Shown: piece by piece, positions 1 through 38,744 of the stretch
Position numbering within the stretch: position 1 is the first letter of the stretch
How the letters are laid out: each line of letters opens with the position of its first letter
Virus record (IMG/VR): IMGVR_UViG_3300042991_000318
Span: 1-38,744 of that record
Reading direction: 5' to 3' (one strand)
Source: a virus
DNA length: 38,744 bases
Notes under the pieces: model-generated
Told to the model about the DNA's origin: nothing
What the model saw: the letters and a program-made list of their open reading frames with translations, nothing else
Databases searched by the model: none
Position numbers and translations under genes: made by a program

Positions 1-827
1 ACATTTAAATCTTCAATTACGATGGTTTGGTTTTCACCAAGTAATTGGTTTGTAATAGAATGTAAATAATATTCTTTAATGTTATTTAATTTATTATATC
101 TCTTAGCAAGTTTTATCCTTGCTTTCTCTTTGTTATGACTCTTATTAGCCTTCCTTGATAAACTTCTTTGAAGCGTTGCCAACCTTTTTTGGTTGTTTCG
201 TTTAGATTTCAAATTTTCATAATGCTGTCCTTCGGACGTGATGATGAAATCTTTAATTCCTAAATCTAAACCAACCACAGAATTAATCGCACAACCAATT
301 GTTTTTGGTTCACGTTCAATTAAAATACTAAAGTAGTAACTACCTATCTTATCTTTACTTAAAGTTCCTGACTTAATTGATTCCTGATTTCTATTTAAAT
401 ACCTTTCATCATCTCTTGAACACTTATAATGGATTGATTTCAAATTATTTATGATATTAATCCTATTTCCTTTTACGCCAGAAATAGCATCAACAGGAAA
501 CCTACATGATTGTTTTTCATGTTTTGATTTGAATTTTGGAAAACCTTTATTTTCTTTAAAGAAATTTTTATATGCTTTGTCTAAATTAAGTAATGATTGT
601 TGTAAAACCTTTGAGTGACTATCTTTTATCCATTGATATTCATTCTTTAAGGACGTAAGGAATTTACCTGTTTCTCCAAGGCTTGTAGATTTCTTCTTTT
701 CTTTGTATTCATTGATTTTATAATTAAGACATTGATTATATACAAACCTTGATGTACCAAGTAATTTATTCATATAAATTATTTGTTCATTCGTTGGATA
801 TAATTTTATTTTAATTGCCTGTAACAC
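1..827 (-). CDS. tnpB: TnpB (IS605 OrfB family) RNA-guided nuclease, 5' part only
   Basis: Reading the minus strand from a GTG at 827 gives 275 codons that run off the left edge, so the C-terminal RuvC-III and zinc ribbon are outside the window. The N-terminus (IKIKLYPTNEQ, then GTSRFVYNQCL) is the classic OrfB start, which supports GTG rather than the ATG 18 codons later. RuvC-I is GLDLGIKDF with Asp188, and RuvC-II is IVIEDLN with Glu272. TnpB proteins are RNA-guided DNA nucleases that help IS200/IS605 transposons persist. No tnpA is visible on this side. The DNA looks somewhat less AT-rich than its neighbours, which would fit separate acquisition. The family call is secure; whether the gene is intact cannot be seen. 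Confidence 0.93.
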   Translation of the reverse strand, partial: MLQAIKIKLYPTNEQIIYMNKLLGTSRFVYNQCLNYKINEYKEKKKSTSLGETGKFLTSLKNEYQWIKDSHSKVLQQSLLNLDKAYKNFFKENKGFPKFKSKHEKQSCRFPVDAISGVKGNRINIINNLKSIHYKCSRDDERYLNRNQESIKSGTLSKDKIGSYYFSILIEREPKTIGCAINSVVGLDLGIKDFIITSEGQHYENLKSKRNNQKRLATLQRSLSRKANKSHNKEKARIKLAKRYNKLNNIKEYYLHSITNQLLGENQTIVIEDLN

Positions 828-949
828 TATTATTTATATATTAATTTTTATGTTTTGTTTTTATTTTTTGTGATTTTTGCTTTTTTATATTAAAATTAAT
901 AAAGTTATTTAATACTATTACCATACTTACCTTATCGCCGATGTGTAAA

Positions 950-1032
950 AATTTAGTCACTCATTATAAGATGGCTGCTTCCAAGCCAACTTCCAAATAA
1001 TTTTTGAAAGTTTTATTTTCTGCGCAAATATA
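950..1032 (-). ncRNA. 23S rRNA-like hairpin element in the leader upstream of tnpB
   Basis: On the minus strand, bases 990 to 970 read GTTGGCTTGGAAGCAGCC plus ATC. From memory this matches the bacterial 23S rRNA GTPase-centre hairpin (E. coli about 1059-1079) at 20 of 21 positions, the difference falling at the A1067 equivalent. Weaker likeness continues to about 955 (TTATAATGAGTG against TTTAAAGAGTG). TGGCT and AGCCA close the hairpin. A Bacteroidetes-type -7 box (TATATTTG on the minus strand, 1025-1032) lies upstream and would transcribe this element towards tnpB. It may be a transposon-end or guide-RNA scaffold, an rRNA mimic, or a remnant; the role is not known. Confidence 0.4.
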
Positions 1033-1056
1033 AAAAAATTTTTAATATATAATATT

Positions 1057-1539
1057 ATGAAACATATTTTAGAATTTGCTAGATTTAGCGACATGGTAAT
1101 CACAAAAGATGAAGAAATTATAAAACACATAAATAAAAAATTTGTTAACGATACTAGATTAGTATTTCATATTGATATAAAAAGTTGTAATAAAATTTTA
1201 ATATTAAAATGGCATGATACTGATGAACATTCTATGATAAAAAAAATAGAAGAGAGAACACATTTCAAATCTATATCAGAATTTAACGATTTTATAAAAA
1301 AGACTTTCAATGATTTATTTGATAATCATTTCAAAGAAATAACAGAGCAAGATAATATATACGGATTATATTTCCTTGAAAGACAATTTTCATTAATTGT
1401 AGATTTTAGCAATGAAAAAAATCCTATTGGATATGATAATATATTTAATAATAAACTTCCTTTGGTTCACGTAACAACATTAACGCTATCAACACCCGAT
1501 GATTGTAAAATTATTACAATAAACGATGAAAATTTCTAA
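1057..1539 (+). CDS. hypothetical protein (160 aa)
   Basis: No family was recognised. The 160-residue protein is mixed alpha/beta in appearance, charged, and has no signal peptide or membrane segment. The ATG at 1057 follows a short A/T leader containing TTTTTAATATATA (about 1039-1051), a motif found close upstream of many genes here and probably a phage promoter. It is the first plus-strand gene after the tnpB region and diverges from it. Strand, start and length are well supported, but no function can be given. Confidence 0.75.
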   Translation: MKHILEFARFSDMVITKDEEIIKHINKKFVNDTRLVFHIDIKSCNKILILKWHDTDEHSMIKKIEERTHFKSISEFNDFIKKTFNDLFDNHFKEITEQDNIYGLYFLERQFSLIVDFSNEKNPIGYDNIFNNKLPLVHVTTLTLSTPDDCKIITINDENF

Positions 1540-1545
1540 TTAAAT

Positions 1546-1576
1546 TTTGGTATTTAAAATAATATCCATATCTTTG
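1546..1576 (+). promoter_or_regulatory. Bacteroidetes sigma-type promoter (TTTG-N19-TATCTTTG)
   Basis: TTTG at 1546-1549 and TATCTTTG at 1569-1576 are exactly 19 bases apart, matching the Bacteroidetes consensus TTTG...TAnnTTTG. The ATG of the next gene lies only four bases downstream (1581), so the transcript would be leaderless or nearly so if this promoter is used. Confidence 0.7.
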
Positions 1577-1580
1577 TTGA

Positions 1581-1838
1581 ATGAAAAATGAAAATACATT
1601 AAAAGGAAAAGTTGCAAGAATAGTTAGTACTATTAAGCAAAATGATCAAAAAAATGGTTTCACTTATTACATGGAACTATTAACTGATTTATATTCAAAT
1701 GATTCCGATTATACTATTATCAAATCAAAAATGGATAATCTTATTGAATTATTACAAAAAGTAAATCTACAAGGTGATGAGGAATTTAAAAAATTCGAAA
1801 GCTTGGATTTTGAAGATGAAATTTGGTACATGATTTAA
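1581..1838 (+). CDS. hypothetical protein (85 aa)
   Basis: Small, mostly helical, charged protein of 85 residues without recognisable family. It begins four bases after a near-perfect Bacteroidetes promoter, so its message may be leaderless; the next internal Met is at about residue 32, which would remove a third of the protein. The following gene starts 11 bases after its stop, suggesting one transcript. It is probably expressed by host RNA polymerase, early in infection if the phage uses promoter classes for timing (inference). Confidence 0.7.
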   Translation: MKNENTLKGKVARIVSTIKQNDQKNGFTYYMELLTDLYSNDSDYTIIKSKMDNLIELLQKVNLQGDEEFKKFESLDFEDEIWYMI

Positions 1839-1849
1839 AATCAAAAATA

Positions 1850-2662
1850 ATGAAAACTATAAAAGTTGCATTCACAGTTCCAACAAAAGATTTTAAAGGT
1901 TGGGAAAATGCTGAACTTCCTGTTACTATAAGTGAACCCAGAAATGGTGTATTCTATGAAGATATAGAATATAGTGTGGTTATGCCTGATTATATGTTTA
2001 ATGAATTGGCTAATACTGAGCCAAAATTTAAAACTGAATATGATCAAAATAACAGAGAAATAAGTGGTTTGTTTTCTAAAAAATCAATAACCAGAAAATT
2101 TAAAAAAACACAAACATCAATTTTAATATCAGCATTACAAAGCTATTTTAGTGAATTGACAACCTTTATTAATGATAAACATAGTATTGAAACAAGTACT
2201 ATGAAAAAGAAAATATTTATTTCTTTTAATCATAGTTCAAATCACACTCACAATAATTTGAATGCTGCATATACTGGCGAAGAAATTAAACAAAGTTTTA
2301 ATTATTTTATTGGCTATGAAATAATGACAGATAAATTTTCTGGAATAAATAGAACAATAAAAAAGAGATATATCAGTAAAATACTTTATCATAGAACTGG
2401 CTCATCACTTCATAAACTTGACACTGGGTTTAAAGAAAAAGAAGATTTGTTCTTACAGTTGGAAAATTATGGGGAAGCAACTGAAAATTTTGAAAAAAGA
2501 TATTCAATAATTGATTGGACTGAAGAACGAGAATTATTTTGTGAAAGAGTAAAATTAAGATTTCAAGAAGTTAACGAACAACTTGATAAATTTTTAAAAG
2601 ATATTAATGATGATAAAATGGAAGCATTGATGTCAAATTTTGAACAAAAAATGTTAAAATAA
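1850..2662 (+). CDS. hypothetical protein (270 aa)
   Basis: I chose the ATG at 1850 (MKTIKVAFTVPT) rather than the in-frame ATG at 1823, because 1823 lies inside the upstream gene and 1850 follows an A-rich leader typical of these genes. The protein is about 270 residues with no signal peptide. Its C-terminal third is helical and charged (ERELFCERVKLRFQEVNEQ region). No catalytic motif or family was recognised. It lies 11 bases after the preceding gene and 15 bases before a lipoprotein gene, so the three are probably co-transcribed. Confidence 0.75.
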   Translation: MKTIKVAFTVPTKDFKGWENAELPVTISEPRNGVFYEDIEYSVVMPDYMFNELANTEPKFKTEYDQNNREISGLFSKKSITRKFKKTQTSILISALQSYFSELTTFINDKHSIETSTMKKKIFISFNHSSNHTHNNLNAAYTGEEIKQSFNYFIGYEIMTDKFSGINRTIKKRYISKILYHRTGSSLHKLDTGFKEKEDLFLQLENYGEATENFEKRYSIIDWTEERELFCERVKLRFQEVNEQLDKFLKDINDDKMEALMSNFEQKMLK

Positions 2663-2677
2663 TAAAAATTAAATGTT

Positions 2678-2989
2678 ATGAAAAAAATTATTTTTTTGTT
2701 TATTTTACTTATATCATTTTCTTGTGATGATATAACAGTTACTTCCTATAAAGGTAAAACATCAAATGGTAACAATTATATTGGTAATGGTATTGTTAAA
2801 AAAATTTCAATACCTCAAATACAAGATTTTTCATATTTTGAAGTTTTAATTTATGATTTTAGAGGAAATAAAATTGAAATTCGTACAAGTCAATTAACAT
2901 ATAATGTAAATGACACAATACACATTGATGCTACACAAAAAATTTGTTATCCTATTAATGATCCAACTAATATTTCTAAAAACTTTTAA
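2678..2989 (+). CDS. small lipoprotein (103 aa)
   Basis: The N-terminus is a lipoprotein signal peptide: MKK, a hydrophobic stretch, then lipobox ISFSC with Cys16 followed by two Asp. In Bacteroidetes, acidic residues just after the lipid-bearing Cys favour surface export, so the product may sit on the outer face of the infected cell. The mature part (about 88 residues) is beta-rich with a Gly/Asn-rich start and no known domain. A phage lipoprotein of this kind could alter superinfection or host surface properties, but that is a guess. Confidence 0.75.
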   Translation: MKKIIFLFILLISFSCDDITVTSYKGKTSNGNNYIGNGIVKKISIPQIQDFSYFEVLIYDFRGNKIEIRTSQLTYNVNDTIHIDATQKICYPINDPTNISKNF

Positions 2990-2990
2990 A

Positions 2991-3275
2991 ATGAAAAAAG
3001 AACAGGCGTTTGAATTAGTAGAATTGTTTAAAAAACAAGCACATTTACCTTCTCATAATTACGATGTTTATCGTGGAGAAATAGAACCAATTGTGCATCA
3101 TATTATATATGAAAGTGAGGATCCAAATGCTAAATTTATAGCATCTATAGTATTTGAAAATTTTAATTTTTCAGATGATGACGAATATATAGTTGATATT
3201 ACTATTGGTCAAAAAATGTATCAATTATTTAATTTCAAAACTGCAACACAATTAATTAAAACAATAAAATATTAA
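2991..3275 (+). CDS. hypothetical protein (94 aa)
   Basis: The start ATG at 2991 sits one base after the stop of the lipoprotein gene; a longer frame beginning at 2910 would overlap that gene by 80 bases and is unlikely. The 94-residue product begins MKKEQAFELVELFKKQA, is acidic in the middle (FSDDDEYIVD) and has no recognisable family. The tight junction suggests translational coupling with the lipoprotein. Confidence 0.7.
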   Translation: MKKEQAFELVELFKKQAHLPSHNYDVYRGEIEPIVHHIIYESEDPNAKFIASIVFENFNFSDDDEYIVDITIGQKMYQLFNFKTATQLIKTIKY

Positions 3276-3280
3276 AAATC

Positions 3281-3388
3281 ATGAGTAAAAAAGACGTTAA
3301 AAGATCAAAAACCAAATGCGGAGCTTGTGGCAAAAAGTATGATTTGCAAAATTATGAACAACATCACAAAACTTGTGTACCTAAATAA
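3281..3388 (+). CDS. zinc-finger microprotein (35 aa)
   Basis: A 35-codon gene begins five bases after the preceding stop and ends TAA at 3388. The product is basic at its N-terminus (MSKKDVKRSKTK) and carries CGACGKKYDLQNYEQHHKTC, a C-x2-C...H-H-x3-C arrangement able to bind one zinc ion. Such microproteins in phages often bind nucleic acid or a host protein; nothing here tells which. The metal-binding spacing and the operon position argue that it is a real gene. Confidence 0.65.
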   Translation: MSKKDVKRSKTKCGACGKKYDLQNYEQHHKTCVPK

Positions 3389-3429
3389 AAATAAAACCCA
3401 ATTTATTTATTAATTTAAAATATTATCCC

Positions 3430-3437
3430 TATCTTTG
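3430..3437 (+). promoter_or_regulatory. Bacteroidetes -7 promoter element (TATCTTTG)
   Basis: TATCTTTG lies 21 bases before the ATG at 3459. The -33 position 19 bases upstream is T-rich but lacks a clear TTG, so this is a weaker match than the promoter at 1546-1576. Confidence 0.5.
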
Positions 3438-3458
3438 TAGTGTTAAAAATTAAAAATA

Positions 3459-3779
3459 ATGAAAAAGAGATTTAAATTAATTAATGACTATCATTTTGAA
3501 AATGGTAGTGGATACATTAAAACCTTAACTTTAGGTAAAAGAAGATGGGATGAATTTACTTTAAATGAATTTATAGTACCAAGTGAAACTGAAGGAAATG
3601 CTGAAATTGATGACAATAGTGAATATATTACTATCATACTTGAAGTAAAAAACATATTAAAAAATAAAGTGGAAGTTTATCCTGATGGTAATGGTACTGG
3701 AACACTTGATTTAACATATGAAAAAGATGAATTTTTTGAAAAGTTTAAAAAAATTCAGTTTTCTGATTTTTTGTATTAA
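3459..3779 (+). CDS. hypothetical protein (106 aa)
   Basis: A 106-residue soluble, acidic, beta-rich protein (KKRFKLINDYHFENGSGYI at the start) with no family recognised. It has its own TATCTTTG promoter element and the A-rich leader usual in Bacteroidetes. It is followed 19 bases later by a small membrane protein, and the two probably share a transcript. Confidence 0.75.
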   Translation: MKKRFKLINDYHFENGSGYIKTLTLGKRRWDEFTLNEFIVPSETEGNAEIDDNSEYITIILEVKNILKNKVEVYPDGNGTGTLDLTYEKDEFFEKFKKIQFSDFLY

Positions 3780-3798
3780 AATTTAAAAATTAAAAATT

Positions 3799-4041
3799 AT
3801 GAAAAGTTTTAAAATTATTATTGCTGTAGGTGTATTAAATCTTATACACGGGGGTATTCACATTTTTCAATTTTTACAATCAGTACTATTAACTTATTAC
3901 AGTCTTAATCATACTGAAAATGAAACAATGGAAAAAATAATGGAAAGTCCTTGGATGGCTCTATTATGGGGGGCATTGGGTATTATGACATTATGGATTG
4001 GAATTAGAGATTATAAACATCATAAACATCATAAAGATTAA
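3799..4041 (+). CDS. small membrane protein with His-rich tail (80 aa)
   Basis: Two hydrophobic segments are visible (about residues 4-30 and 50-68), separated by an acidic loop (NHTENETMEK). The C-terminus is His/Lys-rich (YKHHKHHKD) and could bind metal or simply lie on the cytoplasmic face as a positive-inside anchor. No family was recognised. It is the last protein-coding gene of the run starting at 1057, and a non-coding structured element and terminator follow. Confidence 0.7.
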   Translation: MKSFKIIIAVGVLNLIHGGIHIFQFLQSVLLTYYSLNHTENETMEKIMESPWMALLWGALGIMTLWIGIRDYKHHKHHKD

Positions 4042-4048
4042 AAAAATA

Positions 4049-4174
4049 AAAAATTATTTTTGTGCTGAAACAATAAACAGCGGCAGTGAGTAAGTCCGAT
4101 ATCCGACATGATTGCGGTGAAATTTCCGAAAGAGATGGATTATAAGGTGGAATTCCTTATCAAAAATAATTTTT
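4049..4174 (+). ncRNA. candidate structured non-coding RNA
   Basis: In a region that is mostly A and T, bases 4064-4160 are strikingly G/C-rich and have no good reading frame. The segment is closed by a perfect 14-bp stem (AAAAATTATTTTTG at 4049-4062 with CAAAAATAATTTTT at 4161-4174). Inside I can draw a hairpin GCTG/CAGC (4063-4081), a 5-bp stem GCAGT/ATTGC that encloses a GTC/GAC hairpin, CGG/CCG, and ATAAGG/CCTTAT (about 4142-4160). A terminator follows directly. It matches no riboswitch or ribozyme I know. It could be a small RNA or a processed 3' UTR of the preceding gene. Confidence 0.55.
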
Positions 4175-4206
4175 AAGTCAGATAAGAAATTGTCTGACTT
4201 TTTTTA
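4175..4206. terminator. intrinsic terminator, probably bidirectional
   Basis: AAGTCAGA and TCTGACTT form an 8-bp stem with a 10-base loop, followed by a run of T. It ends the structured RNA on the plus strand and lies just after the stop of the minus-strand RHH gene, so it may serve both. Confidence 0.8.
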
Positions 4207-4207
4207 T

Positions 4208-4369
4208 TTATAAATTATTTATTTTTTTAACTATAATTTTTTCAATATACTCAGAATAGTTTTCTATTCCATTATCTATACAATATTTCTCCCAAAGTTT
4301 ATAAACTTCAGGATTCATAGATATTGATACTCTCTTTCTTTTTTGTTCATCTTTAAGTGTCTTACGCAT
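4208..4369 (-). CDS. RHH DNA-binding protein, cassette A repressor-like (53 aa)
   Basis: A 53-residue protein: a basic N-terminal arm (DEQKRKR), the strand VSISMNP, then two helices (EVYKLWEKYC and NYSEYIEKIIVKK). This is a ribbon-helix-helix (CopG/Arc-type) fold, which binds DNA as a dimer. It diverges from a second RHH gene at 4502 across a 132-bp spacer. Near-copies lie at 31941-32102 (core EVYKLW.KYCIDNGIENYSEYIEKII almost identical) and 17753-17908, each in the same position relative to an RHH-nuclease pair. I infer that it represses the shared spacer. Confidence 0.8.
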   Translation of the reverse strand: MRKTLKDEQKRKRVSISMNPEVYKLWEKYCIDNGIENYSEYIEKIIVKKINNL

Positions 4370-4501
4370 ATTTATTTATATTTTTTTTATTTATTAAGTT
4401 TTAAAAATATGATATAAATCATAAAAATTATTATAATATTATTACAAAAATGTGAAGTTTTGACCTTTTAATATTTATATATAATAATAAAAATAGTTAG
4501 A
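4370..4501. promoter_or_regulatory. divergent control spacer of cassette A
   Basis: This 132-bp region separates two divergent RHH genes. On the plus strand, 4461-4483 carries TGACC, then AATATTTATATATA, the same 23-base layout found in cassettes B, C and D and upstream of other genes here. TATGAT and ATCATA (4408-4423) form a perfect inverted repeat with a 4-base gap, a plausible RHH operator. The promoter and operator roles are inferred. Confidence 0.55.
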
Positions 4502-4684
4502 ATGAAAAGAAAAGTTGAAAAAAAGAAAATAACATTTTCAATATCATTAGATCCAGAAATATTAAATATTATAAATGAATCTATCGGTAATAGATCAAAA
4601 TTTATACAAAATTGTATAATTGAAGAAATATCTAAAAGTTCAGAAATTAAAGATGAACTCATAAAAAAGAAAATTATTTTATGA
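4502..4684 (+). CDS. RHH regulator translationally coupled to endonuclease, cassette A (60 aa)
   Basis: The strand KITFSISLD is followed by helices around EILNIINESI and NRSKFIQNCIIEEI, a ribbon-helix-helix fold. The protein ends in KKKIIL, and its TGA stop overlaps the ATG of the endonuclease (ATGA, 4681-4684), so the two are translationally coupled. By hand alignment about 44 of 60 residues match the cassette C counterpart at 31622-31804; the cassette B counterpart at 18069-18248 is more distant but ends the same way. The gene is probably an autoregulator that limits nuclease production, by analogy with RHH antitoxins (inference). Confidence 0.82.
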   Translation: MKRKVEKKKITFSISLDPEILNIINESIGNRSKFIQNCIIEEISKSSEIKDELIKKKIIL

Positions 4685-5955
4685 AAAATTATTTAGAAAA
4701 ATGTAAACTTATTCATAATAATAAGTATGATTATTCATTATCAGATTTTAAAGGTTTACATTATAAGATAAAAATAATTTGTCCAGATCATGGCCCGTTT
4801 GAACAAAGATTGGATAGTCATTTAAAAGGTTCTGGTTGTAAACAATGTTATATAAAAAAAATAAAATTTGCTAAATATATAAATTCAACTGATTATCACA
4901 GTAACTTATGTAATCTAATTCATGAAAATAAATATGACTATTCATTATCAGAATTTAAAGGATTACACTATAAAATAAAAATAATTTGTTCAAAACATGG
5001 TATCTTTGAACAGAGATTAGATCATCACAAAAATGGTAAAATGTGTCCAAAATGTAAATATGATGAACGCAAATTAACTACACAAGAATTTATTAATAAA
5101 TCTATAGAAAAGCATGGTGATAAATATGATTATAGTTTATCTGAATATATAAATCATATGACAAAAGTTAAAATAATTTGTCCTACACATGGTATTTTTG
5201 AACAAACACCAAATAATCATTTATCTGGTAGCAAAAATGAAGGTTGTTGCGCAAAATGTAATAAAAGATATATTTATTCTAAAGATGAAATTATAGAAAA
5301 AGCTAATATAAAGCATAATAATAAATATGATTATTCTTTAATAGATTATAAAAATACTAAAGATAAAGTTAAAATAATTTGTCCAATACATGGTATTTTT
5401 GAACAAAATTTATCCCAACATTTATATAAAACAGGTTGTTCTAAATGTGATAAACCCATATTAAACACAGAACATTTTATAGAATTATCAAAAGCAAAAC
5501 ACAATAAATATGATTATTCTTTAATAGATTTTAAAAGTACTAAATATAAAGTTAAAATAATTTGTTCTATACATGGTATTTTTTTTCAATATCCATTACA
5601 TCACATTCAAGGGTGTGGTTGCCCAAAATGCTCAACAAGAAGTAAAGGAGAAGAAATAATTGAAAAATTTTTAATTGAAAATAATATAGATTATAACACA
5701 CAGCAAACATTTAAAAACTGTAAATATAAAAATTTATTAAGATTTGATTTTTATTTAATAAAATATAATATATGTATTGAATATGATGGTGAATTACATC
5801 ATAAAAGTATAAAATATTTTGGTGGAGACAATACATTAAAAGAAAATATAATTAAAGATAACATTAAAAATAATTATTGTGAGAACAATAATATTAAATT
5901 ATTAAGAATAAAATATACCGATAATATTATTGATAAATTAAAAACAATCATATAA
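4681..5955 (+). CDS. EDxHD/Vsr-like homing endonuclease with five zinc-ribbon repeats (424 aa)
   Basis: Residues 1-318 hold five repeats of about 60-70 residues built on NKYDYSL..., KIIC..HG.FEQ, and a terminal CxxC (DUF723-like DNA-binding repeats). The C-terminal 105 residues form a Vsr-like nuclease: SKGEE with Glu324/325, RFDFYL with Asp356, IEYDGELHH with Glu367, Asp369 and His373, then FGG and NNIKLLRI. This matches the EDxHD homing endonuclease family known from phages and from fractured split-intein genes. All the core residues are present, so it is probably active. It overlaps the upstream RHH gene by four bases. A three-repeat relative lies at 34004-34870. Confidence 0.85.
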   Translation: MKNYLEKCKLIHNNKYDYSLSDFKGLHYKIKIICPDHGPFEQRLDSHLKGSGCKQCYIKKIKFAKYINSTDYHSNLCNLIHENKYDYSLSEFKGLHYKIKIICSKHGIFEQRLDHHKNGKMCPKCKYDERKLTTQEFINKSIEKHGDKYDYSLSEYINHMTKVKIICPTHGIFEQTPNNHLSGSKNEGCCAKCNKRYIYSKDEIIEKANIKHNNKYDYSLIDYKNTKDKVKIICPIHGIFEQNLSQHLYKTGCSKCDKPILNTEHFIELSKAKHNKYDYSLIDFKSTKYKVKIICSIHGIFFQYPLHHIQGCGCPKCSTRSKGEEIIEKFLIENNIDYNTQQTFKNCKYKNLLRFDFYLIKYNICIEYDGELHHKSIKYFGGDNTLKENIIKDNIKNNYCENNNIKLLRIKYTDNIIDKLKTII

Positions 5956-5986
5956 AATAACTCTATATTAAATAAAAAATCATTTT

Positions 5987-7624
5987 ATGATTGAAGTTAA
6001 CGGTAAAAAAATTTTTTATGATTTAAAATATAAACCAAATGAGCAACAAATAGAAAGTCTAAATTTTATAAAAAATAGTATAACAACAGGTAAGAGATTT
6101 ATAATGAATAATTTAAGTACTGGAGTTGGAAAATCATACTTAATTATAATGTTTGCCAACTGGTACAGAAATTATATAAACACTAATGATGATGTTAAAA
6201 TAGACGTTCTTACTAATTCCAAGGTACTTCAAGAGCAATACCTAAAAGATTTTTCCTTTATTAAAAATTATAAAGGACAATCAAATTATTATTGTTCAAC
6301 ATATAATTGTGATTGCAAAACTGCTAGGGAATTATGTAAAATAATGAAAAATAAATGTAATTCATGTCCATATGATAATGCAAAAAATGCTTGGATAGAA
6401 AGTGAAATAGGATTAACAAATTTCCATTTATTTGACACGTTATCGTTATTTCAAAAAGATATATTAAAAAGAAGAAATGGCAATGTACTTGTAATTGATG
6501 AGTGTCAAACATTTGAACAAATTTTTTCATCTTATTTAAGTTCAAAATTAAGTGCTAAAAGTTTAAAAAAGTGTGGATTTAACATGAAAGAAATTGAAAC
6601 ACTTGATGATAGATTTATTTCAAAAATAAAATATTTGGATAAATATTTAGAATTTCTTGAAAGAAAATTAATACCCATGCTTGAAGAAAAACTTGAAAAA
6701 TTTGAAAAAGATATAAGCACATCAAAATCTAAAAATAAAATTGAAACTGTTAAATTTATACAAAACATTGATAATAAATTATTATCTTTTAAGCATCTAT
6801 TTGAATCTTATAAAAAAGAGCCAAATAATGTCATATTAGATATTAATGTAAATAAAAATGAAAAAATGTTTTCTGGTATCGAACTTATAACAGAACATGT
6901 TTTTGTAAACGAATATTTAAATGAATATATTTTTAGTCAATATGATCATATAATTTTTATGTCAGCAACAATTTTAGATAAACATTTATTTAGTTTTATT
7001 AATGGATTAGATGATAAACTATCAAGTTATTATGACATACCATCCCCGTTTTCTTTAAAAAATAGACAAATATATTATTTAAAAATTGGTAAAATGAATT
7101 ATTATAATAAAATTGAAACGTTTCAAAAACAAATACCTTGGATAAATAAAATTTTAGAAAAGTATAAAAATAGTAAAGGTATTATACACACAACAAATTA
7201 TGAAATTACCGAATGGATAAAAGATAATATTCAAAATGACAGATTATTGTTTCATGAAACAGACGATAGAAATGATATACTTGAAAAACATTTAACAAGT
7301 ATAGAACCGACAGTTTTAGTCAGTCCATCAATGATGGAAGGTATTTCTTTAGATGATGATTTAGCTAGATTTCAAATATTATTAAAAATAAATTATCCAA
7401 ATATATCATCAAATAAAATAAAAGCCAGACAAAAATTAAAACCAGAATGGTATTCTTGGATGGCGTGTGTAAATACTATACAATCTACTGGTAGAGGTGT
7501 TAGAAATGATAATGATTTTTGTGATACATTTATTCTTGATTCAAACTTTTCGGATTTATTGAAATATAATTCACATATGATACCAAAATATTTTACGGAC
7601 GCAATAAAAACATTAAAAATATAA
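5987..7624 (+). CDS. XPD/DinG-like superfamily 2 DNA helicase (545 aa)
   Basis: Walker A is STGVGKS (residues 44-50), motif II is VIDECQ (169-174), motif III is SAT (in FMSATILDKH) and motif VI is QSTGRGVR (499-506). Between motifs I and II lies a Cys-rich segment (Cys103, 108, 110, 117, 124 and 127) where XPD/DinG helicases carry a 4Fe-4S cluster. These enzymes unwind DNA 5' to 3' in repair and in resolving R-loops. DECQ in place of DEAH is a variation, but the Asp-Glu pair is kept. A long charged helical insert (about 180-290) follows motif II. It leads a run of small genes that may share its transcript. Confidence 0.8.
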   Translation: MIEVNGKKIFYDLKYKPNEQQIESLNFIKNSITTGKRFIMNNLSTGVGKSYLIIMFANWYRNYINTNDDVKIDVLTNSKVLQEQYLKDFSFIKNYKGQSNYYCSTYNCDCKTARELCKIMKNKCNSCPYDNAKNAWIESEIGLTNFHLFDTLSLFQKDILKRRNGNVLVIDECQTFEQIFSSYLSSKLSAKSLKKCGFNMKEIETLDDRFISKIKYLDKYLEFLERKLIPMLEEKLEKFEKDISTSKSKNKIETVKFIQNIDNKLLSFKHLFESYKKEPNNVILDINVNKNEKMFSGIELITEHVFVNEYLNEYIFSQYDHIIFMSATILDKHLFSFINGLDDKLSSYYDIPSPFSLKNRQIYYLKIGKMNYYNKIETFQKQIPWINKILEKYKNSKGIIHTTNYEITEWIKDNIQNDRLLFHETDDRNDILEKHLTSIEPTVLVSPSMMEGISLDDDLARFQILLKINYPNISSNKIKARQKLKPEWYSWMACVNTIQSTGRGVRNDNDFCDTFILDSNFSDLLKYNSHMIPKYFTDAIKTLKI

Positions 7625-7646
7625 ATAAAAAATAAATAAAAATTAT

Positions 7647-7901
7647 ATGAAAACACAAGAAGAGAATCCTAACGGATTACACAACAGATATTATGTATCT
7701 AAAGTTAACGGAGAAAAAGTTGATGAAAATGCTGAATATTTTATACTCAGATTAGATGAATATGGTAGTGATATTAATCATATAAAAGCATGTAGAAAAG
7801 CTATTATTACTTATGCAAATGAAATAAAAGAACATTTACCTATATTATCATCAGATTTAATTGAAAGATATGGAGAAGAATTAAAAACATTAAAAATATG
7901 A
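7647..7901 (+). CDS. hypothetical protein (84 aa)
   Basis: A small soluble protein starting MKTQEENPNGLHNRYYVSK, with a helical C-terminal half. No family was recognised. It starts 22 bases after the helicase and its stop overlaps the next start (ATGA, 7898-7901), which points to coupled translation within a helicase operon. The C-terminal LKTLKI echoes the end of the helicase (IKTLKI), which may be coincidence. Confidence 0.65.
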   Translation: MKTQEENPNGLHNRYYVSKVNGEKVDENAEYFILRLDEYGSDINHIKACRKAIITYANEIKEHLPILSSDLIERYGEELKTLKI

Positions 7902-8101
7902 ATGATAAAGAGAAATTACACAATATGGCAAGTTGTATGTTATCAATTTTAGATTCTCTAAAATTATTTGATACTGGTTCATTATATTTAGAAGATGAAA
8001 CTCTATCTGAAGTGATGTTCAGAAAAATGAAGGCATATGATATAGATTTAAATAAAGAATTAGGATTTACACATTTAAAACCAGTTAAGAAGAAAAAATA
8101 A
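7898..8101 (+). CDS. hypothetical protein (67 aa)
   Basis: A 67-residue helical protein with a basic tail (VKKKK). It overlaps the upstream gene by four bases and is followed seven bases later by another small gene. No family was recognised; real-gene status rests on the ATGA coupling and the operon layout. Confidence 0.6.
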   Translation: MNDKEKLHNMASCMLSILDSLKLFDTGSLYLEDETLSEVMFRKMKAYDIDLNKELGFTHLKPVKKKK

Positions 8102-8107
8102 AATACT

Positions 8108-8275
8108 ATGGCAAAAGATACAATAATTCCAGTAAAATTTGATAGAAAACTCACTATTAAGGAAATTGAAGCATTTTCTGATATTTTAGTTGAATTTGAA
8201 AAAGCAAATAACGTAACAGTAACAATTATAAGTATGAGTGCAGTAGCAAAACGTGTAAATAAATTAAAAAAATAA
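8108..8275 (+). CDS. hypothetical small protein (55 aa)
   Basis: A 55-codon gene (MAKDTIIPVKFDRKLTIKE...) starting six bases after the preceding stop, the last gene of the helicase run. The predicted fold is a strand, a helix (IKEIEAFSDILVEFEKA), a strand (VTVTII) and a basic C-terminal helix. The function is unknown. It ends five bases before the end of a convergent minus-strand gene. Confidence 0.55.
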   Translation: MAKDTIIPVKFDRKLTIKEIEAFSDILVEFEKANNVTVTIISMSAVAKRVNKLKK

Positions 8276-8280
8276 TACTA

Positions 8281-8577
8281 TTATTTTAATCTTGAAATTC
8301 CAATAATAGTATCATTACTTACAGATTTAATATTAACTTTTTCATAAGATATTAATTCTAATGATATAGAATCTCCTTTATTTATTTTAATTTCACCATT
8401 AAAATCCGTATATTGATCAATATTTTTAACCGCAAACAATTCTTCTTTAGTATCTATATCTACTATTTTTATTGTTATCATATTTAATTCTGATGGTACT
8501 TCATTTTTTACTTCTTTTTTATTTATATCTGTAAATAAAAAATTAAAAAATAATATTGTTATTAAAATGTATTTCAT
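8281..8577 (-). CDS. secreted protein with carboxypeptidase-regulatory-like domain (98 aa)
   Basis: The N-terminus is hydrophobic (KYILITILFFNFLFT), consistent with a signal peptide or anchor. Residues 34-95 (KIVDIDTKEELFAVKN, then TDFNGEIKINKGDSISL) resemble the small beta-sandwich CarboxypepD_reg-like domain common in Bacteroidetes surface proteins. Upstream on its strand lies TTTTTAATAATATATAA (about 8593-8612), the usual promoter-like motif of this window. The domain call is by eye and moderate. Confidence 0.55.
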   Translation of the reverse strand: MKYILITILFFNFLFTDINKKEVKNEVPSELNMITIKIVDIDTKEELFAVKNIDQYTDFNGEIKINKGDSISLELISYEKVNIKSVSNDTIIGISRLK

Positions 8578-8710
8578 ATTAAGTTTTTTTTTATTTTATA
8601 TATTATTAAAAATAAAAAAAGTGCTATGTTTTTCAATTAATTAAATAATACTTTTTGGTTAAGAAACGATTAAAATAAAACTTTTTAAGAAATTCAAATT
8701 ATATAATTTT

Positions 8711-9229
8711 ATGATAGAATATAAATTTGGTAATATAAAATGTAAATTGGACTTTGACAATTTTTTAAGTGTTACAACAGATATTAAAAAATATAAAAGC
8801 GATTTTAATTCTTTTTCTGAATTATATGAATTTATTGATAAAAATAAAAATGAAATTACACATTTATTTTTTGATAATAATGAATATATTTTAGAAAAAG
8901 GATTACTACATAATTTATATGGGCCAGCACATATAAGATTTAATGATAAAAATTCATATTTAGGACAAACAAAAAGTTTACTTTTTTATATTAATGGAAA
9001 ATTAGTTCATGACAAATTAGATGATAGAGGATGTAAAAGTTTAGAGATTTTTATAAATGATGACATTTTCTTTTATTCAGAGTTAGCTAATATAAAACAA
9101 GAAAGGTTAAATAATAAATATTATAGACCTAAAGAAAATATAGATTATATTAAAAATTATATAAATCTTAATGAATTAATTAAGAAAGACATAAGAAGTA
9201 AAAAATTAAAAAAAATATCTACACTATAA
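8711..9229 (+). CDS. hypothetical protein with LHNxxGPA motif (172 aa)
   Basis: The 172-residue protein has a central segment LLHNLYGPAHIRFND followed by FYINGKLVHD, a pattern like one beta-hairpin of MORN/YwqK-type repeats often seen in large phage proteins. The rest is charged and helical. The function is unknown. Its end overlaps the end of the convergent tail-protein gene by 11 bases. Confidence 0.65.
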   Translation: MIEYKFGNIKCKLDFDNFLSVTTDIKKYKSDFNSFSELYEFIDKNKNEITHLFFDNNEYILEKGLLHNLYGPAHIRFNDKNSYLGQTKSLLFYINGKLVHDKLDDRGCKSLEIFINDDIFFYSELANIKQERLNNKYYRPKENIDYIKNYINLNELIKKDIRSKKLKKISTL

Positions 9230-10495
9230 ATTTCATACCTATACTACCAAAAGAATGTCCTCTCCAATCTTTAAAATTATCTCCATTTGAATTAGGAACA
9301 ATTCTACCTTTTACGGTATTTGTAAAAATACTAGATGATTGATATATAATAGTTGCAATTGGTGCATACTCTGGTGTTAATGCACGAATTTTTATATTTC
9401 TTAATTCTGTACCCATATTACTTGTGGCACTTGAAATATCTGCATATTCATTATATCCAACAATGAAATGTAATCTATCAAATTCACCAGTTATTCCAGT
9501 TAATGTATCATTAGATGCTAATATATGTAATAACACATAATAATTATCCGTAACGTTTTTTAAAGACCATGTATTTCCAGTATTGTAATTATATAATAAA
9601 CCATTTTCATTATATAATACTGGAAATGTATCATGAGTGAAATCCCAATTATTAACATATGAACTAGTTGTAACTCCAGTTAAATATAGTTTTTTATATA
9701 CACTATATTGTGTTTTACCAACAACTTCATGTGTTATATCTTCATCAAATATGATTCCTGTAGTTGTTAAAAATTTAGAGTGTGAGTCATCACTACCATC
9801 ACCAATATTAAAATTTGTAAAATCTAAACCAGTATAATAAATTGTACCTATTGTATAATGTAAATACCTATGTGTATCATTATCCATTAACATTCCGTGT
9901 CTCTCATCTTGAAGAATAATAGCTTTTTGTGAAGTTGAATTCCAACGTAAAGCTGCAATGTATGCACTATTAACATATATGTTAAAAATTGGAGATGTAA
10001 AAATATCACCATTTTCATCGAAAAAAATATGATTATTTCTTGTTGTATTAGGTATAACAACACTCTTATCCTCAGTGATATAAAGTTTTTTCCATGTCTA
10101 TATACTACGTAGCCAGCACCAACGGGTGATATAGTAAATGTCATTGAATTAGAATCAAAACTAATACGACTAGTATCATTAGAAATAAATTCATTATAAA
10201 ATCCAGTTGGTTCTTTAGTTTCCAAACCATAAGACTCCATCACACTAGAAACTAAAGGTACAGTATTATAGCCATAAGTTGCACCAGTATCTCTAATAAC
10301 AACTTCCGAATTTGTTCCAACACCTGGTAATATACCGTCTATTCCTGAGGTACCGTCTATTCCTGAGGTACCGTCTATTCCCGAAGTTCCAGAACTGCCA
10401 GTATTTCCTGATAAGCCTTCTAAATATAATAAATTTCCATCCATTTCTTGGAATGTTAATTTACTAACTTTACTTTCTCTTGTTATTAGTGCCAT
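9219..10495 (-). CDS. collagen-repeat tail-fibre-like protein, two frames joined by a -1 shift (425 aa if read through)
   Basis: The first frame (from ATG 10495) gives a tail-fibre-like N-terminus (ITRESKVSKLTFQEMDGN), collagen-like Gly-x-y repeats (GSSGTSGIDG..., residues 32-56) and a beta-rich domain up to residue 137. It then turns into meaningless hydrophobic sequence before its stop at 9887. In the -1 frame the sense continues without a break (LYITEDKSVVIP...) to the stop at 9219. The switch point is A AAA AAC (10085-10091 on this strand), a classical -1 slippery site in the correct phase. Without the shift the product is 202 residues; with it, about 425. A missing A in the run (a real or sequencing deletion) is the alternative. 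Confidence 0.7.
10085..10091 (-). other. -1 ribosomal frameshift heptamer A AAA AAC (candidate)
   Basis: The upstream frame reads GGA AAA AAC, so the heptamer is in the X XXY YYZ register. After a -1 slip, decoding resumes at CTT TAT ATC ACT. A short hairpin (CACT/AGTG with an outer TATA/TATA pairing) can be drawn just downstream. A one-base homopolymer error would look the same. Confidence 0.5.
10333..10386 (-). repeat. three 18-bp tandem repeats encoding Gly-x-y triplets
   Basis: Three head-to-tail copies of TACCGTCTATTCCTGAGG (plus strand) start at 10333, 10351 and 10369; the third differs at two positions. They encode repeated (GTSGID) units of the collagen-like stalk. Two identical copies suggest recent expansion by slippage. 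Confidence 0.9.
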
Positions 10496-10611
10496 TTTAA
10501 TAATATATTTTGTAGTATATATTAAAATTATAAACCAAAATATTTTTCAATTTAAAACAAGATCAAAAAAATGATATATAAACATTAAAATAATTAAGAT
10601 AAAAACTATTT

Positions 10612-12405
10612 ATGATAAAAAAATCAATAGAGGAAAGATATAAAAAATTAACACCAAAGGAACACATATTAAAAAGACCTGGAATGTATATTGGAAATGT
10701 ATATACAGAACCAACTAAAATGTATGTTTTTGAAGATATTAATGAAATAAAAAGTAATAAATTTACAAATAAAACCGTAGAATATAATGCTGGATTTATA
10801 AAATTATATGATGAAGTATTAACTAATGCTTCTGATCATTATATTAGAACCAATCAAGTTAAATATATTAAAATAACAGTTGATAAGAATCATGTATCTA
10901 TTGAAAACGATGGTCCTGGTATACCAATTCAAATGCACAAAGATCATAAAATGTATGTACCAGAATTAATATTTGGCAATCTTATGTCAGGTGAAAATTT
11001 TGATGAAAATGATCAAAGAATGGTTGGTGGTCTCAACGGTCTTGGTACTAAATTAACTAACATATTTTCAAAAAAATTTATAGTAGAAACTTCTGATGGT
11101 AAAAAGAAATATACTCAAGAGTTTACAAATAATATGGAAGATAAAACTAAACCAAAAATAGTAAAATCTTCAAAAAATTATACTAAAATAACTTATTATC
11201 CAGATTTTGAAAAATTTGAATTAACTGAGATAACAGATGAAATTCAATCAATTTTTATAAAAAGAGCTATTGATATTGCTGCATATAGTCCTGGTGTTAA
11301 AGTATATTATAATGATATTCTTATTCCAATTAAAACATTTAAGGATTATATGAAAATGTTTATTGATGATAACGAAGAATTTTTTTATGAAAAAATAAAC
11401 GACAATTGGGAGATCGGCATATCACGTTCACCTAATGATATGTTTCAACAAGTATCTATGGTTAATGGAATTTCAACTCATGTTGGCGGTACACACGTTA
11501 ATTACATTTCTAATCAAATTGTTAGACTATTAGAATCTAAAATTAAAATCGCAACTGTCAAACATACAATGATTAAAAATCATCTTTTTTTGTTTTTAAA
11601 TTGTAGAATACCAAATCCATCATTTGAAACACAAACGAAAGAAAATTTAACAACAAAAATGATTTCTACTATCATTAAAGATGTTGAAGTTTCTGATGCT
11701 TTTATAAAAAAATTAATGACATCACAAATTAAAAATGATATTGTTAATTTTGCATCACTTAAAGAATTTCAAGAAGCAAAAAAATCCACACAAAACGGTC
11801 AAAAAGTTAAAATTAGAATTGCTAAATTAGATGATGCTAATAAAGCGGGTAAATCTCCTGATAATATGAGATGTCATTTATTTTTAACAGAGGGTGATTC
11901 GGCAGCAGCAACAGCTAAAAGAGGATTTTCAGTAACAGGTAATGATTACTTTGGTTTATTTCCACTTAAAGGTAAACCTTTAAATGTTAGAGATGTGACA
12001 TTACAAAAAATGAGAGAAGATGCTGAAATTTCAAATATAGTATCTGCTTTAGGTCTTGAATTTGGTAAAAAATATACATCAACAAGAACATTAAGATATG
12101 GAAAATTAGTTGTTATGAGTGATGCTGATTGCATTGATGGGGATACTTTTGTTTTAACTAAAAGAGGTTATGTAGAAATAAAAGATATTGATTACGAAGA
12201 TGAAGTTTTAACACATAATAATCATTGGAAAAAGGTAATAAAAATCATAGAAAAAAACAAAACAAATTGTATAAAATTAACTATAAATGGCATAGAATAT
12301 TGTTTTGGTAAAAATCATCAACTACCAATAGTAAGGAACGGTGAAGTTTTAATGATTTGTGCTGGAGATATATTAAAAACTGATAAAGTTTTAAAAAAAA
12401 AATAA
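10612..12405 (+). CDS. topoisomerase II N-terminal half (ATPase + TOPRIM) fused to N-intein (597 aa)
   Basis: Residues 1-506 are the GHKL ATPase, transducer and most of the TOPRIM domain of a type IIA topoisomerase: N-box EVLTNASD (Glu68, Asn72), DGPGIP (100-105), GGLNGLGTKLTN (139-150), TEGDSA with Glu427, PLKGKPLNV, and VVMSDAD with Asp504 and Asp506. From Cys507 the sequence becomes an intein N-fragment of 91 residues. The chain therefore stops in the middle of the DxDxD metal motif and cannot be a complete enzyme. The missing half is at 14181-16082. The likeness is to T4 gp39 and eukaryotic topoisomerase II rather than host gyrase. A TATATAAA element lies about 40 bases upstream. Confidence 0.92.
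   Translation: MIKKSIEERYKKLTPKEHILKRPGMYIGNVYTEPTKMYVFEDINEIKSNKFTNKTVEYNAGFIKLYDEVLTNASDHYIRTNQVKYIKITVDKNHVSIENDGPGIPIQMHKDHKMYVPELIFGNLMSGENFDENDQRMVGGLNGLGTKLTNIFSKKFIVETSDGKKKYTQEFTNNMEDKTKPKIVKSSKNYTKITYYPDFEKFELTEITDEIQSIFIKRAIDIAAYSPGVKVYYNDILIPIKTFKDYMKMFIDDNEEFFYEKINDNWEIGISRSPNDMFQQVSMVNGISTHVGGTHVNYISNQIVRLLESKIKIATVKHTMIKNHLFLFLNCRIPNPSFETQTKENLTTKMISTIIKDVEVSDAFIKKLMTSQIKNDIVNFASLKEFQEAKKSTQNGQKVKIRIAKLDDANKAGKSPDNMRCHLFLTEGDSAAATAKRGFSVTGNDYFGLFPLKGKPLNVRDVTLQKMREDAEISNIVSALGLEFGKKYTSTRTLRYGKLVVMSDADCIDGDTFVLTKRGYVEIKDIDYEDEVLTHNNHWKKVIKIIEKNKTNCIKLTINGIEYCFGKNHQLPIVRNGEVLMICAGDILKTDKVLKKK
12130..12402 (+). other. split intein, N-fragment
   Basis: Block A is CIDGDTFVLTKRGYVEIKDI, the standard start of a Hint domain, with catalytic Cys1. 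Block B is GIEYCFGKNHQLPIV, with the conserved His but Gly where Thr of TxxH usually stands. The fragment is 91 residues long, ends in a Lys-rich tail (KVLKKK) and stops, the normal break point for naturally split inteins. Confidence 0.92.
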
Positions 12406-12411
12406 ATAATT

Positions 12412-12666
12412 ATGAGGTATATTATAGCACAAAGAAAAAATGATAATGATGTTATTACACATGTTAAAATTGATTTAAACGAAGAAAAATTACCAAATAC
12501 TGATGCTACTAAACAACAAGTAATTGAAAGTATTAGATTAGGAAATAAATATAAAACAAAAATTAACAATTTGACATCTGATGTAAATGTTATTGATAAT
12601 AAATATCTTAGGAGTGATGGTAATAATACCAAATCTGACAATTTAGGTAATTTACCATCATTTTAA
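12412..12666 (+). CDS. DUF3892-like protein (84 aa)
   Basis: The 84-residue protein starts MRYIIAQRKNDNDVITHVKI and ends with NKYLRSDGNNTKSDNLGNLP, a pattern I associate with DUF3892, a small family of unknown function common in Bacteroidetes and phages. It begins six bases after the stop of the N-intein gene and so shares its transcript. It lies inside the gap between the topoisomerase halves and may be cargo brought in with the endonuclease. Its 3' end overlaps the end of the convergent endonuclease gene by four bases. Confidence 0.6.
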   Translation: MRYIIAQRKNDNDVITHVKIDLNEEKLPNTDATKQQVIESIRLGNKYKTKINNLTSDVNVIDNKYLRSDGNNTKSDNLGNLPSF

Positions 12667-13490
12667 AAAGTATTTCTGGAATTTTTCTTTGAATTATTAG
12701 TTCTTTTTGTAATACAAAGATTTTCAATAGATCCAATCACAATTGGATCTATTTCATTTTTAAATCCATATAAAACTGATATTTTATGATCTATTGTTGG
12801 AAACAATCTATCCTTTGATTCTAAGCACAAATTTTCTTTAATATCATCATAATCATAATAATCTAATCCATTCCATTCAGTATATAACTTTTTTTTATGT
12901 TTTCTTGTTTCAATACTTACTAATTTTCTATATTCTTGATATGTACTATAATTTTCATAATCAACCATAATACCTCTTAAAACTTTTGTTTTATTTGTTT
13001 TTTTAATAGTTTCATCTATTTTTGACATAAATTTAGACAATATAGTATCGTTTTGATATGAATATTTTACACCATATCTTTCTATCATAGTGTCATAAGA
13101 TTTTAGTTTAATAATTTCATTAGACTGACAAGATTTATTGCCATATCTTTCTATATTTGTTTTTTCTTGTTTTGTTTTAATGTCTGGATGCTGACTACTA
13201 ACACAACCATAATTATTTTTAAAAGTATTCATCATTTTATCAACAGCGCATTTTCTACTACAACAATATTCTTCAGTATTTAATTTAGTATTTTTAACAT
13301 ATTTATAATAACCTAATTCTTTTTCATATTTACATATATCACATTTAACTCTTATTTTTATATGACTGAATTTTGGTAAATCTTCAATTAAAATTTTTAC
13401 GGTTTTTTGACTAATATCATAACCTTTACTAACAAGATGAGATTTATTTTTATTACTCACATTAAATAATATTTCTGTGTCTAAAATCAT
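12663..13490 (-). CDS. HNH-type homing endonuclease in the split-intein gap (275 aa)
   Basis: The N-terminal zinc module has Cys50, Cys53, Cys76/77 and Cys81. Repeats of the type ERYGVKYSYQN (about 95-150) follow, the same DNA-binding module as in the endonucleases at 20713 and 30783. The C-terminus is HNH-like: PTIDHKISVLYGF (Asp234, His235), ENLCI (Asn257), then RTNNSKKN (Asn265/266). It is transcribed against the topoisomerase genes. Its position between the intein halves matches known fractured genes, where a free-standing endonuclease cuts uninterrupted alleles to spread the split intein. The family usually seen there is Vsr-like, so an HNH enzyme is a variation. Confidence 0.8.
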   Translation of the reverse strand: MILDTEILFNVSNKNKSHLVSKGYDISQKTVKILIEDLPKFSHIKIRVKCDICKYEKELGYYKYVKNTKLNTEEYCCSRKCAVDKMMNTFKNNYGCVSSQHPDIKTKQEKTNIERYGNKSCQSNEIIKLKSYDTMIERYGVKYSYQNDTILSKFMSKIDETIKKTNKTKVLRGIMVDYENYSTYQEYRKLVSIETRKHKKKLYTEWNGLDYYDYDDIKENLCLESKDRLFPTIDHKISVLYGFKNEIDPIVIGSIENLCITKRTNNSKKNSRNTF

Positions 13491-13625
13491 AAAATAATTT
13501 CTTTTTTAATAACACACGTTTTTAATATACTTATATATTAATATATTTTGATTCATTTTAGTATATTATACTGTTAAATTAATGTTAATTTTAATTTTTA
13601 AATATATAATTAAATAAAAATGTAT

Positions 13626-13633
13626 TATATTTG
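13626..13633 (+). promoter_or_regulatory. Bacteroidetes -7 promoter element (TATATTTG)
   Basis: TATATTTG fits TAnnTTTG and lies 23 bases before the ATG at 13657. The -33 region is A/T-rich without a clear TTG, so this is a partial match. Confidence 0.45.
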
Positions 13634-13656
13634 AACAAAATATAAAATTAAAAATT

Positions 13657-14043
13657 ATGAAAAAATTATTATTACTATTAACTATTCTGTTTTATTTTAA
13701 TGTAAATTCTCAAACAATAGAAGAAAAAAAACGCACAGTTGACATGTTAGTAAATGATATTGTTGAAATCACAGATGGTTATATTAAAGTAAGCAAAGTT
13801 GAAAAAGATAATTATATTGTTATATCAATATTACCAAATTTTTACGATGAAGAATTACTTATAGTGACTATAAATACTTATTTAAAAAAATACAGTAATA
13901 TAACCACTGCGGCATGGAAAAGGGATGAAGATTATAAATGGCTATATAAGTTAATAATAATAAAAGACCAACCATATACAATTATTTATATTGAAAAATC
14001 ACATTTTTTAATGGTTAGTACATCAATAAATAAGATAAAGTGA
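13657..14043 (+). CDS. secreted hypothetical protein (128 aa)
   Basis: MKKLLLLLTILFYFNVNSQT is a typical flavobacterial signal peptide, probably cleaved before or after the Ser-Gln. The mature part (about 108 residues) alternates strands and helices, with no family recognised. The gene has its own host-type promoter element and lies within the topoisomerase gap, after the endonuclease and before the C-intein gene. It seems unrelated to splicing and is probably cargo or a host-modifying protein (inference). Confidence 0.7.
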   Translation: MKKLLLLLTILFYFNVNSQTIEEKKRTVDMLVNDIVEITDGYIKVSKVEKDNYIVISILPNFYDEELLIVTINTYLKKYSNITTAAWKRDEDYKWLYKLIIIKDQPYTIIYIEKSHFLMVSTSINKIK

Positions 14044-14093
14044 TATTCTATTTTTTTTAAACCATTCAATCTTCTTTTTATATATAAAAATAA

Positions 14094-14118
14094 TGAGACA
14101 ATATATAAATAAGTCTCA
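14094..14118 (+). promoter_or_regulatory. inverted repeat around a TATAAATA promoter-like box
   Basis: TGAGAC (14094-14099) and GTCTCA (14113-14118) form a 6-bp inverted repeat enclosing AATATATAAATAA. TATAAATA is the T4-type late promoter sequence. It lies about 65 bases before the C-intein gene, suggesting that the second topoisomerase half has its own, possibly regulated, promoter. Confidence 0.4.
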
Positions 14119-14128
14119 ATGCTGCACG

Positions 14129-14155
14129 TTCAATATTGGATAACCACATATTGAA
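14129..14155 (+). promoter_or_regulatory. 8-bp hairpin in the leader of the C-intein gene
   Basis: TTCAATAT (14129-14136) and ATATTGAA (14148-14155) pair perfectly around an 11-base loop, 25 bases before the ATG at 14181. It may be an RNA leader structure or an operator. No poly-T follows directly, so a terminator is less likely. Confidence 0.4.
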
Positions 14156-14180
14156 TTTTTATAAAAATAAATGAATAAGG

Positions 14181-14330
14181 ATGCAAATAAATCTTAATGA
14201 TTATGATGTTTTAGATATTGATAATATTACAACTGAATTGAAAAATACAACAATGTATGATATTGAAGTTGAAGATGATAACACATTTTTTATATCTAAA
14301 AACAAAACAGATAATATTTTAGTTCATAAT
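14181..14330 (+). other. split intein, C-fragment
   Basis: These 50 codons end in block F (MYDIEVEDDNTFFIS) and block G (NILVHN), with the penultimate His and terminal Asn needed for Asn cyclisation. The next residue is Cys (codon 14331-14333), the +1 nucleophile. The His usual in block F is replaced (DDNTF rather than a ..HNF type). The extein resumes as CDGSHIKGL. Confidence 0.92.
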
Positions 14331-16082
14331 TGTGATGGCTCACATATAAAAGGCTTAATTATAAATCTAATAGATACTTATTGGCCAGAATTATTAGAAA
14401 TGGATTTTATTTATGAATTTATTACACCTATTGTTAAAATTGAAAAAGGCACAAAAATTAAATATTTTTATAGAATTCAAGATTATCAAAAATGGAAGGA
14501 AAATCCAAAACCTGGACATTTCATAAAATGGATAAAAGGACTTGGTACAATTGAACCAAAAGAATCAAAATTATTTTTTAAAGATATATCAAAACATTTA
14601 ATTAGATTTAATGCATCTGATATAAAAGCAGAACGAAATTTAATTGATTTGGCATTTAAGAAAAAAAGAGCAGATGATAGAAAAAATTGGTTACTTAACT
14701 ATACACCTGGTATTGAATTAGATAAATTTAAAATTAAACAAACATATAAATCATTTTTTGATAATGAATTTATTGAATATAGTATGTCAGATAATATAAG
14801 ATCAATACCTTCAATGGTAGATGGTTTGAAACCATCACAAAGAAAAATTCTCTACACTTTATTTAAAAGAAAATTTAAGAATGAAGTTAAAGTTGAATTA
14901 TTAATGGGTTCTATTTTAGAATTATCTGCTTATCATCATGGACCAAAATCGTTAGAAACAACTATAGTTGGTATGGCACAAAATTTTGTTGGATCCAATA
15001 ATATAAATTTATTAAAACCAAAAGGAGAGTATGGTACAAGATCTAAAGGTGGATCTGATGCATCAGCAAGTAGATACATATTTACTAACATAGAAGATAT
15101 AACAAGAAATATTTTTCAACAGGAAGATGATGAAATATTAGAATATTTAACTGATGATGGTTACCAAGTAGAACCAAAATACTATGCACCAATAATACCA
15201 ATGGTATTAGTTAATGGCTCTGATGGTATTGGTACAGGTTGGAGTAGTTATGTACCACAATTTAATCCCACTGATATTATTACATATATTGAAAATAAAT
15301 TAAAAGAAGTAAAAAAACAAATAAAATTAACACCTTGGTTTAAAGGTTTCAAAGGTGAAATTTTAGAAGATTTAAATAATAGTAGATACATTTCGAGAGG
15401 TATATTCAAAAAACTACCTAAAAATAAGTTAAATATTTTAGAATTACCTATTTATACTTGGAATGATAATTATTATAAATTTCTTGATAAATTAATTGAT
15501 GATAAATATATTAAAGACTATGATAAATATTGTACAGATGAAAATGTAAATATTGTTATAACCATACCAGAAGAAACATTTGAAACGTTAACAGATGATA
15601 TAATTATTAATAAATTTAATCTTGAATCATATATTAATATGAATAATATGAATTTATTTGATGAAAATGGTAAAATTTATTATTATAAAGATCAATATGA
15701 TATTATAGATAAATTTATAAATTTAAGAATAAAATATTATGAATTAAGAAAACAGAATCTTTTAAATAAACTTGAAATTCAAAAGAAATATACTATAAAT
15801 AAAATGAAATTTATAAATTGTATATTAAAAAAGGAAATTATATTTGAAAATAAAACAAAAGATAATATCATAAAGCAAATAGAATTAAAAAGTATTGAAA
15901 AACACAATGAGAGTTATGATTATTTAATTAACACATCATTGATAAGTTTATCAAAAGAAAAACTATTAGAATTAAAAGAGCAATTTAATAAAATTAAAAT
16001 TGAAATTGAAAATATAAAATCTATAACTGAAATTCAAATGTGGTTAAATGAATTATCTCAATTAAAAAATAAATTAAAATAA
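14181..16082 (+). CDS. C-intein fused to topoisomerase II C-terminal half (TOPRIM end + DNA cleavage domain) (633 aa)
   Basis: After the 50-residue C-intein, the extein begins CDGSHIKGLIINLI, completing the TOPRIM motif left open at DAD in the gene at 10612. The breakage-reunion domain follows: MVDGLKPSQRKILYTLF, AYHHGP, GTRSKGGSDASASRYIFT with the catalytic Tyr299 next to Arg, and NGSDGIGTGWSS. The C-terminal part has coiled-coil helices. Spliced, the enzyme would be about 506 + 583 = 1089 residues, the size of single-chain viral or eukaryotic topoisomerase II, which joins the roles of T4 gp39 and gp52. ATG 14181 is chosen because the whole C-intein follows it. Confidence 0.92.
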   Translation: MQINLNDYDVLDIDNITTELKNTTMYDIEVEDDNTFFISKNKTDNILVHNCDGSHIKGLIINLIDTYWPELLEMDFIYEFITPIVKIEKGTKIKYFYRIQDYQKWKENPKPGHFIKWIKGLGTIEPKESKLFFKDISKHLIRFNASDIKAERNLIDLAFKKKRADDRKNWLLNYTPGIELDKFKIKQTYKSFFDNEFIEYSMSDNIRSIPSMVDGLKPSQRKILYTLFKRKFKNEVKVELLMGSILELSAYHHGPKSLETTIVGMAQNFVGSNNINLLKPKGEYGTRSKGGSDASASRYIFTNIEDITRNIFQQEDDEILEYLTDDGYQVEPKYYAPIIPMVLVNGSDGIGTGWSSYVPQFNPTDIITYIENKLKEVKKQIKLTPWFKGFKGEILEDLNNSRYISRGIFKKLPKNKLNILELPIYTWNDNYYKFLDKLIDDKYIKDYDKYCTDENVNIVITIPEETFETLTDDIIINKFNLESYINMNNMNLFDENGKIYYYKDQYDIIDKFINLRIKYYELRKQNLLNKLEIQKKYTINKMKFINCILKKEIIFENKTKDNIIKQIELKSIEKHNESYDYLINTSLISLSKEKLLELKEQFNKIKIEIENIKSITEIQMWLNELSQLKNKLK

Positions 16083-16109
16083 AAAAAGAGGTAAATGCCT
16101 CTTTTTTTA
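16081..16109. terminator. bidirectional intrinsic terminator
   Basis: GAGG and CCTC, extended by A and T runs on each side, form a long stem around the loop TAAATG and end in seven T. It lies between the convergent topoisomerase and glycosyltransferase genes and can serve both. Confidence 0.85.
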
Positions 16110-17591
16110 TTTAATATATCTATTCCAAATCCATTTAGCACTTGAATTATACATCATTAAATGCATTCTATTAAGTCTTAATAATAAAGTATTTTTTCTA
16201 TAATGATATATTTCTATAATTTTTTTAGTCACATCATCATATTTAGTAGTTGAAACCATCTCTATTTTTGGCATCCAATCTATAGAATCACTAACTATTA
16301 TTGGTACATTATTAAATACAAAATCGGCTGCAACAATATTAAAACTTTCAGTATAAGATACTTGTAAACCAATATCCATGGTTTGTATTAACTTATCAAA
16401 TTCTTTATGTTCTAACCATCCATGTACAATTAATTGATGTTTACCATTTAAATCAAACATTTCTTTTAAATTAGATAAAACAGGATTATATGGATTTTGA
16501 ATATCACCATTAACATGAAAATGTAAAATCATATTCATCTTATCGGCAGCATTAATGGCACACATAGCTTGAAACATTTGATTTTTTAAAACTCTTAATG
16601 CTCCAAATGATGCTATTTTTATAATTTTTTTATCATTTTTATGTTTAATTGGAATCATTGTAGTTTTTAATTGTTCATTTAATTCTTCAATAGCACTCTT
16701 ATTTACGTTTTCTTCTTCATGCTCTTCGAAATCGAATATATTAGGTAAATATTTAAAATTATAATTACAAACTTTTGATAATTCTTCATTAAATTCTCTA
16801 TTATTACAAGAAACTATCACATTTTCATTATTTAAATCAATATATTCATGTATATACTTAAATGCCCTGGCTTCTGCTGCTAAAAATCCAATATCACTAT
16901 GAATTCTTATTACCCATTTAATATTTTTATATCTTGGTATTTCACTTAATTCTTTCATTTTTGCACCAGTTATCCATAATGCTTCTATAATAACGACAGT
17001 TGGTTTAAATTTATAAACTTCTGCATCAATAAAATTAGCATCAATGACAGTAACAATATCACAAACATTTCCTGTACTTTCTAAATAATTCATAACCATT
17101 TTAGCAGAATTATAAAGTCCATAAGATTGAGAATACACTTTTTGATAAACTCTATCTTTTAATATAAATAATACTCTATCTTTTGGTTTTATTGTCGTCG
17201 TTGGTAATGTGGTGGTGGTGGTTGGCGACAATGTTGTGGTGGTTGTTGGTGCTAATGTTGTTGTAGTTGTTGTTAAACAAGATTGAATATTTGTCACTTC
17301 ACCATCACATATATATCCAGTATATATAGGATTGGCATTATAAGTAGTATTCCAACCATAATAACCATCTTCAGGATCATATAAATGATTTAAATTTACA
17401 TCAGTATAAAAATTAGTAATACTAGAGGGATCCTCCTCTGCAGCATATCTTTTTGTTGTAAGTATATATTGTTCACAAGCAAAATTATTCTTTTTTGCTG
17501 TTAAATAATATACTGATGATTTTTGTGGTTTTTTCTTATTTTCATTTGAATTAAAAATATTTTTAATTGCGGCTTTTAATTTCATACACAT
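16107..17591 (-). CDS. surface-type N-terminal domain + Thr-rich linker + GT4-like glycosyltransferase (494 aa)
   Basis: Residues 1-105 form an aromatic, Tyr-rich domain (SSVYYLTAKK, YTGYICDGE) of the kind seen on Bacteroidetes phage virion proteins. Residues about 106-134 are a mucin-like linker of Thr runs broken by LAP, LSP and LP. From about 138 the sequence is a GT-B fold glycosyltransferase: VLFILKDRVYQ, KWVIRIHSD, IIKIASFGALRVLKNQ, LIVHGWLEHKEF, and YTESFNIVAADFVFNNVPII (the EX7E-like donor site). It may glycosylate virion or host surface, or be held on the particle by its N-terminal domain. The start could also be the ATG at 17585. A promoter box lies at 17628-17650. Confidence 0.75.
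   Translation of the reverse strand: MCMKLKAAIKNIFNSNENKKKPQKSSVYYLTAKKNNFACEQYILTTKRYAAEEDPSSITNFYTDVNLNHLYDPEDGYYGWNTTYNANPIYTGYICDGEVTNIQSCLTTTTTTLAPTTTTTLSPTTTTTLPTTTIKPKDRVLFILKDRVYQKVYSQSYGLYNSAKMVMNYLESTGNVCDIVTVIDANFIDAEVYKFKPTVVIIEALWITGAKMKELSEIPRYKNIKWVIRIHSDIGFLAAEARAFKYIHEYIDLNNENVIVSCNNREFNEELSKVCNYNFKYLPNIFDFEEHEEENVNKSAIEELNEQLKTTMIPIKHKNDKKIIKIASFGALRVLKNQMFQAMCAINAADKMNMILHFHVNGDIQNPYNPVLSNLKEMFDLNGKHQLIVHGWLEHKEFDKLIQTMDIGLQVSYTESFNIVAADFVFNNVPIIVSDSIDWMPKIEMVSTTKYDDVTKKIIEIYHYRKNTLLLRLNRMHLMMYNSSAKWIWNRYIK
17193..17274 (-). repeat. low-complexity Thr/Pro-coding repeat
   Basis: Irregular GTT/GTG/GGT triplets on the plus strand encode three Thr runs separated by LAP, LSP and LP on the minus strand. 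The repeat is in frame within the glycosyltransferase gene and prone to length change. Confidence 0.85.
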
Positions 17592-17627
17592 TATTAACTA
17601 TTTTTTTAAAGGGTTTTTGTTTACCTC

Positions 17628-17650
17628 TATATATATAAAATCAAAGTCGA
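17628..17650 (-). promoter_or_regulatory. phage promoter-like box before the glycosyltransferase
   Basis: On the minus strand the box reads TCGACTTTGATTTTATATATATA in two parts: GAC near the 5' end and TTTATATATATA at the 3' end. It is the same layout as the boxes before the endonuclease cassettes and lies 36 bases before the start codon. Confidence 0.4.
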
Positions 17651-17752
17651 TTTTTATTAAAAAATAGCTTTTTATGAAATTTTGTTGATAAAATTTTATA
17701 ATTTAATATTTTTTTAATTTATAAAAAATACAACAATTACTTAACAAACAAT

Positions 17753-17908
17753 TTATTTCAACTTTTCTATAATTATTTTTTCAAAATATTCTGAATAATT
17801 TTCTATTTCATTTTTTTCACAATATTTAACCCACAATTCATATACTCTTGGATCAATTGAAAATGATACTTTCTTTCTTTTTTGCTCATCTGATATTTTT
17901 TTTCTCAT
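17753..17908 (-). CDS. RHH DNA-binding protein, cassette B repressor-like (51 aa)
   Basis: MRKKISDEQKRKKVSFSIDP is followed by RVYELWVKYC and IENYSEYFEKIIIEK, an RHH fold with the same basic arm and helix pattern as the proteins at 4208-4369 and 31941-32102. It diverges from the RHH-GIY-YIG pair at 18069-18982 across a 160-bp spacer. The position and likeness across three cassettes are the main support for both gene reality and a repressor role. Confidence 0.78.
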   Translation of the reverse strand: MRKKISDEQKRKKVSFSIDPRVYELWVKYCEKNEIENYSEYFEKIIIEKLK

Positions 17909-18068
17909 AAAAAAATTTTTTTCTAAAATATAGAAAAAATAAATTAAAAAGTTTTTAATTATTTTGCGTTGATTATCAATTATTTATAACTAATGGTATA
18001 TTTTCAGCATAAAAATGGTAAATTATGACTTTATTTTATTTATATATACTATAAAATAAATTATTATT
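17909..18068. promoter_or_regulatory. divergent control spacer of cassette B
   Basis: The plus-strand box at 18026-18048 reads TGACT, then TTATTTATATATA, in the same 23-base frame as in cassettes A and C. TTGAT and ATCAA around one base (17969-17979) form an inverted repeat sharing GAT/ATC half-sites with the candidate operator of cassette A. The roles are inferred. Confidence 0.5.
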
Positions 18069-18248
18069 ATGAGAACACCGAAGAAAAATAAAAAAATCAC
18101 AATTTCAATTTCATTAGATGTTAATGTTTTTAATCTAATTAATAACTTTTCAAACAAATCAAAATTTTTAGAAAATTGTGCTATTGAAGAACTATGTAAA
18201 GATGTAGAATTCAAAAATGAACTAAAAAATAAAAAAATTATATTATGA
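18069..18248 (+). CDS. RHH regulator coupled to endonuclease, cassette B (59 aa)
   Basis: The strand KITISISLD and a helix pattern ending SKFLENCAIEELCKD mark an RHH protein related to those at 4502-4684 and 31622-31804. It ends with the same NKKIIL and overlaps the GIY-YIG gene by ATGA (18245-18248). It has 59 codons. The conservation of the coupling with a wholly different nuclease is the notable point. Confidence 0.8.
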   Translation: MRTPKKNKKITISISLDVNVFNLINNFSNKSKFLENCAIEELCKDVEFKNELKNKKIIL

Positions 18249-18982
18249 AACTAAAATGGACACATGAAAAATGTAGAGAAGAAGCTTTAAAATATAACAC
18301 TAAAATAGATTTTAAAAATAATTGTAAATCTGCTTATAGGTCAGCATTAAAAAATAAATGGAAAGATGAAATTTGTTCACACATGATAAACGTTGGGCAT
18401 AAATATAAAAGATGTATATATGCATTTGAATTTTCAAATAATTATGTTTATGTTGGGTTAACATACAATGCAAATAAAAGAAAAAATGAACATTTAATAG
18501 ATAAAAATAGTCAAGTATATAAATATATCACACTAACAAAAATAGAACCAATTTTTTATAAACTCACAGACTATATAGATGTAGAGGAAGCTAAAATAAA
18601 AGAAGAAGAATTTATAAAAAGATATAAAAAAGAAAATTGGAACATATTAAATAAAGCAAAGTCTGGTGGATTAGGAACTGGTTCAATTTTTTATAGTAGA
18701 GAAAAATGCTTAGAATTAGCATTAAAATACACTAAAGCTTCTGAATTTGCTAAAAACAACTCATCTGCTTATTCATCTGCACAAAAACATAAATGGTTAG
18801 ATGAGATATATTCACATATGGAAAATATAAATCATTCACCAGGATATTGGACAAAAGAAAATTGTCAAATAGAAGCACTAAAATATAAAACTCGAACTGA
18901 ATATGCTAAAAATAATATGTCAGCATATAATAAGTCTATAAAAGAAAAATGGATAGATGATATTTGTAAACATATGAATTAA
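18245..18982 (+). CDS. GIY-YIG homing endonuclease flanked by DNA-binding repeats, cassette B (245 aa)
   Basis: The GIY-YIG catalytic domain lies in the middle: CIYAFEF (57-63), VYVGLTY (68-74), a downstream Arg in NKRKNEH (79), the Glu-rich helix AKIKEEEF, and NILNKAKSGG. Three copies of a 44-residue module (CREEALKY..., KNN.SAY..A.K.KW.DEI.SHM) sit at about 3-46, 149-192 and 201-244 and probably bind DNA. A C-terminal array with a central nuclease is a compact homing endonuclease design. Its last four bases overlap the end of the convergent gene at 18979. Confidence 0.82.
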   Translation: MKLKWTHEKCREEALKYNTKIDFKNNCKSAYRSALKNKWKDEICSHMINVGHKYKRCIYAFEFSNNYVYVGLTYNANKRKNEHLIDKNSQVYKYITLTKIEPIFYKLTDYIDVEEAKIKEEEFIKRYKKENWNILNKAKSGGLGTGSIFYSREKCLELALKYTKASEFAKNNSSAYSSAQKHKWLDEIYSHMENINHSPGYWTKENCQIEALKYKTRTEYAKNNMSAYNKSIKEKWIDDICKHMN

Positions 18983-19510
18983 CCAAAAATAACTATACCA
19001 TTATCTGATGCAACTCTAAAAGCTTCTGTCCATTTTTTATAAAGATCATAAAAAAACAAGTAGTTCACAACTTTAGCTTTATCATCAAAATCTAAAAAAA
19101 TTTTGGTAAAGTTCCTTTGATATTTCATTTCCTATAACGGATTCACAATCCGAAAAATTAATGAGGGCGTAAAACGGCTTTAGTTTAATTTCAATACCAT
19201 TTATTTTTTTTAATTTATAATATCTCATATTATTATAAAAATCTTTCCAAACATTTTCTGAACTTCCATAACCAGCCATAATAGCTAATAGATTTCTCCA
19301 ATATCCATATCCACTATATGATCCAGCACAAAAACTATTACGTTTAGAATCACTTATATCATAATAAGAATTTTCTATTAATGAACCCAATTGATATTTA
19401 AAATTTGTTGGATATATATAAATTAAATTATCATTATCTCCTTCATCATCATCTATATTTGATTTATCATATTTTTTTATATTACTATAATAACTTATAT
19501 CCAATCCCAT
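18979..19510 (-). pseudogene. hypothetical protein gene with a frameshift in a seven-base homopolymer
   Basis: The frame from ATG 19510 (MGLDISYYSNIKKYDK...) ends at a TGA at 19085 just after a run of seven T on its strand (19094-19100). Shifting by one base there gives 37 more sensible codons (DFDDKAKVVNYLF..., ending ASDNGIVIFG) to a stop at 18979. Removing one T gives NFLDFDD, a smooth join. Similar small phage proteins end in a like ASDNG motif, as I recall. So the gene is either truly broken, read by slippage, or affected by a homopolymer sequencing error. A tyrosine- and glycine-rich centre (CAGSYSGYGYWRN) stands out. The function is unknown. Confidence 0.6.
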
Positions 19511-19520
19511 ATATTCATTT

Positions 19521-19802
19521 TTAAATAAAAAACACCCAATAAAATATATAACATATACCTATTAACACCACCCATCTTAAAATTATATTAAATAGCATTG
19601 AAAATGGCTCAGCCACCCAATATAAAATTTTAATTAAACCATAAACAATAAGTGGTGAAAACAATTTTAATTTTTCAACATTATCACCTCTACCCATCCA
19701 AGTTAACAATTCCATAAAATTAATATCGGTATACCATAAACCGATAAATAAACCCTGAACTATAATCAATGTTATAAAAAAATATTTAACTATTAATTTC
19801 AT
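19521..19802 (-). CDS. small membrane protein (93 aa)
   Basis: Three hydrophobic segments (about 4-22, 47-66 and 70-92) with few charges suggest an integral membrane protein of the infected cell. No family was recognised. It starts four bases after the gene at 19807 ends and is followed 10 bases later by the frameshifted gene, so it belongs to the minus-strand operon starting at 20657. Confidence 0.65.
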   Translation of the reverse strand: MKLIVKYFFITLIIVQGLFIGLWYTDINFMELLTWMGRGDNVEKLKLFSPLIVYGLIKILYWVAEPFSMLFNIILRWVVLIGICYIFYWVFFI

Positions 19803-19806
19803 TTAA

Positions 19807-20241
19807 TTATTTTTTAAGTTCTTCAATTTCTTTAATTAATTCTTCACGTTTTTTATCCAAATTTTTTAAATAGGTTTCAGCAGCAATTAAAGATTTATTT
19901 TTTTCTTTATCATTTTCTTCCCTAATTTCTTCTTCTGTTGCAGCATGAACATCAGCACCATAAAATTCATATTCTTCGTGATCACAATGATAATCAATGG
20001 AAACATAATTACAACCAGAATTTTCAATATTTGTAAGAATTTTCCTTAATTCATCAATTTTAATTGGATAGTTCTCATAATTACCTTTACTAATCATATT
20101 AGGTCCAGATTTTTCATATGCTGCATCTACACGTTCTTTTCCAAGAATATCAACCTCCAATTCAGAAATTAAGTGTTCAGAATTTTCTTCTTTCTTAAAA
20201 ATACAAACAATTGTATTATCTACTGTCTTTTTAGTTTTCAT
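19807..20241 (-). CDS. hypothetical protein with C-terminal coiled coil (144 aa)
   Basis: The N-terminal 110 residues are mixed alpha/beta with a His/Cys-rich stretch (SIDYHCDHEEYEFYGADVH), a possible metal site. The last 35 residues (AAETYLKNLDKKREELIKEI) form a coiled coil. Its ATG overlaps the stop of the preceding gene (TAATG at 20239-20243), which indicates coupled translation. The function is unknown. Confidence 0.65.
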   Translation of the reverse strand: MKTKKTVDNTIVCIFKKEENSEHLISELEVDILGKERVDAAYEKSGPNMISKGNYENYPIKIDELRKILTNIENSGCNYVSIDYHCDHEEYEFYGADVHAATEEEIREENDKEKNKSLIAAETYLKNLDKKREELIKEIEELKK

Positions 20242-20657
20242 TATTCTGAATAATAATATTTATAATAAAAATTAATATTAATTTTATCTAAATCATTTTT
20301 ATCATCATTATCATCATCAGATAATATGAATAATATATCACGTACTTCATCAAAAATATGATCCGTTAATATATTTTGAATAATTAAATTCTTTTCACTA
20401 TTATCATCACACAAACCATATTCTGCAAGAAAAAAATCTACAATATATAATTTCTGATTTATTTTTAAATTAGAATAAAATTGAATTATTTTATCTTTAT
20501 CTTCATTTTTAATATCATTCACAGACTTATTTAAAAAAGATTCTAATTTGAGAACAAGATCAATCACATATTGACCAGTTAAATAATTTTCAATGTAAGA
20601 ATTATCAAAATCTACACCATTAAGCTCTTGCTCATTCTTTAACAATATACTTTTCAT
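20241..20657 (-). CDS. hypothetical acidic protein (138 aa)
   Basis: A helical, strongly acidic protein with an Asp-rich stretch (SDDDNDDKNDLDK) near the C-terminus. No family was recognised. It is the first gene of a four-gene minus-strand operon ending at 18979, with a host-type promoter element (20682-20689) just upstream. Acidic phage proteins sometimes mimic DNA, but nothing specific supports that here. Confidence 0.65.
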   Translation of the reverse strand: MKSILLKNEQELNGVDFDNSYIENYLTGQYVIDLVLKLESFLNKSVNDIKNEDKDKIIQFYSNLKINQKLYIVDFFLAEYGLCDDNSEKNLIIQNILTDHIFDEVRDILFILSDDDNDDKNDLDKININFYYKYYYSE

Positions 20658-20681
20658 ATTTATTATATTTAAATTAGATTA

Positions 20682-20689
20682 CAAATATA
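20682..20689 (-). promoter_or_regulatory. Bacteroidetes -7 promoter element (TATATTTG)
   Basis: On the minus strand TATATTTG fits TAnnTTTG, 24 bases before the ATG at 20657. No convincing -33 TTG is present. Confidence 0.4.
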
Positions 20690-20712
20690 CAATTAATTAT
20701 TAAATTAAAAAA

Positions 20713-21588
20713 TTATATTTTAATTATTTTTTCAAATTCAGAATAATCTTTATCTAATATCATTATGTAATTGTGTATTTTTTTTGAATATTCTTCTTTT
20801 GCTTTACATTGTTCTTTATGTACATCATACCAATAGCATGATTTTATTTCAACTACCAAATAATAATCAGGTAGATAAAAATCAGAATGATATATCTTTT
20901 TATCATTTAAATAATAATATTCTATAGATAAACCATTTTCTATTTTAATTTTATCTTTATATTTTAATACAAAATCCAATTCATAACCACCTTGGCGTGA
21001 TAATTCATCTACATAAGTTAATTTAAATCCATTTTTTAAATTTTTATTAAAGAAGTCTTTATTTTGTGATGGATAATCAAATCCATAATTCATTAAATTT
21101 GTTATACACATTTTTGACCTTATTATATGTGATTGAGATGGATATTCTACACCATGCTTTTTTAAATTTGTTTTTTTAATTTTATCTTTAATAATATCAG
21201 ACTGAAATGGATTTTTAACACCATAACGTTTTAAATTTGTTTTTTCTGTTTTTTGCTTTATTTTATTATTTTGTTGTGGATTTTCAACACCATACTTACC
21301 AATATTTGTATCTTTAATCTTATCTTTCACAACATCAATTTGAAAAACATTATCAACATCATATTTTTTTTGAATAGCAATTTTTCTCTTTTTATTTATA
21401 CATTCTTTATTATTACAATAAAATTTTTCAGTATTATTGTTTGTTGATTTATTATATGATTGATATTTAACATATTTTTCATTACCACAATTATCACACT
21501 TAACTTCAATTTTTTTGTGGCTATTTATTGACAAATCTTCTATTTTAATCATTTTTTTAAAAATCATAATTTCTTTTGTTAATAACAT
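20713..21588 (-). CDS. PD-(D/E)XK homing-type endonuclease with zinc and KYGVxNPxQ repeats (291 aa)
   Basis: A zinc module (CDNCG, then YCNNKEC) is followed by four or five copies of a 30-residue repeat with core KYGVENPQQN. The C-terminal nuclease has GGYELDF, DFYLPDYYLVVEIKS (the D...ExK core) and a final strand YIMILDKDYSEF. It is close in design to the cassette C nuclease (30783-31625) and shares its DNA-binding part with the HNH enzyme at 12663. No RHH gene is attached. It diverges from the glycosyltransferase at 21688. A TTTTTTAATATATA promoter-like motif lies at 21622-21635. Confidence 0.8.
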   Translation of the reverse strand: MLLTKEIMIFKKMIKIEDLSINSHKKIEVKCDNCGNEKYVKYQSYNKSTNNNTEKFYCNNKECINKKRKIAIQKKYDVDNVFQIDVVKDKIKDTNIGKYGVENPQQNNKIKQKTEKTNLKRYGVKNPFQSDIIKDKIKKTNLKKHGVEYPSQSHIIRSKMCITNLMNYGFDYPSQNKDFFNKNLKNGFKLTYVDELSRQGGYELDFVLKYKDKIKIENGLSIEYYYLNDKKIYHSDFYLPDYYLVVEIKSCYWYDVHKEQCKAKEEYSKKIHNYIMILDKDYSEFEKIIKI

Positions 21589-21633
21589 AAACTTTTTATT
21601 ATTTTTATTATACTTATTTTGTATATATTAAAA

Positions 21634-21666
21634 AATGTTGGTTCTGCTCCATCAGTATCCAACATT
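21634..21666 (+). promoter_or_regulatory. 8-bp hairpin in the divergent region before the glycosyltransferase
   Basis: AATGTTGG and CCAACATT pair perfectly around a 17-base loop, 21 bases before the ATG at 21688. It resembles in size and place the hairpin at 14129-14155 and may be a leader RNA structure or an operator. Confidence 0.4.
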
Positions 21667-21687
21667 AAAAAAATAATTAATTAATTA

Positions 21688-22914
21688 ATGAATAATAAGT
21701 TTAAAGTGTTAATACTCAACTCAGATACGGATGGTGTGGGATTTTGGCGTTTATTATCACCATATTCCAGTTTCAATAATCCTGACATTCAAGTTGATAT
21801 AAGATTATTAATGGACTCGACACTACCATTACATGATGAAAATTTTTTAGCACAATATAAAATAATAGTTTATAACAAATCTATACCATTTGCACAACAA
21901 GCATTTAAGGAAAATTTCATGAATATGTTAAAAAAACATAATATAAAATTAGTTTACGATATAGATGACTATTGGGTATTATCTAATGCTCATCCTAATT
22001 ATAGAATGTGGAAAGAAAATAACTCACAAGCAGTTATTGAAAAACAATTAATGGAAGCAGATGCTGTTACAACAACTACACATTTTTTAGCTGATAAAAT
22101 CAAGCAATTTAATAGTAATGTATTAATAGTACCAAATTCTGTAAATTTAAAAGAGCAACAATGGATTTCAAATAAAAAACCAACAGAAAAAATAAGGTTT
22201 TTGTGGGGTGGTGGTATAACACATTTAGTAGATTTGAGATTATTAAAAAAATCATTTGAAAGTTTGGATAAGGAATTTTTAAATAATTCCCAATTTTATT
22301 TATGTGGATATGATTTAAGAATGAACACACCACAAGGTATGAAATTAGATGATCCAAGTAGAAGTACTTGGAATCATTTTGAAAATATATTTACAAATAA
22401 TAAAAAGTGGATAAATAATTCAGATTATTTTTCTTGGCTAAGAACAGCAACAGACAATGGCAGAGATAACTACGGAGTAAAAGAAGAATTTAAAAATGAA
22501 TATTATCAACGAAGATGGACCAAACCAATACTTCTTTATGGTACAATGTATAACGAAGCTGACGTAGTATTAGCACCATTAAAAAACAACAATTCTTTTA
22601 ATTTAGTTAAAAGTCAATTAAAAGTTGTTGAAGCTGGAGCACACCATTGTCCAATTGTTTGCAGTAATTATGGTCCATACACTATAGATGATATTGAAGG
22701 TAAATTAGATGGAAAACAAAAAGGTTTTTTAGTTGATGAAAATGAAGCAAATTCTTCTATTAAATGGTATGAATGTATGAAATACTATATTGACAATCCA
22801 GATAAAATAAAAGAACATGGTGAAAATTTATTTGAATATGTTAGAGATAATTATGAAGTAAACATTTCAAATGATAAAAGAATAGAATTATTTAAAAAAT
22901 TAATAGAACAATAA
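21688..22914 (+). CDS. GT4-like glycosyltransferase (408 aa)
   Basis: The N-terminal Rossmann part begins FKVLILNSDTDGVGFWRL and contains LVYDIDDYW, the usual DxDD-like motif of this glycosyltransferase group. The linker has VIVPNSVN-type sequence (LIVPNSVNLKEQ). The C-terminal half has IRFLWGGG, ADVVLAPL, KVVEAGAHHCPIVCSNYGPY (nucleotide-sugar binding) and a final helix. It probably transfers a sugar to phage DNA bases, virion proteins or host glycans; the acceptor cannot be told. It is followed by a one-base overlap with the next gene. It differs from the 16107-17591 enzyme in having no Thr-rich linker. Confidence 0.78.
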   Translation: MNNKFKVLILNSDTDGVGFWRLLSPYSSFNNPDIQVDIRLLMDSTLPLHDENFLAQYKIIVYNKSIPFAQQAFKENFMNMLKKHNIKLVYDIDDYWVLSNAHPNYRMWKENNSQAVIEKQLMEADAVTTTTHFLADKIKQFNSNVLIVPNSVNLKEQQWISNKKPTEKIRFLWGGGITHLVDLRLLKKSFESLDKEFLNNSQFYLCGYDLRMNTPQGMKLDDPSRSTWNHFENIFTNNKKWINNSDYFSWLRTATDNGRDNYGVKEEFKNEYYQRRWTKPILLYGTMYNEADVVLAPLKNNNSFNLVKSQLKVVEAGAHHCPIVCSNYGPYTIDDIEGKLDGKQKGFLVDENEANSSIKWYECMKYYIDNPDKIKEHGENLFEYVRDNYEVNISNDKRIELFKKLIEQ

Positions 22915-23099
22915 TGAAAGCAATATTTATACCATTTCATGGAACACCAAATTTAGATGTGTTAAATAGAGAATTAAAAGATTGTAAGGAAATATTAGAT
23001 ATAGTTTCAATAGATAGTGGACAAATTTTAATTGTTGATTACGTAACTAGAGAAGATAAATTAAAAAAATTAGATAATGTATGTCAAAACAATTGTTAA
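22914..23099 (+). CDS. hypothetical protein (61 aa)
   Basis: A 61-residue protein (MKAIFIPFHGTPNLDVLNRE...) with a small alpha/beta pattern. Its ATG shares one base with the preceding TAA and its end overlaps the next start by 19 bases, so the genes are translated as a block. No family was recognised. Confidence 0.6.
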   Translation: MKAIFIPFHGTPNLDVLNRELKDCKEILDIVSIDSGQILIVDYVTREDKLKKLDNVCQNNC

Positions 23100-23440
23100 T
23101 AATAGTATATAAAATAAATGTAGCTGGAATATCCGCTCAAAATGCTGTTGAATATTTAGAATCAATAGTTGCAAATTATTCTTTAAGAGAAGATGAGGAA
23201 TTAAAAAACGATTATATTATAAGAGAAGTATTTTTACCATTAAGAGATGGTGATGGTGAAAGTGACGTTAAAATTATATATCCAATACCTAAATATACAA
23301 CATCACCAGAAATCAATGACTTAGTTGAAGAAATATCAAATAAGATTAAAGAAGATCCAACAAATAAATTTAAAAACCATTGGGAAAAATTAGTTAGAGA
23401 ATTAAAAATAAGAAAATTAAATGAACAAACAGATAATTAA
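23081..23440 (+). CDS. hypothetical protein (119 aa)
   Basis: A 119-residue alpha/beta protein (MSKQLLIIVYKINVAGISAQ...) with an acidic central loop (LRDGDGESD). It overlaps both neighbours (19 bases upstream, 20 bases into dam). No family was recognised. It is probably co-translated with the glycosyltransferase block and dam. Confidence 0.65.
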   Translation: MSKQLLIIVYKINVAGISAQNAVEYLESIVANYSLREDEELKNDYIIREVFLPLRDGDGESDVKIIYPIPKYTTSPEINDLVEEISNKIKEDPTNKFKNHWEKLVRELKIRKLNEQTDN

Positions 23441-24257
23441 ATGGAGTGGTTCTAAAAGATCACAATCTAAACGTATTTGTGATAAAATTCCAAATGACAC
23501 ATTTGATAAATATATTGAACCATTCTGCGGATCAGCTTCAGTTTTAATAGAATTATTAAACAGAGATGATAAAAAAAAATTTAATTCCTTTCAATGCTCT
23601 GATATCAATAATGACTTAATTAATTTGTGGAATTTAATAAAAAACAACCCAGAAAAACTATTAAAAGGTTATGAAAAACATTGGATAGAATTTAATAAAA
23701 ATGACATACAACACAGAAAAGATTATTTCAATATAATTAAAAAGAAATATAACACAGAACATGATCCAATAGATTTCATGTTCATTATGAGAACAACCAC
23801 TAATGGTATGCCAAGATATAATAATAAAGGAGAATTTAATAATTCATGCCATTTTTCAAGACCTGGTATAAATTCAAAATCATTAAATAGCATAATATTA
23901 AATGCTTCAGAGCTATTAAATAAAAATAATGTGATTTTTACATGTTCATCATTCGAAGATTATAATACACAAAACGAAAATAATTTTTTCTATTTAGACC
24001 CACCATATAATGCAACTAAAGGTATGTATTATGGTAATTTTAATTCAAATATTTTTTTTAATTGGATAAACAATAACTCTTTTAAATATATTTTATCATA
24101 TGATGGTAAAATAAAAAATGGTGATAATTATACAATTGAAATTCCCATTAAATATAAAAATCACGAATATTTAGAATCTGGAAACTCCTCATTTAGAAGA
24201 GTCATAGGAAATACTAAAAATTCTATAATATTAGAATCAATATATATGAATTTTTAA
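23421..24257 (+). CDS. dam: Dam-type DNA N6-adenine methyltransferase (278 aa)
   Basis: KWSGSK near the start, YIEPFCGSASVLIEL (motif I, SAM binding, residues 31-45) and FFYLDPPY (motif IV, catalytic, 190-196) define a D12-class adenine methylase, which methylates the N6 of adenine in a short recognition site. The length of 278 is usual for Dam/T4Dam. There is no partner nuclease nearby, so it probably protects phage DNA from host restriction. The recognised site cannot be read from the sequence. It overlaps the preceding gene by 20 bases and is followed by thyA 16 bases later. Confidence 0.88.
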   Translation: MNKQIIKWSGSKRSQSKRICDKIPNDTFDKYIEPFCGSASVLIELLNRDDKKKFNSFQCSDINNDLINLWNLIKNNPEKLLKGYEKHWIEFNKNDIQHRKDYFNIIKKKYNTEHDPIDFMFIMRTTTNGMPRYNNKGEFNNSCHFSRPGINSKSLNSIILNASELLNKNNVIFTCSSFEDYNTQNENNFFYLDPPYNATKGMYYGNFNSNIFFNWINNNSFKYILSYDGKIKNGDNYTIEIPIKYKNHEYLESGNSSFRRVIGNTKNSIILESIYMNF

Positions 24258-24273
24258 AAAATAAATTAAAAAA

Positions 24274-25104
24274 ATGAATAAAGCAGACATATACTACAAA
24301 GACAATTTAAGTAAAATTTTATTAATAGGTTCAAAAGATGAAAATCCAAGACCAAAATATAAAGATGGTACACCAGCATATAGTTATTATATAACTCAAG
24401 TATTTGAAGAATATGATATTAATGCTGGAGAATTTCCTATCACAACTTTAAGAAACACTGCAATAAAAACAGGAATAAAAGAAATTTTTTGGATATATCA
24501 AGATCAAACAAATTCATTAGAAAAAGCAAGAAACAGAGGTATAACTTGGTGGGACGAGTGGAACGTTGGGAATGACACAATTGGTGAAAGATACGGTCAA
24601 ACAATATTTAAATGGGATTTGATGAATAAATTATTAAAAAATTTAAAAGATGAACCATTTTCAAGAAGACATATCATAAATATGCTACAAGAAGCTGATT
24701 TAAGAGCAAGTAACGGACTATATCCTTGTGCATATGAAACTATGTGGTCTGTCAGAAGAGTTAAAGGTGAGCTGTATTTAGACTTAACATTAAATCAAAG
24801 AAGTCAAGATTATTTAGTATCATCTCATATAAATAAAATTCAATATGTAGCACTACAAATGATGGTGGCTGGTCATTTAGGTTACAAAATTGGTAAATTT
24901 TGTCATCTAATACAAAATTTACATGTTTATGATAGACATTTAAATGCGTTAGAAGAAATATTAAATAGGGAATCATTGAATATTCAACCTATAATCATAT
25001 TAAAAGAAAATAAAAATTTTTATGATTATAATATCAATGATTTTGAGATAGAAGATATAGAAAATATTAAAAAAATAAATTCTACTTTAGAAATTGCTAT
25101 TTAA
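24274..25104 (+). CDS. thyA: thymidylate synthase (276 aa)
   Basis: The catalytic Cys152 lies in LYPCAYETMW, phosphate-binding Arg131/Arg132 in SRRHI, and the dUMP-binding signature LTLNQRSQDYLVSSHINKIQY at 171-191 has Asn187. HVYDRH (217-222) is the nucleotide-contact motif. The enzyme makes dTMP from dUMP using methylene-tetrahydrofolate, useful to a phage with so AT-rich a genome. Some positions vary from cellular ThyA (PCAY rather than PCHx), as in other phage forms. The frame is intact, so the GIY-YIG gene following it is not inside an intron of thyA. Confidence 0.9.
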   Translation: MNKADIYYKDNLSKILLIGSKDENPRPKYKDGTPAYSYYITQVFEEYDINAGEFPITTLRNTAIKTGIKEIFWIYQDQTNSLEKARNRGITWWDEWNVGNDTIGERYGQTIFKWDLMNKLLKNLKDEPFSRRHIINMLQEADLRASNGLYPCAYETMWSVRRVKGELYLDLTLNQRSQDYLVSSHINKIQYVALQMMVAGHLGYKIGKFCHLIQNLHVYDRHLNALEEILNRESLNIQPIIILKENKNFYDYNINDFEIEDIENIKKINSTLEIAI

Positions 25105-25121
25105 TTTATAAATCCTGCATA

Positions 25122-25144
25122 TGAACAGTCATATTTTATATATA
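25122..25144 (+). promoter_or_regulatory. phage promoter-like box before the GIY-YIG gene
   Basis: TGAACAG, then CATATTTTATATATA, fits the 23-base layout found before the endonuclease cassettes, followed by CTAATA. It lies 11 bases before the ATG. Confidence 0.45.
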
Positions 25145-25155
25145 CTAATAAAAAC

Positions 25156-26052
25156 ATGATCGGAATTTATAAAATAGAAAATATAATTAATAATAAAAAA
25201 TACATAGGTTCTGCTATAAATATAGAAATTAGAACAAAAAGACATATTAATGATTTAAAAAATAATAAGCATGATAATATCTATTTACAAAGAGAATTTA
25301 ATAAATATAAATTAGAAAATTTTAAATTTGAATGTATAGAAATATGTAACAAAAAAAATTTAAAAGAAATAGAACAAAAATATTTAGATAATATTTTTTC
25401 AATAAAAGAATGTAATTTATATTATTATAATATTGGTAGAAAATCTACAGGTGGTGATAACATTTCAAACAATCCTGATAGAAATAATATTGTTAATAAA
25501 ATAAGAAAAGGATTATATAATAGATATAAAAAAGAAAGCGAAGAAGATAAATTAGCAAGAAAAAATAAATTAAAAGGTGAAAATAATCCTAATTATGGTA
25601 ATAAATGGAACGATACTCAAAGAAAAAGAATGTCAATTCAAAGAAAGGGTACATCTTCAAAAATAAAAGGTAAAACTTTTGAAGAACTATACGGTGACGA
25701 AAAAGCAAAATTTTTAAAAACAAAAATGTCTGAAAGAGCTAAAAATCAAACAGGTAAAAATAATCCTAATTATGGTAATAAATGTTCAGAGCATTTAAAA
25801 AAATATTATTCAAATCTTTTTAAAAATAAAAAAAATAGAAACGCTTTAACTATATCTAAACCATTTACGATTGATGATAAAAATTATATTTTATTAACAG
25901 ACGCTGCCAAAGATTATAATGTAAAATATCAAACAATAAAAAATAGATTATTATCTAATAAATTTCCTAACTATAAATATATAATAGATAAAAATAAAAT
26001 CAATGAAATGTTATTGAAATATGAAAAAGATTTTTTAAATAACCAAAAATAA
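25156..26052 (+). CDS. GIY-YIG homing endonuclease with NUMOD3-like motifs (298 aa)
   Basis: GIYKIEN (3-9) and KYIGSA (15-20) are the GIY-YIG motif, followed by an Arg-containing helix (RTKRHI) and a Glu in the helix LKEIEQKYLDN. Two NUMOD3-type DNA-binding motifs (GENNPNYGNKW and GKNNPNYGNKC) lie in the middle. The C-terminal 45 residues (DDKNYILLTDAAKDYNVKYQTIKNRL) are a NUMOD1-like helix-turn-helix. This is the SegA/I-TevI type of enzyme. It stands directly after an intact thyA, a gene that hosts introns with GIY-YIG enzymes in T4. Confidence 0.88.
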   Translation: MIGIYKIENIINNKKYIGSAINIEIRTKRHINDLKNNKHDNIYLQREFNKYKLENFKFECIEICNKKNLKEIEQKYLDNIFSIKECNLYYYNIGRKSTGGDNISNNPDRNNIVNKIRKGLYNRYKKESEEDKLARKNKLKGENNPNYGNKWNDTQRKRMSIQRKGTSSKIKGKTFEELYGDEKAKFLKTKMSERAKNQTGKNNPNYGNKCSEHLKKYYSNLFKNKKNRNALTISKPFTIDDKNYILLTDAAKDYNVKYQTIKNRLLSNKFPNYKYIIDKNKINEMLLKYEKDFLNNQK

Positions 26053-26067
26053 ATTCATCATTAAAAA

Positions 26068-26097
26068 TTGTCATTTAAATAATATTTACTATCTTTG
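26068..26097 (+). promoter_or_regulatory. Bacteroidetes promoter (TTG-N19-TATCTTTG)
   Basis: TTG at 26068-26070 and TATCTTTG at 26090-26097 are 19 bases apart, the consensus spacing. The next gene starts 26 bases downstream at 26124. Confidence 0.72.
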
Positions 26098-26123
26098 TAC
26101 TTCAAATTAAATATTTATTAATT

Positions 26124-26381
26124 ATGAATACATTAACACAAGGATTAGATACTAATAAAAAAATTCGAATTTATGATGATACTGGAAGTGGTGATACATT
26201 TGAAGTAACAAACATTTTATATGAAGATAATCATATTATAATTGGGGAAGCATCTGATGAAGAAATGAGAACAGATAGTACATCCACTTGGTACTTGAAA
26301 AACTTTAAAGTTATGATTAACAGATTTACACGTAAGGTTGTAAGTTTTGACTTCAATTTTTATTTAGCTGAAAATTATTAA
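26124..26381 (+). CDS. hypothetical protein (85 aa)
   Basis: A small beta-rich protein (RIYDDTGSGDTFEVTNILYEDNHIIIGEA...) of 85 residues with no family recognised. It is driven by a near-consensus host promoter and followed 11 bases later by the TPM-domain gene, so the two are probably one transcript. Confidence 0.7.
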   Translation: MNTLTQGLDTNKKIRIYDDTGSGDTFEVTNILYEDNHIIIGEASDEEMRTDSTSTWYLKNFKVMINRFTRKVVSFDFNFYLAENY

Positions 26382-26392
26382 AAAAATTAATT

Positions 26393-28165
26393 ATGAAAAA
26401 AATTATTATTGCATTTGTTTTTTTGCTCACTGTATTAACAGCAAAAAGTGAAAATCTATTGGAAATGAAACCAACAGGTTATGTAAATGATTTTCAAAAA
26501 TTATTTACGCCAGAACAAAAAGATACATTAGAAAGGATATTATCTGAATATGATAAGAAAACTTCTATTGAATTTTGTATAGTAACATACTATATAGAAC
26601 CAGAACAATATGATCCTGGCGTTGTTGATGATTTATTTGAAAAGTGGGGTATTGGTAAAAAAGAATTAAATAACGGTTTTTTAATGTTTCTATCATATAG
26701 TAATGAAAAAGGTAAAAGCAATTTTGCACTTATACCAGGATATGGATTAGAACCTTTTTTACCTGATATAACACTAAATAGGTTTAAAGATCAAATATTT
26801 CCAAATACCTTATATATTGGAAATATATATGAAGCATATAAACAATATATTTTAGCATGTCAAAATGAACTTGGTGATGATGGCTTTAGTATGTTGGTTG
26901 AAAATCAAAAAATTAAAGAAGCAAAAGAGAAAGAGAACACAAAAAGATTTTTTATTAATGCCTTATTTATAACTATATTATTAATATTTATATCGGGTAT
27001 AATTTATTTAATAGTCCGTATAATTAATAATAGGAAAGAAAAAATAAAATTAAAAAATGATATTTTATATCTTATTAATGGTATTGATGATTTAAAAAAT
27101 CAAATTGGTATATTACCAGAAAATCTTCAACTTAGATACGATGAAAAACTCAAAAATGTATCTAAAAAAGACATTACTAACGAAAATAGAAATAAAATGC
27201 AATTAATTTATAATGAATTAAAAGCATATAAAACAACAATAAATAGTATCAACAGTTCAATTAAAGATATTCAAAATAGTAAATCTGATATAGAAAAATA
27301 TCTAAAAGATAACTATACATATAGTGAAAAATATTTAAAGAACGAATTAACCAATTTGTTATCTTTTATTAATTTTGAAAGCATTAAAAATGGTGAATAT
27401 TCTATTGAAAGAATGAATAAACTTAATGGTATAAAAATATCATTAGATCAAAAATTAAAATCATTTTTAAATAAAATTGCTAAAATAAATATTATAGTTA
27501 AGACAAAAGATAATTTAAATAACAAAATTAATGAATTGAAAGCTAATCACTCTGAATATATTAGAAAGAAAATAATATTATCTGGATTATTAATTGGAAA
27601 AAGATATGATTCATTAGTTAATTTAAATTTTGATGGATATTTATCATCATTATCATCTAACTTAATAGATAGTTATAATTTATTAGATAAAAATTTAGAA
27701 TCAGCACTCTCATATTACAGTAATTATGTAACAACTCTAACAGTTATTGAATCAGCTTTTGATACAGTTAATTCAATACTAAATCAATATAATGAGAGTG
27801 ATAAATATATAAAATTAAATAGTTCTAAATTAGAAACTAAATTAAAAGCTATTAATTCTACTATAAATAGTTCAGGTGTATCATATTCTAAAAAAAGTAA
27901 GTTAATTAATATTAAATCAGATATAACAACTTACAATAACACTTTAAAGTCTGATATAATTGAAAGTTCAAAATTACTTGCTATTATCATAAAAGATATG
28001 GAAGATCTAATCATAAGTATTAATTCAGAAATTAGCACATACAAATCAAATCAGTCATATAATAGCACATACAATTCTTCATCAAATAGTCATAGTAGTG
28101 GTGGCGGATTTGGTGGATTTGGTGGCGGTAGTAGTGGTGGTGGTGGTGTCAGAGGTTCCTTCTAA
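26393..28165 (+). CDS. TPM-domain (YgcG-like) secreted/membrane protein (590 aa)
   Basis: A signal peptide (1-19, MKKIIIAFVFLLTVLTAKS) is followed by a TPM domain: YVNDFQKLFTPEQKDTLERIL, FCIVTYYIEP, WGIGKKELNNGFLMFL and IPGYGLEPFLPD (about 30-160). A transmembrane helix lies at about 187-210. A long helical, Asn/Ser-rich region comes next, then a Gly/Ser tail (GGGFGGFGGGSSGGGG), the usual end of YgcG-type proteins. TPM proteins face the periplasm; some are acid phosphatases and others help membrane complexes. The long helical insert (about 215-560) is unusual. It is probably host-derived and may alter the envelope during infection. Confidence 0.75.
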   Translation: MKKIIIAFVFLLTVLTAKSENLLEMKPTGYVNDFQKLFTPEQKDTLERILSEYDKKTSIEFCIVTYYIEPEQYDPGVVDDLFEKWGIGKKELNNGFLMFLSYSNEKGKSNFALIPGYGLEPFLPDITLNRFKDQIFPNTLYIGNIYEAYKQYILACQNELGDDGFSMLVENQKIKEAKEKENTKRFFINALFITILLIFISGIIYLIVRIINNRKEKIKLKNDILYLINGIDDLKNQIGILPENLQLRYDEKLKNVSKKDITNENRNKMQLIYNELKAYKTTINSINSSIKDIQNSKSDIEKYLKDNYTYSEKYLKNELTNLLSFINFESIKNGEYSIERMNKLNGIKISLDQKLKSFLNKIAKINIIVKTKDNLNNKINELKANHSEYIRKKIILSGLLIGKRYDSLVNLNFDGYLSSLSSNLIDSYNLLDKNLESALSYYSNYVTTLTVIESAFDTVNSILNQYNESDKYIKLNSSKLETKLKAINSTINSSGVSYSKKSKLINIKSDITTYNNTLKSDIIESSKLLAIIIKDMEDLIISINSEISTYKSNQSYNSTYNSSSNSHSSGGGFGGFGGGSSGGGGVRGSF

Positions 28166-28167
28166 AT

Positions 28168-28197
28168 AAAAAAGGTCAGATAATTCTGACCTTTTTT
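28168..28197. terminator. bidirectional intrinsic terminator
   Basis: AAAAAAGGTCAGA and TCTGACCTTTTTT form a 13-bp stem with a TAAT loop, between two convergent genes. Confidence 0.92.
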
Positions 28198-28201
28198 ATT
28201 T

Positions 28202-28948
28202 CTAATTTCTATTATTAATTATAATTTCTCTTTTTTTATTGTAAAATATTATTCTATGACCCCACCTTTCACCTTTTAAATATTTATAATAATATTCTTT
28301 AAATTTAGCCAAATCACCTTTAATAGCAGCGTTACCATTAGCAAAGAATTTTATTTCAATTTTTCCAATATTTATCCAATCACCAACCTTTCTCTCATTA
28401 AAGTCTATACAATCCTCATTAAAAATAAGATAATATAATCTTTTAAATTCCCAACTTTTATACTCACCAAAATTAATCTTTATCAAGTTTTTATCCAAAT
28501 CATATACATGTACACTCTCATAAGACTTGAAAACACTTTCATCTTTAATATCGTATTTAGTTTTAAATTTAAACCATTCTAATACATCTTTTTCGCTAGG
28601 TCTACTAAAAGATGGTGTCTTTCCTAATGAATCCTCTTTAATATAAAATGTATTTAAATACTCTAATACTTTATCATCAACTCCAAATTTAGAGAAAAAT
28701 TGGTCTGCTAATTTTTTAGCTTCATCATAATCATCCAAATTATGAATTTTTGTTTTAAAAGAATCATCATATTTGACACCAAGTTTATTACTATCAAATA
28801 AAATAGAATCCACTTTTCTACGATGAAACTCATAATCGCTCTGATGTCCAAACCCCTGGGATTCTAAAAATTTTAAAAGTATTTTTAAGTCAGACTTATT
28901 TTTTATTTTTAATTTACTTAAAGATTCCGATAAATTTTGTTCGCTCAT
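28202..28948 (-). CDS. hypothetical protein (248 aa)
   Basis: A charged alpha/beta protein of 248 residues with a helical N-terminus (MSEQNLSESLSKLKIKNKSD) and a C-terminal part rich in strands (RWGHRIIFYNKKREI). No family was recognised. On its strand TTTTTTAATATATATAAAA (about 28969-28986) lies 22-40 bases upstream, shared with the divergent gene at 29000. Confidence 0.7.
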   Translation of the reverse strand: MSEQNLSESLSKLKIKNKSDLKILLKFLESQGFGHQSDYEFHRRKVDSILFDSNKLGVKYDDSFKTKIHNLDDYDEAKKLADQFFSKFGVDDKVLEYLNTFYIKEDSLGKTPSFSRPSEKDVLEWFKFKTKYDIKDESVFKSYESVHVYDLDKNLIKINFGEYKSWEFKRLYYLIFNEDCIDFNERKVGDWINIGKIEIKFFANGNAAIKGDLAKFKEYYYKYLKGERWGHRIIFYNKKREIIINNRN

Positions 28949-28999
28949 TTAAAATGTATATTTTATTTTTTATATATATTAAAAAACTAAATTACTTTT

Positions 29000-29392
29000 A
29001 TGTTGGACAAATATAATAAATTTATAAATAATAATATAATATTAGAAGGTGGAAGTTCAAGTAATCCAGAAATTATATATTGGAATAAACAAATGAACGA
29101 AATAAAAAATGATACTTGGTTAGATTTTTCAATTGATGTATATTCACGTACAGATAAAATTTATTATATAAATTTTAAAACTCAAAAATCAGAATATAAT
29201 TATTATAGAGTTCTACTTATAAGCACACCAGGTAAAGATACATATACATTAGAAGATTCATCATTTTTCGTTAAAAAATTTTACACGGAATTTTGGAAAA
29301 ATGCTGCAGAGTATATTAAAAATTTTAAATATAAACCAAAATGCTTAGGCGATTTAAGTCATGTTGAGGCATCAACTAAATATAACATGTAA
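29000..29392 (+). CDS. hypothetical protein (130 aa)
   Basis: A 130-residue soluble protein (MLDKYNKFINNNIILEGGSS...) with several aromatic residues and no recognised family. Its upstream region holds TTTTTTATATATATT (about 28965-28980), the common promoter-like motif. It diverges from the gene at 28948. It is followed after 66 bases by a gene with its own TATAAATA-type box. Confidence 0.65.
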   Translation: MLDKYNKFINNNIILEGGSSSNPEIIYWNKQMNEIKNDTWLDFSIDVYSRTDKIYYINFKTQKSEYNYYRVLLISTPGKDTYTLEDSSFFVKKFYTEFWKNAAEYIKNFKYKPKCLGDLSHVEASTKYNM

Positions 29393-29458
29393 AAATATTT
29401 CAGTTTTAACCCTCTACATTTAATATATAAATAAAATTCAAAAAACAAAAGAATTAAA

Positions 29459-30793
29459 ATGACTCAAATAATTAAATTAAACGAACAACCTGACAATCTT
29501 ATCAACACATTAAAGGATAAAGAATTAATTGTATATGAAGATGTACAAGGCTCACAAATATTTGTAAGATGGAATGGATCAAAATTTGTAATAAAACCAA
29601 AATCAATAAGTAGTATAGAATTAAATTTTGTAGATTTAGCTATACAAAAATTTTACAATCAAGTTTTTCAGTATTTACACACATTACCTGATTATATTAC
29701 TAATCTATTATCAACTAATTGGTGGTTTTGTTTTGAGTATTTTCCTGATAATCAACCAGCACATATTGAATATGCAAAACTACCTAAAAATAACCTTATA
29801 TTAACTTGCATTGTCAAAGGAACAAGATATAAATATAATTATAATGAAATTATAGAATATGCAAAATTGTTTAATGTTGATCATTTACCTATTATATTTA
29901 GAGGTAAATTAAATGAAAAACAATTAGAAATAATTAATTTATTTTTACACACATCAGAAGAAGATTTAGAATATGTTTTTGGTGAAAATAACTTTGCTTA
30001 TTTCTTTTACAAAATATTAAATCCAAAAATTGAAAATTCATTTCTAATGGACGACTTTAATGATAATATGGAGAAAATAATAATAAGAATTAGTGGCAAC
30101 GATGAATATTCATTTGAAATTTTAAATCCATATTATGAAAAAATGAAATTGGATAACAAAACTGAATATTTAGAAACATATTCATTAATATTATTGAACT
30201 TTTTAGAATTTTTGCAATTAATAAACTATGATAAACTAAAATTAAAAGAAATAACTAAAGATGAATTATATATTGAATTAATATCAACAGTTTTTAATGA
30301 ATATATTGATAATATTAAGAAAGATTTAAAAAACTGGAATTTATCTATTCCATCCTTTTTCACAAATGATAAATTTAGAATCAACACATTTTTATTAAAA
30401 AATAATAATACTATTGATTTAATAAAATCGGACACTAAAATTGAATATATTTTCAAATTAGTATTAAGCTCATTTAATAAGAAAAAGAAAAAGCCAATTG
30501 GTATATTTAATGAAAAAACAACAGAATTGTTTAATAAAGAGGTGAATAAAATATCAGATTTTATAGAACAAGTATTAAAAATAAACAGAGAATATTTATT
30601 AAGAAATAATGATTTATTAAATTTTAAAGATTATTTTAATGTTAATTATAATACAGATTCTCAAAATATGATATATCCCGATGTGGATCAAATATTAGAT
30701 GAAATACCAGGTGAAGAAAAGAAAAAGAAGCCAACTACACTTAAAAAAGGTGGAGTATCAGAATATGAAGAAATAAAAAAACCTATAAAATAG
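29459..30793 (+). CDS. possible nucleotidyltransferase-fold (RNA ligase-like) protein (444 aa)
   Basis: The N-terminal half resembles the RNA ligase/nucleotidyltransferase fold: ELIVYEDVQGSQIFVRW sits where motif I (KxDGS) would be, and WWFCFEYFP...HIEYAKLPKNNLIL resembles motifs III/IIIa (GEY..., YDRLPKN). However, Asp stands where the nucleophilic Lys of motif I should be, so if the likeness is real the enzyme may be inactive or use another Lys. The C-terminal half is helical, ending in a Lys-rich tail (EEKKKKPTTLKKGG). A TATAAATA-containing motif lies at 29418-29434. The fold assignment is tentative. Confidence 0.4.
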   Translation: MTQIIKLNEQPDNLINTLKDKELIVYEDVQGSQIFVRWNGSKFVIKPKSISSIELNFVDLAIQKFYNQVFQYLHTLPDYITNLLSTNWWFCFEYFPDNQPAHIEYAKLPKNNLILTCIVKGTRYKYNYNEIIEYAKLFNVDHLPIIFRGKLNEKQLEIINLFLHTSEEDLEYVFGENNFAYFFYKILNPKIENSFLMDDFNDNMEKIIIRISGNDEYSFEILNPYYEKMKLDNKTEYLETYSLILLNFLEFLQLINYDKLKLKEITKDELYIELISTVFNEYIDNIKKDLKNWNLSIPSFFTNDKFRINTFLLKNNNTIDLIKSDTKIEYIFKLVLSSFNKKKKKPIGIFNEKTTELFNKEVNKISDFIEQVLKINREYLLRNNDLLNFKDYFNVNYNTDSQNMIYPDVDQILDEIPGEEKKKKPTTLKKGGVSEYEEIKKPIK

Positions 30794-31625
30794 ATATAAA
30801 ATTTGAATAATCTTTATTTATAATAAAAATAAAATTAAAACCACCATTTATAGCGGCGTTCTTTTTAGCTTCATTTTGTTCCTTTTCACACTCATACGTA
30901 TAATTACTTTTAATTTCTACTATTAAGTTATAATCTGGTAAATAATAATCAGGAAAATATTTTTTATTACTATTATTAAAAATATAATCAATAGATTTAG
31001 CATTCTCAATTAATATTTTATTATGAAAATTTTTAATAAAATCCAATTCGTATGTTCCTCTATATAAATATCCTTTATATTCTTTTAACTTGTGTGCTGA
31101 TTTTTGAACTTTTTGAAATATCTCATCGTTTTGTAATGGATTTTCAACACCATAATTTTTTAAACATGTTTCTATTTTTTTATTTTTTATTTCTTCGTTT
31201 TGAGATGGGTTTTCAACACCATATTTTTCTAAATTTGTTTGTTTTATTTTTTTCTTTGTATCATCACACATCAAATTTGTTATAAAACCATATTTTTCTA
31301 AATATACTTTTTCTCTTTTTTTTAAAACATGTTTATTTTGTAATGGTGAATTACCACCATATCTATTTAAATTTGTTTTATTTGTTTTAATTCTACAACA
31401 TTTATTGCAATAAATTATATCATTTTTTAATAAATTTCTATACATTGTATATTTTTCAACACAACAAATATCACATTGATATTTAACAATAGTATGTGAC
31501 GAACATGATAAATCATTAACATCAATTTCAATCTTATCACCAACACTACCATTATATCCTAATTTTTTATATTTTATAATGTTTTTTAAATTTAAATTAA
31601 TTTCAACCTTTTCCGTTAATATCAT
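30783..31625 (-). CDS. PD-(D/E)XK homing-type endonuclease, cassette C (280 aa)
   Basis: A zinc module (CDICC, then YCNKCC) and repeats with core KYGVENPSQN (about 85-170) form the DNA-binding part. The nuclease core is TYELDF (Glu193), PDYYLPDYNLIVEIKS (Asp231, Glu237, Lys239) and FIFIINKDYS. It is related to the enzyme at 20713-21588 and differs entirely from the nucleases of cassettes A and B. Its start overlaps the stop of the RHH gene (ATGA, 31622-31625). Its 3' end overlaps the convergent gene at 29459 by 11 bases, so the cassette is wedged tightly between neighbours. Confidence 0.8.
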   Translation of the reverse strand: MILTEKVEINLNLKNIIKYKKLGYNGSVGDKIEIDVNDLSCSSHTIVKYQCDICCVEKYTMYRNLLKNDIIYCNKCCRIKTNKTNLNRYGGNSPLQNKHVLKKREKVYLEKYGFITNLMCDDTKKKIKQTNLEKYGVENPSQNEEIKNKKIETCLKNYGVENPLQNDEIFQKVQKSAHKLKEYKGYLYRGTYELDFIKNFHNKILIENAKSIDYIFNNSNKKYFPDYYLPDYNLIVEIKSNYTYECEKEQNEAKKNAAINGGFNFIFIINKDYSNFISIL

Positions 31626-31804
31626 AGTATAATTTTCTTATTTTTTAATTCTTCTTTAATTTCCCAATTTTTACATATCTCCTCTATTATGCAATTTTGT
31701 ATAAATTTTGATCTATTTGCTATAGTATTATTTATAATATATAATAATTCAGCATCTAATGTTATTGAAAATGTTATTTTCTTTTTTTCTATTTTCTTTC
31801 TCAT
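31622..31804 (-). CDS. RHH regulator coupled to endonuclease, cassette C (60 aa)
   Basis: KKKITFSITLD, ELLYIINNTI and NRSKFIQNCIIEEI mark the same RHH protein as at 4502-4684 (about 44 of 60 residues identical by hand alignment), with the same KKIIL ending and ATGA overlap with the nuclease. The strong conservation next to an unrelated nuclease suggests that the RHH is the stable core of the cassette and the nuclease is exchangeable. Confidence 0.82.
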   Translation of the reverse strand: MRKKIEKKKITFSITLDAELLYIINNTIANRSKFIQNCIIEEICKNWEIKEELKNKKIIL

Positions 31805-31940
31805 AATAAATTTATTTTATTCTATATATAAATATTTAGAAGTCAAAAAGTATCAATTTTATAATTATTTTATAATAATTTATGTGTTTAATAACATATT
31901 AAACAAAATATTAAATTTTTACTATATAAAAATAAAAAGC
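31805..31940. promoter_or_regulatory. divergent control spacer of cassette C
   Basis: The minus-strand box at 31823-31845 reads TGACTT, then AATATTTATATATA, aligned with cassettes A and B. GTTTAAT and ATTAAAC around five bases (31886-31904) form a perfect 7-bp inverted repeat, a candidate operator. The spacer is 136 bp, close to the 132 bp of cassette A. Confidence 0.55.
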
Positions 31941-32102
31941 GTGGTTAGAAAAACTGTACCAGAAGAAAAAAAACGTAAACGAGTTTCAGTTGCTATAAAT
32001 CCCGAAGTTTATAAACTTTGGAAGAAATATTGTATAGATAATGGAATAGAAAATTATTCTGAATATATAGAAAAAATTATTATAAATAAAGTATCAAATT
32101 AA
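31941..32102 (+). CDS. RHH DNA-binding protein, cassette C repressor-like (53 aa)
   Basis: The start is taken as the GTG at 31941 because it gives MVRKTVPEEKKRKRVSV, matching the cassette A protein (MRKTLKDEQKRKRVSI); the frame is open further upstream but that would run through the control spacer. The core NPEVYKLW and NYSEYIEKII is almost identical to 4208-4369. It diverges from the RHH-nuclease pair and ends two bases before the end of the next convergent gene. Confidence 0.75.
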   Translation: MVRKTVPEEKKRKRVSVAINPEVYKLWKKYCIDNGIENYSEYIEKIIINKVSN

Positions 32103-32104
32103 TT

Positions 32105-32581
32105 TTAATAAGATGAAAACAATTTAATTATTAAACTATCCGATAAATTATACTTATTTTGTAAAATTTTTAAAGTGTCTAATTCACTTTCATTAATAGT
32201 ACTAATAGGTTTAGATAAAACATCTTTGATCAATTTAGAATCTGTTGAATCTATATCTAATTCTAGTGTTATATTATTAAATGTTTCATCTGATATTTTA
32301 TTGTAGTTATTAATTCCAAATTGCAAAATTTCATCTGTGGTTCCACCATTAATAACTATTTTTTCTAATTCTTTTAATTCCTTACTATTTGATTTTTTTA
32401 ATATTTGATATATTTTAGAAATTTTATACATATCATCTATTTCATTAGATGATAAATTTTTACTTTTTTCTATATTATTAATAACAAATTTTGGTATTGG
32501 TAAATATCCTAAATATATTGAGCCAACATATAAAAATAATGACAATATTAAACAAGCAATTATAATTAAAAATGTTTTCAT
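32105..32581 (-). CDS. membrane-anchored hypothetical protein (158 aa)
   Basis: One N-terminal membrane helix (FLIIIACLILSLFLYVGSIY) is followed by about 130 helical, acidic residues with Ser/Asp-rich loops, probably outside the cytoplasm or facing it as a tethered domain. No family was recognised. Its start overlaps the stop of the gene at 32578 (four bases), so it is translated together with that gene. Confidence 0.65.
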   Translation of the reverse strand: MKTFLIIIACLILSLFLYVGSIYLGYLPIPKFVINNIEKSKNLSSNEIDDMYKISKIYQILKKSNSKELKELEKIVINGGTTDEILQFGINNYNKISDETFNNITLELDIDSTDSKLIKDVLSKPISTINESELDTLKILQNKYNLSDSLIIKLFSSY

Positions 32582-33771
32582 ATATTATACCTTTCCATAT
32601 CTAATTGAAGTTTTATTTTTTTTAATATTTCTTCTTCATCTATTTTTGGATCATCCGTTTTAATCAATTTCCATAACTTATAATATTTATCAATAACCTC
32701 ATAATTATTAAAATATTCAGATATCCTATCAAATATTTGAGAATTAAAAACTTTATTTTTAACTTTATCATCACCACTATATCCATAATACGGTGAAGAA
32801 TATTCAATTTTATCATCATAGTAACTATTATCATAGCCTATTATCCTAAATTTAGCATAATATGCTGACTCTTTAGATTTAAATTTAATAAATAATTTAT
32901 GATATTTTGAATTTTTATAATTCTCCCATTTAGCTGATCCAACTTCTAAATTGAAAAAATCGTAAAAAGCATCTGTAATTTGTTCAAACGCTTCCGATTC
33001 TTCAGCACTAGATTTAGCATCACTAATAGCTCTAATTAACAAGTCTTTTAATTCGTCAATATCATTTTCTTTTGCAATATCTACAACATCATCATAATCA
33101 GAAATATCTTCTATTTCATAATCATAGTCACTTTTCTCTTTTTCGAGTAGTAATATAACTTTCATTAATATTAAAGTATCATCATCAGCATCAATACCAT
33201 ATTCATCTAAATCCACACCTTCATAATGCTCAAAAAATTCGTATGCATCATCTGATAATACACTTTTTATAAATTTTTCACTAACATCATTTCTACCATT
33301 ACCTATTTCATAAAAATCAGCAAACCATTCATTATCATCTACTACTATCCAATAATCATTACCATCTTTAATAATATTACTACATTCAACAACCTCACCA
33401 TAGAAATTAAACAAATCTTTATTATTATCAAAAAAATCTTTTAAATATATATCTTCTTGATCGTTATCATAGAAATGAGATTTGTAAAAATCAAATAATA
33501 ATTTACTACCAGTTTTCTTATTAATATTTACATAAATATTATCATTCATTTGATAATTTTCTGGTTTAAATGCACCAGCGTAATATTTATCACGAATATT
33601 TAAAATTGACCATTCAGTACCTTCAGATAAATCTAATAGAGTTTCAAACTTTTTTGGTTTAACAACTAACCAATTATTATTATGAAAAACTGTTTCGTCT
33701 TTATATTTAATTGGTAAATCATTCCAAAGCTTCAATTGTATATCATTTTCAAAATATTTTAAATATTTCAT
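32578..33771 (-). CDS. acidic hypothetical protein (397 aa)
   Basis: Starts MKYLKYFENDIQ, an opening I have often seen in uncharacterised proteins of large Bacteroidetes phages. It is rich in Asp, Glu and Tyr, with an acidic middle (SDYDYEIEDISDYDDVVD) and no catalytic motif. The A/T leader contains TTTTTAATATATAATATATG directly at the start. It is the first gene of a two-gene unit. A structural or DNA-mimic role would be guesswork. Confidence 0.7.
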   Translation of the reverse strand: MKYLKYFENDIQLKLWNDLPIKYKDETVFHNNNWLVVKPKKFETLLDLSEGTEWSILNIRDKYYAGAFKPENYQMNDNIYVNINKKTGSKLLFDFYKSHFYDNDQEDIYLKDFFDNNKDLFNFYGEVVECSNIIKDGNDYWIVVDDNEWFADFYEIGNGRNDVSEKFIKSVLSDDAYEFFEHYEGVDLDEYGIDADDDTLILMKVILLLEKEKSDYDYEIEDISDYDDVVDIAKENDIDELKDLLIRAISDAKSSAEESEAFEQITDAFYDFFNLEVGSAKWENYKNSKYHKLFIKFKSKESAYYAKFRIIGYDNSYYDDKIEYSSPYYGYSGDDKVKNKVFNSQIFDRISEYFNNYEVIDKYYKLWKLIKTDDPKIDEEEILKKIKLQLDMERYNI

Positions 33772-33843
33772 ATATTATATATTAAAAATTTAAAACAAAA
33801 AAATACATATAAAATAAAACAAATATACAAAAATATACAAAAA

Positions 33844-33866
33844 TGAATATTAGATATTTATATATA
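33844..33866 (+). promoter_or_regulatory. phage promoter-like box of cassette D
   Basis: TGAATATTAG, then ATATTTATATATA, fits the 23-base layout of cassettes A-C; CTATA follows and the ATG is five bases further on. It lies between this cassette and the divergent gene at 33771. Confidence 0.5.
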
Positions 33867-33871
33867 CTATA

Positions 33872-34000
33872 ATGAAAGCAAAAGAAATTATAAATAAATA
33901 CAAAATAACTAGAAACACTCTTAGCAACTGGGTTAAAAAAGGTCTAATAGAAGTAAATAAAACACCATCAGGTAGATACATCTACAAAGAAAAATCTTAA
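33872..34000 (+). CDS. MerR-like helix-turn-helix microprotein, cassette D (42 aa)
   Basis: The 42-residue protein (MKAKEIINKYKITRNTLSNW, then VKKGLI and SGRYIYK) is a minimal MerR/excisionase-type winged HTH: helix, turn, recognition helix, then the basic wing. It sits three bases before an endonuclease gene, the place held by RHH proteins in cassettes A-C, and has the same promoter box. I infer that it is an alternative regulator of a nuclease cassette. No divergent RHH partner is present. Confidence 0.7.
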   Translation: MKAKEIINKYKITRNTLSNWVKKGLIEVNKTPSGRYIYKEKS

Positions 34001-34003
34001 AAA

Positions 34004-34870
34004 ATGAAAAAATTAACAACAAACGAATTTATAACTAAAGCAAAATTAATACATGGTGACAAATATGACTACTCATTAGTTAATTACGAAGCCAATATGA
34101 AAAAAGTTAAAATTATATTTCAAGATAACATATTTGAACAAACACCAGCCTGTCATCTTTCTGGATTTTGTCCTGAAAATAAAGTATTAAAAACTGATAC
34201 CAAAATATTTATATTAAATTCTAAAAAAATTCATGGTGATAAATATGATTATTCATTAGTAGAATATAAAAATAGATATACTAAAGTAAAAATTATCTAT
34301 AATAATACTATTTACAATCAAACACCAGATATGCATTTAAGAGGATTGAGTCCTGAATTAATAGTAAAAAACAAAACAACAACAGAATTTATAAAACAAT
34401 CAAAAAGAATATACGGCAATAAATATGATTATTCATTGGTTAATTATAAAAATAAATTCACAAAAGTAAAAATAAAATATAATGATACAATTTATGAACA
34501 ACTACCAAGGCAACATTTTAAAATACCACCCGAATTTTCAAACAAAAGTGAAGGTGAAACTAAAATAAAAAATTATCTTAATGATAATAATATAATTTTT
34601 TTAACTCAAAAAGCATTTGATGATTGTAAATATAAAATAAAATTAAGATATGATTTTTATTTACCAAACCATAATATATTAATTGAATTTGACGGTATTC
34701 AACACTTTAAACCCATTGAATTTTTTGGCGGAGTAAAAGAACATATAAAAACAAAAATTAAAGATAATTTAAAAAGCAAATACGCAAAAGATAATAATAT
34801 TAAACTTTTGCGTATTTCATATAAAGAATTATATAATATAAATTCTATATTAGAAAAAATATTTAACTAA
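34004..34870 (+). CDS. EDxHD/Vsr-like homing endonuclease, cassette D (288 aa)
   Basis: Three repeats of HGDKYDYSLVNY...KVKII...I.EQTP..HL (about 15-55, 75-113 and 135-172) resemble those at 4681-5955 but have lost the CxxC zinc ligands. The nuclease follows: KSEGE (Glu185), RYDFYLPN (Asp217), IEFDGIQH (Glu228, Asp230, His234), FFGG and NNIKLLRIS. All core residues are kept. It ends two bases before the end of the convergent gene at 34873, again a tight wedge. It probably cuts a phage gene near its insertion site. Confidence 0.84.
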   Translation: MKKLTTNEFITKAKLIHGDKYDYSLVNYEANMKKVKIIFQDNIFEQTPACHLSGFCPENKVLKTDTKIFILNSKKIHGDKYDYSLVEYKNRYTKVKIIYNNTIYNQTPDMHLRGLSPELIVKNKTTTEFIKQSKRIYGNKYDYSLVNYKNKFTKVKIKYNDTIYEQLPRQHFKIPPEFSNKSEGETKIKNYLNDNNIIFLTQKAFDDCKYKIKLRYDFYLPNHNILIEFDGIQHFKPIEFFGGVKEHIKTKIKDNLKSKYAKDNNIKLLRISYKELYNINSILEKIFN

Positions 34871-34872
34871 TT

Positions 34873-35922
34873 TCACATCATTTTTTTATGAATTGAACAC
34901 TTTTTATCAAATATTGGATTGTCAGAAGGATAAATTTCCAAATTATCTATTTTAGGACATGTACATTTTGGAGTATTCCAAAAAATATGGTAAGAAATAT
35001 CTTCTTCTTCTCCATACAATAATTGCATATTATATTCAATATTAGTCAAATTTTTATAATAATTATTATTGTCTAATAATTCATTTTTATTAATTTCATA
35101 ATAAATTTTTAATTTATCTTTTAAACACTTTTTTAATTTGACCAAATTTTTATCAATAGTTAACCTATTTTTATCTACTCTATCTCTTAAATCTTTATAT
35201 TTAACAAGATAAATATCTTCCGATTCAAACTTTTTAATCATCTCATCAAATGACATACTTGATTTATAAATATCTTCTTCTGATTCTATTTCTTTTATTG
35301 ATTCTTCTAATTCTTTAAACTTTTCATATTTATCCTGAGGTCCGCCATGAAAAGATATTTCTTTAAGAATGCCATTAAATAAATCAAAAACTGTAAAACT
35401 TCTATTACCAATATTTATACTTAAATTTTCTTCTGATACTTTCTTTTTACCTCTTACTTTATTATAATCAAATAATTCAATTTTAGTATTTAATATAACA
35501 TTGCAATATTTTACATTATTTAAAGATACAAAATCAATTGCATATGCCTCAGTTTTATTTTCACTAGATAAACCATGTAAAGAAGGCTCTATTGTAATCT
35601 CATCTTCAAATTTATCACAAAACCAATGAACCTCAAGTATATCACTTTCAATGTTTTCTGTTACATCATTTTCTATTTCTTGTAAAAAAGGATCAAGTTT
35701 ATATCCACCTAATGATGAATAAAAAATCTCATTAAACTTTTCAACATTATCTGAAATTATTTCAAATAATCTTTTAAAAGTTACACTCTCACCAAATTCA
35801 ACATAATCTGATAGAAACATTACAATATCTTCATTATCAACAACTTTAGCTGTATCTAAAGATTCTGATTGATATAATGAAAATTCATTATAATATATAT
35901 TTTTACTTGTTATTGTTATCAT
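34873..35922 (-). CDS. hypothetical protein with C-terminal Cys/His site (349 aa)
   Basis: A 349-residue protein with alpha/beta N-terminal part, a motif ISFHGGPQDKYEKFKELEES, coiled-coil helices (about 205-285) and a C-terminal CTCPK...KCSIHKK that could bind zinc. No family was recognised. Its start overlaps the end of the upstream gene by 20 bases, suggesting coupled translation. It may be a virion or replication protein; there is no clear evidence. Confidence 0.65.
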   Translation of the reverse strand: MITITSKNIYYNEFSLYQSESLDTAKVVDNEDIVMFLSDYVEFGESVTFKRLFEIISDNVEKFNEIFYSSLGGYKLDPFLQEIENDVTENIESDILEVHWFCDKFEDEITIEPSLHGLSSENKTEAYAIDFVSLNNVKYCNVILNTKIELFDYNKVRGKKKVSEENLSINIGNRSFTVFDLFNGILKEISFHGGPQDKYEKFKELEESIKEIESEEDIYKSSMSFDEMIKKFESEDIYLVKYKDLRDRVDKNRLTIDKNLVKLKKCLKDKLKIYYEINKNELLDNNNYYKNLTNIEYNMQLLYGEEEDISYHIFWNTPKCTCPKIDNLEIYPSDNPIFDKKCSIHKKMM

Positions 35923-36205
35923 CTGTATTATTATTTAATTCTGAAAACTCAACGTCCTCTATTAAAATATCGCTATTAGACACATCAACAGTATCAAAAT
36001 CTTCAATCAAACCATCAACATCAATATCTGGTACTGAAACTTCTTCAGTAGAAGTATGTGATTCTCTATTCTTAAGTTCTTCTTGTTGCATTTTCATATA
36101 CTGTTCTTGCATTTTTTTCTTAAAAAGTTCTTGTTCAATTTTCTTATTTTTCTTATAAGTATTGAGTTTTTCTTTATGATCCTTACGGTGTTTTGACTTT
36201 GCCAT
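35903..36205 (-). CDS. coiled-coil protein, basic N-terminus and acidic C-terminus (100 aa)
   Basis: Residues 1-50 are strongly basic and helical (MAKSKHRKDHKEKLNTYKKN, then Lys/Gln/Glu heptads), and 55-100 are acidic (VDGLIEDFDTVDVSNSD). Such charge-split small proteins can act as scaffolds or chaperones of capsid assembly, but no family match is evident. It is the first gene of the pair with 34873-35922. Confidence 0.6.
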   Translation of the reverse strand: MAKSKHRKDHKEKLNTYKKNKKIEQELFKKKMQEQYMKMQQEELKNRESHTSTEEVSVPDIDVDGLIEDFDTVDVSNSDILIEDVEFSELNNNTDDNNNK

Positions 36206-36258
36206 ATTATATATTTTTTATTTTATATAATCAAATATAATAAAAAAGTTTAAATATT

Positions 36259-36290
36259 AAAAGGAAATATATTAAAAAGATATTTCTTTT
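36259..36290 (-). terminator. intrinsic terminator overlapping a gene end
   Basis: On the minus strand AAAAGAAATAT and ATATTTCCTTT pair (one wobble) around a 9-base loop that contains the stop codon of the gene at 36272, with T-rich sequence following. Confidence 0.5.
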
Positions 36291-36724
36291 ATAACTCCAA
36301 CCAATTTAATTTTATCTACTGGTTTCCAATTTATTATATGATTTGAGTCTGATGGTTTAGCATCCATATTATTTATAGCCAATGTTATATGTGGAAATTT
36401 TGATCCTTCATACTCTTCATCTTTTGGCTTAGAAATACTAAAAAATCCATCAACTTTAACTGCAATTGCCTTATCACTAATTCCTAATTCAGTTACAGTT
36501 AATGATACTTCTTCTCCTAACCAATATCTTTTTAAATGTTCTGGTAATTCACCCAAGCATATTGTCATATGATCTGCAAATTTCACCCAATTAGAAAAAT
36601 CCTCATTTGGGTAAATAAAAGTTGATAGTAATAAATTAGAATATTCTGGTTCTAATACTACAGCAGAATAAGCGGCTTTAACACCTTTATTATAAAATCT
36701 AAATTTATCAAATACTTTAATCAT
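36272..36724 (-). CDS. 2H phosphoesterase-like protein (150 aa)
   Basis: I place the start at ATG 36724 (MIKVFDKFRFYNKG), because the frame beyond it to 36766 consists of promoter-like TTTATATATATC sequence. Two HxT motifs are present, HMTIC (His52, Thr54) and HITLA (His112, Thr114), the catalytic pairs of the 2H phosphoesterase fold. The sequence around NWKPVDKIKLVGVIKEI fits the last strand. These enzymes open 2',3'-cyclic phosphates or cut cyclic oligonucleotides. In phages they act in RNA repair or as anti-CBASS (Acb1) proteins. Which one applies is not visible. Confidence 0.6.
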   Translation of the reverse strand: MIKVFDKFRFYNKGVKAAYSAVVLEPEYSNLLLSTFIYPNEDFSNWVKFADHMTICLGELPEHLKRYWLGEEVSLTVTELGISDKAIAVKVDGFFSISKPKDEEYEGSKFPHITLAINNMDAKPSDSNHIINWKPVDKIKLVGVIKEISF

Positions 36725-36755
36725 ACTATTTTTTTTGTAAAGATATATATAAAAA

Positions 36756-37121
36756 TTAAACATCATTTAAATTTTTAATATCTTCTCCTAATTTTTCTAA
36801 AATTGGTTCAGATTTTTTAAAAAATTCAGTTGGATTAATTGATTCACTTTCTTTAAAAATTTGCATGAATAAAATTTTTTGAATTTTACTACCATCATCT
36901 AAAAAATAATAAATATTATCTTGTGATATTACAGTTACTACATGATTAGGATTTTCTTTTAATGAATATAGTTTATCCACATAATCCATGTCATTATCTT
37001 TTAAAAATTTCTTAATATAATCTTCTATAAAAGAACTTTTATTAATATTTTTAGCTGTGGTTAAAGTATCAAATGCTTTATAAATTGATTCTTCAATTGA
37101 ATACGTTTTTGTTGTTTTCAT
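36756..37121 (-). CDS. RHH-domain protein (121 aa)
   Basis: The N-terminal 45 residues (KTYSIEESIYKAFDTLTTAK, then INKSSFIEDYIKKFLKD) fit an RHH DNA-binding domain. The remaining 75 form a separate alpha/beta domain (VVTVISQDNIYYFLDDGSKI). It is longer than the cassette RHH proteins and not clearly related to them. It is preceded by a copy of the shared promoter-like box (37142-37164). It may be a phage transcription regulator; the target is unknown. Confidence 0.55.
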   Translation of the reverse strand: MKTTKTYSIEESIYKAFDTLTTAKNINKSSFIEDYIKKFLKDNDMDYVDKLYSLKENPNHVVTVISQDNIYYFLDDGSKIQKILFMQIFKESESINPTEFFKKSEPILEKLGEDIKNLNDV

Positions 37122-37141
37122 AATATTTTATTTTTTTATAG

Positions 37142-37164
37142 TATATATAAAAAATAAAATGTCA
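37142..37164 (-). promoter_or_regulatory. phage promoter-like box before the RHH-domain gene
   Basis: On the minus strand TGACATTTTA, then TTTTTTATATATA, followed by CTATAAA, fits the 23-base layout of the endonuclease cassettes. It lies 20 bases before the ATG at 37121. Confidence 0.5.
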
Positions 37165-37186
37165 TAAATAACATTTATGACATTTT
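37156..37186 (-). terminator. intrinsic terminator of the operon ending at 37189
   Basis: AAAATGTCATAAAT and ATTTATGACATTTT form a perfect 14-bp stem with a 3-base loop. On the minus strand it is followed by TTTTATTTTTT and lies just after the stop of the gene at 37189. Confidence 0.8.
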
Positions 37187-37188
37187 TA

Positions 37189-37527
37189 TTAATTTGATTT
37201 GTTAATTTGATTTATTTTATCTTTTCGAAGATAATAACTATAATCCACTAATCTTATCATACTTTTATCACCATACGTTGTAGCTAAACCTGTATCACAT
37301 AAATAATAATCATCTATTAATTTAAATAATAAATAATAATCATAATTGGTATATAAAAAAAAACTCTCAAAGTTATCTATCTCAATAACTTTAAGAGTTT
37401 TAATTGCATCAATAATTTCATTACTATTTTCCAAACAACTAATTCTAATATCATTAGTAGTATCAGATGTTATGTTATTGTATATTATATCTCTAAATTT
37501 TAAAAATATATTATTCTGTTGATCCAT
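37189..37527 (-). CDS. hypothetical protein (112 aa)
   Basis: A Tyr- and Asp-rich protein (FFLYTNYDYYLLFKLIDDYYL) of 112 residues without recognised family. It is the last gene of a three-gene minus-strand operon (38735 to 37189), overlaps the upstream gene by 17 bases and is closed by the hairpin at 37156-37186. Confidence 0.65.
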   Translation of the reverse strand: MDQQNNIFLKFRDIIYNNITSDTTNDIRISCLENSNEIIDAIKTLKVIEIDNFESFFLYTNYDYYLLFKLIDDYYLCDTGLATTYGDKSMIRLVDYSYYLRKDKINQINKSN

Positions 37528-38284
37528 TTACATTTATGTCGATTCTATCATCATTATTATAGCCATCCATTGCATTTAAAGCGTTAACCCAATTATTAAA
37601 TCTATTTGTAATTCTTTCTAACATAACACCATAAGCATTAAATAATTTGGTCATTTTTGCAGTTTCTGCTAATATATTTTTAAAGTGATAAAAACTTTCA
37701 GTTGAGCCTTTTTCTTCATGCTTCATCAATAGATGACTTAATAAAATTAATCCTTGAATTGAACATATTGGTACAAATGTTTCAACTGTTTTTGGTAATT
37801 TTTCATAATTTCTATTTGTTGGTTCCAAAAAAGTTCTATAAAGTTCCCAAAAATTAAACACTTCTTGACCATTATATAATAATTTTTTGGTTAACGTATG
37901 CATAATAAAATGCCATTCTTTAGTAGAAACTTCAAAGTTAAAATTTAAATTACTATATGTTTGTTGATAATAACTAAATAACTCCTTTCCATATCCAAAT
38001 AACTTATCTCTATCAGACTTGTTCATACTTTTAACCGCTTCACTATCAACTTTAAATTTAATTAAAAAGTTATTTAAATTTAAAAAGCTTTGTTCATATT
38101 TCTGTATTGATAAGCCTTCAAGGTATTTAGAACCAAGTTCAGCAATAATACTTTCAGCATCTTTTAATTTTTCATCATTTTGATTAACAGGTTTAAAAGT
38201 TTCGCCATTAAATAATTTATCATATTCATCATTCAAATTAAATGTTTCTTCACTTCTAAAATCAAAAAATTGTTTTTGTTCCAT
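37511..38284 (-). CDS. hypothetical helical protein (257 aa)
   Basis: An almost wholly helical protein of 257 residues with a disordered, charged N-terminus (MEQKQFFDFRSEETFNLND) and C-terminus (NNDDRIDINVNGSTE). No enzymatic motif. The tight operon with a phage-metallopeptidase-like gene could indicate a virion-assembly block, but this is weak. It starts one base after the upstream stop and overlaps the next gene by 17 bases. Confidence 0.65.
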   Translation of the reverse strand: MEQKQFFDFRSEETFNLNDEYDKLFNGETFKPVNQNDEKLKDAESIIAELGSKYLEGLSIQKYEQSFLNLNNFLIKFKVDSEAVKSMNKSDRDKLFGYGKELFSYYQQTYSNLNFNFEVSTKEWHFIMHTLTKKLLYNGQEVFNFWELYRTFLEPTNRNYEKLPKTVETFVPICSIQGLILLSHLLMKHEEKGSTESFYHFKNILAETAKMTKLFNAYGVMLERITNRFNNWVNALNAMDGYNNDDRIDINVNGSTE

Positions 38285-38285
38285 T

Positions 38286-38735
38286 TTATCTTCTATTTTT
38301 TTTATTTTGTTTTAAATCTTTTTCTTTATCTTCTTGTTGTTGATTATATAAATCTTTAACATTGTTTGCTCTTTCAACTGCCTCCATTCCATATTTTTTA
38401 ACTACCCCAGTTGATGTAATTAAATCTGGTTTTCCAATCTTTATAGTACCTTTTTCAAGGTCAAATTCTACTAATGCTAATTCTTGATCTATTAAAATAT
38501 TTTTAGATTCATCATCAAAAGCATCAAAAAAATCTTCATTAAAACTAATTAAAATATCAGCATTTAATAAATTTGAATATCTATCTGGAATTTTAGTTAT
38601 TTTAAGTAATGTTTTTTGTTTATCATCTGCTTGATAAACATATTTAATATCAATAGGTAAACTTAATTTTTTCTCTAATTCCGTAAAATATTCTATTATA
38701 TATTCCGATAATTCGTGGTATTGTTCTTTACTCAT
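38286..38735 (-). CDS. phage metallopeptidase-like protein with degenerate HExxH (149 aa)
   Basis: The central part (ADILISFNEDFFDAFDDESK, ILIDQELALVEFD, KIGKPDLITSTGVVKKYG) resembles, as I recall them, putative phage metallopeptidases, where a HELxHV motif occupies the place of QELALV at residues 84-89. Both zinc-binding His are thus missing, suggesting an inactive structural homologue. The C-terminus is a Gln/Lys-rich tail (QQQEDKEKDLKQNKKNRR). It is the first gene of the operon at the right edge of the window; its start at 38735 is nine bases from the end. Confidence 0.5.
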   Translation of the reverse strand: MSKEQYHELSEYIIEYFTELEKKLSLPIDIKYVYQADDKQKTLLKITKIPDRYSNLLNADILISFNEDFFDAFDDESKNILIDQELALVEFDLEKGTIKIGKPDLITSTGVVKKYGMEAVERANNVKDLYNQQQEDKEKDLKQNKKNRR

Positions 38736-38744
38736 AATAAAAAG

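Follow-up and report, generated by a model that had tools for sequence, protein, structure and literature searches.

Three cassettes in a viral DNA of 38,744 nucleotides (IMG/VR record IMGVR_UViG_3300042991_000318; "the window" denotes this whole stretch) are probably free-standing homing endonuclease genes, each accompanied by a portable module of two genes for the control of transcription. They have in common a divergent block in which two small RHH genes lie on either side of a spacer (RHHb <- spacer -> RHHa), and a different nuclease is coupled to each RHHa. On large phages, RHH pairs have apparently been joined repeatedly to unrelated cutters, as a portable switch that aids insertion beside important genes and limits harm. 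A preliminary description made from the letters of the window had reported this recurring layout at 4208-5955, 17753-18982 and 30783-32102, and all three cassettes (A, B and C) were found there, C being the mirror image in orientation of A and B. Their features, and those of two comparators, are as follows:

4208-4369 (- strand): RHHb of cassette A, 53 aa
4370-4501: spacer A, divergent control region of 132 bp, with promoter-like box TGACCTTTTAATATTTATATATA at 4461-4483 (+)
4502-4684 (+ strand): RHHa of cassette A, 60 aa
4681-5955 (+ strand): nuclease A, DUF723/DUF4379 repeats and Vsr-like C-terminal domain
12663-13490 (- strand): comparator, DUF7487-HNH nuclease with no RHH pair, located between two split-intein topoisomerase gene halves
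17753-17908 (- strand): RHHb of cassette B, 51 aa
17909-18068: spacer B, divergent control region of 160 bp, with box TGACTTTATTTTATTTATATATA at 18026-18048 (+), matching the consensus exactly
18069-18248 (+ strand): RHHa of cassette B, 59 aa
18245-18982 (+ strand): nuclease B, GIY-YIG domain and repeated homing-type DNA-binding repeats (phrog_20046)
30783-31625 (- strand): nuclease C, DUF7487 and PD-(D/E)XK-type motif
31622-31804 (- strand): RHHa of cassette C, 60 aa
31805-31940: spacer C, divergent control region of 136 bp, with box TGACTTCTAAATATTTATATATA at 31823-31845 (-)
31941-32102 (+ strand): RHHb of cassette C, 53 aa, GTG start
33872-34000 and 34004-34870 (+ strand): comparator, helix-turn-helix-like gene (42 aa) and DUF723-type nuclease

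Other details claimed beforehand were borne out as well. The RHHa proteins of A and C are identical at 44 of 60 residues (73%) and those of A and B at 54%, RHHb identity among the three being 65-75%, and in all three cassettes the nuclease ATG and the RHHa stop overlap as ATGA. The nucleases are of three different kinds, as had been stated: Vsr-like at the C-terminus in A, GIY-YIG in B (E=3e-4, slightly below the Pfam cut-off) and, in C, a protein with a DUF7487 match (E=2e-34) and a PD-(D/E)XK-type motif (PD...EIK) spotted by eye. No Rfam family or tRNA was found in the window. Regarding the small proteins, the RHHb family profile matches the solved RHH proteins SvtR (2kel, E=2e-5), NikR (2bj1, E=3e-4) and CopG (E=0.07); the RHHa profile gives a weaker match (4aai, E=0.045), and both families are related to each other by HMM. 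The AF2 model of RHHa places helices at 18-27 and 31-43 as in RHH proteins, plus a C-terminal helix; the model is too small for Foldseek and VIA-align, which returned no fold match. Values of dN/dS (0.04-0.38) indicate purifying selection on both genes.

This arrangement extends well beyond the window. Scans of viral contigs, in which loci were retrieved by RHH alone and the nuclease was not used in the search, gave 52 distinct cassettes, and a 53rd carries a LAGLIDADG enzyme; 52 distinct recurrences rule out chance as the source of the layout. In 51 of the 52 distinct pairs the gene after RHHa is a homing-type nuclease or what remains of one, the last pair being cut by a contig end. The survey of neighbouring nucleases proposed in the preliminary description thus uncovered unrelated kinds, namely Vsr/EDxHD-like, GIY-YIG (two types), HNH, PD-(D/E)XK, LAGLIDADG and TnpB, with domains typical of homing endonuclease families (GIY-YIG, NUMOD, LAGLIDADG_3, HNH- and Vsr-type, and PHROG "homing endonuclease" matches). 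Intact nucleases start between -29 and +7 nt relative to the RHHa stop, most commonly at -4. Cassette S encodes a protein with a TnpB / Cas12f1-like C-terminal domain (PF07282, E=1e-13; phrog_506, E=2e-53), and an Rfam search bearing on a guide RNA gave no match. RHH genes away from nucleases are rare, whereas their wide occurrence would have spoken against the earlier reading: the instances are a single locus with RHHb only (L231) and a single rearranged one (L180). Several loci hold just one of the two RHH genes, and in two of them RHHb is divergent from the nuclease with no RHHa; the locus W01 243 kb was left out of the full-cassette count for lacking RHHa. Among INPHARED phage records, only the duplicate 735-kb huge-phage records LR756501/LR756503 gave matches, and no RHHb relatives were found in bacterial genomes.

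RHHa and RHHb co-evolve tightly, as reflected by Mantel correlations of r=0.874 for n=24 (maximum of 5000 permutations, 0.487) and r=0.749 for n=52 (permutation maximum, 0.15). DNA homology between cassettes spans exactly RHHb, spacer and RHHa; it drops to the shuffled level on one side where the nuclease begins and on the other after the RHHb stop. For cassettes D and H, the values are 0.77 (RHHb), 0.83 (spacer) and 0.85 (RHHa) inside the block, vs. 0.58 in the nuclease (shuffled 0.58) and 0.56 beyond RHHb (shuffled 0.57), and other cassette pairs behave likewise. Furthermore, sister RHH pairs accompany unrelated nucleases, R (Vsr) with S (TnpB) at support 97/90 and W (GIY-YIG) with Y (HNH) at 100/96, and RHHa proteins about 70-80% identical stand beside unrelated enzymes in C/D, F/H, Q/V and E/G. 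Nuclease labels require 13 changes on the RHH tree vs. 14.4 when shuffled, in line with such exchange. The co-evolution, the limit of the block where the nuclease begins and the unrelated nucleases of sister pairs sustain the earlier suggestion of a portable RHH unit able to pick up different nucleases. Nuclease class is only weakly tied to RHH ancestry: the nearest RHH neighbour has the same nuclease class in 17/51 cases vs. 8.5 +/- 3.2 shuffled. Strict independence of nuclease and RHH was rejected, as weak clustering by RHH distance persists.

Certain conserved genes are occupied repeatedly by cassettes whose nucleases are unrelated, and the cassettes point outward into the adjacent genes; the preliminary description had overlooked these two features, as well as the homing endonuclease families of the nucleases. 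Such shared sites are 5' of a helicase gene, at a split-intein topoisomerase, at a radical-SAM-like gene and at an M42-peptidase-like gene, and further sites are at polB and RNA-ligase; in the window, nuclease A lies 5' of a 545-aa helicase gene starting at 5987. Cassette-free relatives had been put forward as a way to define insertion sites, and one site, the helicase 5' region, was compared at base level (L108 empty vs. L100 and L101 occupied): the native divergent intergenic region is replaced in the occupied allele. The comparator nuclease at the window topoisomerase is 68.7% identical to that of cassette Q, which has an RHH pair at the same gene; no RHH remnant was found near the former. 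Many homing nucleases in cassette-bearing genomes, including this enzyme, lack an RHH pair, so the module is optional.

Other explanations have to be weighed against these data. A role for RHHa as a nuclease subunit, guiding the enzyme to its target or controlling its activity through protein contact, with RHHb as an accessory, is unlikely. RHHa always lies immediately before the nuclease, usually overlapping it, and the third, C-terminal helix of its predicted model could touch a partner; however, close RHHa proteins stand beside unrelated enzymes, so that a single surface would have to suit many enzyme kinds, the nucleases already own DNA-binding parts (homing-type repeats, NUMODs), and the two loci without RHHa have their RHHb divergent from the nuclease. 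We also consider it quite unlikely that the cassette serves for addiction or as a toxin-antitoxin system, with the RHH proteins neutralising a toxic nuclease. RHH folds are indeed common in type II antitoxins, and the overlapping order would be antitoxin-first, but RHHa shows no nuclease-specific co-evolution, and RHH ancestry has little bearing on nuclease class. The partner enzymes belong to homing endonuclease families and occupy recurrent sites at conserved genes, and the related topoisomerase-site nuclease (69% identical) has neither RHH gene nor remnant. As RHHa does not track nuclease type, an antitoxin or subunit role is disfavoured, and the "antitoxin-led" analogy of the preliminary description is not supported.

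The RHH proteins of a resident phage might repress cassettes of the same RHH type brought by a co-infecting phage, RHH types diverging to escape, as a competition or immunity module. A single genome does sometimes contain several diverged RHH pairs, as the window has three and G002 five, but the RHH pairs of cassettes A and C are close (73-75% identical), and we judge this possibility very unlikely. Lastly, single-RHH and HTH genes do precede nucleases in these phages, as would be expected if unrelated small RHH regulators had been recruited separately beside nucleases; such a coincidence is exceedingly improbable, being contradicted by the Mantel correlation (r=0.87) and by the DNA shared over RHHb, spacer and RHHa. 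Independent recruitment of unrelated RHH proteins, which would have undermined the earlier proposal, was excluded.

Our favoured reading remains a control module of transcription, made of two paralogous RHH proteins, presumably DNA-binding, whose genes point away from each other and would share the promoter region between them. RHHa would be co-transcribed with the nuclease, whose translation would be coupled at the ATGA overlap, so that RHHa would be made before the nuclease from every transcript. The shared spacer is most likely the binding site of both RHH proteins, which would repress the two promoters or set their timing and so keep the putative cutter low. The promoter-like box before RHHa, of the form TGACTTT-N4-TATTTATATATA, has 6 matches in the window vs. 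0.74 expected (0/100 shuffles reach 6), with the 0-mismatch matches located at RHH-nuclease genes, and it is also present at 33844-33866, before the comparator helix-turn-helix-like gene. A cassette-specific promoter was rejected: the TATTTATATATA core of the box also occurs upstream of ordinary phage genes, and the box may therefore be a generic phage promoter. A search for candidate operators as conserved inverted repeats found none convincingly, with 2/23 spacers at p<0.05 (combined p=0.02), barely above shuffles; repression and the safe nuclease level proposed in the preliminary description gain no support from them. The cassette would home to sites at conserved phage genes, displacing the native intergenic promoter region, and its outward RHHb arm and opposite nuclease arm would carry transcription into the neighbours on both sides. 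Since the module would control promoters and not one enzyme, any homing nuclease could be joined to it by recombination.

Several known systems share part of this design. Likeness to RHH / MetJ-Arc regulators (SvtR, CopG, NikR; Arc-like phage repressors) comes from the RHHb family profile match, whereas here divergent paralog pairs are dedicated to exchangeable homing nucleases. In C-protein controlled restriction-modification, a small DNA-binding protein encoded upstream of the nuclease gene times expression; the cassettes share this gene order, but have no methyltransferase partner, RHH instead of HTH proteins, and homing-type nucleases. Dassa et al. reportedly described in 2009 "fractured genes", which combine split inteins with a free-standing nuclease; the window topoisomerase nuclease and cassettes Q and X resemble them, all lying between split-intein gene halves. 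The RHH pair of Q and X is an addition to that design, and the X nuclease differs from that of Q at the same gene. In T4-like phages (Seg, Mob) and in ICP1, free-standing homing endonucleases of GIY-YIG, HNH and comparable types are likewise encoded next to conserved phage genes; some have displaced native promoters, and overlapping start codons and domain shuffling occur there too. The available excerpts of these accounts present seven free-standing T4 genes as promoter-less cassettes, and no dedicated two-gene RHH module was found in them (PMC2988022, PMC10448857). T4 precedents include operators, low-frequency reinitiation overlaps and autorepression by I-TevI, acting at an operator that overlaps its late promoter, i.e., expression of a homing endonuclease lowered by a DNA-binding function at its own promoter (PMC2988022). 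There, nuclease and repressor are the same protein, whereas here two separate RHH proteins would act independently of nuclease type. In the literature searched, we found neither RHH regulators linked to homing endonucleases nor a description of the RHH-pair arrangement.

Homing endonucleases are usually portrayed as single selfish genes under ad hoc control. If the control module stays constant while the nuclease varies over about six enzyme superfamilies, this would account for the tolerance of large phages to many cutters at a time. More tentatively, and with some doubt on our part, the RHHb-spacer-RHHa block might be an evolving portable module that captures any available homing nuclease, from LAGLIDADG to RNA-guided TnpB, and rewires the promoter region of the invaded gene, the phage becoming dependent on the cassette for expression of important genes. 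Homing regulation would become directly testable through a matched natural series, comparing different nucleases at one site and related nucleases that have or lack the module, and the RHH module offers a searchable tag for homing nucleases, including phage TnpB outside an obvious transposon.

The window is a virus-record fragment of 38.7 kb, and all three of its cassettes have the layout claimed in the preliminary description. In A, B and C, an RHH gene of 51–53 aa (RHHb) is divergent from one of 59–60 aa (RHHa), and a nuclease gene follows RHHa, whose stop codon overlaps the nuclease start as ATGA in each case. The spacers measure 132 bp (A), 160 bp (B) and 136 bp (C). For RHHa, identity is 73% in the A/C comparison and 54% in A/B; for RHHb it is 65–75% among the three. 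Nuclease A consists of DUF723/DUF4379 repeats and a Vsr-like C-terminal domain (match to 1cw0, probability 0.99 but E=0.11), B has a GIY-YIG domain (E=3e-4, slightly under the Pfam cut-off), and C has DUF7487, then a PD...EIK motif.

Further cassettes (some cited below by letter, such as I or Q) were sought in other viral contigs by a pattern-plus-tblastn survey of 2.9 million contigs, with RHH queries only, and by profile searches of whole records. Together, these yielded 52 distinct divergent RHH pairs from metagenomic fragments, near-duplicate contigs being merged by identical RHH proteins only; the RHH-only queries bias the sampling to cassettes, without bias to nuclease-bearing ones. In 47 of the 52 pairs, RHHa is followed by an intact open frame that could be assigned to a nuclease class, and the remaining five comprise one GTG-started GIY-YIG frame, three decayed nuclease remnants and one running off the contig. 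The nuclease starts −29 to +7 nt from the RHHa stop, most commonly at −4. A 53rd pair, with a LAGLIDADG_3 enzyme (E=3e-8) in contig L171, lies outside the script's 52, its RHHa ORF being over-extended. None was found in the bacterial genomes searched with the A4 query, and INPHARED matches were only LR756501/LR756503, duplicate 735-kb huge-phage records.

Nuclease classes of the cassettes, set by similarity and Pfam/PHROG
Vsr/DUF723: 16 cassettes
GIY-YIG with homing-type repeats: 11 cassettes
GIY-YIG with NUMOD: 7 cassettes
DUF7487-HNH: 5 cassettes (catalytic type from motif read by eye)
DUF7487-PD-(D/E)XK: 4 cassettes (catalytic type from motif read by eye)
DUF7487, neither catalytic type assigned: 3 cassettes
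HNH and other types: 4 cassettes
TnpB: 1 cassette

The TnpB gene (L098, 3114-4597) is coupled to RHHa, with RHHb divergent; no adjacent TnpA was seen, and an Rfam search gave no known guide RNA. The module (RHHb, spacer and RHHa) is absent from most homing nucleases in these genomes. Within the 38.7-kb window alone, at least seven genes encode homing-type nucleases, and only three of them have the RHH pair:
Homing-type nuclease genes at 4681, 12663, 18245, 20713, 25156, 30783 and 34004

That the RHH pair can be joined to different nucleases, as had been proposed, is borne out by pairwise DNA comparison, in which homology spans RHHb, spacer and RHHa, and drops to shuffled level over the nuclease's first 180 nt and past the RHHb stop. 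Strongly supported sister RHH pairs also carry unrelated enzymes, for instance R and S (Vsr and TnpB, respectively) or W and Y (GIY-YIG and HNH). Conversely, the GIY-YIG enzymes of F and G, both adjoining dnaK, are related (50% identity), but the two RHH pairs belong to separate clades. The distances of RHHa correlate with those of RHHb in a 24-cassette set (r=0.874; maximum of 5000 permutations 0.487), inside its sub-groups (p=0.0006 and below) and in the 52-cassette set (r=0.749; maximum permutation 0.15). The nuclease labels require 13 changes on the RHH tree, versus 14.4 when shuffled, with a residual linkage in which the nearest RHH neighbour has the same class in 17/51 (chance 8.5 ± 3.2). 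Were RHHa an antitoxin for its nuclease, or a subunit of it, RHHa and nuclease should match, and such matching is not seen. The cassette is best read as a homing endonuclease gene joined to a portable control module of two proteins.

Cassettes whose nucleases differ are found repeatedly at the same conserved genes:
5' of 544-aa helicase: A (Vsr), J (Vsr), I and K (GIY-YIG)
Split-intein topoisomerase: Q (HNH), X (DUF723/CapR type)
Radical-SAM-like gene: M (DUF7487-HNH), P (NUMOD-type)
M42-peptidase-like gene: GIY-YIG and Vsr cassettes

The helicase site is cassette-free in G002 (contig L108), where 81 bp separate the helicase from a divergently oriented 43-aa gene, and also in L109, L110 and L119. 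Cassette I lies between these two genes in G008 (L100); homology to L108 stops at the small gene's start and returns ~40 nt ahead of the helicase ATG. Hence ~50 bp of the original intergenic sequence, presumably containing no more than the divergent promoter region, was replaced. On the right-hand side, window cassette A shares this boundary (CTATATTAAA). In 32/52 cassettes a co-oriented neighbour gene, such as polB or the topoisomerase C-half, lies −25 to +60 nt after RHHb, often with an ATGA overlap. In L231 (3501-4425), RHHb directly precedes a DUF1848-like gene, which also follows RHHb in cassette S, and RHHa and nuclease are absent, a possible scar of cassette loss.

Other arrangements were also observed. 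At the topoisomerase site of the window, the HNH enzyme is of the Q type (68.7% identical to that of Q) and has no RHH genes. There, the type II topoisomerase gene (10612-16082) is in two parts with intein-like halves at the break (first part ending ...CAGDILKTDKVLKKK, second beginning MQINLNDYDVLDI...VHNCDGSH) and the HNH-type nuclease between them on the opposite strand, a "fractured gene" arrangement. In L010, a phage that also has an RHH cassette, intein-like halves split the large terminase gene (4556-8021) around a nuclease-like ORF (6743-7702). In two phages (L088, L096) polB appears to end early (~494 aa), with a nuclease next to the break. The RNA-ligase site of L180 (2502-5412) is rearranged: nuclease and RHHa point away from each other, and RHHa is followed by a Dam-like methyltransferase and, farther along, by RHHb. 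At two loci (L141/L142 and L099) an RHHb-like gene is divergent from a DUF7487 nuclease, with no RHHa, which suggests that one regulator can suffice.

Built from 24 sequences, the RHHb profile has matches to SvtR, a repressor of an archaeal virus (E=2e-5), and to NikR and CopG; RHHa matches more weakly (E=0.045, viral RHH protein in 4aai). The two are related to each other by HMM in both directions, and both are under purifying selection (dN/dS 0.04–0.38). The predicted RHHa structure has two RHH helices and an additional C-terminal helix, and this very small model gave no Foldseek match.

About 20 bp upstream of RHHa lies a promoter-like box, TGACTTT-N4-TATTTATATATA, every exact match of which, in all records examined, precedes an RHH-nuclease gene. 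Since the TATTTATATATA core is found ahead of ordinary phage genes as well, the box probably represents the promoter type of the phage itself. The same promoter-like box lies upstream of a helix-turn-helix-like gene (42 aa) that is immediately followed by a DUF723-type nuclease (33844-34870), another small-regulator and homing-nuclease pair, without RHH; it also precedes a conserved larger protein with an N-terminal RHH-like domain (36756-37121; 121 aa, relatives up to 279 aa), to which no nuclease is linked.

We infer that the RHH proteins repress the cassette; made first off the shared transcript, they would feed back on the spacer, where no operator repeat is conspicuous relative to shuffled sequence. 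Coupled translation at the overlap would keep nuclease levels below RHHa, as has been argued for overlapping T4 nucleases (PMC2988022). According to the same study, T4 intron nucleases repress themselves via operators at their own promoters, whereas the cassettes would use a separate, exchangeable RHH pair. Free-standing nucleases near essential genes are likewise known (PMC2988022, PMC10448857). No description of a dedicated exchangeable RHH pair was found in the literature searched, whose incomplete coverage makes this weak evidence. Elements of this kind are already known; the control module and its swapping appear to be new.

What the first reader, a model, noticed from the sequence alone, without database searches (positions are those of the whole stretch)
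10612..16082. Topoisomerase II fractured inside its catalytic motif and rejoined by a split intein, with an HNH homing endonuclease in the gap
Seen: the 5' gene stops after an intein N-fragment (Cys507 start, blocks A and B). The 3' gene begins with an intein C-fragment (blocks F and G, VHN then Cys). The extein junction DAD/CDGSHIKG rebuilds the TOPRIM DxDxD metal site exactly. Between them lie about 1.8 kb with a DUF3892 gene, an HNH endonuclease on the other strand and a secreted protein. Known: fractured genes with split inteins and free-standing endonucleases have been described, mostly with Vsr-like nucleases and other host proteins; in T4 the large topoisomerase subunit is broken (genes 39/60) by the mobA endonuclease. 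Here the similar break in the same enzyme class appears healed at the protein level. Inference: neither half can be a complete topoisomerase until trans-splicing, so splicing could gate its activity.
Basis: partly seen in the sequence, partly recalled or inferred. Interest (0 to 1): 0.92.

Follow-up and report, generated by a model that had tools for sequence, protein, structure and literature searches.

The report
Split intein in phage topoisomerase II
A phage DNA-untangling enzyme is encoded as two separate genes that meet in its metal-binding site and carry matching halves of a self-splicing element, so the two proteins are predicted to be stitched together after translation, with a mobile DNA-cutting gene parked in the gap.

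Summary
Confirmed. Topoisomerase II is split into a 597-aa and a 633-aa gene with intein halves (91 and 50 aa) that abut inside the TOPRIM DxDxD motif; the predicted spliced product is 1089 aa. A relative on a 154-kb contig carries the uninterrupted 1096-aa gene with a zero-gap junction. Ten contigs including the window carry an intein at this site. All 9 whose C side could be read have Cys at +1, against 2 of 55 intein-free junctions. The intein tree conflicts with the host-gene tree (AU p 0.004) and dN/dS in the window's subgroup is about 0.1-0.4: a mobile, constrained element. The gap holds an HNH-like nuclease in 3 contigs, other nucleases in 5, none in 1; one also holds an EcoRI-like restriction-modification pair. 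One intein-free allele keeps Cys+1 and a foreign tract beside the site, as if an intein had come and gone. The arrangement itself, a 'fractured gene', is published for phage PolB. Splicing as a regulatory gate is untested; the T4 39/60 break lies 15-19 residues upstream, without an intein.

The parts
10612..12129 (+). N-extein, 506 aa: ATPase, transducer and first part of TOPRIM, ending ..VVMSDAD
   Evidence: Pfam DNA_gyraseB 5.5e-20, HATPase_c 1.4e-8; phrog_543 residues 3-506, 6.4e-128; 84% identical to the first 510 aa of the uninterrupted L002 gene
12130..12405 (+). Intein N-fragment, 91 aa from Cys507, then stop
   Evidence: Hint_2 0.013, below cut-off; A4 profile to PDB split inteins gp41-1 2.6e-7 and AceL NrdHF-1 6.3e-7; Cys1 and His63 invariant in 8 of 8 rows and present in L162
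12412..12666 (+). DUF3892 protein, 84 aa, probably passenger
   Evidence: PF13031 2.1e-10
12663..13490 (-). HNH-like free-standing (homing-type) endonuclease, 275 aa, antisense to the topoisomerase; Cys50/53/77/81 zinc-binding-like set and C-terminal DHK..N..N..K motif
   Evidence: phrog_12131 homing endonuclease 1.8e-7, phrog_5104 1.8e-15; DUF7487 2.8e-7; invariant motif residues; AlphaFold2 model pLDDT 87, pTM 0.51; orthologs in two other gaps, L005 69% and L027 63%
13657..14043 (+). Small protein with signal-peptide-like start, 128 aa, no family, probably passenger
   Evidence: ORF; no Pfam, NCBIfam or PHROG match
14181..14330 (+). Intein C-fragment, 50 aa, own ATG, ending ..NILVHN
   Evidence: TIGR01443 intein_Cterm 9.5e-4, 19.3 bits over cut-off 15.6; His49 and Asn50 invariant in 7 of 7 rows
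14331..16082 (+). C-extein, 583 aa: Cys+1, rest of TOPRIM (DGSHIKG), TOPRIM_C and GyrA-like breakage-reunion domain
   Evidence: PF16898 1.5e-30, PF00521 1.1e-104; 76% identical to L002 with a zero-gap junction

Best explanation
The locus is a 'fractured gene': a fused (GyrB+GyrA-like) type IIA topoisomerase of a large phage was invaded inside its TOPRIM metal motif by a naturally split intein. The two genes are translated separately, the intein halves associate, and class-1 trans-splicing (Cys1, block-B His, His-Asn at the C end, Cys+1) removes both fragments and joins ..SDAD to CDGSHIKG.., giving a 1089-aa enzyme. The antisense HNH-like gene between the halves is a free-standing homing-type endonuclease that most probably cuts intein-free topoisomerase genes near the insertion site, so that repair copies the whole cassette (intein halves, nuclease and passengers) plus some flanking sequence into the recipient. 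Shown by computation: the split, the domain content, exact intein-free alleles, conserved splicing residues, purifying selection and horizontal movement. Inferred: that splicing happens, that the nuclease is active and targets this gene, and that the passengers are neutral.
For: Domain and intein matches on both halves. Uninterrupted allele L002, 1096 aa, 84%/76% identical, junction 6003|6004 with no gap or overlap. Same-site inteins in ten contigs including the window, at a conserved split point, their N-exteins 44-83% identical to the window's. Cys1 and the block-B His in all nine aligned N-fragments; HN then Cys in 8 of 8 aligned C-fragments plus the near-identical L022. Cys+1 in 9 of 9 intein alleles vs 2 of 55 free ones, Fisher 2e-9, or 8 of 8 vs 2 of 31 after collapsing identical flanks, 7e-7. 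Within window/L004/L005/L027: dN/dS of the N-fragment 0.20-0.28, C-fragment 0.08-0.42 (one of six pairs not computable); HNH of window, L005 and L027 0.19-0.26. Window and L027: inteins 68% and 72%, HNH 63%, but exteins 57% and 52%; L027's topoisomerase sits with intein-free LR756501 (82%) and L024 at 100/100. Window and L006: exteins 83%, intein 36%. Forcing the extein clade on the intein tree is rejected, AU p 0.0037. Full-length HNH copies in 19 records: 3 in gaps, 4 (two near-identical contigs, one with two stops) about 74-232 bp upstream of topoisomerase and antisense, 2 elsewhere.
Against: No splicing or cleavage was measured. The block-B Thr of the usual TxxH is Gly or Ser here, although His is invariant. 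The window itself shows no co-conversion footprint against L002 and L003 (7 of 59 unique changes in the 70 columns downstream; permutation of the maximum 15864/20000). The HNH label has no Pfam or NCBIfam support, and the PDB fold and sequence searches were empty. The HNH family's N-terminal module is common in these genomes (up to 15 matches in a 345-kb record), so nearness to topoisomerase holds only for full-length copies. The dN/dS values rest on strongly diverged synonymous sites; across all pairs of intein fragments they run up to 0.84.
Confidence: 0.87

Rival explanations
1. The two proteins assemble without splicing, like T4 gp39 and gp60, and the intein tails are dead leftovers.
For: T4 topoisomerase is encoded in pieces after a mobA insertion and works (PMC2988022 passages). 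No splicing assay exists for this locus.
Against: All splicing residues are kept across N-fragments down to 36% identity, dN/dS is below 1 in every computable pair, Cys+1 co-occurs with the intein in 9 of 9, and a nuclease-free allele (L028) still keeps both halves intact. Without excision a 91-aa and a 50-aa tail would sit in the metal site.
Confidence: 0.08
2. The break is an RNA-level or assembly artefact: a group I intron, frameshift or chimeric contig.
For: Introns and homing endonucleases often split genes of large phages (PMC12363816 passages).
Against: Rfam: 0 hits in the window. The fragments are in-frame intein sequence with their own stop and start, and the same arrangement is on nine other contigs.
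Confidence: 0.02
3. The HNH-like gene is a passenger unrelated to intein mobility, and the real mover is something else or is gone.
For: The same intein site holds other nucleases (CapR/treble-clef type in L004, phrog_22677 type in L018 and, by eye, L162, GIY-YIG-like in L021/L022) or none (L028). The intein nearest to the window's (L004, 78% N-fragment) has no HNH of this kind.
Against: HNH orthologs at 63-69% lie in three gaps in the same orientation, one of them together with a window-like intein in a distant topoisomerase (L027). Full-length relatives lie next to the 5' end of topoisomerase genes without an intein at this site in three further lineages.
Confidence: 0.2
4. Trans-splicing is a regulatory switch that times topoisomerase activity during infection.
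For: Neither half holds the whole DxDxD motif (sequence). Mycobacteriophage inteins also sit in the active site of a TOPRIM protein (PMC5050341 passages).
Against: Close relatives (L002, 84%/76%) do without it, presence and absence alternate on the tree, and two intein-free alleles keep Cys+1, which is what a mobile element looks like. No condition-sensing feature was seen or tested.
Confidence: 0.05

Closest known systems
Split intein with HNH endonuclease in PolB of Pseudomonas jumbo phage MIJ3 (PMC6892783; passages read)
   Same: Large phage, replication gene cut into two genes, intein N and C blocks on the two sides, HNH-family gene between.
   Different: Host gene is DNA polymerase B, and the residue after VHN is Ser. 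MIJ3's comparison, as far as the passages show, is with one mini-intein; here ten same-site alleles and intein-free ones are compared.
Fractured genes with split inteins and Vsr-like endonucleases (Dassa et al. 2009; not held; content recalled, seen only as a citation)
   Same: Same genomic architecture and, by PDB sequence match, the same broad group of split inteins (gp41-1; that gp41-1 belongs to that set is recalled).
   Different: Host gene here is topoisomerase II; the window's nuclease is HNH-like; the nuclease class changes between alleles at one site.
T4 genes 39/60 with mobA (PMC2988022 passages; record NC_000866)
   Same: Large topoisomerase subunit broken in TOPRIM, with an HNH homing endonuclease in the gap.
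   Different: Break 15-19 residues upstream, no intein match (best E 0.06), and the tail of gp39 that looked intein-like also lies in the uninterrupted gene of Aeromonas phage AS-yj.
TOPRIM-protein inteins of mycobacteriophages (PMC5050341 passages)
   Same: Intein at the TOPRIM active site.
   Different: A primase-type protein; the paper's main text has no 'split intein'.
Collaborative homing (PMC2988022 and PMC10448857 passages)
   Same: A free-standing nuclease next to or inside an element that lacks its own cutter.
   Different: Described there for introns; here a split intein, with topoisomerase-adjacent HNH relatives in phages lacking an intein at this site.

Membership tests
Fractured gene with natural split intein | Two separate ORFs, N-extein+intein N and intein C+C-extein, that together give one full extein | tested here: met
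   zero-gap match to the uninterrupted L002
Fractured gene with natural split intein | Endonuclease gene between the halves | tested here: met
   phrog_12131 homing-endonuclease match and invariant HNH-type motif; activity not tested
Fractured gene with natural split intein | Protein trans-splicing | not testable with these tools
   Needs co-expression; splicing residues conserved
Class 1 intein | Cys/Ser1, block-B His, C-terminal His-Asn, Cys/Ser/Thr+1 (definition recalled) | tested here: met
   Window C507, H569 (His63 of the fragment), HN49-50, C+1
Class 1 intein | Block-B TxxH threonine (typical, not essential; motif recalled) | tested here: not met
   Three residues before His is Gly or Ser in all nine aligned N-fragments
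HNH homing endonuclease | HNH beta-beta-alpha-metal motif | tested here: inconclusive
   Motif residues invariant in 12 homologs; strand-helix-strand-helix at 231-267 in a model of pTM 0.51; no Pfam/NCBIfam HNH hit, no PDB fold or sequence match
HNH homing endonuclease | Cuts the allele that lacks the element | not testable with these tools
   Only position and mobility evidence
Type IIA topoisomerase | GHKL ATPase, TOPRIM with EGD and DxDxD, GyrA-like domain | tested here: met
   Pfam and PHROG matches; EGDSA and DADCD in the exteins

The most novel reading that the evidence does not exclude
In this family of large phages the TOPRIM domain of topoisomerase II is a homing platform. A constrained split intein is the durable part. 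Its gap is a bay in which nucleases of different families replace one another (HNH-like, treble-clef/CapR type, phrog_22677 type, GIY-YIG-like, or none), and cargo such as an EcoRI-type restriction-modification pair can ride along. The HNH relatives that sit just upstream of topoisomerase genes without an intein at this site would be the free-standing partners predicted by collaborative homing. The full cycle is visible, including loss: an intein-free allele (L023) keeps the Cys+1 and a roughly 65-residue foreign tract just downstream of the site.
Probability: 0.5. Interest if true: 0.75.

Novelty: new variant of a known kind. Interest (0 to 1): 0.62.

Why it matters
It adds topoisomerase II, split exactly in its catalytic metal motif, to the genes predicted to be rebuilt by natural trans-splicing, and gives up to ten natural intein alleles and many intein-free ones at one residue. 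That makes the gain, nuclease exchange and loss of a split intein testable: which nuclease cuts which allele, whether collaborative homing created the cassette, and whether an R-M pair in the gap helps the element persist. The intein fragments (91 + 50 aa, Cys+1, related to the gp41-1 group) are also candidates for protein-ligation tools.

Tried and rejected
Fossil intein in T4: the last 43 residues of T4 gp39 looked Hint-like to me. An intein N-fragment HMM gave no significant match (best E 0.06 with filters off) and the same segment is inside the uninterrupted Aeromonas AS-yj gene, so I dropped it.

Xanthomonas phage XacN1 matched the query into the intein (residues 1-577), but its gene is an ordinary large subunit followed by a medium-subunit gene; the extended alignment was spurious.

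HNH fold by structure: AlphaFold2 model, Foldseek against PDB 0 of 35 matches at E 0.001 or better, profile search against PDB sequences nothing at 0.1 or better. No help.

Group I intron: Rfam 0 hits. Cellular origin of the fused enzyme: the genome-contig scan kept 80 of 113 loci, all at 24-29% identity, from bacterial and archaeal records; no prophage host was identified.

Co-conversion in the window itself: no signal. The permutation test there assumes even rates along the gene; of 14 scans three others were also extreme but elsewhere (L011 at +450, L026 at -301, L004 at -92..-22), so I rely on the sister pairs in the same columns (63/70 and 63/71 identical) rather than on the p-values. The L004-L005 and W-L005 pairs are also low in that tract (41/70 and 38/69); I did not pursue them.

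Rows dropped: in the +1 count, loci of one contig were collapsed by a hand-made list, 9 loci without the junction were set aside, and L129 was discarded as a misalignment at a T4-type break; the window was added by hand. The extein tree used 20 rows; near-duplicates L008, L020, L022, the later L162, and more distant topoisomerases were left out.
Full report
OBSERVATION. The window is a whole 38,744-base virus record, probably a fragment. Two plus-strand ORFs, 10612-12405 (597 aa) and 14181-16082 (633 aa), flank a 1775-bp gap. The first matches topoisomerase II large subunit from residue 3 to 506 and then stops matching (phrog_543, 6.4e-128); residue 507 is Cys and starts a 91-aa segment with a weak Hint_2 match (0.013). 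A profile of eight such segments finds solved split inteins first: gp41-1 (6qaz 2.6e-7, 6riz 1.4e-6) and AceL NrdHF-1 (6zgq 6.3e-7). The second ORF starts with 50 aa ending in NILVHN (TIGR01443 intein_Cterm, above cut-off), then CDGSHIKG, TOPRIM_C (1.5e-30) and the GyrA-like domain (1.1e-104). 506 + 583 = 1089 residues.

INTEIN-FREE ALLELES. L002 (a 154-kb contig) encodes one 1096-aa protein, 84% and 76% identical to the two exteins, and the blast pieces meet at 6003|6004 with neither gap nor overlap. L003, L007, L011 (LR756501, a 735-kb phage record), L019, L020, L023-L026 and L064 are also contiguous at this site. In 21 records searched with each half, the N half matched in 21 and the C half in 20 (the miss, G004, ends after the N-fragment). 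Each record had at most one C-half place and one N-half gene; G010 and G011 had two N-half pieces because of their second-site split. The 330-kb split-intein record G001 has no second copy.

OTHER SPLIT ALLELES. Ten contigs including the window carry the intein at this residue: window, L004, L005, L006 (contig ends after the N-fragment), L018, L021, L022 (near-identical to L021), L027, L028 and L162. The split point is conserved: most N-fragments end in a run like TDxxLxxK and C-fragments have their own start codon. The gap differs. HNH-like gene in the window, L005 and L027. A CapR/DUF4379 treble-clef nuclease in L004 (PF21817 5e-16, phrog_559 3e-75). A phrog_22677 protein in L018 (2.5e-8) and, by my reading of the sequence only, its like in L162. 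A phrog_20046 protein with a GIY-YIG-like motif in L021/L022 (the window's own phrog_20046 protein at 18245 has a sub-cut-off Pfam GIY-YIG match). In L028 no gene at all, 66 bp between stop and start. L027's gap also holds a D12-class methylase (PF02086 5.7e-17) and an EcoRI-family endonuclease (PF02963 5.3e-15, 55.6 bits over a cut-off of 22). The closest N-fragment to the window's (L004, 78%) has a different nuclease, which points to exchange.

SPLICING RESIDUES AND SELECTION. Cys1 and the block-B His are invariant in eight aligned N-fragments and present in L162; HN then Cys in seven of seven C-fragments, in L162 and in L022. At position +1 the intein alleles have Cys in 9 of 9 read; intein-free junctions have Cys in 2 of 55 (V, P, T, A, L, D otherwise), Fisher 2e-9; 8 of 8 against 2 of 31 after collapsing identical flanks. 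The two exceptions, L003 and L023, show that an uninterrupted gene with a DADCD motif exists in nature (in L003 the contig begins inside the gene). dN/dS among window, L004, L005 and L027: N-fragment 0.20-0.28, C-fragment 0.08-0.42 (five of six pairs; L005-L027 saturated); HNH of the three carriers 0.19-0.26. Other intein pairs are higher, up to 0.71 (N) and 0.84 (C).

MOBILITY. On the extein tree of 20 rows the window is sister to L006 (97/98), and L027 groups with intein-free L011 and L024 (100/100). But the inteins of window, L004, L005 and L027 form one group (100/100), and holding window, L004, L005 and L006 together on the intein tree is rejected (AU p 0.0037). L027 and the window share 68%/72% of intein and 63% of HNH but 57%/52% of extein; L006 and the window share 83% of extein but 36% of intein. 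So the intein moves between phages, and the HNH-bearing cassette probably did so at least once. The L027 changes relative to L011=L024 cluster at -4..+66 residues from the site (25 of 86, 0 of 20,000 shuffles); its sisters have 1 and 2 changes in the 70 columns downstream. L023, which has no intein but has Cys+1, shows the same at -7..+63 (31 of 129, 0 of 20,000; sisters 1 and 0). L023's changes there match L027 in 17 of 29 against 32 of 99 elsewhere (Fisher 0.016); the reverse count, 11 of 24 against 16 of 62, is not significant (0.12). The simplest reading is co-conversion at homing, followed in L023 by precise intein loss; adaptation of TOPRIM to Cys+1 is an alternative. The window, L003 and L021 show no such footprint.

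THE HNH GENE. With a four-sequence profile, 18 records plus the window were searched. Joining adjacent pieces by eye, full-length copies number nine: three in gaps (window, G001, G008), four upstream of the topoisomerase start and antisense to it (G010 and G011, near-identical contigs, about 230 bp; G019, 74 bp; G018, about 220 bp, broken by two stops), and two elsewhere (a second copy in G010 about 6 kb away, W01 about 50 kb away); G012/G013 hold a partial copy far away. Of the 42 loci from a wider scan, those near a topoisomerase were L085, L086, L092 and L093, all of contigs already counted; the remaining 38 had none within the fetched flanks. So the tie to topoisomerase holds for the nearest relatives only.

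SECOND SITE. L008/L009 carry a different split intein in the other TOPRIM motif (EGD|S), with a phrog_22677 protein in the gap. That is the same protein family as in L018, at another site of the same gene.

LITERATURE. Nine searches of the held library listed no paper that by title or abstract reports a split intein in a phage topoisomerase; the library lacks most subscription papers and Dassa 2009. MIJ3 PolB (PMC6892783, passages) is the clear precedent for a phage split intein with an HNH gene in the gap. PMC2988022 and PMC10448857 (passages) state the collaborative-homing and nuclease-turnover ideas. PMC5050341 (passages) reports inteins at a TOPRIM active site in mycobacteriophages. PMC3322345 and PMC12363816 (passages) report inteins and split genes in other large phages. 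PMC7162821 (term search) has neither 'intein' nor 'topoisomerase' in its text. Passages of PMC7765530, PMC7090010, PMC2814812, PMC4071816 and PMC12350094 added nothing on this locus.

VERDICT. The arrangement is a known kind. What goes beyond it is the host gene and site, the exchangeable nucleases with an R-M pair as cargo, and the traces of gain and loss.

Noticed in passing
L027 9272-11066: D12-class DNA methylase and EcoRI-family restriction enzyme lie inside the split-intein gap, so a selfish cassette carries a whole R-M pair.
   Followed up: partly
L009 7276-9121 (also L008): Second split intein at the TOPRIM EGD|S motif with a 170-aa N-fragment, nearly twice the length of the first site's, and a phrog_22677 protein in the gap.
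   Followed up: partly
L162 5310-7217: The spliced motif would read DADCFG: the third Asp of DxDxD is Phe, so this topoisomerase may have altered metal binding or be inactive.
   Followed up: no
L023 7500|7501: Intein-free allele with Cys+1 and a foreign-looking tract of about 65 residues downstream, the possible scar of a lost intein.
   Followed up: partly
window 4681-5955, 18245-18982, 20713-21588, 30783-31625: Four more nuclease-like genes (phrog_559 HNH endonuclease, GIY-YIG-like phrog_20046, two phrog_12131 homing endonucleases) in 38.7 kb.
   Followed up: no
window 10612-16082 and L002, L007, L011: These phages have a fused GyrB+GyrA-like topoisomerase II of about 1100 aa; other phages in the set keep two subunits.
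   Followed up: partly
L127 3778-5328: The C-terminal 43 residues of T4 gp39 look intein-like by eye but occur inside an uninterrupted relative.
   Followed up: yes
G001 64604-64801; G012 44331-44507; G015 54444-54734: Weak intein N-fragment matches in other genes of the same phages.
   Followed up: no
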